From positions 229,231 to 293,230 of the forward strand of contig NZ_CAKJTI010000004.1 in assembly GCF_917563915.1 (NCBI RefSeq): a DNA stretch of 64,000 nucleotides, written 5' to 3'. Each line of letters begins with the position of its first letter. The first letter of the stretch is position 1. Origin of the DNA: Bacillus rhizoplanae. Its GTDB lineage: Bacteria > Bacillota > Bacilli > Bacillales > Bacillaceae_G. Under the pieces are notes generated by a model. It made no database searches. It was not told the DNA's origin and saw nothing but the letters and a program-made list of their open reading frames with translations. The translations under genes were made by a program, and so were the position numbers. Shown here in pieces: positions 1 through 64,000 of this stretch.

Positions 1-776
1 AGCATGGCTGCAACGTTAATAACAAGCTGCATCCCTTCAGATGCACCGCGTGCTGCTGCATCAATAACGTTTGCATCTGTACGCTCTGTAGAAAGCTTTA
101 CATCGTTATTTACTTTTTCCGTTTCCGGCATGATTAATTTTGCAATCAGTAAGCTTGAAGGTGCAGCCATAATAGCAGCTGCAAGTAAATGCTCAAGCGG
201 AATTCCCATTGCTGCATAACCAACAAGAACAGAACCGGCAACAGACGTCATACCGCTAACCATAATAGCGAAGAATTCACTATTTGTTACGCGATCTAAG
301 TAAGGTTTAATTAAAATCGGTGCTTCCGATTGTCCTAAGAAAACAGTTGTAACAGCATTTAAGCTTTCTGTTTTTGAAGTGCCAAGAAGTTTGCTTAACC
401 CGCCGCCAATAATAGTAATAAACCATTGCATGATACCAAAATAATATAATATAGCTACGAGTGCACTAATAAATACAATTGGAAGTAATGCTTGAATAAT
501 AAAGACGAAGCCCCAAGGACCTTTAGCGTTTGCTAGATCGCCCACAACGAATTTAATTCCTTCGTATGAGAAATTAATAAGACTTTGTACACCACCAGCA
601 GCATATTTTAAAACAGCTTTTCCAGCGTCCCATCTTAATACGATGAAGGAGAAAGTGATCTGAATAGCTAGCGCAATTAAAATTGTACGCCAATTAATAG
701 CTTTGCGGTTGGAAGACAGTAAAACTGCAATTGCCATAATTCCAAGCACGCCGCCAATTCCCCATAAAACATTCAT
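1..776 (-). CDS. nupC: NupC-type nucleoside transporter, 3' end outside window
   Basis: Concentrative nucleoside transporter, a membrane symporter importing nucleosides with H+ or Na+. The visible 258 codons hold the N-terminal two thirds; the family is usually about 400 residues, so the C-terminus lies beyond base 1. Hydrophobic helices are separated by family motifs, notably G-Q-S-E-A-P near residue 145, which forms part of the substrate site in CNT proteins. The ATG at 776 follows GAGGAG with good spacing and encodes MNVLWGIGGVLGIMAIA. Substrate preference cannot be read from the sequence. Family assignment is firm; the symbol is by family. Confidence 0.88.
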   Translation of the reverse strand, partial: MNVLWGIGGVLGIMAIAVLLSSNRKAINWRTILIALAIQITFSFIVLRWDAGKAVLKYAAGGVQSLINFSYEGIKFVVGDLANAKGPWGFVFIIQALLPIVFISALVAILYYFGIMQWFITIIGGGLSKLLGTSKTESLNAVTTVFLGQSEAPILIKPYLDRVTNSEFFAIMVSGMTSVAGSVLVGYAAMGIPLEHLLAAAIMAAPSSLLIAKLIMPETEKVNNDVKLSTERTDANVIDAAARGASEGMQLVINVAAM

Positions 777-1010
777 GCTTGTAAAATCTCCTCTCTAAAT
801 TGACGAAACATTGCGAATAGTAGAATTGCTACGTTTCTCTGAAAATATTATCTTATGTAACTTATCACACCAGACATCGGAGGTCAAACGTCTACGGAAA
901 AGTCAGAATAGGAAAACAATAAGAGGGATAAACACATATAGGATGAAATTTGGTCATGATGTTTCAGAGGAAGAACGACCGAAAAACTATATAAATCCAT
1001 TTTGACTTAC

Positions 1011-1083
1011 TGCCCATAAAAGTCCGATTGGTTCAACTAACCTTCTGGGAAAAAAACGCTCCCAGAAGGAAGTTTCACTTTAT
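1011..1083 (-). repeat. bcr1 repeat, partial
   Basis: Contains the conserved GATTGGTTCAACTAA linker, a stem-loop with arms CCTTCTGGG/CCCAGAAGG and the terminal GTTTCACTTTAT. The other half of the element is reduced to TACTGCCC. It lies just past the terminator of the upstream minus-strand gene, in the same orientation. Confidence 0.8.
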
Positions 1084-1121
1084 GTCATTTTTTCAATTTG
1101 TATTTATATATATAATATAAT

Positions 1122-1153
1122 GAAAAGAGCCTTCTAGTAATCTAGAAGGCTCT
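1122..1153 (-). terminator. terminator of the SH3b-NlpC/P60 gene
   Basis: Perfect 12-bp inverted repeat AGAGCCTTCTAG/CTAGAAGGCTCT with a 4-base loop, followed on the minus strand by TTTTC, 12 bases after the stop codon. Confidence 0.85.
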
Positions 1154-1164
1154 AAAACTATCAA

Positions 1165-2673
1165 TTAATAAGGCTTAGAATATCCTAAGAAATGACTGCT
1201 CCAATATGAGTTGTTTAATGAAGCTACTTTAACGCCATTGTCACCGGCTTGAATAAATGTACCGCCGCCAAGGTAAATACCCATATGAGATGGACCAGAT
1301 TTATATGTGTTTTGGAAGTAGATTAAGTCGCCTGGCTGTGGGTTAGATGTATGTTGGAAGCTACTCCAATATCCAGCTACACTTGTACGGCTGATTGAAT
1401 AACCAAACTTCTTATATACGTGATAAATGAAACCACTGCAGTCAACGCCATTTGCAGAAGTGCCGCCCCATACGTATGGAACACCTTCCATTGATCTTGC
1501 GTATGAAAGTAGTGATGACATATCACCAGAGTTATTGCTTGTATTGTTGTTATTATTTCCATTATCCGGTTTTTCAGCTGGTTTATTTTCTTGTCCGCTG
1601 CTTACAGGTGTTTTAGATAAGTAGCGAGTGCCTACATATCCAGTGCGGCCATTATAGTTAATTTTGCTCCAGCCGTATTCGTCTGCAAGTACTTGTACTT
1701 TTTGTCCTTGTGGTAAGGCTCCGATTACACCGTAGTTTGAGCCAGCGCCGCTGCGTACATTTAGTGCGCTTGCATTAACGTAATATTCTCCGCTTCCTTG
1801 CGATGGAGTTTCATTGCTTGTTGCTGGCGGAGTAGGTGTAGAAGTGCCGTCTTTTACAAATTTCACAAATTCGCTGCTAACATAACCAATTTGTCCATTA
1901 TGCTTCACTTTGAACCAGCCATTTTCAGCGCCAATAACGTTTAACTTTTGTCCGTTTAATACGCCGCCAATGATACTGTTGTATGTAGCTGGGCCTGTAC
2001 GAACGCGTAAAGATGTTGCGTTTACAACGTAAGTACCGCCAGGTTGGACTGTAACATTGTTGTTATTATTTTGCTGTTGGTCATCCTGTGCAGCATCTGT
2101 ATTAGAGCCGCCTTTTGTTACATAATCTTTGCTAATGTAAGCTGTTTGTCCGCTGTAGTTAATTTTGAACCAATCTTGTACTTCGCCAACGACTTGTACA
2201 ACTTGTCCTTTATGTAGAGAACCTAACTGTGTATGTGATGTGCTAGGGCCTGTACGAACACGAAGGGAAGATACATTTACTGTATAGTTTCCACTTGCTG
2301 GTTGAACAGTTGTGTTATCGTTTGGTTTAGAAGGGGTATTCGTATTGCCCGCATTTACAAACTCACCGCTAACATAGCCGACTTTTCCATTGAGATTAAT
2401 TTTATACCAGCCATTTTCTTGTCCAATTACGTTTAGTGTTTGTCCTTCGTATACGCGAGACATGATGTCATTAGAAGTGCCAGGACCCGTACGAACGCGT
2501 AATACATCCGCGTTTACTGTGTACTTTGTTGTGTTTTGTGATGTTGCTTGAGCCGTTTGAGCTGTTTTTGCTGCAGGTTGTTGTACGGTTTCAGCTGCCT
2601 GAACCGTATCCATTGTCGGTGCTACAGCACCTGCAACAGATACTGCAGCAAGACCGGCAAGATATTTTTTCAT
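1165..2673 (-). CDS. secreted SH3b x4 - NlpC/P60 peptidoglycan endopeptidase
   Basis: Secreted cell-wall hydrolase of 502 residues. A signal peptide (MKKYLAGLAAVSVAG...) ends near residue 27. Four bacterial SH3 repeats follow (about 49-107, 128-186, 213-270, 296-352), each with the RVRTGP/NVRSG signature and joined by Asn/Gln/Pro-rich linkers. The C-terminal NlpC/P60 domain (about 384-502) has its catalytic Cys at 412 (GVDCSGF) and His at 463 (SHMGIYLG), so it should cleave D,L-peptide bonds in peptidoglycan stems. Architecture resembles B. cereus EntFM and related cell-wall proteins historically called enterotoxins, but with one more SH3b repeat. The RBS AAAGGA precedes the ATG. Paralogue identity is uncertain, so no symbol is given. 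Confidence 0.9.
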   Translation of the reverse strand: MKKYLAGLAAVSVAGAVAPTMDTVQAAETVQQPAAKTAQTAQATSQNTTKYTVNADVLRVRTGPGTSNDIMSRVYEGQTLNVIGQENGWYKINLNGKVGYVSGEFVNAGNTNTPSKPNDNTTVQPASGNYTVNVSSLRVRTGPSTSHTQLGSLHKGQVVQVVGEVQDWFKINYSGQTAYISKDYVTKGGSNTDAAQDDQQQNNNNNVTVQPGGTYVVNATSLRVRTGPATYNSIIGGVLNGQKLNVIGAENGWFKVKHNGQIGYVSSEFVKFVKDGTSTPTPPATSNETPSQGSGEYYVNASALNVRSGAGSNYGVIGALPQGQKVQVLADEYGWSKINYNGRTGYVGTRYLSKTPVSSGQENKPAEKPDNGNNNNNTSNNSGDMSSLLSYARSMEGVPYVWGGTSANGVDCSGFIYHVYKKFGYSISRTSVAGYWSSFQHTSNPQPGDLIYFQNTYKSGPSHMGIYLGGGTFIQAGDNGVKVASLNNSYWSSHFLGYSKPY

Positions 2674-2811
2674 AGTTTGTCGATTCCTTTCTGCCTGTAT
2701 TTTAAGGTAATGAAAAATTTACCAACTATAAAAATTCTAAAATGGTTGTCGATTGATGTCAATACTTATGAAGAAATCCGAATATCCTAAAAAGGGATAA
2801 CAAAAAAAAGA

Positions 2812-2838
2812 AAGGTGCAAAAATACACCTTTTTTTGG
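2812..2838 (-). terminator. terminator of dat
   Basis: Stem AAAGGTG/CACCTTT, with T runs on both sides. It lies about 50 bases after the dat stop codon on the minus strand. Confidence 0.7.
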
Positions 2839-2883
2839 TTTTGTATCCATATATTCTCATTTTTGAGGTGTAATTGTCCGCTT

Positions 2884-3756
2884 TTAAGGCCAAAGGACGT
2901 TGGAAGTAGAAAAACTTTGCATAAATGTTTTTTGTAACAATTTTGTGATAGGCCCGACTTGTCCGTTTTGAATAGCAGTCCCATCGAGGTGTGTCACTGG
3001 CATCACTTCAAAGGTTGTTCCTGTAAAGAAACATTCATCTGCTTTGTATACATCATGAACACTAAACAATTCTTCTTCCAGAGGAATATGTAATGTATGG
3101 GCAAGCGATATAATATATTGCCGAACAATACCGTTTAAAATGAGATGATTGGCAGGGTGTGTATATAGCGTTCCATTCTTCACAAGAAAGAAGTTAGAGT
3201 GGCTTCCTTCAGTGACGATGCCGTTACGAACGAGAAGAGCCTCTTTGCAGCCTTTTCGCTCTGCTTTTGTACTAGCTAATACATTGGGTAGTAAATTTAG
3301 TGACTTAATATCGCAGCGCAGCCAGCGGATATCAGGCTCCGTTATGGCGCGAATTCCATACTCAATCCATAAAGCAGGGCGTTCTTTTTTGCGAATGTAT
3401 GCATAAATAGTTGGAGTTGCATCAAAGGAAAAGGCATGAACACGCGGCTTGACACCTCGTGAAATTTGGAGATAAATGATGCCGTCTTCTTGAAATTGAT
3501 TTTTTTCCAGCAGTTCGTATAGGAATGCGATAAGCTCAGCTTTTGAGAGAGAAAGGGTGAGCTCCATTTCTTCCATAGAGCGGTATAATCTTGTTATATG
3601 TGGATCTAACAAATGCAAGGTCCCTTTATAAACACGAATTACTTCATATACGCCATCACCAAACTGTAGACCGCGCTCTTCTAAGTCAATATGAGGTTGT
3701 TCGTTTGTTGTATCAATCATTTTTCCATTCCATAATATAAAGCGTTCATATTTCAT
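2884..3756 (-). CDS. dat: D-amino acid (D-alanine) aminotransferase
   Basis: PLP enzyme of fold type IV, 290 residues. It interconverts D-alanine and 2-oxoglutarate with pyruvate and D-glutamate, supplying D-amino acids for peptidoglycan. Seen: N-terminal FGDGVYEVIRVY, the lysine in DIKSLNLL (about residue 151) expected to bind PLP, and VTEGSHSNFFLV. The ATG at 3756 has GGAAGGAG upstream. An in-frame extension to 3927 exists but runs through a terminator hairpin and lacks an RBS, so it was rejected. Distinction from branched-chain aminotransferase rests on length and overall sequence. Confidence 0.9.
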   Translation of the reverse strand: MKYERFILWNGKMIDTTNEQPHIDLEERGLQFGDGVYEVIRVYKGTLHLLDPHITRLYRSMEEMELTLSLSKAELIAFLYELLEKNQFQEDGIIYLQISRGVKPRVHAFSFDATPTIYAYIRKKERPALWIEYGIRAITEPDIRWLRCDIKSLNLLPNVLASTKAERKGCKEALLVRNGIVTEGSHSNFFLVKNGTLYTHPANHLILNGIVRQYIISLAHTLHIPLEEELFSVHDVYKADECFFTGTTFEVMPVTHLDGTAIQNGQVGPITKLLQKTFMQSFSTSNVLWP

Positions 3757-4061
3757 GTTTTTCTCCTTCCTTTCCCAATTATTGTCTGCACATACAAATT
3801 CGAAGGCCGGAAGAAAGAATCCTGCTTTGCAACAAAAAAACAACGTTCTATTACAGAACGTTGCATAAGGAGGGTAGCTTGTATAATAGGGACAAAGCTT
3901 ACATGTTTTATTATAAAGATGTTTCATAAATTTTATGTAAAATTTTAGTGAAGGCTGTGTAATGATTAGTCAGCGTGTTTCTTGAAAGCTGTTTTTGCAT
4001 AGTGTGTGTTCATGTCATATGATCGATATATTGATGTTATAAATAGAAAAAAAGACGCTAA
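3757..4061. other. gene-free stretch between ltaS and dat
   Basis: About 300 bases. The minus strand carries the ltaS terminator (4050-4075) and a second terminator-like hairpin (3834-3863). Between them is an AT-rich region of about 190 bases with no RBS-preceded ORF, so a small RNA is possible. Confidence 0.5.
3834..3863 (-). terminator. terminator-like hairpin upstream of dat
   Basis: Perfect 9-bp stem CAACGTTCT/AGAACGTTG with a 5-base loop, followed on the minus strand by seven T. It sits about 80 bases before the dat start, so it ends either an orphan transcript or the dat leader. Confidence 0.7.
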
Positions 4062-4075
4062 TTACTTAGCGCCTT
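4050..4075 (-). terminator. terminator of lipoteichoic acid synthase gene
   Basis: Stem AGGCGCTAA/TTAGCGTCT with one G-T pair, then a seven-T run on the minus strand. The 5' arm overlaps the last codons of the gene. Confidence 0.85.
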
Positions 4076-5996
4076 TTTCTTTATTATTTTCTTTAATGGT
4101 TGTTTTGATTGTACCTGTTTTTACTTTGTTACCATCGTAGAAACGCAGTAAGTCACCTTCAATAATTTGATCTGACATGCGCAACTCATTTTGTGCGCGG
4201 TCAATCATTGCTTGTGCTTCGGCTTTTGGCACTTCTGCAACTGCACCTGTCGTACGGTTATAGAATGTATTATTTGTGTAAATGTATTGATCTGTAACGA
4301 AGCTTCCATCACGTAATACGACAAATGGTTTGCGCTCTGGTGCGAATAAATCATGACCAAAGTTAATGTCGTTCGTTGTATCAACACCTAGTAAATGAAG
4401 GATTGTTGGTTTTACATCAATTTCTCCAGCAGGTGCTGTAATTGTTTTTCCTTCTTTTTGACCAGGAACGTGAACGAAGAATGGTGTACGTTGTAAGTTC
4501 ATACGATCAAATTCTGTAATTTCTTCTTTTCCTAAGAATTGTGCCATTGCACGGTTATGGTTGTCAGAAATACCGTAGTGGTCACCATAGAATACAATAA
4601 CAGAGTTATCGTAAAGGCCCTCTGCTTTTAAATCTTCAATAAAGTGTTTTAACGCTTCATCTAAATAACGAGCTGTTACCATGTAATTGTCAAATACATC
4701 GTCACCAGAGTTATATGGCTCAATTAATTTCGTTGCTTCATCATAGTCAAATGGATAGTGGTTTGTTAACGTAAGGAAACGTGTATAGAACGGTTGCTTA
4801 ATATTTTTTAACATATCCACTGATTGATCAAAGTACTCGATATCTTTTAAACCCCAACCTAGCTTTGTTTCAGGGGTAACCTTGTAATCTAATTCATTAA
4901 AGTAACGATCGTAACCAAGTGCTGGGTACACCATGTTACGGTTCCAGAATGTTGCGTTGTTTGCATGGAATACAGCTGTGTAATAGCCTTGCTCATGCAA
5001 GATTTCTGGCGTTGCAACAAATTCATTATTACCATGCGTAAAGAATACAGCGCCGCGATCTAATGGATATAAAGAGTTATCTACAAGAAACTCTGCATCA
5101 GATGTTTTACCTTGACCTGTTTGGTGATAGAAGTTTTCAAAGTAATAGCTTTCTTTCGCAAACTGGTTTAAGAATGGTGTCACTTCTTGTCCGTTTACTG
5201 TCGCACCAATTAAGAATTGCTGCATGGACTCAAGAGATACAACAATTACGTTTTTCCCTTCTGCTACGCCGAACATATTTGGATCTGGCTTTTCTTGCAT
5301 TGTTTTCACATAGTTCTCTGCTTCTTGCAGCTTACTGCCATCTGCAAATGCTTTTTGTGAACTTGATTTTGCTTGTAGGCCAAGGTCGTACACTTGGTGT
5401 ACGTATAAGCCTAAGTTTTTGACAAGCATTACGCGGTCAAATGAGCGTGTTAATAATTCAGGACGCTCTGCTTCTGCAAGTCCTAAGTTTGCAAAGAAAA
5501 TGGCAATTGTTGATACGAAATATAGTGATCGCATTGGACGTGAAACACGCTCTGTTTTTGCATAGTCTTTCTTTTTCTTTAAAAGGACTGCGAAGAAGAT
5601 AATATCGGCAAAAGCGACAACAATTTTGTAGTTAAGGAGTTCTTTCACACTGGAGCCAAGACTACCGAAGTTTGACGTTTGTCCAAGTACAGGTAATGTC
5701 ACAAAGTCGTTATAGAAACCGTAGAACATTACGTTACCAACAAGAATGATGGTAAGGACAAAGTCAATTCCAAGTGCAATATAGTTTCGTTTTTTCCCTT
5801 TTGCAAATAATGCAAGACCCACTAGAAATAATGATGAAGCTAATGGGCTAATAAATAAAATGAATTCTTGCATGAAAGATTCTAGTTTTAAGTCAAAGCT
5901 AGTACGTGTAATAATGTACGTTTTTAGCCACACTGTGATGGCAATAAAGAATGTAAATCGCACGTTTTGAAATTGTAATTTCAAAGATTCCTTCAT
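4062..5996 (-). CDS. ltaS: lipoteichoic acid synthase (LtaS family)
   Basis: Membrane glycerophosphate transferase polymerising the LTA backbone from phosphatidylglycerol. The N-terminal 230 residues hold about five transmembrane helices; the rest is an extracellular sulfatase-like domain. The catalytic Thr is in GQGKTSDAEF (Thr298), with metal ligands expected around VIVVSLES and the later YGDHYG. The open frame begins with a GTG at 6005, but the ATG at 5996 is better placed after AAAGGGTGA and gives the usual MKESLKLQFQNVRF start (644 residues). The gene is followed directly by its terminator. B. cereus group genomes carry several LtaS paralogues, so which one this is stays open. Confidence 0.92.
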   Translation of the reverse strand: MKESLKLQFQNVRFTFFIAITVWLKTYIITRTSFDLKLESFMQEFILFISPLASSLFLVGLALFAKGKKRNYIALGIDFVLTIILVGNVMFYGFYNDFVTLPVLGQTSNFGSLGSSVKELLNYKIVVAFADIIFFAVLLKKKKDYAKTERVSRPMRSLYFVSTIAIFFANLGLAEAERPELLTRSFDRVMLVKNLGLYVHQVYDLGLQAKSSSQKAFADGSKLQEAENYVKTMQEKPDPNMFGVAEGKNVIVVSLESMQQFLIGATVNGQEVTPFLNQFAKESYYFENFYHQTGQGKTSDAEFLVDNSLYPLDRGAVFFTHGNNEFVATPEILHEQGYYTAVFHANNATFWNRNMVYPALGYDRYFNELDYKVTPETKLGWGLKDIEYFDQSVDMLKNIKQPFYTRFLTLTNHYPFDYDEATKLIEPYNSGDDVFDNYMVTARYLDEALKHFIEDLKAEGLYDNSVIVFYGDHYGISDNHNRAMAQFLGKEEITEFDRMNLQRTPFFVHVPGQKEGKTITAPAGEIDVKPTILHLLGVDTTNDINFGHDLFAPERKPFVVLRDGSFVTDQYIYTNNTFYNRTTGAVAEVPKAEAQAMIDRAQNELRMSDQIIEGDLLRFYDGNKVKTGTIKTTIKENNKEKGAK

Positions 5997-6582
5997 CCAT
6001 TTCACCCTTTCTCTATCAGGCTTGGTCGATTTTTGAGAGAAACCTGCTAAAATAAAAAATACATAGTTTTCTTTGCCATGGATAGAGTTTTTTCTTTATA
6101 CATCTATATATGACTTGAACTATGCATACCCTTTTGTTTTCCTGTCATTTTGTATTGTTCCATAAGAACAAAGCCATTTTGTATTATACAACAAAATTTG
6201 GCTATTAGGAACACACTCGCATCTTACATTTTTTGTCTTTTTTTCCATTATAGCTGACAGTGAAAACTTTAACATTGGTTTATATGCTCGTCAACTAGAA
6301 AATATAACAAATATGGGAAAGAGTCCGTAGAAACGAGGACTTTTTATATTGAGAAAAATTTAAAAATCAGCACCAAACACTTGTTCTTTTCCGCTTGTTT
6401 GTTATAATAAGAATGCATGATAAGTAACGTTGCCAAGCTAGAATCTACATTATATTGTATGTGTGTGAAGTTTGCTTATGTTGTAAAAGAATTCGGCATA
6501 ATAGAAATAAAGTAAAATTTCCATCAGTGGGTGTCTTACTGCCCGCGAATAGCGGGATAAAAGAATAACAAGGGGAGATTTC
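5997..6582. other. divergent intergenic region ltaS / DUF1232 gene
   Basis: About 590 bases. It must contain the ltaS promoter on the minus strand. On the plus strand TTGTTC and TATAAT around 6385-6410 form a plausible promoter for the DUF1232 gene. A short bcr1 derivative sits at 6507-6561. No gene seen. Confidence 0.5.
6507..6561 (+). repeat. bcr1, internally deleted derivative (about 55 bp)
   Basis: ATAAAGTAAAATTTCCATCAG joined directly to the other end TTACTGCCCGCGAATAGCGGGATAAA. Both termini are kept and the middle is lost. It lies 21 bases before the next gene. Confidence 0.8.
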
Positions 6583-6948
6583 ATGATGAAGGAGAAATTT
6601 TCGGTCGAAGCGTTTTGGAATAAAGTAAAACATGCAGCAATTAAGGCGGGACATTCCGTTATTTATGCCAGTTTGTTGCTGTTTTATGTATTGCAGAAAC
6701 CAGGTGTTCCAAAACGAGTGAAGCTTACGATTATTGGTGCTCTTGCGTATTTTATTGCACCGATTGATGCTATTCCGGATTTTGTAGCTGGACTCGGTTA
6801 TACAGATGACTTAGGCGCATTAACGGCTGCGCTCGTACAAGCTGCCATGTATGTAGATGAAGAAGTGAAAGAACAAGCGCGTACAAAGCTGGGAGAATGG
6901 TTTGGTTCTGATGTGGATACGTCACTTATCGATCAAAAATTAGATTAA
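6583..6948 (+). CDS. YkvA-type DUF1232 membrane protein
   Basis: 121-residue protein of unknown function. The DUF1232 core (about residues 45-85) is clear: a hydrophobic segment leading into Y-F-I-A-P-I-D-A-I-P-D-F and the acidic Y-T-D-D-L-G. One or two membrane helices are likely. The start follows GGGGAGATTTC; two ATG codons are adjacent and the first is used. The next gene begins 77 bases downstream in the same direction and may be cotranscribed. Confidence 0.85.
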   Translation: MMKEKFSVEAFWNKVKHAAIKAGHSVIYASLLLFYVLQKPGVPKRVKLTIIGALAYFIAPIDAIPDFVAGLGYTDDLGALTAALVQAAMYVDEEVKEQARTKLGEWFGSDVDTSLIDQKLD

Positions 6949-7025
6949 TGCAGTAAGACGTCTATTGGTGTTTCTTTCATTAATGGACAGTCGGACGAGT
7001 TAGGATCGAACGGAAGGAATTGGAT

Positions 7026-7520
7026 ATGCCATCAGGAAAAACACACACGAAGATAAACTTAGTTTCTCTTCCCATTGTATTATTTATGCTCGGTTCTTAC
7101 GGGCTAACGAATTTTGATTTTCTTCTTACGTTTGCGATTGGATTTATTGTTGGGACGTATTTTTTAACACCGGATTTGGATATTCATAGTTCTGCTTACC
7201 GCAAATGGGGGTTATTTCGCATCTTTTGGTATCCATATCAAGTTGTGATGCCGCATCGGTCACCGCTTACGCATACGATTATTATTGGTGATTTGATTCG
7301 TCTTCTTTATATGTTAATCGTTTTCTCACCGTTTTTATATATTTTAAATCAAACAGTGTTAGAGGGAAAACTGATAGAGATTGCAAAGGAGCATGAAGTG
7401 GCAATTGTTATGTTTGTACTGGGCGTGATAGCTGCTAGTGCATTACACATTATCGCGGACGGTGTAAATACAAGGCGTAAAAAAATGATGCGCCGCAAAC
7501 GAAGAAAAAGAAGATGGTAA
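7026..7520 (+). CDS. DUF2227 metal-binding membrane protein
   Basis: 164-residue membrane protein. It matches the DUF2227/YdjM-like pattern: N-terminal G-K-T-H, then T-P-D-L-D-I-H and H-R-S-P-L-T-H, all potential metal ligands among three or four hydrophobic helices. The tail is strongly basic (RRKKMMRRKRRKRRW). An in-frame TTG at 7020 lies too close to the AAGGA, so the ATG at 7026 is preferred. Biochemical role unknown. Confidence 0.82.
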   Translation: MPSGKTHTKINLVSLPIVLFMLGSYGLTNFDFLLTFAIGFIVGTYFLTPDLDIHSSAYRKWGLFRIFWYPYQVVMPHRSPLTHTIIIGDLIRLLYMLIVFSPFLYILNQTVLEGKLIEIAKEHEVAIVMFVLGVIAASALHIIADGVNTRRKKMMRRKRRKRRW

Positions 7521-7522
7521 AG

Positions 7523-7549
7523 GTACTCGCAGCGTGCGAGTACTTTTTT
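7523..7549 (+). terminator. terminator after DUF2227 gene
   Basis: Stem GTACTCGCA/TGCGAGTAC with a 3-base loop and six T. Confidence 0.9.
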
Positions 7550-7579
7550 CTTATATATATAAAGATGGTGAGATTTTCC

Positions 7580-7845
7580 TTTATCCCGCATTAACGGGCA
7601 GTAAGACCCTCACCTCAAGATGCAGAGAGAACTAAGAAGGTAGGTGGGGGATAACTGCCCGTGCCCGATTGGTTCAACTAACCTTCTGGGAAAAAAAACG
7701 CTCCCAGAAGGAAGTTTCACTTTACCCCGCCCAAACAGCCGGTAAGAAGTTAGGCAAGGAAGAGAGCCAAACCGTCTGTAAGGGCCCGATTGGTTCAACT
7801 AACCTTCTGGGAAAAAAACGTTCCCAGAAGGAAGTTTCACTTTAT
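7580..7845 (-). repeat. two bcr1-type elements joined head-to-tail
   Basis: Element a (7580-7725) has the usual TTTATCCCGCATTAACGGGC end and the CACCTC...GGTGGGGG arms. Element b (7721-7845) shares TTTAC with it and has a different left part (CCCGCCCAAACAGCCGG ... CCGTCTGTAAGG) but the same right part. Both point the same way and lie 37 bases past the doxX stop, co-oriented with doxX. Confidence 0.85.
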
Positions 7846-7881
7846 AGTTTTTGCACTGAAAACTACAATCAAAAGCTCTTC

Positions 7882-8415
7882 TTAAGAAACCTTTGATAAA
7901 TTATAATGTATGGTTTGTTTGAATTTTTGCCTGTTTGAGTTAAAGCATTTTTCAATTCCAAGGTAGCGGTCTAAACTTAAAACGTAACTGCGTTTTAAAA
8001 AGAATAATATTCCAAATGCACTTGTATACAGTGTAAGACTTGTTAAATTCATATTACCTGAGAGAATAAAATTAATATGCATAAAAAGACAAATACAAAC
8101 AGAAGGAATAATCATTAATCCTACTATCATACATATACCAACTACAATCTGGACGATAGGAATCGTATAGTTAAAGAACATAATATGTTTTAGGGCTATG
8201 TATTGAATGAAATCATGATAAAATTCTGGAACATTTGGTTTTTCTAGTGCCATTATTAAGTAATTTTTAAGAAAAATCCCAGGTTCACTAAACCAATGTT
8301 TTTCTGTAATCTTTGTTATTCCTGCCAAAAGCCATCCAATCCCAAAAAAAACGCGCATTAAAGTAACTAATAATTGAAATAATTGCTTTTCCAGACGCCT
8401 TGATAATACATTCAT
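7882..8415 (-). CDS. DoxX-family membrane protein, Fur-controlled
   Basis: Small membrane protein of the DoxX/DoxD family, about 177 residues with four predicted helices. Seen: RVFFGIGWLLAGITKI at the N-terminus, typical of DoxX, and three further hydrophobic stretches. Several starts are possible; ATG at 8415 lies 12 bases after GGAG and is preferred over the TTG at 8433, which overlaps the only ribosome binding site. A Fur box overlaps the -10 region, so expression should rise on iron starvation. Family members are linked to redox or quinone chemistry in other bacteria; the substrate here is unknown. A double bcr1 follows the stop codon. Confidence 0.8.
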   Translation of the reverse strand: MNVLSRRLEKQLFQLLVTLMRVFFGIGWLLAGITKITEKHWFSEPGIFLKNYLIMALEKPNVPEFYHDFIQYIALKHIMFFNYTIPIVQIVVGICMIVGLMIIPSVCICLFMHINFILSGNMNLTSLTLYTSAFGILFFLKRSYVLSLDRYLGIEKCFNSNRQKFKQTIHYNLSKVS

Positions 8416-8467
8416 AACATTAAACATCTCCAATCTTGTAAGGGGAAAAGAAGTACCCTTAAATATT

Positions 8468-8486
8468 GATAACGATTATCATTATC
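8468..8486 (-). promoter_or_regulatory. Fur box and overlapping promoter of doxX
   Basis: GATAACGATTATCATTATC matches the 19-bp Fur consensus GATAATGATAATCATTATC at 17 positions. On the minus strand it overlaps a -10 GATAAT spaced 17 bases from a -35 TTGTTA. A weaker second box (14 of 19) lies at 8502-8520. Confidence 0.85.
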
Positions 8487-8673
8487 GAAATTAAATTTAA
8501 CAATTATGATAACTATTTTCAACGGAAAATGTAGGATAATTTGCAAAAGGTTAGGAAGTGAATTCCCGCTTCAAGATTCGAGAGAGAAGTGAAGGGAATT
8601 TTCATACATGTAATGTCATTCCAGTTCTATCAATTAAGCTTAGATCGGGCGAATTGTAATGGAATGAAAGCAA

Positions 8674-8697
8674 GACCGTCAAAAGACGGTCTTGCTT
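8674..8697. terminator. bidirectional hairpin
   Basis: CAAGACCGTC/GACGGTCTTG with an AAAA loop. It lies downstream of the small minus-strand gene; T runs are weak on either side. Confidence 0.65.
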
Positions 8698-8751
8698 CTT
8701 ATTTTTCTTTAATTAATGATGCCAACAAATACCCAAACAAATTATCTCGTA

Positions 8752-8925
8752 TTATCTAGCTGTGACATCTTTAGCTGCTTCAGAAATACGGTCAACTGTT
8801 GCTTTTCCAGCATCTTCAACAGCATCAACTGCATTTTGTACTGCATCGCTTGCTACTTCAATTCCACGTTTTGTTTTATTACGCCCTTCATCAATAGCAG
8901 ATTGATTTCGATTTTGTTCAGCCAT
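8752..8925 (-). CDS. 57-residue Ala/Asp-rich amphipathic small protein
   Basis: Not a recognised named family. The product starts MAEQNRNQSAIDEGRNKT and continues as alternating Ala/Val, Asp/Glu and Lys/Arg (ASDAVQNAVDAVEDAGKATV), an amphipathic helix resembling LEA or small stress/spore proteins. A strong AGGAGGG lies seven bases before the ATG. The upstream sequence TGAATA-N17-TATACTA resembles a forespore sigma-G promoter, which would suit a spore protein, but this is inference. Its hairpin terminator is at 8674-8697. Confidence 0.75.
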   Translation of the reverse strand: MAEQNRNQSAIDEGRNKTKRGIEVASDAVQNAVDAVEDAGKATVDRISEAAKDVTAR

Positions 8926-8956
8926 TTGTTACCCTCCTAAAATTGGTTTTCGATCT

Positions 8957-8986
8957 TAGTATAAGAAAATGTCATTTTACTATTCA
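8957..8986 (-). promoter_or_regulatory. candidate forespore (sigma-G type) promoter
   Basis: On the minus strand TGAATA, 17 bases, TATACTA; the sigma-G consensus is roughly TGNATA and CATACTA. The start point would fall about 25 bases before the ATG at 8925. A sigma-A reading of TATACT cannot be excluded. Confidence 0.4.
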
Positions 8987-9046
8987 TACATTAGAAATAT
9001 TTCTAATCATTCGGGTTGTGTGAACAAAAAACCTCTTCAGAATACG

Positions 9047-9394
9047 TTTATCCCGCTATTTGTAGGCAGTAAGACTCCCACCTCAAGATGCAGAGAAAAG
9101 CAAAGAAGATAGGTGAGGGATGAAGAAAATCCCACTGATGAAAGTTTTACTTTATCCCGCCCAAACAGCCGGTAAGAAGTTAGGCAAGGAAGAGAGCCAA
9201 ACCGTCTGTAAGGACCCGATTGGTTCAACTAACCCTCTGGGGAAAAACGCTCCCAGAAGGAAGTTTCACTTTATCCCGCCCAAACAGCCGGTAAGAAGTT
9301 AGGCAAGGAAGAGAGCCAAACCGTCTGTAAGGGCCCGATTGGTTCAACTAATCCTCAACGAGAAAACCATTCGTTGATGAGAGTTTCACTTTAT
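9047..9394 (-). repeat. three bcr1-type elements fused in tandem
   Basis: Element 1 (9047-9155) is a standard but truncated bcr1. Elements 2 (9151-9274) and 3 (9270-9394) are the variant with AAACAGCCGGTAAGAAG and CCGTCTGTAAGG. Neighbours share one TTTAT at each junction (9151-9155, 9270-9274). All have the same orientation. Confidence 0.85.
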
Positions 9395-9515
9395 TTTAGA
9401 AACTTGTAATCATATCACATTTTGTGAAAGAATGAACAAAGAAAATGTGAAAAAAATTCGAAAATAGGATTGTAAATAGGGAAAAATATGATAAAGTAGA
9501 ATTATCAAATATTTA

Positions 9516-9542
9516 TGAAAACGTTTTCTGTAAACGTTTTAT
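9516..9542 (+). promoter_or_regulatory. two overlapping cre-like sites upstream of lctP
   Basis: TGAAAACGTTTTCT matches the CcpA cre consensus TGWAANCGNTNWCA at 13 of 14 positions. The adjoining TGTAAACGTTTTAT matches 12 of 14. CcpA control of lactate uptake would be expected, but binding is inferred. Confidence 0.6.
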
Positions 9543-9555
9543 TTTTTGGACCTAA

Positions 9556-9595
9556 AGGTCTGATGACCTGGTTGTCCACTTATAGGATTATAAGT
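9556..9595 (+). promoter_or_regulatory. paired palindromic operators upstream of lctP
   Basis: AGGTC-TGAT-GACCT (9556-9569) and ACTTATA-GGAT-TATAAGT (9578-9595) are both perfect palindromes with 4-base centres. Lactate genes in Bacillus are controlled by GntR/FadR-type LutR, which binds short palindromes, but neither site could be matched to a known consensus. Confidence 0.45.
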
Positions 9596-9630
9596 ACATG
9601 AAAAAGAGACATTAGAAGGGAAGAGAAACT

Positions 9631-11292
9631 ATGAGCACATGGACACAAGTTTATGATCCGCTAGGTAACATTTGGCTTTCGGCAGCAGTTGCAATGATTC
9701 CAATTGTATTTTTCTTCTTAGCGCTAACAGTTTTTCGTATGAAAGGCTACGTTGCAGGGTTCATTACAGTTTTATTAACAGTTATAATTGCACTTTTTGT
9801 TTATAAAATGCCATTTACGATGGCGATAGCAGCAACGGGCTATGGGTTTGCTTATGGATTATGGCCAATTGCGTGGATTATTATCATGTCAGTATTTTTA
9901 TACAAAATCTCAGTAAAAACGGGACAGTTCGATGTCATTCGTGCATCTGTTCTTTCTATTACAAATGATCATCGTCTACTTGTCATTTTAATCGGCTTCT
10001 CATTCGGTGCATTTTTGGAAGGAGCAGCTGGATTTGGAGCACCAGTAGCAATTACAGCAGCGCTTCTTGCAGGACTTGGTTTAAACCCGTTATACGCAGC
10101 GGGGCTTTGCTTAATTGCAAATACAGCACCGGTAGCATTCGGAGCGATGGGTATTCCAATTTTAGTAGCGGGTCAAGTAACAGGTATTGATCCTCATAAA
10201 ATAGGAGAAATGGCTGGACATCAATTACCGCTTCTATCATTATTTGTTCCATTCTTTATTGTATTCTTAATGGATGGATTAAAAGGTGTAAAACAAACGT
10301 GGCCTGCATTACTTGTAGCAGGCGGTTCGTTCGGGATTACGCAGTTTATTACAGCAACATATCTTGGACCTGAACTCCCGGATATTACATCAGCACTAGT
10401 GAGCTTAGTGAGTTTAGCGCTATTCTTAAAAGTATGGCAGCCAAAAGAAATTTACCGTTCTGGAAAAGGACAAGCAGAAGCAGCGGCGACGGTAGATGCT
10501 GGTTCTACAATGAATTTAACAGCAGGAAAAGTTTTGAAAGCGTGGTCACCTTTTATTATCTTAACGATAATGGTTGTAATCTGGAGCCAAAAGTTCTTTA
10601 AAGCTTTATTTGCTCCAGGCGGTGCACTTGAAAGCTTAGTGTTTAAAATTCAAATTCCGGGTCTGCATAATTTAGTGATGAAGGCAGAGCCAATTGTTAA
10701 TAAACCAACACCATATGAAGCTATATTAAAGATTGATATTTTATCGGCAACAGGCACAGCAATTTTGATTGCATGTATTATCACAATGTTTGTTTTGAAA
10801 ATGAGTCCAAAACAAGCAGTGGTCACATTTAAAGAAACATTGCAAGAATTGAAAATGCCAATTTTATCGATTGGATTAGTACTTGGTTTTGCTTTTATGG
10901 CAAATTACTCAGGACTTTCATCGACATTGGCATTAGCGTTAGCAGGAACGGGGAAATTCTTCCCATTCTTCTCGCCATTCCTTGGATGGCTCGGGGTATT
11001 CTTAACAGGATCAGATACATCTGCAAACGCATTGTTCTCAAATCTACAAGCAATTACAGCGCAGCAAGTAGGCGTAAGCGAAGTATTGCTTGTTGCGGCG
11101 AATACAACGGGCGGTGTAACTGCTAAAATGATTTCACCGCAGTCCATTGCAATCGCATGTGCGGCAGTTGGACTTGCTGGGAAAGAATCGGACTTATTCC
11201 GTTTTACAGTGAAGCATAGTTTATTCTTCGTAACAATCATCGGTATTATCACATACATTCAAGCTTATTATTTAACTTGGATGATTCCTTAA
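9631..11292 (+). CDS. lctP: L-lactate permease
   Basis: Lactate/H+ symporter of the LctP family, 553 residues (family about 530-560) with 12 or more membrane helices. Family blocks are clear: [20 protein letters not shown], the region [13 protein letters not shown], and near the C-terminus [13 protein letters not shown] and [17 protein letters not shown]. The ATG follows AGAAGGGAAGAG. Its leader holds cre-like boxes and two palindromes. A terminator follows at once, so the gene is monocistronic. Confidence 0.96.
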
Positions 11293-11295
11293 TAG

Positions 11296-11332
11296 AAAAA
11301 GGGGTGTCTCTTATGATGAGATACCCCTTTTT
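11296..11332 (+). terminator. terminator of lctP
   Basis: 15-bp stem AAAAAGGGGTGTCTC/GAGATACCCCTTTTT with one G-T pair. It also works in reverse and may serve the convergent gene. Confidence 0.9.
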
Positions 11333-11345
11333 GTTATTTTTGATT

Positions 11346-12032
11346 TTAGCATGGAAGATGTACGGTTTTAACGTGATGTAAATTAAAATGAAAACGCTGA
11401 TTACGTGCTGTAATGAGTTCAATTTGGTTGTCGGTTACTTCAGCTAATTTGCCAATTTTAAAATTCTGTATGCCTAAATCAAGTAAAACGATATGTTGTT
11501 TTAGTTTTTTCATTTGCTCAGAAAATGTACGTGCAAGTGTAATCTTTGAAGCTGGTGATAAGAGTTTTTCATTTTCTAGTCCGTAAGGCGTTTCTGCTTC
11601 CTTATACGGAACGATATATTTTACGTGATGAAATGGGATGTATAACATTTGATAGACAGGTGAGAGGAAGATAAAATAGTCATTCATAATATGGGTAACA
11701 TATCCATGTAAGAAGTGTTCATGTGATAGCGCAAGTTCAATAAATTGTCCTTTTGCCACTTGCAATGTTTTTCGTAGTGAAATAGTGGATTCACTTGATA
11801 TTATGTCTGGCGGTAGTAAAGATTCTGGAATTGTTAGGTTATCAAATAATGAAGAATCGATGTTTGGGGTTAAATGTTGAATGTGTAAACTGGAGATATA
11901 CATGTACTTTTCTCCATCATACAATACAATAATGTCTGAGCCTTTATCAATCATAATCCCTTCAAATGGAAGAAGGTCCCCGGATAGTGTCACTTGTATG
12001 GGATGATTAATATATTTTTGTAAATGAAGCAT
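11346..12032 (-). CDS. DUF2642-like protein with repeated Sm-like fold
   Basis: 228-residue protein I recognise only at domain level. The N-terminal 60 residues (GDLLPFEGIMIDKGSDIIVL then YMYIS) have the pattern of DUF2642/CotB-type Sm-like modules; similar beta-rich units recur (about 90-145 and 175-228), suggesting an internal repeat. Such proteins are often spore-coat associated in Bacillus, which is inference here. ATG at 12032 follows AAAGGTG with six-base spacing; the upstream in-frame ATG at 12077 overlaps another ribosome binding site. It lies 66 bases after the ArsB-type gene on the same strand and may be cotranscribed. Confidence 0.7.
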   Translation of the reverse strand: MLHLQKYINHPIQVTLSGDLLPFEGIMIDKGSDIIVLYDGEKYMYISSLHIQHLTPNIDSSLFDNLTIPESLLPPDIISSESTISLRKTLQVAKGQFIELALSHEHFLHGYVTHIMNDYFIFLSPVYQMLYIPFHHVKYIVPYKEAETPYGLENEKLLSPASKITLARTFSEQMKKLKQHIVLLDLGIQNFKIGKLAEVTDNQIELITARNQRFHFNLHHVKTVHLPC

Positions 12033-12097
12033 AATAATCACCTTTCTTGTAATTACATAATCTCCTCCTTCTAACATAGTGGAAGGAGGGAGATGTT

Positions 12098-13459
12098 TTA
12101 GGGTGCGAAGATTAATTTAACCCAATAATATAAACATAGTAGTGTAAAAATGACGGTTGGCGGAATGACAAGGAATGTAGTTTTTATATAGGTACCCCAA
12201 CCGATAGTTACTTTTCCTTTTTTCACAATATACATCCACATTAAGCTTGCTAGTGTACCAATCGGGAGTAATAATGAACCCATGTCACTACCGATGATGT
12301 TTGCAAGATAAATGGTTTTCAATGTAATAGGATCTAGTCCCATTTCGGTGAGTTCAATTGTGCCAATCATTAAGGCAGGATGGTTATTAAAAATGTTAGA
12401 GAGGATAGAGATTAGGCCCCCCATAACAAAAGTGGCATGAAATAAACTATCAGCGACGAGTGGTTGAAATGTAGTGACGAGCAGTTTGGTTAAACCGATG
12501 TTATTAAGTCCATACACAATCACATACATAGAAAATGCGAAAATTAAGACGTACCAAGGGGTTTTTTTAATCATATCATGAGGTGGGATGCGCAGTTTGT
12601 ACCATCTCCACCCGAGTAAAATAACGGAGCCAATGACTGCTACAATGGCGATAGAAAACTGAAAGAAAGATGCGATAAATAAGCTGATGCGAACGCACAA
12701 AACAAATAATAGAATTCTAAGCATAAACTTTGTTCGCTTACGATTTTCATCAATTGCGGGACGTGGTTGCAGTGGGTGAAAGGATTTTTTAACGAAATTT
12801 TCATCTAAGTATGTCGACAAGACCGGGAGTTTTTCAGGGATTTTTTTCCGAAAAACAAGGAATAATAGAAACGACATAAAAAGGAGCCCTAACGTAGCGG
12901 GAACAAACATCATGGCTGTGTGCATGTATAAATCCATATCAATAATTCTCAGGGCGATTAAATTCACAATATTGCTTACACCAATCGGCGCGCTTGAGGC
13001 AGTGGCGATGAGTGCACCACTTAATAAGTAAGGTATTTTTTGATCATTTTTGAGTCGCAAATGGTGTAATAAAAGCAGTAAAATGGGAGTTGTAATTAAG
13101 ATGCTACCATCGTTATTGAAGAATAATGTCATGAGAAAACAAAGAAGATTTGTATACCAAAAGAGGCGAATACCAGAGCTTTTTGCTTTTTTAGCAAGTT
13201 GAACGGCGTACCAATAAAAAAAACCGAAACTCTCTAATACGATCGCCATAACAATGGTAGCCATAATTGTTATGGCGGCGCCCATAATCTTTGAGCTAAT
13301 ATCACCCAAGTCGGCAAGAGAAACTGTACCGCTTAAAATGACAATCACTGCACCAACTGTTGCTGGAATTGCTTCATTCATTCCTTTGGGACGCCAAAAG
13401 ATGATGAGCGTGGTTCCGAGAAAAGCGAGTATGGTTATTGTATATTGTAGGTTTATCAA
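12098..13459 (-). CDS. ArsB/NhaD-superfamily permease, copy 1
   Basis: Ion-transporter-superfamily membrane protein, about 453 residues with 11-12 helices. Signature parts: FFNNDGSILITTPILLLLL and ATASSAPIGVSNIVNLIAL, then a second half with NIFNNHPALMIGTIELTEMG and the LLPIGTLASLMW block. The superfamily includes arsenite efflux pumps and Na+/H+ antiporters; the ion cannot be told from sequence, and no arsR or arsC is nearby. Start: TTG at 13459 with AGGGGTG six bases upstream fits better than GTG at 13468. It is a close paralogue of the protein at 16248-17606. Confidence 0.85.
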   Translation of the reverse strand: MINLQYTITILAFLGTTLIIFWRPKGMNEAIPATVGAVIVILSGTVSLADLGDISSKIMGAAITIMATIVMAIVLESFGFFYWYAVQLAKKAKSSGIRLFWYTNLLCFLMTLFFNNDGSILITTPILLLLLHHLRLKNDQKIPYLLSGALIATASSAPIGVSNIVNLIALRIIDMDLYMHTAMMFVPATLGLLFMSFLLFLVFRKKIPEKLPVLSTYLDENFVKKSFHPLQPRPAIDENRKRTKFMLRILLFVLCVRISLFIASFFQFSIAIVAVIGSVILLGWRWYKLRIPPHDMIKKTPWYVLIFAFSMYVIVYGLNNIGLTKLLVTTFQPLVADSLFHATFVMGGLISILSNIFNNHPALMIGTIELTEMGLDPITLKTIYLANIIGSDMGSLLLPIGTLASLMWMYIVKKGKVTIGWGTYIKTTFLVIPPTVIFTLLCLYYWVKLIFAP

Positions 13460-13667
13460 CTCTTTCACCCCTGTTCTTATAGTGAAAAGTTCGCATAAGA
13501 CATACGTCCTGCACTGGCTTATATTCTATATGTATGAAGTGTGGGTTCGGCTTGTACTAAGTGAAATACCCATTTTTTGAATAAGGAAAAGAAATGATAT
13601 AAATACCTTTGCATTTTTTAGACAATGATGTATGATAAGAGCGTAGTGAAAATTTAATCAGTGATAA

Positions 13668-13766
13668 ACTAGGGGTGCCCAAGAGAGCTGGGCTGAGAGG
13701 GAAGCGTGTTGAAGCTTCTTAACCCTTTGGACCTGATCTGGTTCGTACCAGCGGAGGGAAGTTAAC
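13668..13766 (+). ncRNA. TPP (thi-box) riboswitch
   Basis: All conserved pieces are present in order: AGGGGTGCCC, GCTGAGAGG, AACCCTTTGGACCTGATCTGG and ACCAGCGGAGGGAAG. These form the pyrimidine and pyrophosphate sensing helices of the TPP aptamer. It is followed 27 bases later by a terminator, so thiamine diphosphate should switch thiC off by transcription termination. Confidence 0.97.
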
Positions 13767-13792
13767 GGCTTTACATAACAATGCCTTATGTT

Positions 13793-13829
13793 GCCAGGTC
13801 CTATTCTTTATTATGGACCTGGCTTTTTT
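13793..13829 (+). terminator. riboswitch expression-platform terminator
   Basis: 9-bp stem GCCAGGTCC/GGACCTGGC with six T, between the aptamer and thiC. Confidence 0.9.
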
Positions 13830-13869
13830 ATTTGAGCATATGCTAGCCGCTAGTTCTCATCCTGGTCAT

Positions 13870-15736
<1,867 letters not shown>

Positions 15737-15804
15737 TTAGAAAGCATCTTTCTGAACACCTCTTAATCTATGATCATGTGTACCTAACCTAATATAGATA
15801 ATAG

Positions 15805-15835
15805 TCCCCCTGCTGAGCGAGAGCAGGGGGATTTT
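15805..15835 (+). terminator. terminator of thiC
   Basis: 10-bp stem TCCCCCTGCT/AGCAGGGGGA followed by TTTTG. Confidence 0.9.
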
Positions 15836-15878
15836 GTTATAATTTACATAAAAAGCAAGATGGATCGGAGGGGTAAAA

Positions 15879-16187
15879 ATGAAGCAGAAAATTGTTCCTG
15901 CTATTTCATTTATATTACAGATTCTTTTTGTCGTTACATTTGTTTTTTTATTGTCACCAAATTATGAGAAACAAATGGATATTATCATAACAGCTGTCAG
16001 TACGTTGTTTTTTGTGTTTGGTAGTTTTGGCCTTTCTGTATATTCATTTGCGAAGAAGTGGTACCCGAAATTATCGTTTTTCTTCATCATTACATCATGC
16101 ATGTTGCTTGCTTATTTCATTTTGGTTTTTGTTCTTCCCGAGGCGGGAATTCCGCCTTACCTCTGTCACCGATTTACGGAGCATTAA
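15879..16187 (+). CDS. small multi-helix membrane protein, probably frameshifted
   Basis: 102-residue protein of unknown family with three membrane helices (about residues 8-26, 36-56, 66-88). GGAGGGG lies just before the ATG. After LPEAGIPP the frame turns into YLCHRFTEH and stops. The third frame continues as PLSPIYGALILIEIGTFRIY and ends FGGSL at 16237, a hydrophobic segment that reads like the missing fourth helix. The true C-terminus was therefore probably lost through a one-base deletion near 16158. If so the natural protein is about 120 residues and the present gene is a recent pseudogene or a sequencing error. Confidence 0.6.
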   Translation: MKQKIVPAISFILQILFVVTFVFLLSPNYEKQMDIIITAVSTLFFVFGSFGLSVYSFAKKWYPKLSFFFIITSCMLLAYFILVFVLPEAGIPPYLCHRFTEH

Positions 16188-16247
16188 TATTAATAGAAAT
16201 AGGAACCTTCCGTATATATTTTGGAGGGTCCCTATAAGGTGTTTTAT

Positions 16248-17606
16248 TTAACGAGCAAAAACGAGCTGCACCCAGTAGAATAGGAGGAAGAGTGTTACGA
16301 TTGTTGTAAGGGGAATGACAATTAAGGAGACATTCAAGTAATCTTTCCATTTTACTTTGATTTTATTTTGCTTTAGGATATGCATCCAAATAAGAGAAGC
16401 AAGTGTACCGATTGGTAGTAACAATGATCCCATATCGCTGCCAATAATGTTTGCGAGGTAGATTGTTTTGAGGGTAATAGGGTCTAATCCCATTTCTGTT
16501 AAGGTAATGGTTCCAATCATTAAGGCAGGATGGTTGTTAAAGAAGTTTGATAGAAGTGAAACGAGTCCACCCATGATAAAGCTTGCATGTAATAAACTTT
16601 GATTTACGATTGGCTCACATATTTGTACAAGCCAAGCTGTTAATCCAGCATTATGAAGCCCGTAAATAATGACGTACATGGAAAAAGCGAATATGAGAAT
16701 GTGCCACGGTGTCTTTTTTAATATATCGACTGGATTTGTTCGTAAATAATACCATCTCCATACGAGCAGAACGAGGGAGCCAAGTACGGCAACGATTTCA
16801 ATCGGAATTGCAAAGAATGAGGCAACGAAAAGAAGACAACGCATAAGGAAGACGAACAGTAACACTTTTAACATAAATTTTGTGCGTTTGCTTTTCGTAT
16901 CAATAGAATCTTTCCCTTTTAAGGGGTGAAAGTGTTTTGTGAAAAAGACTTCTTCAATATCATAAGCGGATGTTGGTAGTGTTTTCGGTAATTTCTTTTT
17001 CACAACTAGATACATGAGCCATGACATAAAGATAAGCCCTAACGTTGCAGGTACGAACATCATTGCTGTATGCATATAGAGTGTCATATGAACGATGTTT
17101 AATGCGATTAAATTTACGATATTACTAACGCCAATTGGGGCACTAGAAGCAGTTGCAATTAATGCACCGCTTAATAAATATGGAATTTGTTGATGTGGCT
17201 TTAATTGAAGGTTTTTCAAAAGTAAAATTAAAATTGGTGTGGTAATTAAAATACTACCATCGTTATTAAATAATAGCGTCATGAGAAAGCAGAGTAATTG
17301 AATGTACCAATATAGACGGTGTCCGGAGCCTTTTGCTAAGTTCGCGAGCCGGGCTGCTGCCCAGTGGAAGAAACCAAAACTTTCTAATATAACAGCCATA
17401 ACGATTGTCGCGATGATGGTGATAGAGGCGCCGCCAATTTTACTAATAATATCGGCAATGTCGCTGCGTGATACAAGACCGGTAATAATGATAATCCCCG
17501 CTCCAATTGCAGCTGGCCATGCTTCGTTTACTCCTCCTGGCCGCCAAAATATAACGACCATGGTGATAAAAAAAACAAAAAGTGTAATCCAAATTTCAAT
17601 ACCCAT
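16248..17606 (-). CDS. ArsB/NhaD-superfamily permease, copy 2
   Basis: Paralogue of the permease at 12098-13459, nearly colinear in sequence (shared FNNDGSILITTPILILLL, ASSAPIGVSNIVNLIAL, FNNHPALMIGT, IIGSDMGSLLLPIGTLASL). About 452 residues with the same 11-12 helix plan. The ATG at 17606 follows AAGAAGGGCAGG; upstream in-frame codons to 17663 encode a non-conserved hydrophilic stretch without an RBS. The two copies flank thiC on the same strand. Ion specificity unknown. Confidence 0.85.
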   Translation of the reverse strand: MGIEIWITLFVFFITMVVIFWRPGGVNEAWPAAIGAGIIIITGLVSRSDIADIISKIGGASITIIATIVMAVILESFGFFHWAAARLANLAKGSGHRLYWYIQLLCFLMTLLFNNDGSILITTPILILLLKNLQLKPHQQIPYLLSGALIATASSAPIGVSNIVNLIALNIVHMTLYMHTAMMFVPATLGLIFMSWLMYLVVKKKLPKTLPTSAYDIEEVFFTKHFHPLKGKDSIDTKSKRTKFMLKVLLFVFLMRCLLFVASFFAIPIEIVAVLGSLVLLVWRWYYLRTNPVDILKKTPWHILIFAFSMYVIIYGLHNAGLTAWLVQICEPIVNQSLLHASFIMGGLVSLLSNFFNNHPALMIGTITLTEMGLDPITLKTIYLANIIGSDMGSLLLPIGTLASLIWMHILKQNKIKVKWKDYLNVSLIVIPLTTIVTLFLLFYWVQLVFAR

Positions 17607-18026
17607 AGCTAGCCTGCCCTTCTTGATTCTTGAATTTGAACAAGAATATTTCGACTTGTCCACGACTTTCTAATTAATCATATTCATATTCTTAAAAGAA
17701 GGTATGGGACATTACACTAACTATTGTAAATATGTGCGTTTGGTGCTTTGAGGAAAAGACATAGTATATAGGGAATTCTAAATGAAAATAGGCACATATC
17801 CAGTATGTGCCTATTAGGTATTTATAATAGAAAGGTTGTTACATGCATCTACCTAGTTTTCTTTTGGTAGGTAGATGTGGATGAAAATATGCTACTTATT
17901 TCGTGGTAGATGATGTTTGACTAAGAATTTTGTTATCAGTATGGGTATTTGTAATGCTGTCTGTAAGAGCCCGATTGGTTCAACTAATCCTCAACGAGAA
18001 AATCGTTCGTTGGGGAAAGTTTCACT
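17607..18026. other. gene-free stretch with two hairpins
   Basis: Contains the promoter region of the permease, hairpin 17788-17814 (ATAGGCACATA/TATGTGCCTAT), hairpin 17846-17877 (CATCTACCTA/TAGGTAGATG) and a partial bcr1. No ORF with an RBS. Confidence 0.5.
17788..17814 (-). terminator. likely cydAB terminator, displaced
   Basis: Perfect 11-bp stem with a 5-base loop; TTTCATTT follows on the minus strand. It is the first terminator-like structure of clear quality past cydB, about 210 bases away, with a bcr1 copy in between. Confidence 0.5.
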
Positions 18027-18030
18027 TTAC
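17957..18030 (-). repeat. bcr1-type element, partial, abutting the cydB stop
   Basis: Variant with TCTGTAAGAGCCCGATTGG, a stem TCCCCAACGA/TCGTTGAGGA and the end GTTTCACTTTAC. The TAA stop of cydB is bases 2-4 of the element's GTAAA end. Confidence 0.8.
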
Positions 18031-19046
18031 TTTAAAAAAGTTCTATCTTTCAAGAATAAGTTCCAGAAGAAGATGAAGCCTGGTAATAGTATTGCGATAC
18101 CGACTGCATAGAGAATGAGTAGCGCATAAAACGTTTCTTTCGTTGTAAAACTTGTGAATACAGTTACTTCTGGATAAATAATATACGGAAGGTGTGCAAC
18201 GCCGTAAGCGTAGCTTGCAAATCCATACTGGGCAACGACAGAAAGAACAGCAATGCGTGGCCAGCCAAGTGTTTCATGTTTTTGACTTGTCCACCAAAGG
18301 GAAGAATAGCCAATGATAAAAAAGATGATCGAGATTGTAAACCATTTGAATTGTTTAATTAATCCTTCCATGAGCCAATGTGTTTCAGGTTCCATTACGA
18401 CAAGTGCAATGATGGCGGTGACAAGCGTTGCAGGACCGAGCACGATGGCGTTTCTCCGGTAGACACGATATGTATCTTCGGACCCTTGTTCTCTAGCAAA
18501 ATCAGCCAGAAAGAGTGCTGATAAAAAGAGTTCTGATGTTAAACCAAAGAGCATGTACCAGTATACGACTGGACTTGATAATAATTTTCCATATAATAAC
18601 GTTTCTTTGCCGCCGGCAGTGGTAATGAAGGCTCCTTCTGTTACAGGAAGAACTGTAATTAAGAGAGCTGGAATTAATAGACCAGTAATGCCCGAAATAA
18701 CACGCATTAGATACTGGTACTTTGGCAAGGAATAAGAAAACACCATAAAAGTACTACGAATTGTAACGAGTATGAGAATTAAGGTAACAGGTAAAAACAT
18801 TGCGGTTGCGAGTGTAAATGCAGCTTTTGGAAAGAAGCCGAGAAACGCAACAACGACAAAGACTAGAAATGTATTCGTAACTTCCCATGTTGGGGATAAA
18901 TAGCGATTAGCGAGTTTTCCAGCAAGTGTTGGGTGCTTTGCATACACCATTCCCCAAAAGCCGGCACCGAAATCAATTGAGCCTAAAATACTGTATACAA
19001 AGACGACAGCCCAGAGAATGATAATAGCAATGCTTGCTTCAGGCAT
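18027..19046 (-). CDS. cydB: cytochrome bd quinol oxidase subunit II
   Basis: Membrane subunit of the high-affinity terminal oxidase, 339 residues with eight or more helices. Seen: the AVVFVYSILGSIDFGAGFWG start typical of CydB and the R-Y-L-S-P-T-W-E-V-T-N-T-F block. The start overlaps the end of cydA by 8 bases, so translation is coupled. The stop codon lies in the end of a bcr1 copy. cydC and cydD do not follow. Confidence 0.95.
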   Translation of the reverse strand: MPEASIAIIILWAVVFVYSILGSIDFGAGFWGMVYAKHPTLAGKLANRYLSPTWEVTNTFLVFVVVAFLGFFPKAAFTLATAMFLPVTLILILVTIRSTFMVFSYSLPKYQYLMRVISGITGLLIPALLITVLPVTEGAFITTAGGKETLLYGKLLSSPVVYWYMLFGLTSELFLSALFLADFAREQGSEDTYRVYRRNAIVLGPATLVTAIIALVVMEPETHWLMEGLIKQFKWFTISIIFFIIGYSSLWWTSQKHETLGWPRIAVLSVVAQYGFASYAYGVAHLPYIIYPEVTVFTSFTTKETFYALLILYAVGIAILLPGFIFFWNLFLKDRTFLK

Positions 19047-20394
19047 GTGAGTCCCCCCCGTTCGGTTGTAAGTCTTGCTTCAATGGATGGCGCCTAAAGA
19101 ATGTTCGTAATACGAAGACAGTTAAGATGCCAAGTGCAATGTAAAGTACGACAAATACGACAAATAATGGCCCAACAAAGTCGGCGCGCGTTGCAGCATC
19201 TGTTGTACGTTGAAAGCCGTAAATCGTCCAAGGCTGCCGTCCGCTACAGCTGAAAATCCAGCCACATTCAATGCCAAGAAGCATAATCGGACCGCCCGCA
19301 GCGATTGCTCCCAGTAGCCATTTTGGCAATTGTCCGCCTTTTTTTCGGTAAATGAAGTACCAATATCCAAGTGAAATTGCAGCGACGGCGAATGAAAATG
19401 TAGCTGCTCCGACCATTAAGTCAAAGAATAAATGGGTGTAAAAAGGAGGCCACGTTTCTGGTGGAAATTCATTTAATCCTTTTACAACTGTATTTGGAGA
19501 AAAACCGACTAACATACTTAACATGTTTGGGAATTCAATGGCGTATTTTAATTCGTGTGTTTCTGGATCGAGAACGCCTCCAACGGCTAGTGGTGCATGT
19601 GACTGTGTATGAAATAATGCTTCAGCTGCTGCCAGTTTCTCTGGTGAGTGCTCATGAAGTCCAATCGCAGATTCATGTCCAGAAACCCACATAATCGCGC
19701 CTGTAATGAATGTGACCATAAGACCTAAGTATAATCCTTTTTTATGATAAGCAATCTCCCGTGCGCTTTTATTTCGTTTTAATAATTTAAAGCCAGCGAT
19801 AGAAGCGATGACAGCAGCTCCTGTTGCATAAGCGGTAATGACAACATGAACGGAGCTTGTGAAAAAGCTTGGATTAAAAAAGGCTTTCCACGGATTAACA
19901 TTATAGACTGATCCGTCCGCGGCCATTGAAAATCCGGCTGGTGTATTCATCCATGTATTTGCTGATGTAATGAGTACAGCGGATGCAGTTGCGCCGAGCA
20001 TAACAAAAAAGAGCGATATTAATCGCATGAATGGTGGCAACTTGTCTGCAGCATAGACGTAAATGGACATGAACAATGCTTCTAGGAAGAAGGCGAAAAT
20101 TTCAATTTGAAATGGAACGGAAATAACTTGTCCAACAATCTTCGCAAAGCCAGGCCAAAGCAAGGAAATTTGGACGCCTACAATTGTTCCTGTTGGAATG
20201 GCAACACCAAGAAGAATCGCAAATGCTTTCGTCCATCTTTTTGCCATCACAGAGTAATCGGAGTCCTTCTTCCAGTGATATAACACTTCACTTATAAAAA
20301 TCATTAAGGAAAGTCCAATTCCCAGTGTTGCAAAGATAATATGGAAGGCTAACGATGATCCAAAGAAAGCGCGCGATAGTGTAACAGTATCCAT
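19039..20394 (-). CDS. cydA: cytochrome bd quinol oxidase subunit I
   Basis: Haem-carrying subunit of cytochrome bd, which oxidises quinol and reduces O2 at low oxygen. 451 residues, the short Q-loop length found in Bacillus. Visible: the axial His in SLAFHIIFATLGIG, the GRQPW motif (CSGRQPWTIYGFQRT), and multiple helices. The ATG at 20394 follows GAGGAG; an in-frame ATG at 20421 adds nine non-conserved residues. No Rex-type operator was found upstream. Confidence 0.96.
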   Translation of the reverse strand: MDTVTLSRAFFGSSLAFHIIFATLGIGLSLMIFISEVLYHWKKDSDYSVMAKRWTKAFAILLGVAIPTGTIVGVQISLLWPGFAKIVGQVISVPFQIEIFAFFLEALFMSIYVYAADKLPPFMRLISLFFVMLGATASAVLITSANTWMNTPAGFSMAADGSVYNVNPWKAFFNPSFFTSSVHVVITAYATGAAVIASIAGFKLLKRNKSAREIAYHKKGLYLGLMVTFITGAIMWVSGHESAIGLHEHSPEKLAAAEALFHTQSHAPLAVGGVLDPETHELKYAIEFPNMLSMLVGFSPNTVVKGLNEFPPETWPPFYTHLFFDLMVGAATFSFAVAAISLGYWYFIYRKKGGQLPKWLLGAIAAGGPIMLLGIECGWIFSCSGRQPWTIYGFQRTTDAATRADFVGPLFVVFVVLYIALGILTVFVLRTFFRRHPLKQDLQPNGGDSHA

Positions 20395-20683
20395 GTTTCT
20401 ACTCCTCTTCGTTTTTGCCATTATTTTCTTACTGATATGGAAATTTTATTCAAAAAAATGACAAAAAATATATATGTATTTTAGGAGAGATTATGATATT
20501 ATAATGTTGAAATCTTCTGAAAATAAAAATTTTTATTTTAGAATTGTGCTTTGAGGGGAAATATTTTATAATGCTTTATGCGAACGCAAGTTCTGTTTTG
20601 CAGAATTTCTTTACAAACTGTAAGGGAAAAATGCGGATGTGCACTGGATTTAGTCGTATTCATGAAACGGAGGGAAAGTTTTC

Positions 20684-20827
20684 ATGTATCCAGAAGTCAT
20701 TAAAAAAATGGCATTTTCGAAAGAGCATAAAGATTTATTGTTGAAGCTATACAATAAGGAAATTACGCGACGTGAATATGATCGTCTCGTACAAGCACTA
20801 TATCGACCAGCGAAAGAAAGTGTGTAA
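20684..20827 (+). CDS. 47-residue basic small protein
   Basis: Conserved-looking but unrecognised small protein starting MYPEVIKKMAFSKEHKDLL. It is soluble, helical and charged, with KLYNKEITRREYDRLVQALY resembling a short regulatory or dimerising helix pair. Strong GGAGGG ten bases before the ATG and a good terminator 50 bases after the stop support expression. It is divergent from cydA. No function assigned. Confidence 0.75.
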   Translation: MYPEVIKKMAFSKEHKDLLLKLYNKEITRREYDRLVQALYRPAKESV

Positions 20828-20876
20828 ATACCCATTTATAGTGATTGGATAACTGAATCTCATATTAGTGAAGAGG

Positions 20877-20900
20877 GCAATCTGAAAAGATTGCTTTTTT
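20877..20900 (+). terminator. terminator of the 47-residue protein gene
   Basis: 7-bp stem GCAATCT/AGATTGC, GAAA loop, six T. Confidence 0.85.
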
Positions 20901-20908
20901 ATTATGAT

Positions 20909-21006
20909 GGCTAGTGAACCAATCGGGCTTTTACGGGCAGTTATCCCCCACCTCAAAATTCGGAGAAAAGCAAAGAAAACCCCCACTGATGGAGGTTTCA
21001 CTTTAT
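20909..21006 (-). repeat. bcr1, truncated
   Basis: Has GAACCAATCGGGCTTTTACGG, CCCCCACCTC and the end GTTTCACTTTAT. Co-oriented with and 15 bases past the speD stop. Confidence 0.8.
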
Positions 21007-21020
21007 ATGAATTTGATTGT

Positions 21021-21392
21021 TTAGTTAATAGCGGTGATTTCGCCTAAGCCGCGAGTCAACCGTTTTATATATAATTGCTTCGGATTGAGTATAGGCAATA
21101 TATAATCGATAGCTTGTTGCGGGTCTACCTTTGTTCCACACGTATAGCAGTCAATAGCTGCAAACTGTTTTTCTGGATACGTATGAATAGAGATGTGGCT
21201 TTCCGATAGTAAAACTAATATTGTAACTCCAGATGGTTCGAATGTTTTGGAGTCTACTGATAATACAGTTGCACCGCACATATTGGCTGCCATGACTAAA
21301 TGTTGTTGTAAGAATTCACGATCATTTAATAAGGAAGTGTCTACCTCCCACATATCTACTATTATATGTCTTCCAAATGTTGAATACTCCAT
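21021..21392 (-). CDS. speD: S-adenosylmethionine decarboxylase proenzyme
   Basis: Pyruvoyl enzyme giving decarboxylated SAM, the aminopropyl donor for spermidine. 123 residues, the short bacterial class. The self-processing motif LLSESHISIHTYPE is intact, with cleavage expected between Glu64 and Ser65, and the catalytic Cys pair lies in D-C-Y-T-C-G. AGGAGG precedes the ATG. It follows speE by 24 bases, so the two form an operon. Confidence 0.95.
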   Translation of the reverse strand: MEYSTFGRHIIVDMWEVDTSLLNDREFLQQHLVMAANMCGATVLSVDSKTFEPSGVTILVLLSESHISIHTYPEKQFAAIDCYTCGTKVDPQQAIDYILPILNPKQLYIKRLTRGLGEITAIN

Positions 21393-21416
21393 GGTACCTC
21401 CTGTTTATATATAAGA

Positions 21417-22424
21417 TTAATATTCCATATCTTCTTGATAGCAACGGTGTAGAATAAGTTGGTTCTCTGTGTTGATTACTGCGTTTTGTCGTTCCTCTAA
21501 GAGGTCTTCTCTAAAGCGAAATAATAAAGCGAGGTTTTTCGGAAGTGTTCGATGAGGAACGGTTACGGGTAATGGGTTTCTATTGCGCATAATGGAGGAA
21601 GAATTGGTCGCGATATGAAAGCCCCAATCGTTTCCGAAAGAAGGAACGATTGTATGATAGCTTGCAACTGTTAATCCAGTGCTGCGAATTGTTCGGCCGA
21701 TGCTCCAATAGGTAAGCGGTGCATCTTCTGGTGAGTTGGATTGACAGACGAACGCTCCACCTTTCGTAAGGAAGCTAGATACCACAGAAAATAATTCTTT
21801 CGTATATAGCTGACTCAATGTCTCGGTTGCTGGGTCTGGGAAGTCGATAATAATCACGTCATATTTACGAGATTTCGTACGTAAAAATTTTCGAGCATCG
21901 TATGCATGGATATTTACACGCTTATCGAAAAAAGCACCTTCATTTAACGCGACAATTTCAGGCACATTAGTCGCAACTTTGATAACTTCTTCATCCAAAT
22001 CGACAAGATCGACGCGGCGAACCGTTTGATATTTTAAAACTTCTCTTAATGCAAGACCATCCCCGCCTCCTAAAATAAGAACAGATTTTGGGGAATCTAC
22101 TAATGCCATTGCAGGGTGAACAAGTGCTTCATGATACAGTCGCTCGTCTACAGAGCTAAATTGTAATTGTTCATCAAGATACATTCTGACATCATTCACC
22201 TTTAGCACATCAATCTTCTGGTATTGGCTCTTTCCTCGAAATAGAGCAGTATGCTTGTCTGCTAATATTTCTCCTAAACTCAGTTTGTCCCATATATCCC
22301 CGTGGCTGTAACTTTGAGATGATGTTGAGTTTGAGTTGTTGCTGTTAGATTTTTTATTATAATATTTTTTACAATCTGCAGTAGATTCTTCCTTTTGGTC
22401 ATGCTTCCGACAGTTTCTCGGCAT
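21417..22424 (-). CDS. speE: spermidine synthase-like aminopropyltransferase
   Basis: Transfers an aminopropyl group from decarboxylated SAM to putrescine. 335 residues. The core from about residue 60 has YHEALVHPAM, the SAM-site LILGGGDGLALREVLKY and IIIDFPDPATETL. The first 40 residues are unusual: basic, Cys-containing and rich in Asn/Ser (KKSNSNNSNSTSSQS), absent from classical SpeE; yet AAAGGAG sits right before this ATG, so the extension seems real. Operon with speD. Whether the product is spermidine or another polyamine is not settled. Confidence 0.88.
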   Translation of the reverse strand: MPRNCRKHDQKEESTADCKKYYNKKSNSNNSNSTSSQSYSHGDIWDKLSLGEILADKHTALFRGKSQYQKIDVLKVNDVRMYLDEQLQFSSVDERLYHEALVHPAMALVDSPKSVLILGGGDGLALREVLKYQTVRRVDLVDLDEEVIKVATNVPEIVALNEGAFFDKRVNIHAYDARKFLRTKSRKYDVIIIDFPDPATETLSQLYTKELFSVVSSFLTKGGAFVCQSNSPEDAPLTYWSIGRTIRSTGLTVASYHTIVPSFGNDWGFHIATNSSSIMRNRNPLPVTVPHRTLPKNLALLFRFREDLLEERQNAVINTENQLILHRCYQEDMEY

Positions 22425-22736
22425 GTTGAGCTCCTTTCTTTTATATAAAATAGATTTTGAAAGTTCATGTTAGTATATGTACATTACTAGGGAAGGCTTG
22501 GACGATTCTTTATATTGAGGCAAAGATTTTTTAAATAGAATAGGTTCATATAGAATTTTGTTCGAAAAAACTTTTTTTCTACATGTATACGGCTAGACAA
22601 CTAATCATTTTGTAAATTTCATGTAAATGTGTGTCAATAGCGTGTGCAGGATGGGACAACAGTTGCAACTATGGTACATCCAGTTTATGTAGATGCAGAG
22701 CTGGTGGAGTTTTAGGAGTAAAAGGGGCTGCCAAAG

Positions 22737-22829
22737 ATATCGGCGGAAGTGGTGCATTTATCGGCGCTATTTGAGATATATCGGCGGAAGTGGTGCATTT
22801 ATCGGCGTTATTTGTAATATATCGGCGCT
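22737..22829 (+). repeat. 41-bp direct tandem repeat
   Basis: Units start ATATCGGCGGAAGTGG at 22737 and 22778, with a partial third at 22819. The two full units differ at few positions. Each holds TATCGGCG twice. Confidence 0.8.
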
Positions 22830-22908
22830 TCGACAGAATATAAAGACCCTTCGACGATGTTCGACATGCGAGTGGTCGGGCTGCTGGAACTGGGTAATAT
22901 CGAAAAGT

Positions 22909-22946
22909 AAAAGGAGCTAATCTAAATGTCCGCTTTTAGATTAGCT
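22909..22946 (-). terminator. terminator of the chrA-type gene
   Basis: Perfect 16-bp stem AGGAGCTAATCTAAA/TTTAGATTAGCTCCT around a 7-base loop, with TTTTAC after it on the minus strand. It is separated from the chrA stop by a bcr1 copy. Confidence 0.75.
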
Positions 22947-22951
22947 CCTTT

Positions 22952-23107
22952 CTTATCCCGCATTAACGGGCAGTAAGACCCCCACCTCAAGATTCAGAGA
23001 AAAGCGAAGAAGATAGGTGGGGGAAACTGCCCGTAAAAGCCCGATTGGTTCAACTAATCATCAGTGGGGGATAAAAAAAACCCCCACTGATGGAAGTTTC
23101 ACTTTAT
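22952..23107 (-). repeat. bcr1, full length (about 155 bp)
   Basis: Complete reference copy in this window: TTATCCCGCATTAACGGGC, CCCCCACCTC...AGGTGGGGG arms, GCCCGATTGGTTCAACTAA, hairpin ATCAGTGGGGG/CCCCCACTGAT, GTTTCACTTTAT. The chrA stop codon TAA is bases 2-4 of its ATAAA end. Confidence 0.92.
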
Positions 23108-24294
23108 AGTACCGATAAAATGATCCCGCTTATCGCACCTACTACAACAATTACCCACGGCGGCAGCTTCCAAAAGGCAAGCATTGCAAATAAGAGTAAT
23201 GCGACAACGAAATCAGCAGGTTTCCCAACCGAGCTCGTCCAAATCGGATGATAGAAGGCGGCAAGTAAAATACCGACAACAGCTGCATTTATACCAAGCA
23301 GAGCACCTTGTACGTATGATTTGCGGCGCAGTGCATCCCAAAAAGGTAACACGCCTACTACGAGTAAGAAAGCTGGAAGGAAAATTGCAATCGTTGCAAT
23401 TGTTGCCCCGAGGGCCCCGTTCATAATTGCACCGATATAAGCGGCAAATGTAAATAATGGTCCAGGGACAGCTTGCGCCATTCCATAGCCAGCGAGAAAT
23501 TGCTCTTTCGTTATACTACCGTTTGACACAAACTCATTTTCTAGGAGAGGAAGAACGACATGACCGCCGCCAAAGACGAGAGAGCCTGATCGGTAGAAGC
23601 TATCAAACATGGCAATCCAGTGCGAGAGAGGGCGTAATATTGGTAATAGTATCAATAAGAGAAAGAACAGAGATAAGCATAGCGCTGCGACTTTTCGTGA
23701 AATCGGAATGGATATTTTTGTTTCAGTTGTTATTGTGTGCTCTCTGTATAAGAGCCACCCAATTCCACCAGCGAATAAAATAACTACGATTTGTATCCAA
23801 GCTGCTTGGAATAATAGAACGGCAGCTGCAGCGATGACTGCAATCGTTGCGCGGCCGCGGTCTGGTGTTAACTTCTGTGCCATTCCCCATAATGCATGAG
23901 CGACAATTGCTACGGCTACAAGTTTTAAGCCGTGAATCCATCCGGCATGGGCAATGTCTATTTGCTGTAATGCGGAAGCAAACAACACGAGCGCAAGAAC
24001 GGAAGGTAACGTAAATCCAAGCCAAGAAACAATCGCCCCAAGTATGCCGCCTCGAGATAAGCCAATGCCCATGCCGACTTGGCTACTAGCAGGGCCGGGA
24101 AGAAATTGACAAAGCGCTACTAAATCAGCATAGCTTTTTTCGTCCATCCACTTTCGCCTTTGGACGTACTCGTTATGAAAATAGCCAAGATGTGCAACAG
24201 GCCCCCCAAAGGAAGTGAGTCCAAGTTTCGTGGAAACGAGAAAGATTTCTACTAATACTTGTAAGTAATTTGTAATGGTTTGTTTTGTTTTCAA
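23104..24294 (-). CDS. chrA: chromate transporter (CHR family)
   Basis: Membrane protein of the chromate ion transporter family, about 396 residues with duplicated halves. Both halves carry the family motif: GLTSFGGPVAHLGYFH...C-Q-F-L-P-G-P in the first, SLVFGGGHVVLPLLEN...A-Q-A-V-P-G-P in the second. The open frame extends upstream to 24399, but the extension has no RBS; a TTG at 24294 about 13 bases after AAGGGG gives the expected N-terminus MKTKQTITNYLQ. Start uncertain. Many homologues are not proven chromate pumps. Confidence 0.88.
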   Translation of the reverse strand: MKTKQTITNYLQVLVEIFLVSTKLGLTSFGGPVAHLGYFHNEYVQRRKWMDEKSYADLVALCQFLPGPASSQVGMGIGLSRGGILGAIVSWLGFTLPSVLALVLFASALQQIDIAHAGWIHGLKLVAVAIVAHALWGMAQKLTPDRGRATIAVIAAAAVLLFQAAWIQIVVILFAGGIGWLLYREHTITTETKISIPISRKVAALCLSLFFLLLILLPILRPLSHWIAMFDSFYRSGSLVFGGGHVVLPLLENEFVSNGSITKEQFLAGYGMAQAVPGPLFTFAAYIGAIMNGALGATIATIAIFLPAFLLVVGVLPFWDALRRKSYVQGALLGINAAVVGILLAAFYHPIWTSSVGKPADFVVALLLFAMLAFWKLPPWVIVVVGAISGIILSVL

Positions 24295-24531
24295 AATGAC
24301 GTAAATTCCCCTTCTTTTTTGATGAACGTTTTCTTCTATCATATCGAATGTATGTAAATAAGAACATCGATAGAGTGTAATAAATGTGTAAATTTGCATA
24401 CACTGCGAGTATCGTTTTATGGAAGTTGTAATCTATTAAAAATTCGGGTGAGGTAGTCAAAGAAACAAGCGTATTTAGAATGGAGTGAGTATTGTATCAT
24501 ATCAGCTTTATAGAAGGAGGTGATTAAAAGA

Positions 24532-24942
24532 GTGACAAAACATTTTTTTGCTAGATTAAAAGGACGTAATGAAGTTCCTCCTGTAGAAACCGATGCTTGT
24601 GGTAAGGTGAAATTCATGTTTAATGAAGACCTTACAAAGCTATATTATAAATTAACTGTGAAGCATATAGAGAAGATGACTGTCGCCCACATTCATTTAG
24701 GGAAGGAAGGACAAAATGGACCAGTGGTTACATTCTTATTTGGTCCAGTGAATCCTGGGATTAGTGTTGATAAAGGCGTTGTAAAGGGTGTATTGACAAA
24801 AGATAATCTTGTTGGACCACTCCAAGGAAAGACTTTAGCAGATCTTATGAAAGAAATGCAGGAGGGAAATGCGTATGTCAATGTGCATACAGAGCAAAAT
24901 CCTCAAGGTGAAATTCGCGGACAAATTCAAGAGGTATGCTAA
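24532..24942 (+). CDS. CHRD domain protein
   Basis: 136-residue single-domain protein of the CHRD family (named from chordin). Seen: ARLKGRNEVPPVETDACGKV, then the strands VAHIHLGKEGQNGPVVTFLF and AYVNVHTEQNPQGEIRGQI, the closing signature of the domain. No signal peptide, unlike many homologues. GTG start after a perfect AGAAGGAGGTGATT. Function of the family is unknown; often linked to surface or stress. Confidence 0.88.
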   Translation: MTKHFFARLKGRNEVPPVETDACGKVKFMFNEDLTKLYYKLTVKHIEKMTVAHIHLGKEGQNGPVVTFLFGPVNPGISVDKGVVKGVLTKDNLVGPLQGKTLADLMKEMQEGNAYVNVHTEQNPQGEIRGQIQEVC

Positions 24943-24949
24943 CAAGGAA

Positions 24950-24983
24950 AAGGAGCTGACCTAACTTGGTCGACTCCTTTTTG
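24950..24983 (+). terminator. terminator of CHRD gene
   Basis: Stem AAAAGGAG-TGACC/GGTC-ACTCCTTTT with a small internal mismatch, then T. Confidence 0.75.
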
Positions 24984-24989
24984 TATTGT

Positions 24990-25023
24990 TTTATAAAGTG
25001 AAACTTCCATCAGTGGGGGGGGG
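24990..25023 (+). repeat. bcr1 fragment
   Basis: ATAAAGTGAAACTTCCATCAG then a G run; only the first arm is left. Co-oriented with and past the terminator of the CHRD gene. Confidence 0.75.
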
Positions 25024-25139
25024 AAACGAGGTCCATTCTTTTCATTTGCATTCACCTCGGCTCTTGATCACTATTTTAAAGTTTACACAAAAATAGGAAT
25101 TGGGGAAAGAGTGGACAGATTTAGCAGAGGCTAAAGCTG

Positions 25140-25904
25140 TTACAATCTCGTATCCTTCCAAAAATTAACTTCTAAATGAGAAGAAGGGTTGTAAGGAAGA
25201 AGTGTATACCCTTGTGAACGAAGATAGTCAATTATTTTTGGTAAAACTTGCACGGTGACACTTGAGTCATGCATTAAAATGACTTCGACTGGTTTATTAC
25301 TTTGATTCATTATCCGTTCCAATACAACAGAAGGATTATGATCACTTTTCCAATCATATGTATCGACTGTCCAATCCCACATTTTATAGTGAGCTACAAC
25401 AAGAGCATCACGATAGTTTTTCTTTAAATAGGGCATACTGCCATAAGGAACGCGAACGAGATGCGTATCAAGTCCGGTGATAGTTTGAACGATTGCCCGA
25501 GCTTGTTCCATTTCAGAAACTAAAATAGAGGGATCACCGTTATAAAGGTATTTTGCATTATGAGACATACTATGTAATCCTAGGTAATGACCTTCTTGAA
25601 TCAATCGCTTTGTTGTTTGAGGATAACGAGAGACACGTCCGCCAATAACGAAGAAGGTTGCTTTTTCATTTTTTTGCTTTAAGATATTTAAAATTTGTGA
25701 TGTATATTTGTTTGGTCCATCATCGAATGTTAAATAAGCCACTTTTCTTTGCGGAGTAGCTGTATGCTGATGAGGCAGTTGTGTTTCAAGATGAGCGATA
25801 GAGCGATTCTCATGTGAAGATACAACTGCAGCCTGCTTAGATGATAGAAAACATGAGATGATAGTATAAAACAAACAAATCAGTAGAAGCGTTCGCTTAA
25901 TCAT
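25140..25904 (-). CDS. polysaccharide deacetylase (NodB domain)
   Basis: Membrane-anchored or secreted carbohydrate esterase family 4 enzyme, 254 residues. A hydrophobic N-terminal helix is followed by the NodB domain (about 57-245). Motifs: TFDDGP (catalytic base and metal Asp), HSMSHN (metal His pair), RVPYGS (RxPYG-type, with Val replacing the usual Pro) and LMHD. The variant third motif is odd but keeps Arg and Pro-Tyr-Gly. The ATG at 25904 is preferred to a GTG three codons earlier. Likely acts on peptidoglycan or chitooligomers; substrate not deducible. Confidence 0.9.
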   Translation of the reverse strand: MIKRTLLLICLFYTIISCFLSSKQAAVVSSHENRSIAHLETQLPHQHTATPQRKVAYLTFDDGPNKYTSQILNILKQKNEKATFFVIGGRVSRYPQTTKRLIQEGHYLGLHSMSHNAKYLYNGDPSILVSEMEQARAIVQTITGLDTHLVRVPYGSMPYLKKNYRDALVVAHYKMWDWTVDTYDWKSDHNPSVVLERIMNQSNKPVEVILMHDSSVTVQVLPKIIDYLRSQGYTLLPYNPSSHLEVNFWKDTRL

Positions 25905-25987
25905 GATGCTCACCCTAATTTGAAAATTGTACCTTTATTTTGCTCCAATAGTGGTATTCTCAAACGAACTATATTTTGGAAAACAAA

Positions 25988-26023
25988 AAACCGGATGATT
26001 TCTTTAAAGAAATCATCCGGTTT
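25988..26023 (-). terminator. terminator of tagO
   Basis: Perfect palindrome with arms AAACCGGATGATTTCTTT, followed by TTT on the minus strand; also suits the plus strand. Confidence 0.85.
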
Positions 26024-26056
26024 GTATATTTTTATATTGAATGGGTTATACTACTG

Positions 26057-27127
26057 TTATTCTTCACGTTTTTTTACTTTTTTATAGACTGAAATAATTG
26101 GTTTATAGCGATCGTGTACAAGACCAATAATCTCTGCGACAATTTCAGTAACTAAAATAAGAACGAATAGAAGAAAAATGGATAACCATAATGTTGCGCT
26201 TGAAAAAATAATTGCGTTGACACTAAAGAAAATCCCGAAGGCATAAATGATAAGCACCGTTGTTCGATGAGAGAATCCTAGTGCAAGTAAGCGGTGATGT
26301 AAATGTGATTTATCTGGTGCCGAAATTGGTTTTTTATTTACAATACGGCGAATGATCGCAAATGTTGTATCAAATATTGGTACTCCTAAAATAATGACTG
26401 GAACGATAAAGCTAAACAGTGTTACGCTTTTGTACAGTCCAAGTAGTGATAGTACAGCAATACAATATCCTAAGAACAGTGCCCCTGTATCTCCCATAAA
26501 GATTTTCGCTGGATGGAAGTTATAGAATAGAAATCCAATTGTACTTGCCAGTGCAATTAACGCAAGCGGCAAAATGATAGCACTCCCAGCGCCAGTAACG
26601 CTAGTAGCAGCCATGTAAGCTAACGTTGCAAGAACAATGGACGAAATTCCAGCTGATAATCCGTCAAGACCGTCAATTAAATTAATGGCATTTGTAATAC
26701 CGACAATCCAAAATACTGTAATCGGATAAGATAACCATCCAAGTTCAGTTTCTCCTAAAATTGGAATATAAAGCACCGATATTTGTAAATTTTTCACGAT
26801 TAGCAATGCCACTGCAAGTTGTCCGCCGAATTTTACTTTTGCAGATAATTCATACATATCATCTAATATACCAATGATAATGATTATGACAGCACCTACA
26901 CTAATCGATAGGATACGCTGTTCATACAAGCCGCTAACGAAGCATCCTACAGCAACTCCGATAAAAATTGCCAGTCCGCCAAGACGAGGCATAATCTGTT
27001 GATGTACTTTACGAGCATTTGGCTTGTCTGTTGCCCCGATCTTAAAAGCTAACTTAATCACGAAAGGGGTAGCAATTAGTACGGTAATGAAAGATGCCAA
27101 TACTGCATAAATAGTTCGTGAGTCCAT
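26057..27127 (-). CDS. tagO: undecaprenyl-phosphate GlcNAc-1-phosphate transferase
   Basis: MraY-like membrane transferase that primes wall polysaccharide synthesis by moving GlcNAc-1-P to undecaprenyl phosphate. 356 residues with about 11 helices. Catalytic Asp residues are visible in IGILDDMYELSAKVK and NAINLIDGLDGLSAG; F-M-G-D-T-G-A-L-F-L-G and DKSHLHHRLLALGFSHR complete the family pattern. The ATG follows AGGGTGGGG. Divergent from galE. In the B. cereus group it would feed the secondary cell wall polysaccharide rather than classical teichoic acid. Confidence 0.93.
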   Translation of the reverse strand: MDSRTIYAVLASFITVLIATPFVIKLAFKIGATDKPNARKVHQQIMPRLGGLAIFIGVAVGCFVSGLYEQRILSISVGAVIIIIIGILDDMYELSAKVKFGGQLAVALLIVKNLQISVLYIPILGETELGWLSYPITVFWIVGITNAINLIDGLDGLSAGISSIVLATLAYMAATSVTGAGSAIILPLALIALASTIGFLFYNFHPAKIFMGDTGALFLGYCIAVLSLLGLYKSVTLFSFIVPVIILGVPIFDTTFAIIRRIVNKKPISAPDKSHLHHRLLALGFSHRTTVLIIYAFGIFFSVNAIIFSSATLWLSIFLLFVLILVTEIVAEIIGLVHDRYKPIISVYKKVKKREE

Positions 27128-27605
27128 TAATACCCCACCCTTTATATTTTAACGTATGCAAATCTTTCTTTTACTTAAAAGTTCGATATGTGTTTTTGGC
27201 TCATAACATATGGTATCATAAAAAGAATAGAATTCAATCTTTTTTTCCCTTGACTTTGATGAATAATGGCCAAAATATGTGACATTTTTTAGTGAATTAT
27301 AGATGCAAATTAATCTTAATATGGATGTTTTACAAGAAAATATGTATGGTTCCTACTTCAGGAGTATATGGTAAATATCGGTTATTAATTATGATAGAAT
27401 CGCTTTGGTTGTATACATAAATATATTGAAGTGTGATTTTTAATTATTTTTGTCATACGTGTGTCATGCATAAATGTTGAGGGAAATGTATAATAAAGGA
27501 AAACTTCCATTTGTGGAGAATGAAAACCTCTCAACTGATGGCAGTTTCACTTTATAATATGGAGCAAAGGTATCTGATGATAAATTTTTTTCAGGGGGAG
27601 AAAGC
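27128..27605. other. tagO / galE divergent intergenic region
   Basis: About 480 AT-rich bases with both promoters somewhere inside, plus a palindromic mini-bcr1 (27493-27555) just before the galE RBS. No gene. Confidence 0.5.
27493..27555. repeat. palindromic mini-bcr1
   Basis: 63 bases. Both ends resemble the ATAAAG...AAACTTCC end: it starts ATAAAGGAAAACTTCC and finishes GGCAGTTTCACTTTAT. A solo hairpin derivative. Confidence 0.7.
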
Positions 27606-28592
27606 ATGATTTTAGTAGTTGGCGGTGCAGGATATATTGGAAGTCATACAGTGAAACAATTGTTAGACAAAAATTTTGAAGTGGTCGTATTAGATAACTT
27701 ATCGACTGGTCATCGTGAGAGCGTTGATAAAAGAGCACTTCTAGAAATAGGAGATTTAAGTAATGCAGCGGATTTAGATCGTGTATTTGGCAAATATTCT
27801 ATTGATGCTGTTATGCATTTTGCGGCAAATAGCCTTGTCGGAGAATCTGTTTTGAATCCATTGAAATATTATAAAAACAACGTAACGGCAACGATTACGT
27901 TACTTGAAAAAATGATGGAGCATGATGTGAAATCGTTTATTTTCTCTTCAACAGCAGCCACGTACGGAATTCCAGATACAGATATCATTACAGAAGACAC
28001 TGTAACAAATCCAATCAATCCATACGGTCGCTCTAAATTAATGATTGAGCATATTTTACAAGATTTTCATGCAGCATATGGGATGAAATATGTTGTGCTT
28101 CGCTACTTTAATGCAGCAGGTGCTCACGTATCCGGAACAATTGGAGAAGATCATACACCGGAGACACATTTAATTCCGCTTGTGCTGCAGCACTTATTAG
28201 GAAAACGTGAAACAATTTCTGTATTTGGCACAGATTATGAAACAAATGATGGCACTTGTATTCGTGATTATATTCATGTAACAGACTTAGCAGAGGCGCA
28301 CATTTTAGCACTGCAAAGTTTACAAAATGAACAAAAAACAAATGAAGTGTATAACTTAGGAAATGGCAAAGGTTTTTCTGTAAAAGAAGTGATTGAAACG
28401 TGTGAGCGTGTAACTGGGAAGAAGGCGAATGTCGTTTACACGGAACGCCGCGCTGGAGATCCAGCACAACTGATCGCTTCTTCAGCAAAAATCTATGACG
28501 AATTAGGCTGGAAGGCAAAATATTTACTTGAAGAAATGATTCAAACGGCTTGGGAATGGCATACAGCTCATCCGAACGGATATAGTAAGTAA
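27606..28592 (+). CDS. galE: UDP-glucose 4-epimerase
   Basis: SDR-type epimerase interconverting UDP-glucose/galactose and possibly the N-acetyl forms. 328 residues. NAD motif GGAGYIGSH at residues 6-14, SSTAATYG with catalytic Ser/Thr, and Y-G-R-S-K (YxxxK). Galactose is a component of group wall polysaccharides, matching the neighbours tagO and mnaA. GGGGGAG before the ATG. Ends in a strong terminator. Confidence 0.95.
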   Translation: MILVVGGAGYIGSHTVKQLLDKNFEVVVLDNLSTGHRESVDKRALLEIGDLSNAADLDRVFGKYSIDAVMHFAANSLVGESVLNPLKYYKNNVTATITLLEKMMEHDVKSFIFSSTAATYGIPDTDIITEDTVTNPINPYGRSKLMIEHILQDFHAAYGMKYVVLRYFNAAGAHVSGTIGEDHTPETHLIPLVLQHLLGKRETISVFGTDYETNDGTCIRDYIHVTDLAEAHILALQSLQNEQKTNEVYNLGNGKGFSVKEVIETCERVTGKKANVVYTERRAGDPAQLIASSAKIYDELGWKAKYLLEEMIQTAWEWHTAHPNGYSK

Positions 28593-28634
28593 AAACAAGT
28601 CAGCTGCGGATAAAGCAGCTGACTTGTTTTTTTA
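28593..28634 (+). terminator. terminator of galE
   Basis: 15-bp perfect stem AAACAAGTCAGCTGC/GCAGCTGACTTGTTT, then T. Confidence 0.92.
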
Positions 28635-28645
28635 CAAGATATTTT

Positions 28646-28783
28646 GGTAGTAGGACTCCCACCTCAAGATTGTGAGAAATGAAAGAAGATAGGTGGGGGA
28701 TAGCTGCTGGCATGTGCCTGATTAATTCAACTAATAATCAGTGGGAGATGAAGAAAACTTACACTGATTAAAGTTTCACTTTC
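28646..28783 (-). repeat. bcr1, diverged
   Basis: GTAGGACTCCCACCTC, AGGTGGGGG, GATTAATTCAACTAA and the end AGTTTCACTTT. The terminal stem has compensatory changes (TAATCAGTG/CACTGATTA). Confidence 0.8.
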
Positions 28784-28887
28784 GAGAATTTCAGCGCTTT
28801 TCTTTACAAAAGCTTAAAAAATGAGGCTAAAGATGTCTCATATAATAAAAGTAAAGTGAAACAAACCATAAGTAGGAGGTGTTGTTT

Positions 28888-30213
28888 ATGAAAATTACAG
28901 TAGTAGGTACTGGATATGTCGGGTTAGTGACAGGGGTTGGATTAGCGACACTTGGGCACTCTGTGATTTGTTTTGATATTGATGAACAAAAAATACGGTT
29001 GTTAGAGAAAAATGAATTGCCGATATATGAACCAGGCTTACAAGAATTATTGGAAGAGGCTGTTTTGAAACGGAGATTATCGTTTACTTCAAAGCGAGAA
29101 GAAGCTTACGAGGCAGCTGATTTTATTTTTGTGGCGGTTGGTACACCGTCTTACTCAGATGGATCTGCAAACTTAACACATATTGTAAATGTGTGCCGTG
29201 ACATTGGCATGTACGCAAAGCGTGATGTGACTGTAGTGACGAAAAGTACGGTTCCAGTTGGGACAAATGATGCTATGAAAGAATGGATTCGAGAGTCAGT
29301 GCGAACAGATATAAGTATACATCTTGTATCAAACCCGGAGTTTTTGCGAGAAGGCTCTGGCGTGCATGATTTCTTTCATGGTGATCGAATTATAATTGGA
29401 GCAGAAACAGCAGAGATTGCAAAGAGAGTTGGTGAGCTGTATAAATCGCTCCCAATTGAAATATTTACAACAGATGTGCGCAGTGCAGAGATGATTAAGT
29501 ATGCATCGAATGCTTTTTTAGCGACAAAAATTAGCTTTATCAATGAAATTTCAAATATATGTGAAAAAGTACAGGCTGATGTGACGGAAGTGGCAGCTGG
29601 TATGGGAATCGATAAAAGAATTGGCCCGCATTTTCTGCATGCGGGTATTGGATACGGCGGCTCGTGTTTTCCGAAAGACACAAACGCACTTGTGCAAATT
29701 GCTGGGAATGTGGCGCATGATTTCAGGTTATTAAAAGCAGTCATCGAAGTAAATAATAAGCAACAAGCTTCACTCGTGGAGAAGGCAGAAAAGGTGATGA
29801 ATTTACGAGGGAAACGAGTTGCTGTTCTCGGTCTTTCGTTTAAGCCCAATACAGATGATATAAGGGAAGCGCCGTCTCTTATGATTATTGAACAGTTACT
29901 GGCTTTAGGAGCTAATATTATTGTTTACGATCCAAAGGCAATTTTACATGCGAAGCGTATATTGGCAAATCGAGTGCAATATACGGCAGATATAGATACA
30001 GCTCTTATGAAAGCAGATGCAGCCTTTATTGTAACGGAGTGGGAAAGTATTCGAACGTATCCTATTGCGAAGTATGTACAGCTTATGAATGAACCAATTT
30101 TATTTGATGGAAGAAATTGTTATGATTTGGAAGAAGTGCAGCGACATGCTGTTGATTACTATTCTATTGGCAGAAGACCAATTCGAAAGCGTGATGTTTC
30201 ACATGTGTTCTAG
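28888..30213 (+). CDS. ugd: UDP-glucose 6-dehydrogenase
   Basis: Oxidises UDP-glucose to UDP-glucuronate with NAD+ (TuaD/Ugd family). 441 residues. N-terminal NAD motif VVGTGYVGLVTG; catalytic Cys260 in GYGGSCFPKDT; C-terminal UDP-binding domain from about 310 (VLGLSFKPNTDDIREAPSL). ATG at 28888 after AGGAGGTG. It begins a co-directional pair with mnaA. Could equally accept UDP-N-acetylated sugars. Confidence 0.92.
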   Translation: MKITVVGTGYVGLVTGVGLATLGHSVICFDIDEQKIRLLEKNELPIYEPGLQELLEEAVLKRRLSFTSKREEAYEAADFIFVAVGTPSYSDGSANLTHIVNVCRDIGMYAKRDVTVVTKSTVPVGTNDAMKEWIRESVRTDISIHLVSNPEFLREGSGVHDFFHGDRIIIGAETAEIAKRVGELYKSLPIEIFTTDVRSAEMIKYASNAFLATKISFINEISNICEKVQADVTEVAAGMGIDKRIGPHFLHAGIGYGGSCFPKDTNALVQIAGNVAHDFRLLKAVIEVNNKQQASLVEKAEKVMNLRGKRVAVLGLSFKPNTDDIREAPSLMIIEQLLALGANIIVYDPKAILHAKRILANRVQYTADIDTALMKADAAFIVTEWESIRTYPIAKYVQLMNEPILFDGRNCYDLEEVQRHAVDYYSIGRRPIRKRDVSHVF

Positions 30214-30287
30214 AAAATATTTCCTTTTGTCACTTGGAATTCTCATATATAATGAATTGGAACACTGAAAGAAAAGAGGAACTGAAT

Positions 30288-31403
30288 ATGACAGAACGCA
30301 TTAAAGTAATGACGATTTTTGGAACGCGTCCCGAAGCTATTAAAATGGCCCCTCTTGTGTTAGAGCTACAAAAACATTCAGAACAAATTGAGTCGATTGT
30401 GACAGTAACAGCACAACACCGTCAAATGCTAGATCAAGTGTTAGATATTTTCGGTATTACACCGAATTATGATTTAAATATTATGAAAGACCGCCAAACG
30501 TTAATTGATATTACAACGCGCGGTTTAGAAGGCCTAGATAAGATCATGAAAGAAGCAAAGCCAGATATCGTTCTTGTACATGGTGATACAACGACGACAT
30601 TTATTGCAAGCCTTGCTGCGTTTTATAATCAAATTCCAATCGGTCATGTGGAAGCTGGTCTTCGTACGTGGGATAAATATTCTCCATACCCAGAAGAGAT
30701 GAACCGTCAATTAACAGGCGTCATGGCAGATCTTCATTTCGCACCGACAGCGAAATCTGCAACAAACCTGCAGCAAGAGAACAAAAAAGAGGCAAATATT
30801 TTTATTACAGGAAATACAGCAATTGATGCGTTAAAAACAACAGTAAAAGAATCATATACGCATCCTGTTTTAGAGAAGATTGGAGATGACCGTCTTATCC
30901 TTATGACAGCACATCGCCGTGAAAATCTAGGTGAACCGATGCGCAATATGTTCCGTGCAATTAAGCGTCTTGTCGAAACACATGAAGATGTGCAAGTTGT
31001 ATATCCAGTACATATGAATCCTGTTGTTCGTGAAATTGCAGGAGAAATTTTAGGAGATCATAATCGCATTCATTTAATTGAGCCACTTGATGTAATTGAT
31101 TTCCATAACTTTGCATCACGTTCATACTTAATGTTAACGGATTCTGGCGGGGTACAAGAAGAAGCACCATCACTTGGTGTGCCAGTTCTTGTTCTTCGTG
31201 ATACAACAGAGCGCCCAGAAGGTATTGAAGCTGGTACATTAAAGCTTGCTGGTACAGATGAAGAAACAATCTTCACTTTAGCAAATGAGCTATTATCAGA
31301 TAAAGAAGCACACAGTGCAATGGCAAAAGCATCGAATCCATATGGTGACGGGCATGCGTCAGAGCGTATTGTAAAAGCGATTGTGGAGTATTTTAATAAA
31401 TAA
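30288..31403 (+). CDS. mnaA: UDP-N-acetylglucosamine 2-epimerase
   Basis: Makes UDP-ManNAc from UDP-GlcNAc (WecB/MnaA). 371 residues. Family blocks: FGTRPEAIKMAPL, VHGDTTTTFIASLAAFYN, GHVEAGLRT, TAHRRENLGEPM, LTDSGGVQEEAPSLGVPVLV and RDTTERPEGIEAGTLKLAG. ATG at 30288 after AGAGGA; the upstream in-frame codons lack an RBS. ManNAc is part of the linkage/wall polysaccharide. A bcr1 copy follows the stop at once. Confidence 0.95.
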   Translation: MTERIKVMTIFGTRPEAIKMAPLVLELQKHSEQIESIVTVTAQHRQMLDQVLDIFGITPNYDLNIMKDRQTLIDITTRGLEGLDKIMKEAKPDIVLVHGDTTTTFIASLAAFYNQIPIGHVEAGLRTWDKYSPYPEEMNRQLTGVMADLHFAPTAKSATNLQQENKKEANIFITGNTAIDALKTTVKESYTHPVLEKIGDDRLILMTAHRRENLGEPMRNMFRAIKRLVETHEDVQVVYPVHMNPVVREIAGEILGDHNRIHLIEPLDVIDFHNFASRSYLMLTDSGGVQEEAPSLGVPVLVLRDTTERPEGIEAGTLKLAGTDEETIFTLANELLSDKEAHSAMAKASNPYGDGHASERIVKAIVEYFNK

Positions 31404-31529
31404 TAAAGTGAAACTTCCATCAGTGAGCGATTTTTTCACTGATGGAAAGCTCTCACCAATTGGGCTCATACGGGCAGTTTGATCTTGCAACAATGAATAA
31501 CATTCTACTGCCCGTTAGAGCGGGATAAA
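31403..31529 (+). repeat. bcr1, diverged middle
   Basis: ATAAAGTGAAACTTCC, hairpin CCATCAGTGA/TCACTGATGG, CACCAATTGGGC, and the end TACTGCCCGTTAGAGCGGGATAAA. Overlaps the mnaA stop and runs up to the terminator. Confidence 0.88.
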
Positions 31530-31565
31530 AAACAGCTATCTCCATTTACGGAGATAGCTGTTTTT
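31528..31565. terminator. shared bidirectional terminator mnaA / tagU
   Basis: 16-bp stem AAAAACAGCTATCTCC/GGAGATAGCTGTTTTT; runs of A and T on both sides. Overlaps the tagU stop. Confidence 0.9.
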
Positions 31566-32718
31566 AATGTGCAGACATTTGCCATTCTGTATTTGATTCA
31601 TGAGTGTCTGAATTTGTCTTTTGTTCATGCGATTTAGACGATGGTGTAGATTGTTCCTGTTTTCCAGGTTGATGTTGTATATTCGAGCCATGAGACGGTT
31701 GAGCCGGTTCTTGTGTTTCAGGCTGCTCTTGTGTATCCGACGCAGGAGTTGAATCTTCAAGTTCTAAGTTTTGCATAAAGGTATGGTGAATTTCTTGGAT
31801 ATTTGATTCGTCTGGAATGAAATAGTAAATTCCATCTATTTTTGCATCCTTGCCTTCCATTTTTACTGTTTGAATGGTAGATGCATCAAAGCCAGAGAAT
31901 TCTTTATAGAGTGCAAGACCATCTGATACAGGTATATCTGTTTTTATATACTTTCCGATCACTTTTGCAATGTCATTGATTTTAAATACAGTAGAAGGTG
32001 AGTTTAATTCCTGTAACACCGCCTCAAGTACTTGACGTTGACGTGCAGCGCGGCCAAAGTCCCCATTCGGATCTTGCTTTCTCATCCGAACATAAGCCAA
32101 GGCTTCTTCCCCATTTAAATGCTGTGGTCCTTTTTTAAACTCAATCTTTTTGTAATAGTCAACATCAGAGCGTTCCCAGAAATCGAATGGAACATCGACT
32201 GTAACGCCGCCAACTGCATCGACTATGCCTTTAAATCCTTTAAAATCTAATTTAATATAATGATCGACAGGTACTTTTAAAAAGTTTTCCACTGTGTCCA
32301 TTGCCATTTTTTCTCCGCCATAGGCATGAGCTGCATTTATCTTATCTTTTTTGTCACGCCCAGCGATTGTTACGCGTGAATCACGCGGGATACTCATTAA
32401 AGATACTTTCTTGGATTTTGGATTAATAGTTGCAAACATTAAGGAATCCGTTCGTCCGTTTTGGCCGTCTGTGGCATAATCTTCAATTCCCATGATTAAA
32501 AGACTAAATGGTTTTTTCGTAATTTCTACATCCTCTGTGCGGAGTTTAGATTTATCATGCTTCGAGCCGCTATAAATTCCCATTAAAGAGGAATAAGAAT
32601 TATAAGCATAAACTACTCCGCTTCCGATAAGGAGAGCAAAAATAAGGAATATGGACCATTTGCGTCTTCTTTTCTTTTTCGTCCTTCTATTCTGGAGATG
32701 ATGATAACGATCTTCCAT
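31564..32718 (-). CDS. tagU: LytR-CpsA-Psr (LCP) ligase
   Basis: Attaches wall polysaccharide from the lipid carrier to peptidoglycan. 384 residues. Basic cytoplasmic start, one membrane helix (about 21-43), LCP domain (about 75-300) with SLLIMGIEDYATDGQNGRTD, SLMSIPRDSRVTI and Y-V-R-M-R-K-Q-D-P. The last 70 residues are a low-complexity Gln/Ser/Pro/Glu tail. 23 bases after yigZ on the same strand, with AAAGGAG. Paralogues occur in the group; the symbol is by B. subtilis synteny (next to yvyE). Confidence 0.9.
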   Translation of the reverse strand: MEDRYHHLQNRRTKKKRRRKWSIFLIFALLIGSGVVYAYNSYSSLMGIYSGSKHDKSKLRTEDVEITKKPFSLLIMGIEDYATDGQNGRTDSLMFATINPKSKKVSLMSIPRDSRVTIAGRDKKDKINAAHAYGGEKMAMDTVENFLKVPVDHYIKLDFKGFKGIVDAVGGVTVDVPFDFWERSDVDYYKKIEFKKGPQHLNGEEALAYVRMRKQDPNGDFGRAARQRQVLEAVLQELNSPSTVFKINDIAKVIGKYIKTDIPVSDGLALYKEFSGFDASTIQTVKMEGKDAKIDGIYYFIPDESNIQEIHHTFMQNLELEDSTPASDTQEQPETQEPAQPSHGSNIQHQPGKQEQSTPSSKSHEQKTNSDTHESNTEWQMSAH

Positions 32719-32741
32719 AAAAAATCTCCTTTAAGTATAAA

Positions 32742-33383
32742 TTAGTGTTGTACTATATCTTGTTCTAGATATAGCATCTCATCTTCATTAATTGTACATT
32801 TCCCATTTGTGATTTCAATCATCCATTCTGTGAATAATTGTTTTTTGTTTTCCTCCACATATGTATCAAACGTGACATGATCTAAGTAATGTATATCTTT
32901 AATCGCATATATGGAGTTGCGTAGTTCATTTTCAATTTTTCCGAGTAATGTATAATCAATTTCAGTTTTCATAACGCGCATCAGCTTTCGTTCAACGATG
33001 CCGACATGATTTAGACCTTCACTTGTACATTTTCCGTATGCACGAATTAAACCGCCCGCTCCTAGTTTAATGCCACCGAAATAACGTGTTACAACAACGA
33101 CAGTATCTTTTAAGTGACGCTTCTTTAATACTTCTAGGATCGGGACACCAGCTGTACCACTAGGTTCTCCGTCGTCGTTTGCTTTTTGAATTTGGTCATG
33201 TTCGCCAATTAAGTAGGCAGAGCAGTTATGGGTTGCATTCCAATGTTGTTTTTTAATCTTTTGGATAAATTCCTGTGCTTCTTCTTCTGTTGTTGCGCGG
33301 CTTACATGACAAATAAAGCGAGATTTTTGAATCACTATTTCATGTTCGCCGCACCCTTTTATGGTGAAATATTGTAGTAGCAA
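32742..33383 (-). CDS. yigZ: YigZ/IMPACT family protein
   Basis: 213-residue UPF0029/IMPACT protein (YvyE in B. subtilis). Core signature N-D-D-G-E-P-S-G-T-A-G-V-P-I-L-E and TRYFGGIKLGAGGLIRAYG in the N-terminal domain, then a small ferredoxin-like DUF1949 domain (about 140-205). Homologues bind nucleic acid or ribosomes; the activity is not established. TTG start about ten bases after AGGGG. In B. subtilis degS-degU lie next to it; here they are absent. Confidence 0.9.
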   Translation of the reverse strand: MLLQYFTIKGCGEHEIVIQKSRFICHVSRATTEEEAQEFIQKIKKQHWNATHNCSAYLIGEHDQIQKANDDGEPSGTAGVPILEVLKKRHLKDTVVVVTRYFGGIKLGAGGLIRAYGKCTSEGLNHVGIVERKLMRVMKTEIDYTLLGKIENELRNSIYAIKDIHYLDHVTFDTYVEENKKQLFTEWMIEITNGKCTINEDEMLYLEQDIVQH

Positions 33384-33404
33384 TGATATACGCCCCTATC
33401 TTTG

Positions 33405-33525
33405 TAAAGTGAAACTTCCATCAGTGAGCAATTTATTCACGGATGGTTAGTTGAACCAATCGGGCTCTAACGGGCAGTTTGATTTTAGATCGATGTACTA
33501 TATTCTACTGCCCGTTAGAGATAAA
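33405..33525 (+). repeat. bcr1, diverged middle
   Basis: GTAAAGTGAAACTTCCATCAG, GTTAGTTGAACCAATCGGGC, end TACTGCCCGTTAGAGATAAA. The middle resembles the copy at 31403-31529 (GGCAGTTTGAT...), so the two form a subfamily. Confidence 0.85.
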
Positions 33526-33596
33526 TTATAACTTCTATCAGTGGACAGCTCTATTCCAAGCTGATGGTTAGCTTTATGAAATCGGGTTCTTATGAA
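33521..33596 (+). repeat. decayed bcr1 copy
   Basis: ATAAATTATAACTTCTATCAG, GCTGATGGTTAG, AAATCGGGTTCTTATG. Shares ATAAA with the preceding copy. Confidence 0.6.
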
Positions 33597-33867
33597 ACAT
33601 GATTCTATCTTCAGTTTCTTGCGTTTCTCAGAAGGTGAAGAACTAGAGATAAATTATCAATACTTTTTATTTTAAAAGGGCTAGTGTGGAGTTTCAAATC
33701 TTTTTTTGCAGAAATTTAGCCCTTTCTATTATAATTTGAAATTTTTTGTTGTAAATTGTTGAAATAATATTTATAATCTTAACCTCTCATTTTTTCAGCA
33801 GTTAATGCACCTTTTTCCATTTTCATGTACAATAAATAATAAATTTGTTCATAAGGCAGGTACAAAA

Positions 33868-34710
33868 ATGAAAACAGCTATTGTAACTGATAGTACGGCA
33901 TATTTACCAAAACATGTTCGTGAAGAATTAAATATACATATAATCCCATTGAATGTTATTTTTGAAAATGAGTCTTATCAAGAAGAAGTTGAGATTACAG
34001 CTGAAGATTTTTATGTGAAAGTTCGTGAACAGGAAGAGCTGCCGAAGACATCTCAACCAGCTATCGGAAAGTTTATTGAGTTATTTGAAGAGCTAGGGAA
34101 AGAATATGATGCAGTAATTAGCGTTCATCTTTCTAGCGGTATTAGTGGTACATACCAGACTGCGACGACAGCTGGTCAAATGGTAGACGGAGTAAAGGTA
34201 TATACATACGACTCCGAAATTAGTTGTGAAGTACAAGGATTTTATGTACGTGAAGGCGTAAAAATGGCGAGTGAAGGGAAAAGTCCAGAAGAGATTATTG
34301 CTCGTTTTGATGAAATGAAGAAAACAATAGATGGGTACTTTGTTGTAGACGATTTACATCATTTACAGCGCGGCGGTCGTTTAAATAGTGCTCAGGCATT
34401 TATTGGAAGCTTATTGCAAGTGAAGCCGGTACTATATTTCCGTGATAAAGTTATTATTCCGTTTGAAAAAATTCGTACGCGTAAAAAAGCATTAAAACGT
34501 ATTGTTGAAATTTTTGATGAACAAGCAAGTAAAGGTATGCCAATGGAAGCAGTTATCATTCATGCTAATCGGGAAGAAGAAGCAAAAGAATGGCAACAAG
34601 AATTGAAAGAAGCATACCCGCATGTAGAAATTCGAATTGGTTATTTCGGACCGGTAATTGGGACACACTTAGGTGAAGGTGCTCTTGGTTTAGGGTGGTA
34701 TACGAAATAA
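33868..34710 (+). CDS. DegV-family fatty-acid-binding protein
   Basis: 280-residue DegV protein; the family binds a fatty acid and some members (FakB) present it to a fatty acid kinase. Blocks: AIVTDSTAYLP at the start, LPKTSQPAIGKF, VHLSSGISGTYQTA with the Ser binding the carboxylate, and L-Q-R-G-G-R-L-N near 170. The ATG at 33868 has AAGGCAGG before it. Corresponds to B. subtilis YviA, next to degU there. Terminator directly follows. Confidence 0.92.
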   Translation: MKTAIVTDSTAYLPKHVREELNIHIIPLNVIFENESYQEEVEITAEDFYVKVREQEELPKTSQPAIGKFIELFEELGKEYDAVISVHLSSGISGTYQTATTAGQMVDGVKVYTYDSEISCEVQGFYVREGVKMASEGKSPEEIIARFDEMKKTIDGYFVVDDLHHLQRGGRLNSAQAFIGSLLQVKPVLYFRDKVIIPFEKIRTRKKALKRIVEIFDEQASKGMPMEAVIIHANREEEAKEWQQELKEAYPHVEIRIGYFGPVIGTHLGEGALGLGWYTK

Positions 34711-34742
34711 AAAAAGCTCTCTTTCATGTAGAGAGCTTTTTT
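34711..34742 (+). terminator. terminator of degV gene
   Basis: AAAAAGCTCTCT/AGAGAGCTTTTT, 7-base loop. Confidence 0.92.
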
Positions 34743-34824
34743 GGTAAAAATATAACAAACAAAATAAGTTTAATTACTTACTTTTTATAAGAAACTATTT
34801 TATAATAGAGAAGAGGTGAAACAT

Positions 34825-35139
34825 ATGGAACATAATCCGTGTTTATGTCCGAAGTTCGAGTCTGCTTTTACACTTCTTAGTAAAAAGTGGACAGGATTAA
34901 TTATTAAATCACTGTTAGAAGAACCGAAACGATTTCGAGAAATTGCTGATATTATTCCAAATATGAGCGATCGTATGCTATCAGAACGCTTAAAGGAATT
35001 AGAAAGTGAAGGAATTGTTGTACGTGCCGTTTATCCGGAAGTGCCAGTTCGTATTGAATATGGTTTGACAGATAAAGGAAAAGCATTAGAGAGTGTAATG
35101 GAAGAAGTACAAAAATGGGCAGAGAAATGGGTTCATTAA
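34825..35139 (+). CDS. HxlR-family transcription regulator
   Basis: 104-residue winged-helix regulator of the HxlR/YodB type, often redox or aldehyde responsive. Seen: C-P-K-F near the N-terminus (the Cys redox-active in YodB relatives), LLSKKWTGLIIKSLLEEPKRF and MSDRMLSERLKELESEGIV, the HTH. ATG at 34825 after AGAGGTGA; GTG at 34816 overlaps that site. A TATAAT lies only about 20 bases before the ATG, so the leader is very short. No obvious target gene is adjacent. Confidence 0.9.
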   Translation: MEHNPCLCPKFESAFTLLSKKWTGLIIKSLLEEPKRFREIADIIPNMSDRMLSERLKELESEGIVVRAVYPEVPVRIEYGLTDKGKALESVMEEVQKWAEKWVH

Positions 35140-35232
35140 TAAAGTGAAACTTTCATCAGTGGGGGGCTTCATCTCCACTGATGGAAAGCTCTCACCAATC
35201 GGGCTCTTACTACCTAAAAGTAGTGGAATAAA
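35139..35232 (+). repeat. bcr1, internally deleted
   Basis: ATAAAGTGAAACTTTCATCAG, hairpin CATCAGTGG/CCACTGATG, CTCTCACCAATCGGGCTC, short tail ending GGAATAAA. Starts on the last base of the hxlR-type gene's stop and ends at its terminator. Confidence 0.82.
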
Positions 35233-35263
35233 AAAGTGCAGGGAGATATTCCTGCACTTTTTT
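35231..35263 (+). terminator. terminator of HxlR-type gene
   Basis: AAAAGTGCAGG/CCTGCACTTTT with an 8-base loop, after the bcr1 copy. Confidence 0.88.
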
Positions 35264-35315
35264 ATTTCATAACTGAGGAAAAATACGATGAAAATATTTC
35301 TTTTTCATAAAGATT

Positions 35316-35332
35316 ATTACAGTAATATTACA
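35316..35332 (+). promoter_or_regulatory. WalR-type box upstream of wall-binding gene
   Basis: ATTACA-GTAAT-ATTACA: the reverse of TGTWAH-N5-TGTWAH, matching both half-sites with the right spacing, 58 bases before the ATG. Confidence 0.65.
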
Positions 35333-35389
35333 AGGTAGTTATGTATGCGTTTTAGGTGTAATATAACCCTTCTTGTGGAGATATGTAAA

Positions 35390-35659
35390 ATGAAGAAAAT
35401 TACTTTACCAATTTTAATGTTTGCGGTGTTCATAGTTCCTGCAGCTTCTCATGCGGAGGAGACTGTAGTTTTAAAAAATGATACGAATAAAGAAGAGCAA
35501 GTTATAACACAAACGAGGTGGATAAAAGAAGGTAGTATATGGTCTTACTATGGCCAACATGGTGTGAAGAAGACGAGTTGGTTACATGATGGTGGAAAAT
35601 GGTATTATTTCAATTCAGATGGTAAAAGGGAATTATCAAATCAATGGCAAATAGAATAA
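35390..35659 (+). CDS. secreted cell-wall-binding repeat protein, truncated
   Basis: 89-residue exported protein: signal peptide MKKITLPILMFAVFIVPAAS, then one choline/glucan-binding type repeat (TSWLHDGGKWYYFNSDG) and the start of a second (NQWQIE) before the stop. In the next frame the DNA continues as F-N-E-S-G-V-W-L-E-E-V-K-A and a stop at 35702, exactly the missing end of the second repeat, so a short out-of-frame deletion near 35657 seems to have truncated it. WalR-type box upstream. Probably a non-enzymatic wall protein or a remnant. Confidence 0.65.
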   Translation: MKKITLPILMFAVFIVPAASHAEETVVLKNDTNKEEQVITQTRWIKEGSIWSYYGQHGVKKTSWLHDGGKWYYFNSDGKRELSNQWQIE

Positions 35660-36019
35660 ATTCAATGAAAGTGGTGTTTGGTTAGAGGAAGTAAAAGCTT
35701 AATAGATTAGTAAATTCCCTTGTGTGATAGCGAGAGAGTTTTTTTATTATAACAGATGACACAGATAGTTTTTTTGTTATACATCGCATAACTATAAAGT
35801 GAATAAAATCGTGCGACAAAAGAGAAAAAAGTATCGTCCTCATTCTCCATTTTTCTACAAAAAGGCACAATATTAGAACAAAAATGTCAAGATATTACAA
35901 ACGTAATATTACATTTCTTTTACAAAAGCGTAACATTGCTAAAAAACATTGGTAATTATGGTATAAATTTTATTAGACAAATTCGGAAAAACAAGAAAAA
36001 GAAAGCGGTGTAAAACAGA
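35660..36019. other. leader of the cwlO-type gene
   Basis: The first 43 bases are the out-of-frame tail of the preceding gene. The rest is AT-rich with an array of WalR half-sites at 35894-35935 and the promoter of the next gene. Confidence 0.6.
35908..35935 (+). promoter_or_regulatory. WalR-type half-site array upstream of cwlO-type gene
   Basis: ATTACA-N5-TTTACA-N5-GTAACA: three DTWACA half-sites at 11-base periodicity, with another ATTACA at 35894. WalRK controls cwlO in B. subtilis, so this is the expected regulator. Confidence 0.7.
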
Positions 36020-37237
36020 ATGAAAAAATTTAAAATCGCATCTTGCGCATTAGCAGCAGGATTTATGATGTTTTCAGTAGTAACACCAAATGCCTTTGCT
36101 GAAAAAAACGACGACGTAAAAACACAAATTCAACAACAAAATGACACTTTACATAACCAACAACAAGAACGTGATGGAATTCAAAAACAAATGGATGAAC
36201 TTAACAAGAAAATTACAGACATGGATAAGTCTGTCCAAGAAAACGAAGCTAAAATTGCTGAAACAAAGAAGCAAATTGAAGAAACACAAAAGTTAATTGA
36301 CCAAAAAGATAAAGAGATTGCAGATTTACAAACAAAAATTGCACAACGTGAAGAACTATTGAAGAAGCGTTTAGTTGCTCTTCAAGAGAAACCAAATACG
36401 AATGTTGTAACGGAAGTAGTTGTAAATTCTACAAGCTTTGCTGATTTACTTGATCGTTTAACTTCTGTTTCACAAATTCTTCAGTCTGACCAAGACATTA
36501 TGAAAATGCAGCAACAAGACCAAGATAAAGTGAAAAAAGATGTGGATCTTGTAAAAGCAAAACAAGCAGAATTAAAAGATGCACAAGCAAAAATTGAGGC
36601 TACACAGAAAGATTTAGATGCACAAAAAGCACAGCAACAAACAGCTGCAAATGATTTAAGTGCAAAAATGCAAACTGTTGTAAGCAGCATGACGAGCACA
36701 GAAGGTCAATTAAAGGATTTAGAACAACAAGCATTAGTTCTGCAACGTATATCTGAACAACAAGCAGCTGCAGCGGCTCCAGCACAAGCTCCAGCTCCAG
36801 CGCAAGCGCAAGCGAAAGCTCCTCAAAGTGGTGGCAATGGCGGTGGACAAACTGCGCAACCGAAACAACAACCAGAGAATACTGGTGGCGTAGTTGAAAA
36901 AGCAAAAAGCCTAGTTGGTATGAAATACGTATGGGGAAGTTCTTCTCCATCAAATGGCGGTTTTGACTGCAGTGGACTTGTATCTTATGTATATGGTTTA
37001 GGTCATCAAACTACAAGTAGTTTATGGGCTTCTGTACAAAAAATTAGTCCATCAGAAGCGCAGCCAGGCGATCTTATCTTCTTACAAGGTACATATAGAC
37101 CAGGTGTATCTCACGTTGGAATTTACATTGGCAATGGCCAAATGATTCATGCTGCTGATGAAAGCACGGGTGTTACTTACGGTAACGTAAATAGTTCGTA
37201 TAACCAAGCACATTTCTTAGGGTACGGTAGATTATAA
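36020..37237 (+). CDS. cwlO: CwlO/PcsB-type D,L-endopeptidase
   Basis: Secreted peptidoglycan hydrolase, 405 residues. Signal peptide to about residue 27 (AFA); long coiled coil (about 30-240, Gln/Lys/Glu rich); Ala/Pro/Gln linker; NlpC/P60 domain (about 290-405) with Cys317 (GFDCSGL), His365 (SHVGIYIG) and His377. This is the layout of CwlO, which FtsEX activates through the coiled coil; ftsEX lies 11 kb away. WalR-type boxes upstream fit. The RBS is weak (AAGCGG). Orthology to cwlO rather than a paralogue is likely, not proven. Confidence 0.88.
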   Translation: MKKFKIASCALAAGFMMFSVVTPNAFAEKNDDVKTQIQQQNDTLHNQQQERDGIQKQMDELNKKITDMDKSVQENEAKIAETKKQIEETQKLIDQKDKEIADLQTKIAQREELLKKRLVALQEKPNTNVVTEVVVNSTSFADLLDRLTSVSQILQSDQDIMKMQQQDQDKVKKDVDLVKAKQAELKDAQAKIEATQKDLDAQKAQQQTAANDLSAKMQTVVSSMTSTEGQLKDLEQQALVLQRISEQQAAAAAPAQAPAPAQAQAKAPQSGGNGGGQTAQPKQQPENTGGVVEKAKSLVGMKYVWGSSSPSNGGFDCSGLVSYVYGLGHQTTSSLWASVQKISPSEAQPGDLIFLQGTYRPGVSHVGIYIGNGQMIHAADESTGVTYGNVNSSYNQAHFLGYGRL

Positions 37238-37267
37238 GATTTGTGATGAATTAAAATAAGTGTATAA

Positions 37268-37310
37268 AGTCGATAGCTTACTATTTTAAGAGTAGGCTAT
37301 CGGCTTTTTT
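37268..37310 (+). terminator. terminator of cwlO-type gene
   Basis: Stem AGTCGATAGCTTACT/AGTAGGCTATCGGCT with G-T pairs, six T. Confidence 0.88.
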
Positions 37311-37367
37311 GATTTTTTACAAACTCTTTCAATCTTTTTATAGTGAAAATAGAAAGGGGGAGAGAGG

Positions 37368-38714
37368 ATGCTAGAAGGCCGACAGTTATTACTAGAGGAA
37401 GTATCCGTATCAGAGGAAGAACTTTATCAACTGGAACGAGATGGCTATATTTGTTATGAGCAAGGCGTTATAAAGAAAAACGCTCGTTATATGTGTCAGC
37501 GCTGCGGAAATGAAGAGCAGCGATTATTTTGTTCATTTCTATGTTATCGCTGCAATAAGGTGTGTGCGTATTGCCGGAAGTGCATCGTGATGGGAAGAGT
37601 GAGTGAATGTACGCAGCTCGTTCGCTGGATTGGTCCTATACAAAATAAAATCATAGCGAATTGTCTTGAGTGGAACGGTCAGTTATCAGAAGGACAACAA
37701 AAGGCTGCAGACGGAATTGTAAGGGCAGTGCAAAGAAAAGAATCCTTTTTCGTCTGGGCTGTATGCGGTGCAGGGAAAACAGAGATGTTATTTCATGGTG
37801 TACAAGAAGCCTTAAGTAAAGGAGAACGCGTTTGTATTGCGACGCCGCGGACGGATGTTGTCCTCGAACTTTATCCGCGTTTGCAGGAGGTATTCCCATC
37901 TGTTTCAGTGTGCGCATTATATGGTGGAAGTGAAGACTTATATAAAGAGGGGCAGCTCGTTATTTCGACAACTCATCAACTTCTTCGTTATTACAGAGCA
38001 TTTGATGTCATGATTGTTGATGAGATTGATGCCTTTCCTTATTCAATGGATGAAACGCTGCAATACGCAGTCGTCTCTGCTAGTAAAGAAAATGCTGCGT
38101 TTATTTATTTAACAGCCACTCCATCTAAAGACTGGCAGCGAAAGCTTCGTAATGAAAAACAAAAAGGAGTGATTATTCCTGCACGCTACCATCGATATCC
38201 CCTACCTACCCCTATTTTTCGCTGGTGCGGGAATTGGCGGAAATCCATCCAAAAGAAAACCTTACCTTCAATTATTTTGCGGTGGCTTCATGTATATCTC
38301 GAAAAGCAATATCCTATTTTTTTATTTGTTCCTCATGTTTGTTATGTAGAAGAAATTGTTTCTATTTTAAAATGTATTGATAATCGTATAGAGGGCGTGC
38401 ATTCGGAAGATCTGAAGCGAAAAGAAAAGGTGGCTTCATTCCGAAAGGGAGAGATTCCGTTATTAGTGACGACGACGATTTTAGAAAGAGGCGTTACCGT
38501 TTCGAATTTGCAAGTGGCAGTGTTAGGGGCAGAAGAGCATGTGTTTTCAGAAAGTGCGCTCGTTCAAATTGCAGGACGAGCGGGGCGTAGTAGTCATGCT
38601 CCTTATGGCGATGTCATCTATTTTCATTATGGAAAGACGGAGGCAATGGTTGCGGCAAAAAAACAAATTCAATCAATGAACAAACGAGCAAAGCAGGAAG
38701 GGTTGGTAGACTAA
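37368..38714 (+). CDS. comFA: ComFA, DNA helicase for transformation
   Basis: ATP-driven helicase needed for DNA uptake in competence. 448 residues. N-terminal four-Cys zinc region (CQRCGNEEQRLFC...CYRC...CAYCRKC, about 44-72); Walker A AVCGAGKTEM (about 138); DEAD-like motif VDEIDAFPY; TATP motif; helicase C domain with TTTILERGVTV and QIAGRAGRS. ATG follows GGGGGAGAGAGG. The stop overlaps the comFC start (TAATG). ComFB, present in B. subtilis, is missing. Confidence 0.95.
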   Translation: MLEGRQLLLEEVSVSEEELYQLERDGYICYEQGVIKKNARYMCQRCGNEEQRLFCSFLCYRCNKVCAYCRKCIVMGRVSECTQLVRWIGPIQNKIIANCLEWNGQLSEGQQKAADGIVRAVQRKESFFVWAVCGAGKTEMLFHGVQEALSKGERVCIATPRTDVVLELYPRLQEVFPSVSVCALYGGSEDLYKEGQLVISTTHQLLRYYRAFDVMIVDEIDAFPYSMDETLQYAVVSASKENAAFIYLTATPSKDWQRKLRNEKQKGVIIPARYHRYPLPTPIFRWCGNWRKSIQKKTLPSIILRWLHVYLEKQYPIFLFVPHVCYVEEIVSILKCIDNRIEGVHSEDLKRKEKVASFRKGEIPLLVTTTILERGVTVSNLQVAVLGAEEHVFSESALVQIAGRAGRSSHAPYGDVIYFHYGKTEAMVAAKKQIQSMNKRAKQEGLVD

Positions 38715-39421
38715 TGCATTGCCTTCTTTGTGATGATATTATCTCTGTTTTGCCGAGCTGGTTTTCTTTTTTTATTGAACAAGAAAAGGGATACGTATGC
38801 ACATACTGTGAACAAAAATTTTCTTATATTATAGGAGACATTTGTGCAGATTGCGGAAGATCCTTTCAGTATCTATCGGATGAATATAAGCAAGGTGAAT
38901 ATTGTAAGGACTGTTTACACTGGAAGCAAGATCCGCATTTTCAGCATGTATATGTAAAAAATCGATCTGTCTATGTATATAATGATTGGATGAAAGAAGT
39001 ATTAGCCCGTTTTAAGTTTCGCGGCGACGCCGCTCTTGTTCAAGTATTTGCTTCTTCTTTTGCGAATGTTTTTCGGCAGTATTTTCCCCATTGTGATTGC
39101 ATTGTTCCTATTCCCCTTAGTCTGTCTCGTAAATATGAACGAGGATTTAATCAAGCAGAATTGTTAGCGGCATGCTTATCTATTCCAATTGTGAAAACAT
39201 CACTTATGCGAAGCGATGCAGAGAAGCAAAGTAAGAAAACAAGAACAGAGCGATTGCAGCGTCCGCGGCCCTTTTATTTTGCAGAGGAAGAATCCTTTCA
39301 CGGAAAAGATATTCTCTTAATTGATGACGTATACACAACTGGGATTACGGTGCGTCAAGCGGCGCAATGCTTCTATGAACGAGGAGCACGGAATGTTTCA
39401 TCATTGACGCTTTGCCGCTGA
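38714..39421 (+). CDS. comFC: ComFC, phosphoribosyltransferase-like competence protein
   Basis: 235-residue protein needed for transformation. N-terminal zinc-finger-like Cys residues (CLLC, CTYC, CADC, CKDC), then a type I PRT domain with the PRPP motif ILLIDDVYTTGIT and KTRTERLQRPRPF. Translation is coupled to comFA. In B. subtilis flagellar genes follow; here a repeat and a lipase gene do. Confidence 0.94.
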   Translation: MHCLLCDDIISVLPSWFSFFIEQEKGYVCTYCEQKFSYIIGDICADCGRSFQYLSDEYKQGEYCKDCLHWKQDPHFQHVYVKNRSVYVYNDWMKEVLARFKFRGDAALVQVFASSFANVFRQYFPHCDCIVPIPLSLSRKYERGFNQAELLAACLSIPIVKTSLMRSDAEKQSKKTRTERLQRPRPFYFAEEESFHGKDILLIDDVYTTGITVRQAAQCFYERGARNVSSLTLCR

Positions 39422-39957
39422 ATTCTTGTTTGGTGTCCTCTTTGCTAATACAGTGCAGCTCAAATATTCTGGAATTTTTTTCACTTTTGGATACACACGA
39501 AATCCTTTCGGCCACTCTAACTACAATAAAGTGAAACTTCCATCAGTGGGGGTTTTCTTCCTCCCCCACTGATGGAAAGCTCTCACCAATCGGGCTTTTA
39601 CGGGCAGTTATCCCCCGCCTATCTTCTTCGCTTTTCTCTGAATTTTAAGGTGGGGGCTTACGGCCCGTTGATGCGGGATAAATCTTAAGTGCATTTTCTC
39701 AACGTGGATTGTAAATTTTTTAGAAGGTTTTTAAGAAATTAAGAAAGAATACGTTCATCACCATTAAGTGCAATTGGAAAATTGATGATTATGTAGGTAG
39801 AAAAATAATACGTTAATAAGTCGGGAAATTCAGATAAACATGAAGGTAGATTTTCTATTACATGTTCATCATTCCATCAACTACAAATTATAGGATGGAT
39901 TGAAGAATAACATATTTGCATGAAAATGGTAATTGAAAATTAAAAAGGGGGCCTGTT
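39422..39957. other. gene-free region after comFC
   Basis: About 535 bases: a full bcr1 (39526-39682) and an AT-rich leader of the next gene. No clear comFC terminator except the bcr1 hairpin. No gene seen. Confidence 0.55.
39526..39682 (+). repeat. bcr1, full length (157 bp)
   Basis: Intact: ATAAAGTGAAACTTCC, 13-bp hairpin CCATCAGTGGGGG/CCCCCACTGATGG, CACCAATCGGGC, inverted arms CCCCCGCCTATC...AAGGTGGGGG, and CCCGTTGATGCGGGATAAA. Carries the AAAGCTCTCACC linker variant. Confidence 0.93.
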
Positions 39958-41556
39958 ATGTTGCATAAGTTCAAACGGTTTCTCGCATTATTGACTGTTT
40001 TTATTTTTATTTCTTGTTCTTTTAGTATTTCGTCTGCTTCAGCTAGTTCTATGCAAATGTCTGGGGGGATTTTTCCGCCATCAGAATCGTTTACTCCCGG
40101 GGATTGGTTTCTAGGAGCGACTCCTGAGCATGATTCGAATAAACCACCTATCGTTTTCGTCCAAGGTAAGAATGGAAATGCTAAGGACTGGTACGGTGAA
40201 ACGGTCTATCACGGTATGAACGATATGTATAATTATGCTTACAATGCAGGTTATCAAACCGTTTTCGTTCAGCTGTATGATGCGGCTGGAAAGGGCTCAG
40301 CAAGTGAGTGGGACAATGGGCGTATGCTCGCTTCTATGCTGGAGCAAATCTATAATCATTTTGGTAAGAAGGTCAATATTGTCGCACACAGCAAAGGCGG
40401 ACCTGACACGCAAGCAGCGCTCGTTCACTACGGTGCAAGTCGCTTTGTTGGAAACGTAGTGACGCTCGCTTCCCCTCACTATGGCTCTAACTTAGCGGAC
40501 TTGGCGTACAGTTGGTGGGCAGGCTGGCTCGCTTCCTTGTTAGGACAACGGGATGACGGCACGTACTCTTTGCAGACAGGGGAAATGGCGCAGTTTCGTA
40601 ATATAACGGATAACAATCCAAACGCAAAGTTGAACCGTTATTATACGGCCGCGGGTACAAGCTGGGGACCTGCCTTCTCTGCGCTGTCTATGGGCGGACT
40701 TTATCTTTCTTGGTATGGTTCTAATGATGGGTTAGTTAATGAATGGAGCACGAAGCTTCCTTATGGAACGCATTTGTTTACGGATTCTAGTCTGGATCAT
40801 GACAGCATTCGAAAAGGATCAGCTGTATTTTCACGGATTGAGCCTTATTTGCGCAATACTTCTTCGTTTGCCTCTATTGCAAACGAAAATATATTTGAAG
40901 AATCACAAAAAAATCTGGCTGTTAATGCTAATCAAACGGTGTTAGGAGGACCGCTCACACCAAACAGTTGGGTGGAACAAACCTTTGCGATGGATACTGT
41001 AACAGATGGAAATATTTCTGTGTTGACTGCATCTCCAGACGTACAGATGCAGCTTATCGCTCCATCTGGCAAGGTGTACACCAATCAAAACAGCAAAGCA
41101 GCGACGGGAGAAGAATATGTGTATTTTAGCGGAGCGACAATCCGAACATTCCAGGTTGATCAAATGGAAGTAGGTGAGTGGCGCTTAAAGATGATGTCAC
41201 AAGCACAAAAAGATGCATATCTTATGCTAGCTAATTATAAACAGGTTGCACCGTTTACGTTAGAAATGCCGGGTAAAGTCAAGAAAAGTAAAGCGGAATT
41301 TAAGTTAAAGCAATCTACAAAACGTTCCCTACAGCAGGGGGATCTTTCCTTTGATGTACGCGTTGTAGATCGGGATGGGAATTTAGTATCGCACTCCAGT
41401 AAGCTGCAAAAGACAGATACAGTCACATTCACCGGGAATTTGCCAGATGTCGCAAAATCAGGTGTGTATAACGTAACGATTGATATTAGGGGGAAGAATA
41501 AAGAGGGAAAGGCATATACTCGGACGATTGTGCGTTCTGTGTATATTGAGAAATAA
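39958..41556 (+). CDS. secreted alpha/beta hydrolase (lipase/esterase-like)
   Basis: 532-residue exported hydrolase. Signal peptide to about residue 29 (SSASA). Alpha/beta hydrolase domain (about 55-300): PIVFVQGKNGNAKDW as the oxyanion strand, nucleophile Ser in AHSKGGPD (GxSxG variant A-H-S-K-G-G), VTLASPHYGSNLAD as in lipases; catalytic Asp probably in SNDGLVN and His in L-D-H-D-S. The C-terminal 230 residues look like beta-sandwich domains. GGGGG before the ATG. Closest in type to triacylglycerol lipases or PHB depolymerases; substrate open. It stands where B. subtilis has flagellar genes. Confidence 0.82.
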   Translation: MLHKFKRFLALLTVFIFISCSFSISSASASSMQMSGGIFPPSESFTPGDWFLGATPEHDSNKPPIVFVQGKNGNAKDWYGETVYHGMNDMYNYAYNAGYQTVFVQLYDAAGKGSASEWDNGRMLASMLEQIYNHFGKKVNIVAHSKGGPDTQAALVHYGASRFVGNVVTLASPHYGSNLADLAYSWWAGWLASLLGQRDDGTYSLQTGEMAQFRNITDNNPNAKLNRYYTAAGTSWGPAFSALSMGGLYLSWYGSNDGLVNEWSTKLPYGTHLFTDSSLDHDSIRKGSAVFSRIEPYLRNTSSFASIANENIFEESQKNLAVNANQTVLGGPLTPNSWVEQTFAMDTVTDGNISVLTASPDVQMQLIAPSGKVYTNQNSKAATGEEYVYFSGATIRTFQVDQMEVGEWRLKMMSQAQKDAYLMLANYKQVAPFTLEMPGKVKKSKAEFKLKQSTKRSLQQGDLSFDVRVVDRDGNLVSHSSKLQKTDTVTFTGNLPDVAKSGVYNVTIDIRGKNKEGKAYTRTIVRSVYIEK

Positions 41557-41678
41557 GATATGTCGAAAGGTACAATAAAAAGGCGACAAGTCTTCTTTGA
41601 CTTTGTACTTTTCCATTCGTTATATTCAAAGTATGGGGCAGGTACCCTTATTTTACAATTGAAGGGAATGGAAAGAAC

Positions 41679-41876
41679 ATGCAAGGAAAAGTAAAATGGT
41701 TTAATGCAGAAAAAGGTTTTGGGTTTATTGAGCGCGATGGCGGTGACGATGTTTTTGTTCATTTTTCAGCCATTCAGCATGACGGATATAAAGCGTTAGA
41801 AGAAGGACAAAAAGTTGAATTTGATATTGTAGAAGGTGCGCGTGGTCCGCAGGCAGCAAATGTTGTGAAGTTATAA
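41679..41876 (+). CDS. csp: cold shock protein
   Basis: 65-residue single CSD protein binding single-stranded RNA. RNP1 K-G-F-G-F-I and RNP2 V-F-V-H-F motifs intact in the usual [19 protein letters not shown] context. RNA chaperone function is expected. Which Csp paralogue it is cannot be told. Confidence 0.95.
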
Positions 41877-41920
41877 TTGAAACATGGTGCAGCTTCAAAG
41901 ACCAGCGTTTCACATAGGAG

Positions 41921-41952
41921 AGCCTCCGTTACATAGGTAACGGAGGCTTTAT
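41921..41952 (+). terminator. terminator of csp
   Basis: 12-bp perfect stem AGCCTCCGTTAC/GTAACGGAGGCT, ATAG loop. Confidence 0.92.
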
Positions 41953-41953
41953 C

Positions 41954-42008
41954 ATAAAGTGAAACTTCCATCAGTGGGGGGTCTTACTGCCCGTTAATGC
42001 GGGATAAA
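41954..42008 (+). repeat. bcr1, internally deleted (55 bp)
   Basis: ATAAAGTGAAACTTCCATCAG joined to TCTTACTGCCCGTTAATGCGGGATAAA; both ends kept. Confidence 0.85.
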
Positions 42009-42238
42009 CAAAGAGTTGTCAAAAAGTTGTAGTATTTTTGTAACTGATTCTTCACACTTATATATGATAACTACGATATGAATAGGATAAAATAATAATA
42101 GAAAAGAGATCATAGCTCTTTTTCTACAAAATTCGATAAAAAAATATCAATTTTGTCAAAAAATTTAAAAATGTAAGAAGGGTTTTTGATGTCTTTGTCG
42201 AAAACCTATACATAGGCTTGAAAGGAGGAGTTCATCTT

Positions 42239-42781
42239 ATGAAATTTAATATTCGTGGTGAAAATATTGAAGTAACTCCAGCATTAAAGGAATATGTAGA
42301 GAAAAAGCTAAGTAAATTAGAGCGCTATTTCGACGCTTTTCCAGAAATTAAGGTAAACTTAAAAGTGTACTCTGACAAGCAACGAGTGGAAGTAACAATT
42401 CCGTTTCCGGATTTCTTACTTCGCGCTGAAGAAACAAATAGCGATATGTATGCTGCTATTGATTTAGTCGTAGATAAACTTGAACGACAAATCCGTAAAC
42501 ATAAAACAAAAGTAAATCGTAAGTTACGCGAGAAAGGCACTACAAAAACAATGTTGATTCTTCCAGATCAACCAACTGTGCAAGAAGAGGTTGCTGAAGA
42601 TGAATTAGAACTTGTTCGTACAAAACGATTTGACTTAAAACCAATGGATGTAGAAGAAGCAATTTTACAAATGGACATGTTAGGCCATAACTTCTTCGTC
42701 TTTACAAATTCAGAAACAAATGAAACAAATGTTGTATATGGACGTAAGGATGGAAAATACGGTTTAATTGAAACTAAATAA
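42239..42781 (+). CDS. hpf: long-form ribosome hibernation promoting factor
   Basis: 180-residue protein that pairs 70S ribosomes into 100S dimers in stationary phase. N-terminal RaiA domain (about 1-100) starting MKFNIRGENIEVTPAL, variable linker, and the C-terminal dimerisation domain (about 120-178) with RTKRFDLKPMDVEEAILQM and VVYGRKDGKYGLIE. The ATG at 42239 follows GAAAGGAGGAG. Sits directly before secA as in B. subtilis (yvyD). Confidence 0.95.
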   Translation: MKFNIRGENIEVTPALKEYVEKKLSKLERYFDAFPEIKVNLKVYSDKQRVEVTIPFPDFLLRAEETNSDMYAAIDLVVDKLERQIRKHKTKVNRKLREKGTTKTMLILPDQPTVQEEVAEDELELVRTKRFDLKPMDVEEAILQMDMLGHNFFVFTNSETNETNVVYGRKDGKYGLIETK

Positions 42782-42790
42782 TAATATAAG

Positions 42791-42821
42791 AAAAACGCAG
42801 CTGTAATGGCTGCGTTTTTTT
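42791..42821 (+). terminator. terminator of hpf
   Basis: AAAACGCAGC/GCTGCGTTTT, 7-base loop, T run. Confidence 0.92.
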
Positions 42822-42888
42822 AGGTTATCGGGAACTTTCTGATAGCCGTTTTTGAGTCGTATATTGTAAACTCGCCAATAAATTGATG

Positions 42889-43147
42889 TTATCCCGCTAT
42901 TCGTGGACAGTAAGACCCCCGCCTTAAGATTTAGAGAAAAGCGAAGAAGATGAGTGGGGGCGTTTTCATGAGGACGCGTTTGGCCGATTGTTGTCATAGA
43001 TATAAAACAAGTGTTACAATTGTCAGTAGGTTTATCCTTTTTTAAGGAAAAGAATCCTATTTTTTAGCAAGGAAATGAGATTGAGTATTATAGCGACCAA
43101 TCAGTGAAAAGAGCAATAACGAATAACACTGATGGAAGTTTTATTTT
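42889..43147 (-). repeat. bcr1 remnants upstream of secA
   Basis: Left part 42889-42961 (TTATCCCGCTATTCGTGGAC, CCCCGCCTTAAG, GAGTGGGGG); right part 43095-43147 (GACCAATCAGTG, CACTGATGGAAGTTTTATTTTA). About 130 unrelated bases lie between. The right end stops about 8 bases before the secA RBS. Confidence 0.65.
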
Positions 43148-43169
43148 AATAAAAGAGGAGCGTATTCCC

Positions 43170-45686
43170 ATGATCGGTATTTTAAAAAAGGTGTTTGATG
43201 TAAATGAACGTCAAGTAAAACGTATGCAGAAAACCGTGGATCAGATCGAAGCATTAGCACCTCAAATGTCACCACTGACAGATGAACAATTAAAAGGAAA
43301 AACAGTAGAGTTTAAAGAGCGATTAACAAAAGGTGAAACAGTGGATGATTTATTGCCAGAAGCTTTTGCAGTTGTACGTGAAGCGGCAACACGTGTACTT
43401 GGCCTGCGTCCATATCCTGTTCAGTTAATGGGTGGTATTGCCCTGCATGAAGGGAATATCTCTGAGATGAAGACAGGGGAAGGTAAAACGTTAACTTCTA
43501 CATTACCAGTATATTTAAATGCCCTTACAGGAAAAGGTGTTCACGTTGTTACAGTGAATGAATACTTAGCGCAGCGTGACGCAAGTGAGATGGGACAATT
43601 ACATGAGTTTCTTGGCTTAACAGTCGGTATCAATTTAAATCATATGTCACGAGAAGAGAAGCAAGCTGCGTATGCTGCTGATATTACGTACAGTACGAAT
43701 AATGAGCTTGGATTCGACTATTTACGTGATAACATGGTGCTTTATAAAGAACAGCGCGTACAGCGTCCATTACATTTTGCCATCATCGATGAAGTAGACT
43801 CGATTTTAATTGATGAAGCACGTACACCGCTTATTATTTCTGGACAAGCGCAAAAGTCTACGGAATTATATTTATTTGCGAATGCATTTGTCCGTACATT
43901 AACGAATGAAAAAGAATATACATTCGATGTGAAAACGAAAAATGTTATGTTGACAGAAGAAGGGATCAACAAAGCAGAGAAATCATTCCACATTGAAAAT
44001 TTATTTGATTTAAAACATGTAGCGCTTCTTCACCATATTAACCAAGCGTTGCGTGCTCATGTTGTGATGCAGCGTGATACAGATTATGTTGTGCAAGAAG
44101 GCGAAATCGTAATTGTTGACCAATTTACAGGTCGTCTTATGAAAGGGCGCCGTTACAGCGAAGGATTGCACCAAGCGATTGAGGCGAAAGAGGGCGTAGA
44201 AATTCAAAATGAAAGTATGACGCTTGCGACGATTACATTCCAAAACTACTTCCGTATGTATGCGAAGCTTTCTGGGATGACAGGAACAGCGAAAACAGAG
44301 GAAGAAGAATTCCGTAACATCTATAATATGCAAGTTATTGTTATTCCGACGAATAGACCGATTGTTCGTGATGACCGTGCAGATTTAATTTTCAAAACGA
44401 TGGAAGGGAAATTTAATGCGGTTGTAAATGATATTGTTGCTCGTCATAAAAAAGGGCAGCCAGTTCTTGTTGGTACAGTAGCGATTGAAACGTCCGAGTT
44501 AATTTCGAAGATGTTAACGAGAAAAGGTGTGCGCCATAATGTCTTAAATGCGAAAAACCATGCACGCGAGGCAGAAATTATCACTGAAGCAGGTCATCCG
44601 GGTACAGTGACAATTGCAACGAACATGGCTGGACGTGGTACGGATATTAAACTTGCAGAAGGCGTACGTGAAAACGGTGGTTTATCTGTTATCGGTACAG
44701 AGCGTCATGAAAGCCGACGCATTGATAATCAGCTGCGCGGTCGTTCAGGACGTCAAGGAGATCCTGGTGTGACGCAGTTCTACTTATCAATGGAAGATGA
44801 ACTGATGCGCCGCTTCGGTTCTGATAATATGAAAGCGATGATGGATCGTCTTGGTATGGATGATTCTCAGCCAATCGAAAGTAAAATGGTATCTCGCGCT
44901 GTTGAATCTGCACAAAAACGAGTAGAAGGTAATAACTACGATGCTCGTAAGCAGCTTCTTCAATACGACGATGTACTTCGTCAGCAGCGTGAAGTTATTT
45001 ACAAGCAGCGTCAAGATGTAATGGAATCAGATAATCTGCGCGGCATTATTGAAGGAATGATGCATTCTACAGTAGAACGTGTTGTAGCTCTTCATACGCA
45101 AGAGGAATTAGAAGAAGAATGGAACATTGCTGGTCTTGTTGAATACTTAAATACAACTCTTCTACAAGACGGTGATGTGAAAGAAGAAGAATTACGCCGT
45201 TTAGCGCCAGAAGAAATGATTGATAGCATTTTTGCGAAAGTGAAAGAGCGTTACGACGAGAAGGAAGCACAAATGCCGGAAGCACAAATACGTGAATTCG
45301 AAAAAGTAGTTGTATTCCGCGTTGTAGACTCGAAATGGATGGATCATATCGATGCGATGGATCACTTACGTGAAGGTATTCATTTACGTGCATATGGTCA
45401 AATTGATCCGCTTCGTGAATATCAAATGGAAGGCTTTGCGATGTTTGAAGCAATGATTGCTTCTATTGAAGAAGAGATTTCTCGTTATATTATGAGAGCG
45501 GAAATCGAACAAAACTTAGAGCGTCAAGAAGTAGCGCAAGGAGAAGCGGTTCATCCAAAAGACGGAGATGGAGCTGGAGTTGCAAAAAAGAAACCAGTCG
45601 TAAAAGGTGAGCAAACAGGCCGTAACGATTTATGCACATGTGGCAGCGGGAAAAAATACAAAAACTGCTGTGGAATTGGGAAATAA
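43170..45686 (+). CDS. secA: preprotein translocase ATPase SecA
   Basis: Motor of the Sec pathway pushing preproteins through SecYEG. 838 residues. Walker A MKTGEGKT, Walker B region [25 protein letters not shown]-type motif [10 protein letters not shown], and the C-terminal zinc site [16 protein letters not shown] at 43170 after AGAGGAG gives the normal MIGILKKVF start; 22 upstream in-frame codons derive from bcr1 remnant DNA. Order hpf-secA-prfB as in other Bacilli. Confidence 0.98.
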
Positions 45687-45702
45687 AGAAAAGCGGAAGC
45701 GA
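45685..45702 (+). repeat. arm of the AAGAAAAGCGG repeat family
   Basis: AAGAAAAGCGGAAGCGACTC directly at the secA stop codon; related to 13870-13937 and 47906-48045. Confidence 0.5.
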
Positions 45703-45770
45703 CTCGTTCAGGAGGTTTTACCTCATGGATGGAAAATTTCCGTGAACATTCATATAATAACAAGAGATGA

Positions 45771-45799
45771 ACTCTCTCTCGCAAAAGCAGAGAGAGTTT
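45771..45799 (+). terminator. terminator of secA
   Basis: ACTCTCTCT/AGAGAGAGT stem with a 9-base loop, then TT; modest T run. Confidence 0.65.
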
Positions 45800-45813
45800 G
45801 CCTTGTTGTTCGT

Positions 45814-45857
45814 ATAAAGTGAAGTGGGTTCTTACTGCCCGCAAATAGCGGGATAAA
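45814..45857 (+). repeat. bcr1, internally deleted (44 bp)
   Basis: ATAAAGTGAAGTGGG joined to TTACTGCCCGCAAATAGCGGGATAAA; past the secA terminator and before prfB. Confidence 0.8.
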
Positions 45858-45894
45858 TGGGGAAGGTAATAGTAATTACATAGAGGTGACCAAA

Positions 45895-46996
45895 ATGGAA
45901 TTAGTAGAAATTAGGCAAGAACTAGAGAAAATGGCTAAGAGATTAGCGGCTTTTAGGGGGTCTCTTTGACCTCGCTGGAAAAGAAAAGCGAATTGCAGAA
46001 TTAGAAGAAATTATGATGGGTGCAAGCTTTTGGGATGATCAAAAAAGTGCACAAACAGTCATCAATGAAGCAAATGCATTAAAAGACATGGCTGGTAAGT
46101 TTAATACGCTTAACGAAACGTTTGAAAATCTAGAAGTAACGCATGAACTTGTGAAAGAAGAATACGATGAAGAATTACATGCGGAGCTTGAAGCTGAAGT
46201 GAAAATTTTATCTGCAGATATGAACGAATACGAACTTCAATTATTACTAAATGAAGAACACGACAAGAATAATGCTATTTTAGAGTTGCATCCAGGTGCA
46301 GGTGGAACAGAATCACAGGATTGGGGTTCTATGCTGCTTCGTATGTATACACGCTGGGCAGAAAAACGCGGCTTTAAAGTAGAAACGTTAGATTATCTTC
46401 CTGGAGATGAAGCTGGGATTAAAAGCGTTACGTTATTAATTAAAGGACATAATGCTTACGGTTATTTAAAAGCAGAAAAAGGCGTGCATCGTCTTGTTCG
46501 TATTTCGCCATTCGATTCATCTGGCCGTCGTCATACATCGTTCGTATCTTGTGAAGTTGTACCAGAGTTTAACGATGATATTGAAATTGAAATACGTACA
46601 GAGGATTTAAAAATAGATACGTACCGTGCAAGTGGTGCGGGTGGACAGCATATTAATACGACTGACTCAGCTGTACGTATTACACATATTCCAACAAATG
46701 TTGTGGTAACATGTCAATCTGAGCGTTCACAAATTAAAAACCGTGAGCATGCAATGAAAATGTTGAAAGCGAAACTGTACCAACAAAAATTAGAAGAACA
46801 ACAAGCGGAGCTTGATGAAATTCGCGGTGAACAAAAAGAAATTGGCTGGGGAAGCCAAATTCGTTCATACGTATTCCATCCATACTCCCTTGTAAAAGAT
46901 CACCGTACAAATACAGAGGTCGGGAATGTTCAAGCGGTTATGGACGGAGAGATTGACGCATTTATTGATGCGTATTTACGTTCTCGTATTTCATAA
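45895..46996 (+). CDS. prfB: peptide chain release factor 2 (programmed +1 frameshift)
   Basis: RF2 releases peptides at UGA and UAA. The gene is read as 45895-45966 joined to 45968-46996, 366 residues. The first 24 codons end ...FRGSL before an in-frame TGA; ribosomes shift +1 at CTT-TGA-C and continue [16 protein letters not shown]. Stop-recognition [10 protein letters not shown] contains S-P-F, and the catalytic GGQ is in [28 protein letters not shown]. The TAA stop is bases 2-4 of the ATAAA of a following bcr1 copy. Autoregulated through the frameshift. Confidence 0.98.
45955..45970 (+). promoter_or_regulatory. RF2 programmed frameshift site
   Basis: Internal Shine-Dalgarno AGGGGG, three bases, then CTTTGAC: the conserved bacterial RF2 recoding signal. 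Confidence 0.98.
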
Positions 46997-47146
46997 AGTG
47001 AAACTTCCATCAGTGGGAGGGGCTTATTCCCCACTGATGGTTAGTCGAACCAATCGGGCTCTTATGGGCAGTTATCTCTCGCCTATCTTCTTTGATTTCT
47101 TAAAATCTTGAGGTGGGAGTCTTATTGCCCGTTAGGGCGGGATAAA
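46993..47146 (+). repeat. bcr1, full length (154 bp) plus stub
   Basis: Intact copy with GTTAGTCGAACCAATCGGGC linker and 3' end TTATTGCCCGTTAGGGCGGGATAAA. A second copy begins within the final ATAAA (47142) but ends after CTTCCATCAGTATG, a stub of about 22 bases. Confidence 0.92.
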
Positions 47147-47572
47147 GTGAAACTTCCATCAGTATGAAAAAATGCCAACAGGTTGTTGGCACATGCGTGA
47201 GGCGATGAGGAGTATACCTTCTGTCTAGAGGGAGAGAAAGAGGAGAGAAGTTGCGAGGCAACTTCTCTTTTTGGTGGATGTAGTTGTAGCATACAAGCTT
47301 GTATATTGTTTTGTAAAAAGTAGAAAATAACAAAATGTTGGAAGTAATTGATCAGAAGAATGGGATGATTTTCGTATTCTGTATGCTAGGAAAATTCGTT
47401 GTTTTGCATCATATCATTCGTTCACAAAATTGAAACAATTACTGAAAAGCATTACGCCTGTAAGTGTCCCTTCTTGTTTAGGGTAATATTGGTTATGCAG
47501 GTAAGTTTTGAAATTGCAGGGAAATCATTATAATGCTATTGAGGGATTAATTAACAGCAGGGAGCGATATAG
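46997..47572. other. gene-free region prfB / cccB
   Basis: bcr1 and stub, a perfect small hairpin TGCCAACA/TGTTGGCA (47171-47189), the prfB terminator, and the cccB leader. No gene. Confidence 0.55.
47245..47272 (+). terminator. terminator of prfB, displaced by bcr1
   Basis: 10-bp stem GAGAAGTTGC/GCAACTTCTC, five T; now about 250 bases past the stop. Confidence 0.85.
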
Positions 47573-47902
47573 ATGAAAAAGAAATTATTTATGATCGTAT
47601 TAGGTACATCATTAGCTCTTACATTAGGAGCATGCGGGAAAAAGGAAGAAGCTAAACCTTCTAGTCCTAGTCAAGAAGCAAGCACAGATAGCGCTGAGAA
47701 AATATTCCAAAAAAGCTGTGCAGGATGCCATGGTAATGATCTAAAAGGATTATCTGGACCATCGTTAGAAAAAGTGGGCGGAAAATACGGAGAAGAAGAT
47801 ATTGAAAAAATTATCGCTAAAGGCCGCGGCGTTATGCCAGCTGGTGTAATCCAAGGCGAAGATGCGAAAAAAGTTGCAGAATGGCTAGCTGAGAAGAAAT
47901 AA
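47573..47902 (+). CDS. cccB: cytochrome c-551, lipoprotein type
   Basis: Small membrane-anchored electron carrier, 109 residues. Lipoprotein signal peptide with lipobox L-G-A-C (lipidated Cys21); haem site C49-A-G-C52-H53; axial Met in GRGVMPAGV. It probably passes electrons from the bc complex to caa3 oxidase. Ser/Pro/Glu spacer between anchor and haem domain. Same position as B. subtilis cccB near ftsE. Confidence 0.95.
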   Translation: MKKKLFMIVLGTSLALTLGACGKKEEAKPSSPSQEASTDSAEKIFQKSCAGCHGNDLKGLSGPSLEKVGGKYGEEDIEKIIAKGRGVMPAGVIQGEDAKKVAEWLAEKK

Positions 47903-47905
47903 GAA

Positions 47906-48045
47906 AGAAAAGCGGAGCCGACTGTTTAGGCCTGTTGGCTAAGGTTCTTTCACACAGAAGGTGCTTTTTACCTTCTCGTGTGGAAGGTTCTTAGACATGA
48001 GGGCCTAGGAGGCAGAGCTGGACAGTAAAGAAAAGCGGAAGCGGT
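47906..48045 (+). repeat. AAGAAAAGCGG-family repeat, long form
   Basis: Begins AAGAAAAGCGGAGCCGACTG, contains a hairpin CACACAGAAGGT/ACCTTCTCGTGTG, and ends AAAGAAAAGCGGAAGCGG. It starts within a few bases of the cccB stop. Same outline as the copy in the thiC leader. Confidence 0.65.
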
Positions 48046-48285
48046 TGTTCAAGCATTCTTATGCGGCAGCCTCCAGCCATCGCTGTATGAAATTCAAACA
48101 AATAAGACCTTTTTACTTGATGACAGAAGGTCTTATTTGTTTGTGTCATGTCATATATTCTGCGCTATGTAACACAACTGTAACAAAGTTGTATCCGAAT
48201 TGGAAACCGAATAATGGTACAATGTAGGGCGTAGTATCTTTTGTAGAATTTTGAAGAAAAAGTTTTACATACATGAGAAGCTGAA

Positions 48286-48345
48286 ATAGCGATTGTTTAG
48301 AGACGCAGCGAAAGATTGAATATTGCGATCGCTATGGTTAAACAA
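48286..48345 (+). other. possible pseudoknot in ftsE leader
   Basis: Two interleaved inverted pairs: ATAGCGAT (48286) with ATCGCTAT (48328), and TTGTTTA (48293) with TAAACAA (48339). The order A-B-A'-B' is that of an H-type pseudoknot. May also be chance. Confidence 0.35.
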
Positions 48346-48395
48346 CGAAGAGTATAAAGTGTCGAAAAAAAATCATTAATATTGGGTGATAAATA

Positions 48396-49082
48396 ATGAT
48401 AACAATGACGAATGTTTATAAGGAGTATCCAAACGGCATGAAAGCTGCTAATGGACTCACAGTTAAAATTAAGCAAGGTGAATTTGTATATGTAGTAGGA
48501 CCGAGTGGAGCCGGGAAGTCTACATTTATTAAAATGATGTATCGTGAAGAGAAACCGACTACAGGTTCTATTAATGTAAATGGTTTAGTAATTGAATCTT
48601 TAGCAGAGCGCGATGTACCGTATTTCCGTCGCCAGCTAGGCGTGATTTTCCAAGATTTCAAGTTACTTCCGAGGTTAACTGTATATGAAAATGTTGCATT
48701 TGCTTTAGAGGTAATTGAAGAAGAGCCAGACGTGATTCGTGAGCGTGTTATGGAAGTGTTAAGTCTTGTAGGTCTTGACGATCGTGCTGATGCATTGCCA
48801 AGTGAACTTTCTGGTGGGGAACAACAACGTGTTGCAATTGCAAGAGCGATTGTGAATCGCCCGAAAGTTGTAATTGCCGATGAACCAACAGGTAACCTTG
48901 ATATGGATACAGCGATGGATATTATGAATATTTTCAAACGCATTAATGAGCGTAATACAACAATTATTATGGCAACGCATAATGCGGATATTGTAAATAC
49001 AATTCGTCACCGTGTAATTGCGATAGAAGACGGAAAGATTGCTCGAGACGAGATTGAGGGAGGATACGGATATGAAGACTAA
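48396..49082 (+). CDS. ftsE: cell division ABC transporter ATPase FtsE
   Basis: ATPase partner of FtsX, 228 residues. Walker [10 protein letters not shown], signature [15 protein letters not shown], Walker [13 protein letters not shown]. In Bacillus FtsEX does not transport but activates the endopeptidase CwlO at the wall. GGGTGAT before ATG. Overlaps ftsX by 11 bases. Confidence 0.97.
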
Positions 49083-49965
49083 AACCCTTAGTCGACATTT
49101 ACGAGAAGGTGTCAAAAATTTATCCCGTAACGGATGGATGACATTTGCTTCTGTAAGTGCAGTAACAGTTACATTACTGCTTGTAGGTGTCTTTTTAACA
49201 GCAATTATGAATATGAACCATTTTGCAACGAACGTAGAGCAAGATGTAGAGATTCGTGTACACATTGATCCAGCGGCTAAGAAAGAAGATCAACAGAAAT
49301 TAAAAGAAGATATTTCAAAGATTTCGCAAGTCGATTCTATTAAATATTCTTCTAAAGATGAAGAGCTAAAAAGATTGATTAAAAGTTTAGGAGATAGCGG
49401 GAAATCCTTTGAGCTATTTGAGCAAGATAACCCATTAAAAGACGTATATATTGTAAAAGCAAAAGAACCAACTGATACAGCAAGTATTGCAAAGAAAATT
49501 GAGAAAATGCAATTTGTAAATCAAGTACAATACGGACAAGGTGAAGTAGAAAAACTATTTGATACAGTAAAAGCTGGTCGTAATATTGGTATTGTATTAA
49601 TTGCTGGTCTTTTATTTACAGCAATGTTCTTAATCTCTAATACAATTAAAATTACAATTTATGCACGAAGCACAGAAATCGAAATTATGAAACTTGTTGG
49701 AGCGACAAACTGGTTTATTCGTTGGCCGTTCTTATTAGAAGGGTTATTCCTAGGCATACTAGGGTCGATCATTCCAATTATTGTAATCTTAACTTCGTAT
49801 AATTCGCTTCAAGCTATGTTTAATGAGAAATTTAGCGGAACAATTTTTGAATTGCTTTCATATAGCCCATTCGTTTTCGAGCTATCTGCATTATTAATGC
49901 TAATCGGTGGATTAATCGGTATGTGGGGAAGCGTTATGTCTATCCGTCGTTTCTTAAAAATATAA
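49072..49965 (+). CDS. ftsX: cell division protein FtsX
   Basis: Four-helix membrane partner of FtsE, 297 residues. Helix 1 about 25-47, extracellular domain about 50-165, helices 2-4 in the last 130 residues, with IEIMKLVGATNWFIRWPF typical of FtsX. ATG at 49072 within the ftsE end; GGGAGG precedes it. Terminator follows at 50021. Confidence 0.97.
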   Translation: MKTKTLSRHLREGVKNLSRNGWMTFASVSAVTVTLLLVGVFLTAIMNMNHFATNVEQDVEIRVHIDPAAKKEDQQKLKEDISKISQVDSIKYSSKDEELKRLIKSLGDSGKSFELFEQDNPLKDVYIVKAKEPTDTASIAKKIEKMQFVNQVQYGQGEVEKLFDTVKAGRNIGIVLIAGLLFTAMFLISNTIKITIYARSTEIEIMKLVGATNWFIRWPFLLEGLFLGILGSIIPIIVILTSYNSLQAMFNEKFSGTIFELLSYSPFVFELSALLMLIGGLIGMWGSVMSIRRFLKI

Positions 49966-50020
49966 GTGTAAAAAGTTGCAAACATATTTCGTACAAGCTT
50001 ATCATATAGTAGAAATAGAT

Positions 50021-50051
50021 AAAGGCATCGCACAATGTGTGATGCCTTTTC
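50021..50051 (+). terminator. terminator of ftsEX
   Basis: AAAGGCATC-CACA/TGTG-GATGCCTTT with an internal G-T pair. Confidence 0.8.
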
Positions 50052-50088
50052 ATACACCATTGTGTGTTCCGGAAAGGGGAATTCCGCA

Positions 50089-51522
50089 TTGAAACGTAGA
50101 GTTGCGATTATTGGAATGATTGTTGCGTTTTTAGTTGGCGCTGGCGGAATGTTTGCAGGTATGTATTGGCTTGAAAATGGCTCTTACACAGTGCAATCAA
50201 TTACAGGGAATAATGCCAATGTAAAACAAGCGGATTTGGATAAAATTCGCGAAGCGTATGCACTAATTGATTCACGTTATGTTGAGGATGTGAAAGATGA
50301 CAAGCTTGTTGAAGGAGCTATTCAAGGGATGCTTGCAACACTGAAAGATCCATACTCTACATACATGGATAAGAAAACAGCAACGCAATTTGAGCAATCG
50401 CTTGATCCAGAGTTAGAAGGAATTGGTGCTGAAGTAAATAAAACGGATGATAAGTTAATGATTGTTTCGCCGATTAAAGATTCTCCAGCAGAAAAGGCTG
50501 GTCTTAAACCGAACGATCAAATTTTAACAGTCGATGGAAATAGTGTGAAAGACTTATCCCGCGAAGAAGCAGTTATGAAAATTCGAGGAAAGAAAGGAAC
50601 AACGGTTACGCTTGAGGTAAAACGTTCCGGAGTTAGTGATCCGTTAACATTTAAAATTAAGCGTGATAAAATTCCGATTTTCACTGTATTTAGCTCTGTG
50701 AAGCAAGAGAATGGGAAAGATATTGGATATATGCAAATCACATCATTCTCTGAAAAAACAGCGAACGAGTTTAAAGATCAATTGAAAGATCTTGAAAAGA
50801 AAAATATACAAGGACTTGTTATTGATGTGCGTGGAAATCCAGGTGGTTATTTAACGAGTGTTGAAGATATTTTAAAAGTGCTGATGACAGACCAAAAGCC
50901 AATGCTTCAAATAGAACAACGTAATGGTGAAAAGCAAAAGTTCTACACATCATTAAAAGAGAAGAAACCATATCCGATTTCTGTATTAGTCGATAAAGGC
51001 AGCGCATCTGCTTCTGAAATTTTAGCAGGGGCTTTAAATGAAGGAGAAGGTTATCCTCTTATTGGTGAGAAAACGTTTGGTAAAGGTACTGTTCAGCAAG
51101 CTGTACCGTTTACGGATGGTAGTAATATTAAACTGACGATGTTTAAATGGTTAACACCGGACGGCAATTGGATTCATAAAAAAGGAATTGAACCGACGGT
51201 CGAGGTGAAGCAGCCTGATTACTACTATGCAACGCCAATTCAAATTGAAAAAACGTTGTCTTACAATGATAATGATGAGCAAGTGAAGCATGCGCAAGAG
51301 ATGTTGAAGAGTCTTGGATATGAGCCAGGACGTGAAGATGGCTATTTTAGTAAAGAAACAGAAGCAGCTGTGAAAGCATTCCAAAATGCAAACGATATGG
51401 ATGCAACGGGTCAGCTTGATAAAAAGACAGCAGAAGCAATCCAAAACAAAATCGTTGAAAAAATTCGTTCTGGTGAAAACGATCTGCAGCTACAAACAGC
51501 CTTAAAATTAATGGCGAAATAA
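50089..51522 (+). CDS. ctpB: carboxy-terminal processing protease CtpB
   Basis: Membrane-anchored S41 serine protease, 477 residues. N-terminal helix (about 4-26), PDZ domain (about 95-175: EGIGAEVNKTDDKLMIVSP, DSPAEKAGLKPNDQIL), protease core with Ser in DKGSASASEILAGAL and Lys in GEKTFGKGTVQQ, and a C-terminal peptidoglycan-binding domain (about 395-460). In B. subtilis CtpB cleaves SpoIVFA to fire sigma-K. TTG start at 50089 nine bases after AGGGG. Its stop lies in bcr1's ATAAA. Confidence 0.94.
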   Translation: MKRRVAIIGMIVAFLVGAGGMFAGMYWLENGSYTVQSITGNNANVKQADLDKIREAYALIDSRYVEDVKDDKLVEGAIQGMLATLKDPYSTYMDKKTATQFEQSLDPELEGIGAEVNKTDDKLMIVSPIKDSPAEKAGLKPNDQILTVDGNSVKDLSREEAVMKIRGKKGTTVTLEVKRSGVSDPLTFKIKRDKIPIFTVFSSVKQENGKDIGYMQITSFSEKTANEFKDQLKDLEKKNIQGLVIDVRGNPGGYLTSVEDILKVLMTDQKPMLQIEQRNGEKQKFYTSLKEKKPYPISVLVDKGSASASEILAGALNEGEGYPLIGEKTFGKGTVQQAVPFTDGSNIKLTMFKWLTPDGNWIHKKGIEPTVEVKQPDYYYATPIQIEKTLSYNDNDEQVKHAQEMLKSLGYEPGREDGYFSKETEAAVKAFQNANDMDATGQLDKKTAEAIQNKIVEKIRSGENDLQLQTALKLMAK

Positions 51523-51640
51523 AGTGAAACTTCCATTTGGAGATGCTTTTTCTCCAAATGGTTAGTTGAACCAATCGGGCATTTACGGACAGTTTTCAGT
51601 TGTCTCTATCTATCTTCGAATGGGACTTTATTTCACTGGT
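51519..51640 (+). repeat. bcr1, diverged
   Basis: ATAAAGTGAAACTTCC, hairpin CCATTTGGAG/CTCCAAATGG (fully re-sequenced but still paired), GTTAGTTGAACCAATCGGGC, then a degraded right part. Between the ctpB stop and its terminator. Confidence 0.85.
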
Positions 51641-51825
51641 GAAAGGTAAAAAAATATACAGGCTTACGTAGCCTGTATATTTTTTTTATGTGTTAAACAA
51701 ACGTTTGATTAATTGTGATAAGATAAAATAAAACTGGGGGTATATCCTACATAATGGCAATTAAGTTCTTGTAGGCAGGAAATCGTACTGCTCATTAAGT
51801 GCGGCAGAAATGAAATATATTACAA
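51523..51825. other. gene-free region ctpB / minJ
   Basis: bcr1, ctpB terminator and minJ leader; no gene. Confidence 0.6.
51652..51687 (+). terminator. terminator of ctpB
   Basis: 12-bp stem AAATATACAGGC/GCCTGTATATTT, long T run. Confidence 0.92.
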
Positions 51826-53028
51826 ATGGTGGTGAATCGTTTCGTGGAGGTTTGGTCGTTAGAAGTTGTGAAGGCAATTGTGCGTTTCTTCGCACATCCT
51901 GCTTTGTATATTTTCTTTATAAGTAGCTTTTTTGTTGGATATTTACGAGTACTACGAGAACGGAAAGATTTTTCCTTTAAGGTGTATGATATTTTGTATG
52001 AATTACGTACATCTGCATTCGCAGGAATTGGTTTTGGACTCATTCTATCATTGATTACAGTTGGAATGGGGCTTGTTATTTCACAAGCAAGTGTGTTTAT
52101 GATAGCAATCTGGACAGTATTCTTTGCTCTTATTGCTCAATATAGATACTTATCTCCTGCATACACATTCGGAATTGCGATTGCAGCGACGTTATTATCT
52201 TCAAAACTTCCAGTCTCTTTCTTACAGCTTCGTGAGGGAGAAGAGAGCAGTGTCGTGTCGTTAGCGATTTTACTTGGACTTATGTTAGTTGTGGAAGGTT
52301 TGCTTATTTCTAAGAACGCAGCGAACTATTCGACACCGAAATTACGAAAAGGAAAACGTGGTTTAAATATTGGACTGCATGAATCAAAAAGATTATGGTT
52401 AGTACCGATATTTGTTCTTGTACCAGGTGACGCTATAACGCAGTTTGTGTCTTGGTGGCCGGTTGTATCTGTCGGATCGCAAAAGTTTTCTTTATTCTTA
52501 ATTCCATTTTTAATTGGGTTTATGAGAACAATTAAAAGTTTTGAGCCAAAAGGAGCATTGTTATTTACAGGTCGTCGTGTGTTTGGATTAGCTGCAGTTG
52601 TTCTTCTATTAGGAATAGCAAGTTACTGGTGGCATACACTAGCAATTGTAGCTATGGGAGCAGCAATGCTTGGTCGTCTTACGATTACTGTGCAAGAACG
52701 TTTAGAGGATGAAAAGCGCCCTGCATATTTTTCCTCACGTGACCATGGCTTAGTTGTATTAGATACAATTCCAGGTACAGCTGGAACAACGATGGACTTG
52801 AAACCAGGGGAAATGATTGTGAAAGTGAATGGAATCAGTCCGACCAATGTGGACGAGTTTTACAATGCCCTGCAATCAAAAACAACAGGCGCTTTTTGTA
52901 AAATGGAAGTTATTGATACGAATGGTGAACTTCGTCTTGTACAACATGCGATTTATGAAGGAGAGCATCACGAACTGGGAATTGTTTTTGTAGAACAAGA
53001 GCATCAGTGGGATACGGAAGTTGTGTGA
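51826..53028 (+). CDS. minJ: MinJ-like division topology protein with PDZ domain
   Basis: Membrane protein of 400 residues with seven or eight helices (about 20-295) and a C-terminal PDZ domain (about 305-375: GLVVLDTIPGTAGTTMDLKPGEMIVKVNG). This matches B. subtilis MinJ, which links DivIVA to MinCD at the pole, and the gene sits after ftsEX-ctpB as there. The N-terminus is uncertain: ATG at 51826 has no strong RBS, and GTG codons a few residues later follow GGTGGTG or GGAGGT. Confidence 0.85.
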   Translation: MVVNRFVEVWSLEVVKAIVRFFAHPALYIFFISSFFVGYLRVLRERKDFSFKVYDILYELRTSAFAGIGFGLILSLITVGMGLVISQASVFMIAIWTVFFALIAQYRYLSPAYTFGIAIAATLLSSKLPVSFLQLREGEESSVVSLAILLGLMLVVEGLLISKNAANYSTPKLRKGKRGLNIGLHESKRLWLVPIFVLVPGDAITQFVSWWPVVSVGSQKFSLFLIPFLIGFMRTIKSFEPKGALLFTGRRVFGLAAVVLLLGIASYWWHTLAIVAMGAAMLGRLTITVQERLEDEKRPAYFSSRDHGLVVLDTIPGTAGTTMDLKPGEMIVKVNGISPTNVDEFYNALQSKTTGAFCKMEVIDTNGELRLVQHAIYEGEHHELGIVFVEQEHQWDTEVV

Positions 53029-53354
53029 TGTGAGTTTTCATAATTAACCGGAATTGTTTCAAAACGAACCGAATCTTTTTCATAATTGATTGATTATGTA
53101 AGGGTTCTGGTGTGAAAAATATATGGATTAAAAATATCAGTGTATGTTTTTTGGGGACAGACTTCTCATTTTGAAAAGTCTGTCCTTTTTTAATCCTTCT
53201 CATCGCTTCTAGTCCCGCAAGCATTCATTTCTCTGTTTGAAGCGATTTCAACTTTAATTTAATAGATTTTTTGCAAGGGTCTTGAGATTTTGCACCAGAA
53301 CTAATATAGAGGTATGGTATCTATTATTAGATTAATAATGTATCAATTTCTTCA
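53029..53354. other. convergent region minJ / lysR-type gene
   Basis: minJ terminator at 53155 and AT-rich spacer. No gene seen. Confidence 0.5.
53155..53191 (+). terminator. terminator of minJ
   Basis: GGACAGACTT/AAGTCTGTCC with an 11-base loop, six T. Confidence 0.88.
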
Positions 53355-54269
53355 TCATTCCCGTCTAATTCTACGTTCAAGTTCATGTTTCAATCTAGTA
53401 ATGAGGTTCTTACAAATTTGAGAATAATGTTTTCCTTCTGAACGTACCCAGGCAAAATAGACATCCTGTTGCTGAGGAATTTCAAGTTCAATGATTACAA
53501 TGTCTTTTTTTTGTAAAGTAGACTCACTAGCAAAAGAATAATCAGGACCAACAGTGATAGCTAATCCGTCTTTAATCGTTTTTTGGATGGCATCTGTATT
53601 GTTAGTGGTAAAAAGAATATCAGCAGGGCCGTATGCAGTTGTAAACTGGTTCATAAACCATTCGACGTAATCATCTTTGTATAAAACTAAAGAATGAGCT
53701 AACAGCTCTTCTGGAGTAATTGATTTGTTAAATGCTAAAGGTGAATTACGGCTGACCCCAATAACCATTTTTCCTTTTAACAATGGTTCAAACAATAATC
53801 CACTACTTTTATGAACAATATCTTCAAATTGAATAATTAGACCCATATCAATCTTATGTTGGCGAATATCATCTAGTATTTCCTGTGAACCTTTTTCAAA
53901 TATCTCTATTTTTACATTTGGATAATCCTTTTTAAAATTTGTTACTGTATTAACCAATAAGGGCATAGGGCCAGGAATTGTTGCAATTCTTAATTCACCA
54001 CGTACGGTATTTGAGAACCCGTTAGCCTCATCTTTTAACTCCTGGAGTTTCTTTAGTGCTTCAGCAGCTTTTTTAATAATAACTTTTCCTTCAGCAGTAG
54101 GGATTGTACCCAATCGAGAACGTGTAAACAATAATACCCCTAATTCTGCTTCCAAGGCTGAGATAGATTGACTGATAGCAGATAATGTGACATGCATATT
54201 TTGTGCTGCAATGGTTAAAGAACCTGCATTTGTAACCTCAACTGCATATTCTAATTGTTCAATGTTCAT
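53355..54269 (-). CDS. LysR-family transcription regulator
   Basis: 304 residues. N-terminal winged HTH (AGSLTIAAQNMHVTLSAISQ, about 15-36) and periplasmic-binding-like effector domain (about 90-295). Divergent from the SDR gene, with a T-N11-A palindrome between, so it probably regulates that gene and itself. Effector unknown. RBS AGAGGT. Confidence 0.92.
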   Translation of the reverse strand: MNIEQLEYAVEVTNAGSLTIAAQNMHVTLSAISQSISALEAELGVLLFTRSRLGTIPTAEGKVIIKKAAEALKKLQELKDEANGFSNTVRGELRIATIPGPMPLLVNTVTNFKKDYPNVKIEIFEKGSQEILDDIRQHKIDMGLIIQFEDIVHKSSGLLFEPLLKGKMVIGVSRNSPLAFNKSITPEELLAHSLVLYKDDYVEWFMNQFTTAYGPADILFTTNNTDAIQKTIKDGLAITVGPDYSFASESTLQKKDIVIIELEIPQQQDVYFAWVRSEGKHYSQICKNLITRLKHELERRIRRE

Positions 54270-54288
54270 ATAAACACGACCTCTTTTA

Positions 54289-54303
54289 TTAAGTCTTACT
54301 TAA
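54289..54303. promoter_or_regulatory. candidate LysR operator
   Basis: Perfect palindrome TTAAGT-CTT-ACTTAA containing T-N11-A, in the 122-base gap between the divergent lysR-type and SDR genes. Confidence 0.6.
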
Positions 54304-54391
54304 GCAATGATAAGTATATTTTAATAATATTTAATGTATAGAAGTGTTACAATTATTGCAAGAAATCCGATAGCGTATAGGAGGACTAGTT

Positions 54392-55138
54392 ATGATGACA
54401 AGAAGAGTTGCAGTCATTACAGGTGGAGGAAGTGGAATTGGTCGACAAACATGTATCAAATTTGCAAGAAAAGGAGATCAAGTAGTAGTCGCTGATGTTA
54501 ATGAAACAGGTGGAAAAGAAACTGTGGAAATCATTAAAGCTGAAGGTGGAGCAGCTATTTTTGTTAAGACAGATGTTTCACAGTACGAGCAAGTAGAAAA
54601 TCTAGTTAATATTGCAGTAGAAACGTATGGCCGAATTGATATTATGTTTAACAATGCTGGAATTGGCGGTGCAGGTCCAGTGCTTAATCAAAATATGGAT
54701 CGCTACGAAAAAGTAATTGGGGTTAATCAACATGGTGTTGCCTATGGAATCATAGCAGCAGGAAAGAAGATGAAAGAATTAAATATAAAAGGTGTAATTA
54801 TAAATACGGCTTCTGTTTTTGGCTTCTTAGCTTCTCCAGGTACATTTGCATATCATGCAACAAAAGGTGCTGTTATTATGATGACAAAATCTGCAGCGCT
54901 TGAATTAGCTGAATATGGAATTCGTGTAGTAGCGGTAGCACCAGGAGTTGTCGATACACCTATTCTTCATGGATATAACGATAGTATGATCGAATCTATG
55001 AAAACGAAAGTTATGGGTAATGAGTTAACGAATCCAGAAGCGCTTGCTGATGTTGTTTATCTTCTTTCATTAGAAGAAGCAGATGCCATTAATGGGAGTG
55101 TAGTAATGGCTGACCACGGATATGCTTCATTTAAATAA
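54392..55138 (+). CDS. short-chain dehydrogenase/reductase
   Basis: 248-residue classical SDR. NAD(P) motif TGGGSGIGRQT (about 9-19), Asp after strand 2 (VVADVNE) suggesting NAD(H), NNAGIGG, catalytic Ser in NTASVFGF and Y-H-A-T-K. AGGAGG before the ATG pair. Substrate unknown. It may work with the neighbouring P450 on fatty or alcohol substrates; a bcr1 lies between them. Confidence 0.92.
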   Translation: MMTRRVAVITGGGSGIGRQTCIKFARKGDQVVVADVNETGGKETVEIIKAEGGAAIFVKTDVSQYEQVENLVNIAVETYGRIDIMFNNAGIGGAGPVLNQNMDRYEKVIGVNQHGVAYGIIAAGKKMKELNIKGVIINTASVFGFLASPGTFAYHATKGAVIMMTKSAALELAEYGIRVVAVAPGVVDTPILHGYNDSMIESMKTKVMGNELTNPEALADVVYLLSLEEADAINGSVVMADHGYASFK

Positions 55139-55216
55139 TGAAATATAAATGTGATTTTTCTAGTTTTTAAATATAAATATACGTAATATTTTTGGAATCT
55201 TCCGTTGATTTTTTGA

Positions 55217-55373
55217 TTTATCCCGCTATTCGCGGGCAGTAAGACCCCCACCTCAAGATTGAGAGAGAAGCGAAGAAGCTAGGTGGGGGATAACAGCTGG
55301 CATGCGCCCGATTGGTGAGAGCTTTCCATCAGTGGGGGATGAAGGAACCCCACTAATGGAAGTTTCACTTTAT
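55217..55373 (-). repeat. bcr1, full length (157 bp)
   Basis: TTTATCCCGCTATTCGCGGGC, CCCCCACCTC...AGGTGGGGG, CGCCCGATTGGTGAGAGCTT, CCATCAGTGGGGG, GTTTCACTTTAT. Antisense to the next gene, ending about 25 bases before its RBS. Confidence 0.92.
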
Positions 55374-55417
55374 AAAAATGAATATGAATGAATTTACTTA
55401 GGAAAGGATTTTTTTAT

Positions 55418-58400
55418 ATGAAAGGGACTAGCAATATTCCGCAGCCTAAAACTTTCGGGCCACTTCGCAATTTACCATTGTTAAATGGAGAGGAACCTAT
55501 ACAATCAATTTTAAAGCTTTCGTATGAGTATGGACCAATTTTTCAACTTGAATTGCCTGGAAGGACTCGCACCATTGTTTCTAACCATGAATTAGCGGCA
55601 GAAGTATGTGATGAATCTCGCTTTGAAAAGAGCGTTGGAACCGCTTTACAAAATGTTCGTGCATTTACTGGCGACGGGTTATTTACGAGCTGGACAAACG
55701 AACCAAACTGGCATAAGGCACATAACATTCTGCTTCCTAGTTTTAGTCAGCAAGCTATGAAGGGATATCACTCTATGATGGTTGACCTTGCTATGCAGTT
55801 AGTTCAAAAGTGGGAGCGTCTCAACCCTAATGAAAGTATTGATGTACCAGAAGACATGACACGCCTTACGCTAGATACTATTGGGTTATGTGGATTTAAT
55901 TATCGTTTTAATAGCTTTTATCGTGATACACCGCACCCTTTTATTACTAGCATGGTTCGTTCGCTTGAAGAGGCAATGAACCAATCTCAACGCTTAGGTA
56001 TACAAGATAAACTAATGGTTATGAAAAAACGTCAGTTTAAGCAAGATATTCAATCTATGTTTGATTTGGTAGATAATATTATTGCAGAGCGTAAAGAAAG
56101 TGATAATCAAGATGGAAATGACTTGCTAGCTCATATGCTGAATGGGAAAGATCCGCAAACAGGTGAGATGTTGGACGATGAAAATATTCGTTTCCAAATC
56201 ATTACTTTTTTAATAGCCGGACATGAGACGACTAGTGGTCTATTGTCATTTGCACTATATTTCCTTTTGAAAAATCCTGATAAGCTTAAGAAGGCATATG
56301 AAGAAGTAGATCGAGTTTTAACAGAGCCGATTCCTACATATGAGCAGGTTCAAAAACTTAAATATACTCGTATGATTCTCAATGAGACGTTACGTTTATG
56401 GCCAACAGCGCCAGCCATTTCACTTTATGCAAAAGAAGCTACACTTCTTGGCGGAAAGTACCATATAGAAAAGGGAAGAGAGGTTACAGTTCTCATACCA
56501 AAGCTTCACCGTGATACGGATGTATGGGGGGATGCTGTTGAAGATTTCCAACCTGAGAGATTTGAAAGTATTGCACAAATTGCCACGCATGCATATAAGC
56601 CATTTGGGAATGGTCAAAGAGCTTGTATTGGACAACAATTTGCACTTCAGGAAGCTACTTTAGTATTAGGTATGATTCTTCAATATTTTGAAATTATCGA
56701 CCATACAGACTATCAATTAAAAGTTAAGGAAACATTAACTTTGAAACCAGATGGATTTACTATGTGTGTCAAACCGCGAACTAAAAAAGTTACCTTCGCT
56801 GTTTCTGATTCAAAAGTTACAGTGCCAACAGAGCAGGAAGTAAAGCATAACTTTAAAACTGTTGTCGATTCGCATCATACACCGCTACTAGTACTTTATG
56901 GATCAAACCTTGGAACAGCGGAAGGACTCGCACGAAAACTTGCTGACACTGCTCGCTTTCAAGGATTTGAGAGTGAAGTGGCGCCACTTGATGAGTATAC
57001 TGAAAAGCTTCCTAGAGATGGAGTCGTGTGTATTATTACTTCTTCATATAATGGTAATCCACCTGATAATGCAAAGGAATTTGTGCATTGGATAAGTGAG
57101 TTAGAAGACGAAACCCTTAAAGGAGTAAATTATGCTGTTTTTGGATGCGGCGACCGTAATTGGGCTAGCACATATCAACGTATTCCAAGATTGATTGACG
57201 AACAATTGGCCTTAAAGGGTGCGACTCGTCTCACTATACGTGGCGAGGGTGACGTGAATGAAGACTTTGAGTTCCAGTTTGATGAGTGGCAAAATCAGCT
57301 ATGGGAAGATGTAGCAAAAGCTTTGAATTTAGAAGTTAATAAAAATGAAAAACGTTCGGAAAATAAACTTAAATTACAATTTGTTAGCGAATTGACAAGT
57401 ACGCCTCTAGCGAAAACGTATAATGCACTTTCGGCGTATGTTATAGAAAATCGTGAGCTTCAAACAGAGAAAAGTGTACACAGTACGCGCCATATTGAAA
57501 TTACTTTGCCTGAAGGTATTCAATACCGAGAGGGTGATCATCTAGGAGTCTTACCACAGAATAGAAAAGATCTTGTAGAACGTGTTTTACAACGATATGG
57601 ATTAAATGGGAAAGATGTTCTTCTTCTGAGCGGAAATGATCACAGTATTGCACATCTTCCTTTAGAGCAGTCTATATGTGTTTATGAACTGCTTGCAAAT
57701 TATGTTGAATTACAAGAGCCGGTGACACGGACGCAACTTCGTGAATTAGCGGCATATACGGTTTGTCCGCCTCATAAACGAGAGTTAGAAGCTCTTTTAG
57801 AGGAAGAGGCATACAAAACAAATATTCTTCAAAAACGTACGACTATGCTTGATTTACTTGAGAAATATCCGGCTTGTGAATTGCCATTTGAAAGATTTTT
57901 AGAACTTCTTCCACCGCTAAAAGTTCGATACTATTCAATTTCTAGTTCACCGCAAATTGTTTCGAATCGTGCGAGTATTACAGTTGGTGTTGTACGAGGG
58001 CCATCATGGAGCGGGCGTGGTGAATACTTGGGAGTTGCTTCAAACTATTTGGCCGAGCGACAAGTAGGAGATGCTATCGCATGTTTTATCCGTAATCCAC
58101 AATCAGGGTTTCACTTGCCAGAAAATCCTGAGAAGCCAATTATTATGGTTGGACCTGGAACAGGAGTTGCCCCATTCTTAGGATTTTTGCAAGCACGTCG
58201 TGTTCAAAAGCAAGAAGGACATAAATTGGGAGAAGCGCATTTGTACTTTGGCTGTCGTCATCCTGAACAGGATTATCTTTACCGTGAAGAGTTAGAGCGT
58301 GCGCAAGAGGATGGACTAGTAATGCTTCACACAGCGTTCTCTCGTTTAGAAGGGCAATCCAAAACATATGTACAACATCTGATGAAACAGGATGCAAACG

Positions 58401-58597
58401 AATTAATTCGTTTACTTGATGAGGGTGGTCAACTTTATGTATGTGGAGATGGAAGTCGAATGGCTCCAGATGTAGAGAGAGTTTTATGTGAAAACTACCA
58501 AATTCATCATGGTGTTGATGAGCAGAAAGCGAAAGACTGGCTTGATCATTTGCAATCCGAAGGAAGATATGCAAAGGATGTTTGGGCAGGTATATAA
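55418..58597 (+). CDS. CYP102A-type P450-reductase fusion
   Basis: Self-sufficient fatty acid hydroxylase of the P450 BM3 kind, 1059 residues. Haem domain (about 1-470) with I-helix AGHETTSG, ExxR N-E-T-L-R and haem ligand Cys403 in [10 protein letters not shown]; flavodoxin-like FMN domain (about 490-635, [13 protein letters not shown]); FAD domain (YYSISSSP with serine-rich FAD site) and NADPH domain ([12 protein letters not shown] ... [13 protein letters not shown]). ATG at 55418 after AGGAAAGGA. In B. subtilis and B. megaterium a TetR repressor controls the orthologues; here a LysR gene is nearest. Confidence 0.96.
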
Positions 58598-58911
58598 ATT
58601 TTATTTTTTAATTTGATGGTGATGTGGCGGTAGCTCATTAATTGGGATAAGATAAATATCGTAAAAAACCTAGTTATTCATTTATGTGTTCTTCATATTG
58701 GATAGCTAGGTTTTTTATTTGTTTCCTTAAGTTGATAGCGATACTCCAAAAAGAAAAAATCGGTGCCGTGTCCCTACAACCTGGCTTTGCACACATCTAT
58801 GCTGAACTCCATGTTAAAATTAACAAGCAGGATTACTTGATTAAAGTTTTACTTTAGGTTTATATACTATAGTATAGACAAAGTAACATACATAGAAAGG
58901 AACGATGAAAT
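58598..58911. other. gene-free region CYP102 / gnd
   Basis: CYP102 terminator, a bcr1 trace GATTAAAGTTTTACTTTA (58838-58855), and a perfect palindrome TATACTATAGTATA (58863-58876) within the presumed gnd promoter. Confidence 0.5.
58663..58716 (+). terminator. terminator of CYP102 gene
   Basis: AAAAACCTAG/CTAGGTTTTT with ATA extension and a large loop. Confidence 0.7.
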
Positions 58912-60321
58912 ATGCCAAAGCAACAAATTGGAGTTGTTGGTGTGGGCGTTATGGGAAAAAGCCTCGCACTTAACTTTGAGAGTAAAGGGTATTCTGTTGC
59001 CCTATATGATATTTCAAAGGAAAAAGTAAATGAAATCATTGAGGAAAACCGTGGTAAAAACTTAGTTGGTACTCATATGGTTGAAGAGTTTGTTAACTCA
59101 CTTGAATCACCTAGAAAGATTTTATTAATGGTTAATGCAGGAGAAATTACAGATAAGGCAATTGATTCTCTGCTTCCTCACCTCGATAAAGGTGATATTT
59201 TAATTGACGGTGGTAATACATACTTTGGCGATACAATTCGCCGAAACAAACGTCTTGCTGAAGAAGGAATCAATTTCATTGGTGCAGGTGTGTCAGGCGG
59301 AGAAGAGGGCGCATTGAAAGGGCCGTCTATTATGCCGGGCGGACAGAAAGATGCATATGAAAAAGTGAAGGATATGCTTGAAAACATCTCTGCGAAAGTG
59401 AATGGCGAGCCTTGCTGTTCTTATATCGGACCTGATGGAGCAGGCCACTATGTAAAGATGGTTCACAATGGTATTGAGTATGGAGATATGCAATTAATTT
59501 GTGAAGCATATTTCTTCTTGAAACAAACACTTGATTTGACTGCAGAAGAGTTTCACGAAATATTTGCTGAATGGAATAAGGGCGAACTGAACAGCTACCT
59601 AATCGAGATTACAGCAGATATATTCACGAAGAAAGATGAAGAAACTGGAAAGCCGTTAGTGGATGTTATTCTTGATACTGCGGGACAAAAGGGTACAGGG
59701 AAATGGACAAGCCAAAGCGCGCTTGATTTAGGTATATCTCTCCCTATTATCACGGAATCTGTATTTGCACGTTGTATTTCTGCTTTAAAAGAAGAGCGTG
59801 TGAACGCAAGCAAAGTATTATCTGGCCCTAAAGATAAACCAGCACTTGGAATTGAAAAAGCAGAATTAATTGAAGCAGTGCGTCAAGCTTTATATATGAG
59901 TAAAATTTGTTCTTATGCGCAAGGATTTACGCAATTGAAGGCAGCTTCTGAGGAGTATGACTGGAACCTTGATTTCGGCAGCATTTCTATGCTTTGGAGA
60001 GGTGGATGCATTATTCGTGCAGCCTTTTTACAAAACATTAAAGAGGCTTATGACAATAACACTGACTTACCGAACCTTTTACTTGACCCATATTTTAAAG
60101 AAATTGTGGAGTCATACCAAGGCGGATTACGTCAAATTATCTCATTAGCTGTACAACAAGGTATTCCGGTACCTGCATTTTCAGCGGCGATTTCTTACTA
60201 TGACAGCTATCGTACGGCAACACTGCCTGCAAATCTGCTACAAGCGCAGCGCGATTATTTCGGAGCACATACGTATAAACGAGTGGATAAAGAAGGTACA
60301 TTCCATACAAAATGGATATAA
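58912..60321 (+). CDS. gnd: 6-phosphogluconate dehydrogenase (decarboxylating)
   Basis: Third step of the oxidative pentose phosphate pathway, giving ribulose-5-P, CO2 and NADPH. 469 residues. NADP motif [13 protein letters not shown], substrate blocks [34 protein letters not shown] with catalytic Lys, and C-terminal [24 protein letters not shown] before ATG. Convergent with the cyclase gene and zwf. Confidence 0.97.
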
Positions 60322-60326
60322 GATAA

Positions 60327-60362
60327 AAAATGGACCAAGGTTTCAATCTTGGTCCATTTTTT
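60327..60362. terminator. terminator of gnd
   Basis: 13-bp stem AAAATGGACCAAG/CTTGGTCCATTTT; runs into a mini-bcr1. May serve both strands. Confidence 0.9.
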
Positions 60363-60392
60363 ATCCCGCATTAACGGGTAGTTTCACTTTAT
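60360..60392 (-). repeat. minimal bcr1 derivative (33 bp)
   Basis: TTTATCCCGCATTAACGGG joined to TAGTTTCACTTTAT; both ends with nothing between. The stop of the cyclase gene is in its ATAAA. Confidence 0.85.
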
Positions 60393-61000
60393 TGAAATAA
60401 TAACACACGCGCTGGTGCTGCATCTGTACCCATTAGTTTTAATGGAGCCGCGACCATAAAGTATGTTCCTGCTTCTACTTCTTTAAATGTTAATCCTTCG
60501 ATTACAATAATATCGTGTGCAAATAGTGTTTTATGGGTTGGATGACCTTCTTGTGCACGTTCAACACCTAATGCATCAATACCGACACCGCGAATGCCTT
60601 TTTCAGCAAGCAGCTTCGCACCGCTTTCAGCTAAATAAATAAAATCAAAGTTAAATCCCTCATCAAAGGAGTTCTTTGTTTTAAATAAGACAAAATCACC
60701 CTTTTGAATATCGAAATCTTTCAGGTCTTCAGCAGTAATGCCACCTTCAACGTGTGTCAGGTCAAAAACCTTTGCTTCGCCTACTAATTTCTCGATATCA
60801 AGCGTTTCAAACGTGTCTCCGTCATTGATCATATGCAAAGGCGCATCAATATGAGTTCCTGTATGAGCATCCATTTTTAATGTGGATTCTGTTACATGAC
60901 CGTTTGTAACCTTTGAAAGTTGGGGCTGTTTTTCTGGTTTATTTTTATATACCGGCATTCCTTCGTAAATAGGTACTGTAATGTCATATACTTTTTTCAT
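60389..61000 (-). CDS. cyclase/arylformamidase-family hydrolase
   Basis: 203-residue metal-dependent hydrolase of the KynB-like cyclase family. Metal motif H-T-G-T-H-I-D-A-P-L-H-M near residue 50, YDITVPIYEGMPVY start and GIRGVGIDALGVE. KynB hydrolyses N-formylkynurenine, but many members act on other amides or esters; no kyn gene is near. ATG at 61000 after AAAGGAG. 28 bases after zwf, so likely cotranscribed with it. Confidence 0.88.
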   Translation of the reverse strand: MKKVYDITVPIYEGMPVYKNKPEKQPQLSKVTNGHVTESTLKMDAHTGTHIDAPLHMINDGDTFETLDIEKLVGEAKVFDLTHVEGGITAEDLKDFDIQKGDFVLFKTKNSFDEGFNFDFIYLAESGAKLLAEKGIRGVGIDALGVERAQEGHPTHKTLFAHDIIVIEGLTFKEVEAGTYFMVAAPLKLMGTDAAPARVLLFQ

Positions 61001-61028
61001 GAAAATTCTCCTTTCGCTTTTGCTATGA

Positions 61029-62534
61029 TTAGATTGAGTAGTCACCATCATCTAAAATTGGCCACCACTGGAAGCCGTTTTCAGCAAGCAGATCATCAGA
61101 AGCTTGAGGCCCCATTGATCCTGATTCGTAAGTAAGTAAATCGGTTGATACATCCTGTTTCCATGCTTTAGAAATCACATCAACAAATTTCCATGATAAC
61201 CCTACTTCATCCCAGTGAGTAAAGTTTGTTGCATCGCCTTGAATTGCATCATATAGGAGCTTCTCATAAGCTTCTGGTGTATTTACCCCGTCCACGCAGT
61301 CATTGCAGTAATCAAGTTTAAATGGTGTCGTCTTTTCAGAAGTACCGATTTTCTTACCGTTTAAAACAAGAGAAATTCCCTCATCCGGCTGAATATGAAT
61401 AATAAGCAGGTTCGGATGAACGTTGTTTTCTGATTTAGAATATAAATTCATTGGCAATTCCTTGAACTGAATGACGATTTTTGTTGATTTTTCTTGCATG
61501 CGTTTACCTGTACGAATGTAGATCGGCACACCTGCCCAGCGGAAATTGTCTATTAATAATTTACCCGCCACAAATGTTTCCGTTCTTGAGTTTGGATCTA
61601 CTTTACTTTCGCTTCTGTATCCAGGAACTTCTTTTCCATTGATTGTTCCTGGACCATACTGACTTCGTACAAAATATTGATCCACTTCTTCTACTGTTAT
61701 TGGTCGAAGTGCACGTAATACTTTAATTTTTTCGCTTCGGATTTCTTCTGTTGTTAAACGAATTGGTGGTTCCATCGCCAGTAAAGCAACCATTTGTAAT
61801 ATATGATTTTGTACCATGTCCCTTAAGGCGCCGGAATTGTCATAGTAACCTCCGCGATCTTCTACACCTAAAGATTCACTGGATGTAATTTGAATATTAG
61901 AGATGTATCTATTATTCCACAGTGATTCAAATATTGCATTTGCAAAACGAATGACACCAATGTTTTGAACCATTTCTTTTCCTAGATAATGGTCAATACG
62001 ATAAATTTCATCTTCCGCAAATGCGTGACGAAGTTCCTCGTTTAACTTTTGTGCTGATGGCAAGTCATGCCCAAAAGGCTTTTCAATAATCAATCGATTC
62101 CAGCCGCCTGAGTTTGTCACACCTTCGGATTTCAAGTAAGAAGCGATTGTTCCGAAAAATTCAGGGGCCATTGCCATATAAAACATTCTGTTTCCTGGAA
62201 TATTGAATTGTTCTTCTAGGTTAGTAAGTAATGCATTCAAATCTTGGTACGAAGCAGTATTCGTAACATCAAACGCTAAGTATCGGAAATGAGTTAAAAA
62301 TTCATCTAAATCATCCCCTGGTTTAATTTTTGACTCTTGAATAGAGGAAAGTACATTTTCACGAAATACATCATCACTCCATTCACGTCTTGCCACACCA
62401 ACAACAGCAAAATTTTTAGAGAGCTGCCCTTTTTTATATAGGCTATATATAGAAGGGAATAATTTTCTCTTCGCTAAATCTCCTGTTGCTCCAAATATAA
62501 CCATAGTGCAATATGCATTGTCGTTCTTGTTCAC
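61029..62534 (-). CDS. zwf: glucose-6-phosphate 1-dehydrogenase
   Basis: First step of the oxidative pentose phosphate pathway. 501 residues. NADP motif FGATGDLAKRKLFPS, active-site RIDHYLGKE (about 181-189), EKPFGHDL. GTG start after GGTGAGGG. Faces gnd, so both NADPH-making enzymes are clustered. Confidence 0.97.
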   Translation of the reverse strand: MNKNDNAYCTMVIFGATGDLAKRKLFPSIYSLYKKGQLSKNFAVVGVARREWSDDVFRENVLSSIQESKIKPGDDLDEFLTHFRYLAFDVTNTASYQDLNALLTNLEEQFNIPGNRMFYMAMAPEFFGTIASYLKSEGVTNSGGWNRLIIEKPFGHDLPSAQKLNEELRHAFAEDEIYRIDHYLGKEMVQNIGVIRFANAIFESLWNNRYISNIQITSSESLGVEDRGGYYDNSGALRDMVQNHILQMVALLAMEPPIRLTTEEIRSEKIKVLRALRPITVEEVDQYFVRSQYGPGTINGKEVPGYRSESKVDPNSRTETFVAGKLLIDNFRWAGVPIYIRTGKRMQEKSTKIVIQFKELPMNLYSKSENNVHPNLLIIHIQPDEGISLVLNGKKIGTSEKTTPFKLDYCNDCVDGVNTPEAYEKLLYDAIQGDATNFTHWDEVGLSWKFVDVISKAWKQDVSTDLLTYESGSMGPQASDDLLAENGFQWWPILDDGDYSI

Positions 62535-62852
62535 TGGGTACCCTCACCTTTATTAATGAATATTGAATAGTATCTCAGAAGATTTTAACACAATTTGAAA
62601 GAAGTCTCCTACTTTTAAGTATGTGTAGGGAAGTAATAAATCTTTTAAATTATTTTAAGGCGAAGGTTATAGAAAATCAAAAGAAAAGCACGAAATCATC
62701 ATTACAATGTAATTTAGTTATTTTGAAGTTAGAAGAGGAGAGTAAATACTGTTGCTTTGAAATAAGGTTTGATCAAAAACACCTCGCAAACCTGTGTTTT
62801 AAGATAAATAAAAAGAATCCAATTTGAAAAAAGATTGATCATTTTCTACCTG

Positions 62853-62888
62853 TGATCTACCACAATCGCGCCCGATTGTGGTAGATCA
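62853..62888. repeat. perfect 16-bp inverted repeat
   Basis: TGATCTACCACAATCG / CGATTGTGGTAGATCA with loop CGCC. No T run on either side, so not a plain terminator. Confidence 0.75.
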
Positions 62889-62947
62889 TTGCTTAATATT
62901 ATTTAAGATAACCACCAGTTCAATAAGGATAAGTCAATCACGCTTTG

Positions 62948-63133
62948 TTACAAAACAATTCGTCCTGATTCAATATCATCATTAATAGCTACTTTGTATG
63001 TACCATTGCGAATCCTTTTTAGTATTTCTCTTCCTTTTTGCTGTTCAGCTGAAGCTATTTCTTTATTCATTTCCAATTGTTTTAGTAATCGAATGGCTGC
63101 CACATTGTTTTTATATTTTGTTTTATCTGCACT
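62948..63133 (-). pseudogene. remnant of small protein, FlgM-like C-terminus
   Basis: An open frame of about 61 codons without a proper start: the frame is entered past TAA at 63134-63136, and the first ATG is internal. It reads KNNVAAIRLLKQLEMNKEIA then QQKGREILKRIRNGTYKVA and DDIESGRIVL. The last part (R-x-I-x2-G-x-Y-x-V) resembles FlgM-type anti-sigma factors, weakly. A strong AGGAGGTGG lies upstream (63154-63162) but leads into another frame, so a frameshift is likely. Confidence 0.4.
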
Positions 63134-63281
63134 TTAATTTATCCACCTCCTGCGTCTCTTTTTGGGTCGAGAATGTGAGAAATAGGTTGACTGTAAAAAT
63201 AAAATGCTGTATTTTAATTTTGACTGACTTGATCAATTTAAGGAATGTTAATGATATGAACTCGAAGGGGGCGGGTGCAGC

Positions 63282-63875
63282 GTGGCACCATTAAATGAAG
63301 AGCAGCTGATCCAGATCCGCGATGAGCGCAGGGAACAGATTTTGGCCGCTGCCTTAAGCGTATTTTCCAGACGCGGCGTTACTGGAACCAAAATGAGTAT
63401 GATTGTGAAGGAAGCAGGCATTAGCCATGGCCTAGTGTACCATTATTTCAAATCCAAGGAAGAGCTTTTCGTTACGCTTGTCAAAGGTGCTATAGAGGGT
63501 GCGCAGGAAGCCATGTCGTTCGTTACATCCCTTTCGGGAACTGCTTATGATAAAATCAGAAAATTGGTTGAAGAAATGATGGATGAGGAAGGAGCCCCGT
63601 ATTTTCAGCTGATTTATCAGGCAAGAACGTCCGATGGCGTGCCTGAAGAAGCGAGAATATTGATCAACCAATACACGTTGGACGATTATGTTAGCATCCT
63701 TCGGCCTTTGTTCGAAGAGGGACAAAGGGATGGGACGATTGCACCGGGGGATCCGGGAGAATTGATTGCCGGCTTCCTGACGGTACTAACCGGAGTGATG
63801 ATGGTGGGATCGGTGGATGAACGGCAGTTTCGCATCCCGGATATCGAAATGCTGATGAGGATGATCAGCAAATAA
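63282..63875 (+). CDS. TetR-family regulator, GC-rich, probably acquired
   Basis: 197-residue repressor. TetR HTH in the first 60 residues: ILAAALSVFSRRGVTGTKMS and EAGISHGLVYHYFKSKEEL. C-terminal ligand domain unrecognised. GTG start after GGGGGCGGG. Base composition is far from its neighbours (35 of 60 bases are G or C in 63721-63780, against 18 of 60 in zwf at 61921-61980), and an IS end lies 26 bases downstream, so recent transfer is likely. Target unknown. Confidence 0.9.
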   Translation: MAPLNEEQLIQIRDERREQILAAALSVFSRRGVTGTKMSMIVKEAGISHGLVYHYFKSKEELFVTLVKGAIEGAQEAMSFVTSLSGTAYDKIRKLVEEMMDEEGAPYFQLIYQARTSDGVPEEARILINQYTLDDYVSILRPLFEEGQRDGTIAPGDPGELIAGFLTVLTGVMMVGSVDERQFRIPDIEMLMRMISK

Positions 63876-63901
63876 AGCACCTATCGCCTCATTGCAGGCG
63901 G

Positions 63902-64000
63902 TGAAGTGAACCCAAAAAGTTAGACGCATATTTTAAGCAGCTAATGAGGAATGAGTTCTGTATTGTACAGGGCTCATTCCTTTTAGTTTTGTTTTGATTC
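63902..64000 (-). mobile_element. end of an IS3-family (IS150-type) insertion sequence
   Basis: Starts at TGAAGTGAACCCAAAAAG followed by TTAGAC, the typical terminal inverted repeat of IS150-group elements, and continues into the transposase C-terminus. The element extends beyond the window. Confidence 0.75.
63933..64000 (-). CDS. IS3/IS150-type transposase, C-terminal fragment
   Basis: Last 21 or so codons of a minus-strand ORF, reading TKLKGMSPVQYRTHSSLAA then stop. The K-L-K-G-M-S-P-V-Q-Y-R ending is that of OrfB transposases of the IS3 family (integrase rve domain). The rest is outside the window. Confidence 0.75.
   Translation of the reverse strand, partial: IKTKLKGMSPVQYRTHSSLAA

Follow-up and report, generated by a model that had tools for sequence, protein, structure and literature searches.

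Bcr1-type repeats in Bacillus rhizoplanae and related genomes: a probable mobile element oriented largely by the replication fork

The stretch of Bacillus rhizoplanae DNA analysed here (the window, 64,000 nt) carries many copies of a short intergenic repeat, raising the question of what sets their orientation. A preliminary description of the window listed about 21 loci, 14 of them downstream of the preceding gene and in its direction, and proposed a role in mRNA 3′ ends or insertion linked to transcription. The evidence presented below makes it probable (at roughly 0.66) that the repeats are a bcr1-type non-autonomous mobile element inserting via a single-stranded-DNA route, and that the way they face relative to genes is for the most part a side effect.

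A covariance model built from 11 copies of the window gave 20 matches in the window at E ≤ 0.01, which confirmed the loci previously listed and their directions, except that some were only weak pieces, such as those at 24993 (E 0.036) and 45814 (E 0.039). The full unit is ~155 nt long and possesses two hairpins, with TTTAT/ATAAA at either end. For the two head-to-tail arrays, 7580–7845 and 9047–9394, the covariance-model listing gives one member each (7580–7725 and 9151–9274, respectively), the remaining members coming from a motif search and a DNA profile. With arrays joined, the DNA profile yielded 19 units, a set that is without 6507, 45814 and 60360 (below the profile cut-off) and that counts separately two pieces at 20905–21006, one of which adjoins a doubtful short ORF. 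NCBIfam supported part of the gene names given earlier, namely speD, chrA and mnaA/wecB, and also galE and a cytochrome bd subunit beside “cydB”; doxX, CHRD, comFC, csp, secA, prfB, ctpB and cyclase are names from the preliminary description.

Strands are given here for the reading that begins with ATAAAGTGAAAC (R). Full copies were located at 22952–23107 (minus strand), the ATAAA of which includes the TAA stop of chrA (23104–24399); 39526–39682 (plus), 104 nt past the stop of 38714–39421; 46993–47162 (plus), the TAA of which is the stop of 46013–46996 and which leads, through a shared ATAAA, into the opening bases of a second copy; and 55217–55373 (minus), flanked by plus, i.e. opposite, genes. 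A full short-form copy at 31403–31529 (plus) overlaps the mnaA stop (31401–31403) by one base, the final A of that codon also belonging to its ATAAA, and is followed by a terminator-like hairpin and T-run at ~31530–31565, and a nearly full copy at 28643–28784 (minus) again has plus, thus opposite, genes on its flanks. The copy at 51519–51650 (plus) has a variant stem 1 and a TAA that is the stop of 50035–51522; that at 35139–35232 (plus) has the last A of the stop of a MarR/HxlR-like gene (34816–35139) in common; and that at 33404–33525 (plus) has divergent genes on either side. Both arrays lie on the minus strand, the one at 7580–7845 comprising two copies with one common pentamer (TTTAC) and the one at 9047–9394 three copies. 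Partial copies include the ATAAAGTGAAAC half at 1004–1083 (minus), 81 nt past the stop of the minus gene 1165–2673; 17956–18030 (minus), the TAA of which is the stop of the minus gene 18027–19046; and the GCGGGATAAA half at 42888–42960 (minus), with opposite flanking genes. Two internally deleted copies of 55 nt retain both ends (6507–6561, plus, with divergent genes on either side, and 41954–42008, plus), and a rearranged copy with pieces on both strands (20905–21006, minus) lies 14 nt past the stop of speD (21021–21392). The smallest members are a 63-nt remnant in which stem 1 is framed by two similar ends (27493–27555, minus, flanked by divergent genes), a minimal 33-nt remnant with both ends, the TAA of which is the stop of the minus gene 60389–61051 (60360–60392, minus), a short end piece (24993–25026, plus) and a weak end piece (45814–45857, plus).

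The called gene preceding the ATAAAGTGAAAC end was co-directional in 13 of the 19 window units, nearly matching the earlier count. However, convergent gaps always score as “same” and divergent gaps always as “opposite”; their outcome being fixed, tandem-gene gaps alone test orientation, and these gave 8 same and 3 opposite (binomial p about 0.23), so that a bias beyond chance did not emerge from the window. Six of the 19 units touched the stop of the preceding gene (17956, 22953, 31403, 35139, 46993 and 51519). Nor was a significant bias relative to the replication fork observed in the window, with 10 of 19 units against the fork, whose direction was inferred from GC skew (15 of the 16 4-kb bins had positive values).

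Related genomes gave a different picture with respect to the fork. After head-to-tail matches had been collapsed, 188 of 250 matches in 8 genomes ran against the fork among the matches listed (p = 6e-16), or 200 of 268 when all 52 listed matches of genome G002 were taken. Among the matches listed, the fractions were 34/38 in G343, 35/39 in G183, 8/9 in G253, 27/37 in G360, 44/62 in G096, 15/20 in G313 and 7/11 in G083, while G002 had 18/34 in the first count and 30/52 with all its listed matches; the bias was significant alone in six of the eight, not in G002 or G083. A further genome, G001, showed no significant bias among its fetched units (18/33). These counts are without the matches of G313 and G360 on other contigs, used rounded lengths for G183, G096, G253, G083 and G313, and took the terminus as opposite dnaA; for five multi-contig genomes the fork direction came from GC skew, which agreed with the dnaA-based direction in 28 of 30 stretches with both known. 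The counts show that, in the majority of the genomes tested, the strand reading TTTAT-CCCGC...GTTTCACTTTAT lies preferentially on the template for lagging-strand synthesis.

Unbiased insertion followed by selection, or by the removal of copies in one orientation, could also produce such a pattern; hairpins on the lagging template, for example, are deletion-prone. We regard this as improbable. Although the bias had no trend with model bit score (44/61, 40/61 and 45/61), as this alternative would allow, it was strongest among full-length copies whose own genome contained a close sister (48/61 against the fork, compared with 36/61 without one; p = 0.03). Moreover, both strands of the folded copies fold about equally well, so hairpin deletion should prefer neither orientation. 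An age trend was visible by nearest-copy identity and absent by model bit score.

The copies were intergenic, the overlap with a called gene being ≤20 nt in 195 of 200 copies. Outside the window, tandem gaps contained 53 same and 39 opposite copies versus 1011 and 827 null ATAAA sites (Fisher p = 0.67), so that the crude tandem bias vanished on correction for target sites. Because fork and gene directions oppose in this comparison, a joint model was preferred, in which 254 units (7 edge units and 3 inside genes being left out from 264) were compared with 4736 empty intergenic ATAAA sites. Fork direction was the largest orientation factor, with an OR of 3.15 (95% CI 2.32–4.28); an ATAAA overlapping a stop codon had an OR of 2.89 (95% CI 1.94–4.31); same versus opposite orientation in tandem gaps, after allowing for the fork, had an OR of 1.74 (1.17–2.58); and convergent gaps were mildly enriched (OR 1.52, 1.01–2.29). 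The co-orientation effect was 2.12 at more than 100 nt from the stop versus 1.68 within 100 nt. A gene-linked part of the orientation is therefore real, and it extends beyond the stop side.

The overlap with stop codons could be followed at the base level. In 104 units with an intact end and a co-directional gene, the TAA of the ATAAA was itself the stop in 23 and its last A was common to the stop in 7, as compared with 189 and 42, respectively, of 2157 null sites. Truncation of genes by the element was considered as the cause of stop-touching copies and can account for a minority at most, the gene ending in a frame supplied by the element alone in 5 units versus 23 ending on the TAA of the ATAAA.

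Insertion linked to transcription, in which the mobile element would enter a strand exposed by RNA polymerase, accords with the residual gene-orientation effect along the whole gap and with the excess at stops. In leading-strand tandem gaps, where fork and gene conflict, the ratio of copies to empty sites, stop-touching sites being set aside, was nevertheless 57:965 against the gene and 33:1062 along it. Copies there favour lying against the gene, and this explanation has only a slim chance of being the principal one.

The enrichment at stop codons and in convergent gaps means that many copies should be transcribed as 3′-UTR, and the placement claimed in the preliminary description stood in this respect. 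Consistently, in RNA-seq of two B. cereus strains, bcr copies were found in mRNAs (84/165 and 62/155, over all 18 families; PMC3446304). A functional 3′-UTR module, kept downstream of genes and directed along them, with hairpins acting in the mRNA in protection, processing or termination, would fit this placement together with the residual co-orientation, the two-sided changes carried by the hairpins, the position of copy 31403–31529 between a stop and a terminator, and terminator-like motifs within full copies in 19 of 183 read as R versus 5 of 183 read as F. However, three tests revealed no RNA-level signature at 3′-UTR positions: stems of stop-touching copies were no stronger and no better kept (p = 0.66), the sense strand did not favour G-T over A-C (15 versus 14 in co-directional copies, 35 versus 25 overall), and strict terminators followed stop-touching copies as often as stop-touching empty sites (12/41 versus 74/264). 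Hairpins in the 45 nt after stop-touching copies had initially appeared more frequent (0.640, n = 25, versus 0.414, n = 70 null), an idea dropped on the strict definition. In addition, the co-orientation effect is no greater near the stop, and in the RNA-seq study mRNA decay correlated with bcr3 only (PMC3446304). At gathering scores, known RNA families left the window repeats unmatched, a TPP riboswitch elsewhere being the single match. With fork direction the larger factor, a role in mRNA 3′ ends is unlikely as the main cause, contrary to what had been proposed.

Evidence for insertion came from a repeated sequence of G002 occupied by an element (locus L116, 7569–7722). Three uninterrupted copies of this host sequence, two in G002 and one in G001, each had a single ATAAA where the filled copy had a pentamer on each side; this is the one clean empty site, other flank pairs (uncounted) being diverged, element-sharing or array artefacts. 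Since the left pentamer at L116 is TTTAC, not TTTAT, the polarity of insertion is not settled by it. As judged from folds and inspection, hairpins lie near both ends and long terminal inverted repeats are absent; in DNA folds of one copy, both end pentamers were unpaired beside hairpins (z −7.3 and −7.7).

A mobilising enzyme was sought among Y1 transposases. Of 56 Y1_Tnp matches in the 12 genomes searched, 39 loci had sequence, and none of these had both ends around the gene at ≤1 mismatch each; G343, among the most fork-biased genomes, had no Y1_Tnp match. At ≤2 mismatches, 13 of these loci had end-motif pairs, which enclosed the gene in 10; of four loci inspected (L165, L170, L194 and L201), L194 and L201 lay within a longer repeated unit. 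The DNA profile found only two whole copies neighbouring Y1 genes (L148 and L169), and no profile match in 2.43 Mb was a copy split by 150–4000 nt, as an autonomous partner would be.

Bcr1, a member of group A (bcr1–bcr3), is described in the literature as ~150 nt long, with a TTTAT motif, a stem-loop and high copy number, intergenic, often transcribed in UTRs and specific to the B. cereus group (PMC6542083, PMC2267715, PMC3446304). The window repeat agrees with these descriptions in length, hairpins, TTTAT at both ends, intergenic position and multiple copies. Unlike bcr1 as described there, it has matches in 99 of 397 genomes of one order and shows the lagging-strand orientation. Hosts include Priestia abyssalis and Bacillus sp. 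FJAT-14578, and a Pseudalkalibacillus hwajinpoensis plasmid carries the repeat; Geobacillus thermodenitrificans gave no match, nor did any B. cereus group plasmid that the collection may contain. The range of the repeat extends beyond the B. cereus group.

IS200/IS605 elements such as IS608 and ISDra2 possess subterminal hairpins, a T-rich left pentamer and a preference for the lagging-strand template, and group A IStrons insert after TTGAT, ATTAT or TTTAT (PMC6006769, PMC4227781). The repeat shares the first three features with their derivatives, but has the identical pentamer at both ends, and no Y1 transposase with matching ends was found at the loci searched. REP/REPIN sequences, tied to HUH enzymes including TnpA-REP, are likewise numerous short intergenic hairpin repeats (PMC6006769, PMC3733652); the repeat differs in having no GTAG tag by inspection, a two-hairpin unit of ~155 nt and one fixed target pentamer.

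By analogy with IS200/IS605-type elements, the probable mobile element would insert beside a TTTAT made accessible in single-stranded form at the replication fork. Its polarity would be fixed, TTTAT lying on the 5′ side of the left end, and its direction would be set by the TTTAT-bearing strand and the fork. TAA stops are frequently embedded in ATAAA, which would make a stop codon a target from which the element runs in the direction of the gene, and many copies therefore begin at a stop codon. Copies landing there would keep the stop codon and disturb no promoter, and may persist as 3′-UTR passengers; the residual preference along genes (OR about 1.7) perhaps reflects greater harm of the other orientation between co-transcribed genes. 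More tentatively, bcr1-type repeats may form a class of mobile elements that occurs across the order, targets the lagging strand and is moved through single-stranded DNA by a putative enzyme other than the resident Y1 transposase.

In the literature consulted, the mode of bcr1 movement is left open; an orientation bias set by the fork argues for a single-stranded-DNA route, which can be tested. It also advises caution, in that patterns of small repeats lying downstream of and along genes can largely stem from fork direction and from TAA stops that supply the landing pentamer, with no need for a function in RNA. Given the breadth of hosts, many genomes are available for tracing the putative mobilising enzyme.

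The repeat, read as R with ATAAAGTGAAAC first or as its complement F with TTTATCCCGC first, was about 155 nt long when full, with a shorter form of about 125 nt. In the window, 20 covariance-model matches were obtained at E ≤ 0.01, and additional array members were found via the profile. RNA folding of one copy gave z scores of -6.0 and -6.5 for its two strands, DNA folding of another gave -7.3 and -7.7, and an alignment of 11 window copies had two-sided changes in 8 of 14 predicted pairs. Copies at 6507, 41954 and 60360 of the window retained both ends despite internal deletions, and arrays were head-to-tail, a single pentamer being common to adjoining copies; in related genome G343, such arrays, whose unit measured about 153 nt, lay at about nt 10973–12514 of locus L180. 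The matches listed in G001, G002, G183, G237 and G096 included a second size class of about 205–222 nt, suggestive of a form longer by 60 nt. The window also contained two 41-bp tandem units (22737–22818) close to the chrA-side repeat, a TPP riboswitch (Rfam RF00059, 74.9 bits; 13661–13776, plus strand) upstream of thiC, and a wall hydrolase gene (1165–2673, minus strand) similar to EntFM/CwpFM, scoring 582.6 bits, below the family cut-off of 720.

The preliminary description held that the repeats favour a position downstream of, and along, the preceding gene and suggested a role in mRNA 3′ ends or transcription-linked insertion. A co-directional preceding gene was indeed present for 13 of 19 window units, but in tandem gaps, where alone orientation is informative, the split of 8 versus 3 was not significant. 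With 80 plus 40 stretches of other genomes, genes being called by our own codon-usage ORF caller, the profile located 275 elements including those of the window, giving 264 units with arrays joined, of which 254 were used; the null was made up of all 4736 intergenic ATAAA sites not lying in elements. Against available ATAAA sites the bias disappeared, same and opposite orientations in tandem gaps being 53/39 versus 1011/827 (p = 0.67; first set without the window), and stem energy, sense-strand wobble and terminator association of the copies showed no sign of an RNA role. Convergent relative to divergent gaps were over-represented compared with the null (43/37 versus 452/924, p = 2e-4; first set without the window), and gene co-orientation had an odds ratio (OR) of 1.74 in the joint model, not confined to the stop side.

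Units touching stop codons numbered 35/195 versus 207/3338 in the null (p = 5e-8; first set, window included), and in the joint model stop ATAAA sites were occupied about three times as often as other sites, beyond availability. TAA accounted for 1443 of 2185 called stops; where ATAAA coincides with a stop, the pentamer has the direction of the gene, and an element entering at it keeps the TAA. This excess likely stems from low cost and, in a minority, from truncation. Occupancy was highest at stop sites of genes running against the fork (21 filled versus 71 empty), compared with 20 versus 209 for genes running with it.

Along single-contig genomes, the repeat strands occurred in blocks. With the origin placed at dnaA and the terminus assumed opposite, R ran against the replication fork in 188 of 250 collapsed matches among those listed, or 200/268 when all 52 listed G002 matches were counted; among the matches listed, the share was 89–90% in G343, G183 and G253, 64% in G083 and 53–58% in G002. 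For fetched units, the counts against the fork were 40/53 in G347, 17/20 in G343, 16/19 in G360, 22/31 in G397, 31/49 in G259, 14/23 in G237, 18/33 in G001, 7/17 in G002 and 10/19 in the window. This places F, more often than not, on the lagging-strand template. The fork OR was 3.15 in the joint model and 3.36 without the window; G343, G360 and G347 together gave 6.03 with no stop-touching effect (1.22), and in the rest the fork OR was 2.30 and that for touching a stop 3.66. The bias climbed with nearest-sister identity (36/61, 45/61 and 48/61; low versus high, p = 0.03), did not rise with model bit score (44/61, 40/61 and 45/61), and stood at 56/92 in partial copies.

A search with one window copy through 397 genomes from the order to which Bacillus sp. 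FJAT-14578 belongs, two candidates being scored in each, gave a match at E ≤ 1e-8 in 99. Model matches at E ≤ 0.01, counted as lower bounds from 150 scored candidates per genome, were at least 84 in Bacillus sp. FJAT-14578 and at least 52 in Priestia abyssalis, and none was found among the 150 candidates of Geobacillus thermodenitrificans. When the plasmid collection was searched with one window copy, a Pseudalkalibacillus plasmid gave the sole match at E ≤ 1e-5; a second window copy, at E ≤ 1, matched the same plasmid, two Peribacillus records and one Klebsiella record. A repeat piece in a plasmid recorded as Klebsiella grimontii pNY3A (L192, CP079755.1, 221561–221624; 80.9% identity over 44% of the query) may be of foreign origin, or the record may be mixed. 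In the literature searched, which did not extend to the primary bcr1 papers, where an earlier report is possible, no joint treatment of bcr1 and the lagging strand in Bacillus was found, nor any paper dealing with bcr1 in cereus, Geobacillus and Lysinibacillus together; passages from papers naming bcr1, Bacillus and IS605 made no bcr1-IS605 link.

At nt 7569–7722 of L116 (G002), a different repeated sequence was interrupted by a copy of the repeat; uninterrupted versions of that sequence occurred in G002 and G001. The one clean empty site carried a single pentamer. IS200/IS605 elements, according to PMC6006769 and partly to general knowledge, use the lagging-strand template and a T-rich pentamer, have subterminal hairpins and leave a single-pentamer empty site, and in PMC4227781 the targets of group A IStrons include TTTAT. 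The repeat resembles them in its lagging-strand template and hairpins near both ends and may share their T-rich left pentamer and single-pentamer empty site, but differs in that its two ends, at no more than 1 mismatch each, were not found around any Y1 gene in 39 loci; G343 had no Y1_Tnp match. It is therefore likened to, rather than identified as, an IS200/IS605 element. Insertion would take place on the lagging-strand template, beside a T-rich pentamer that flanks the left end on its 5′ side, and the repeat appears to work like an IS200/IS605 element.
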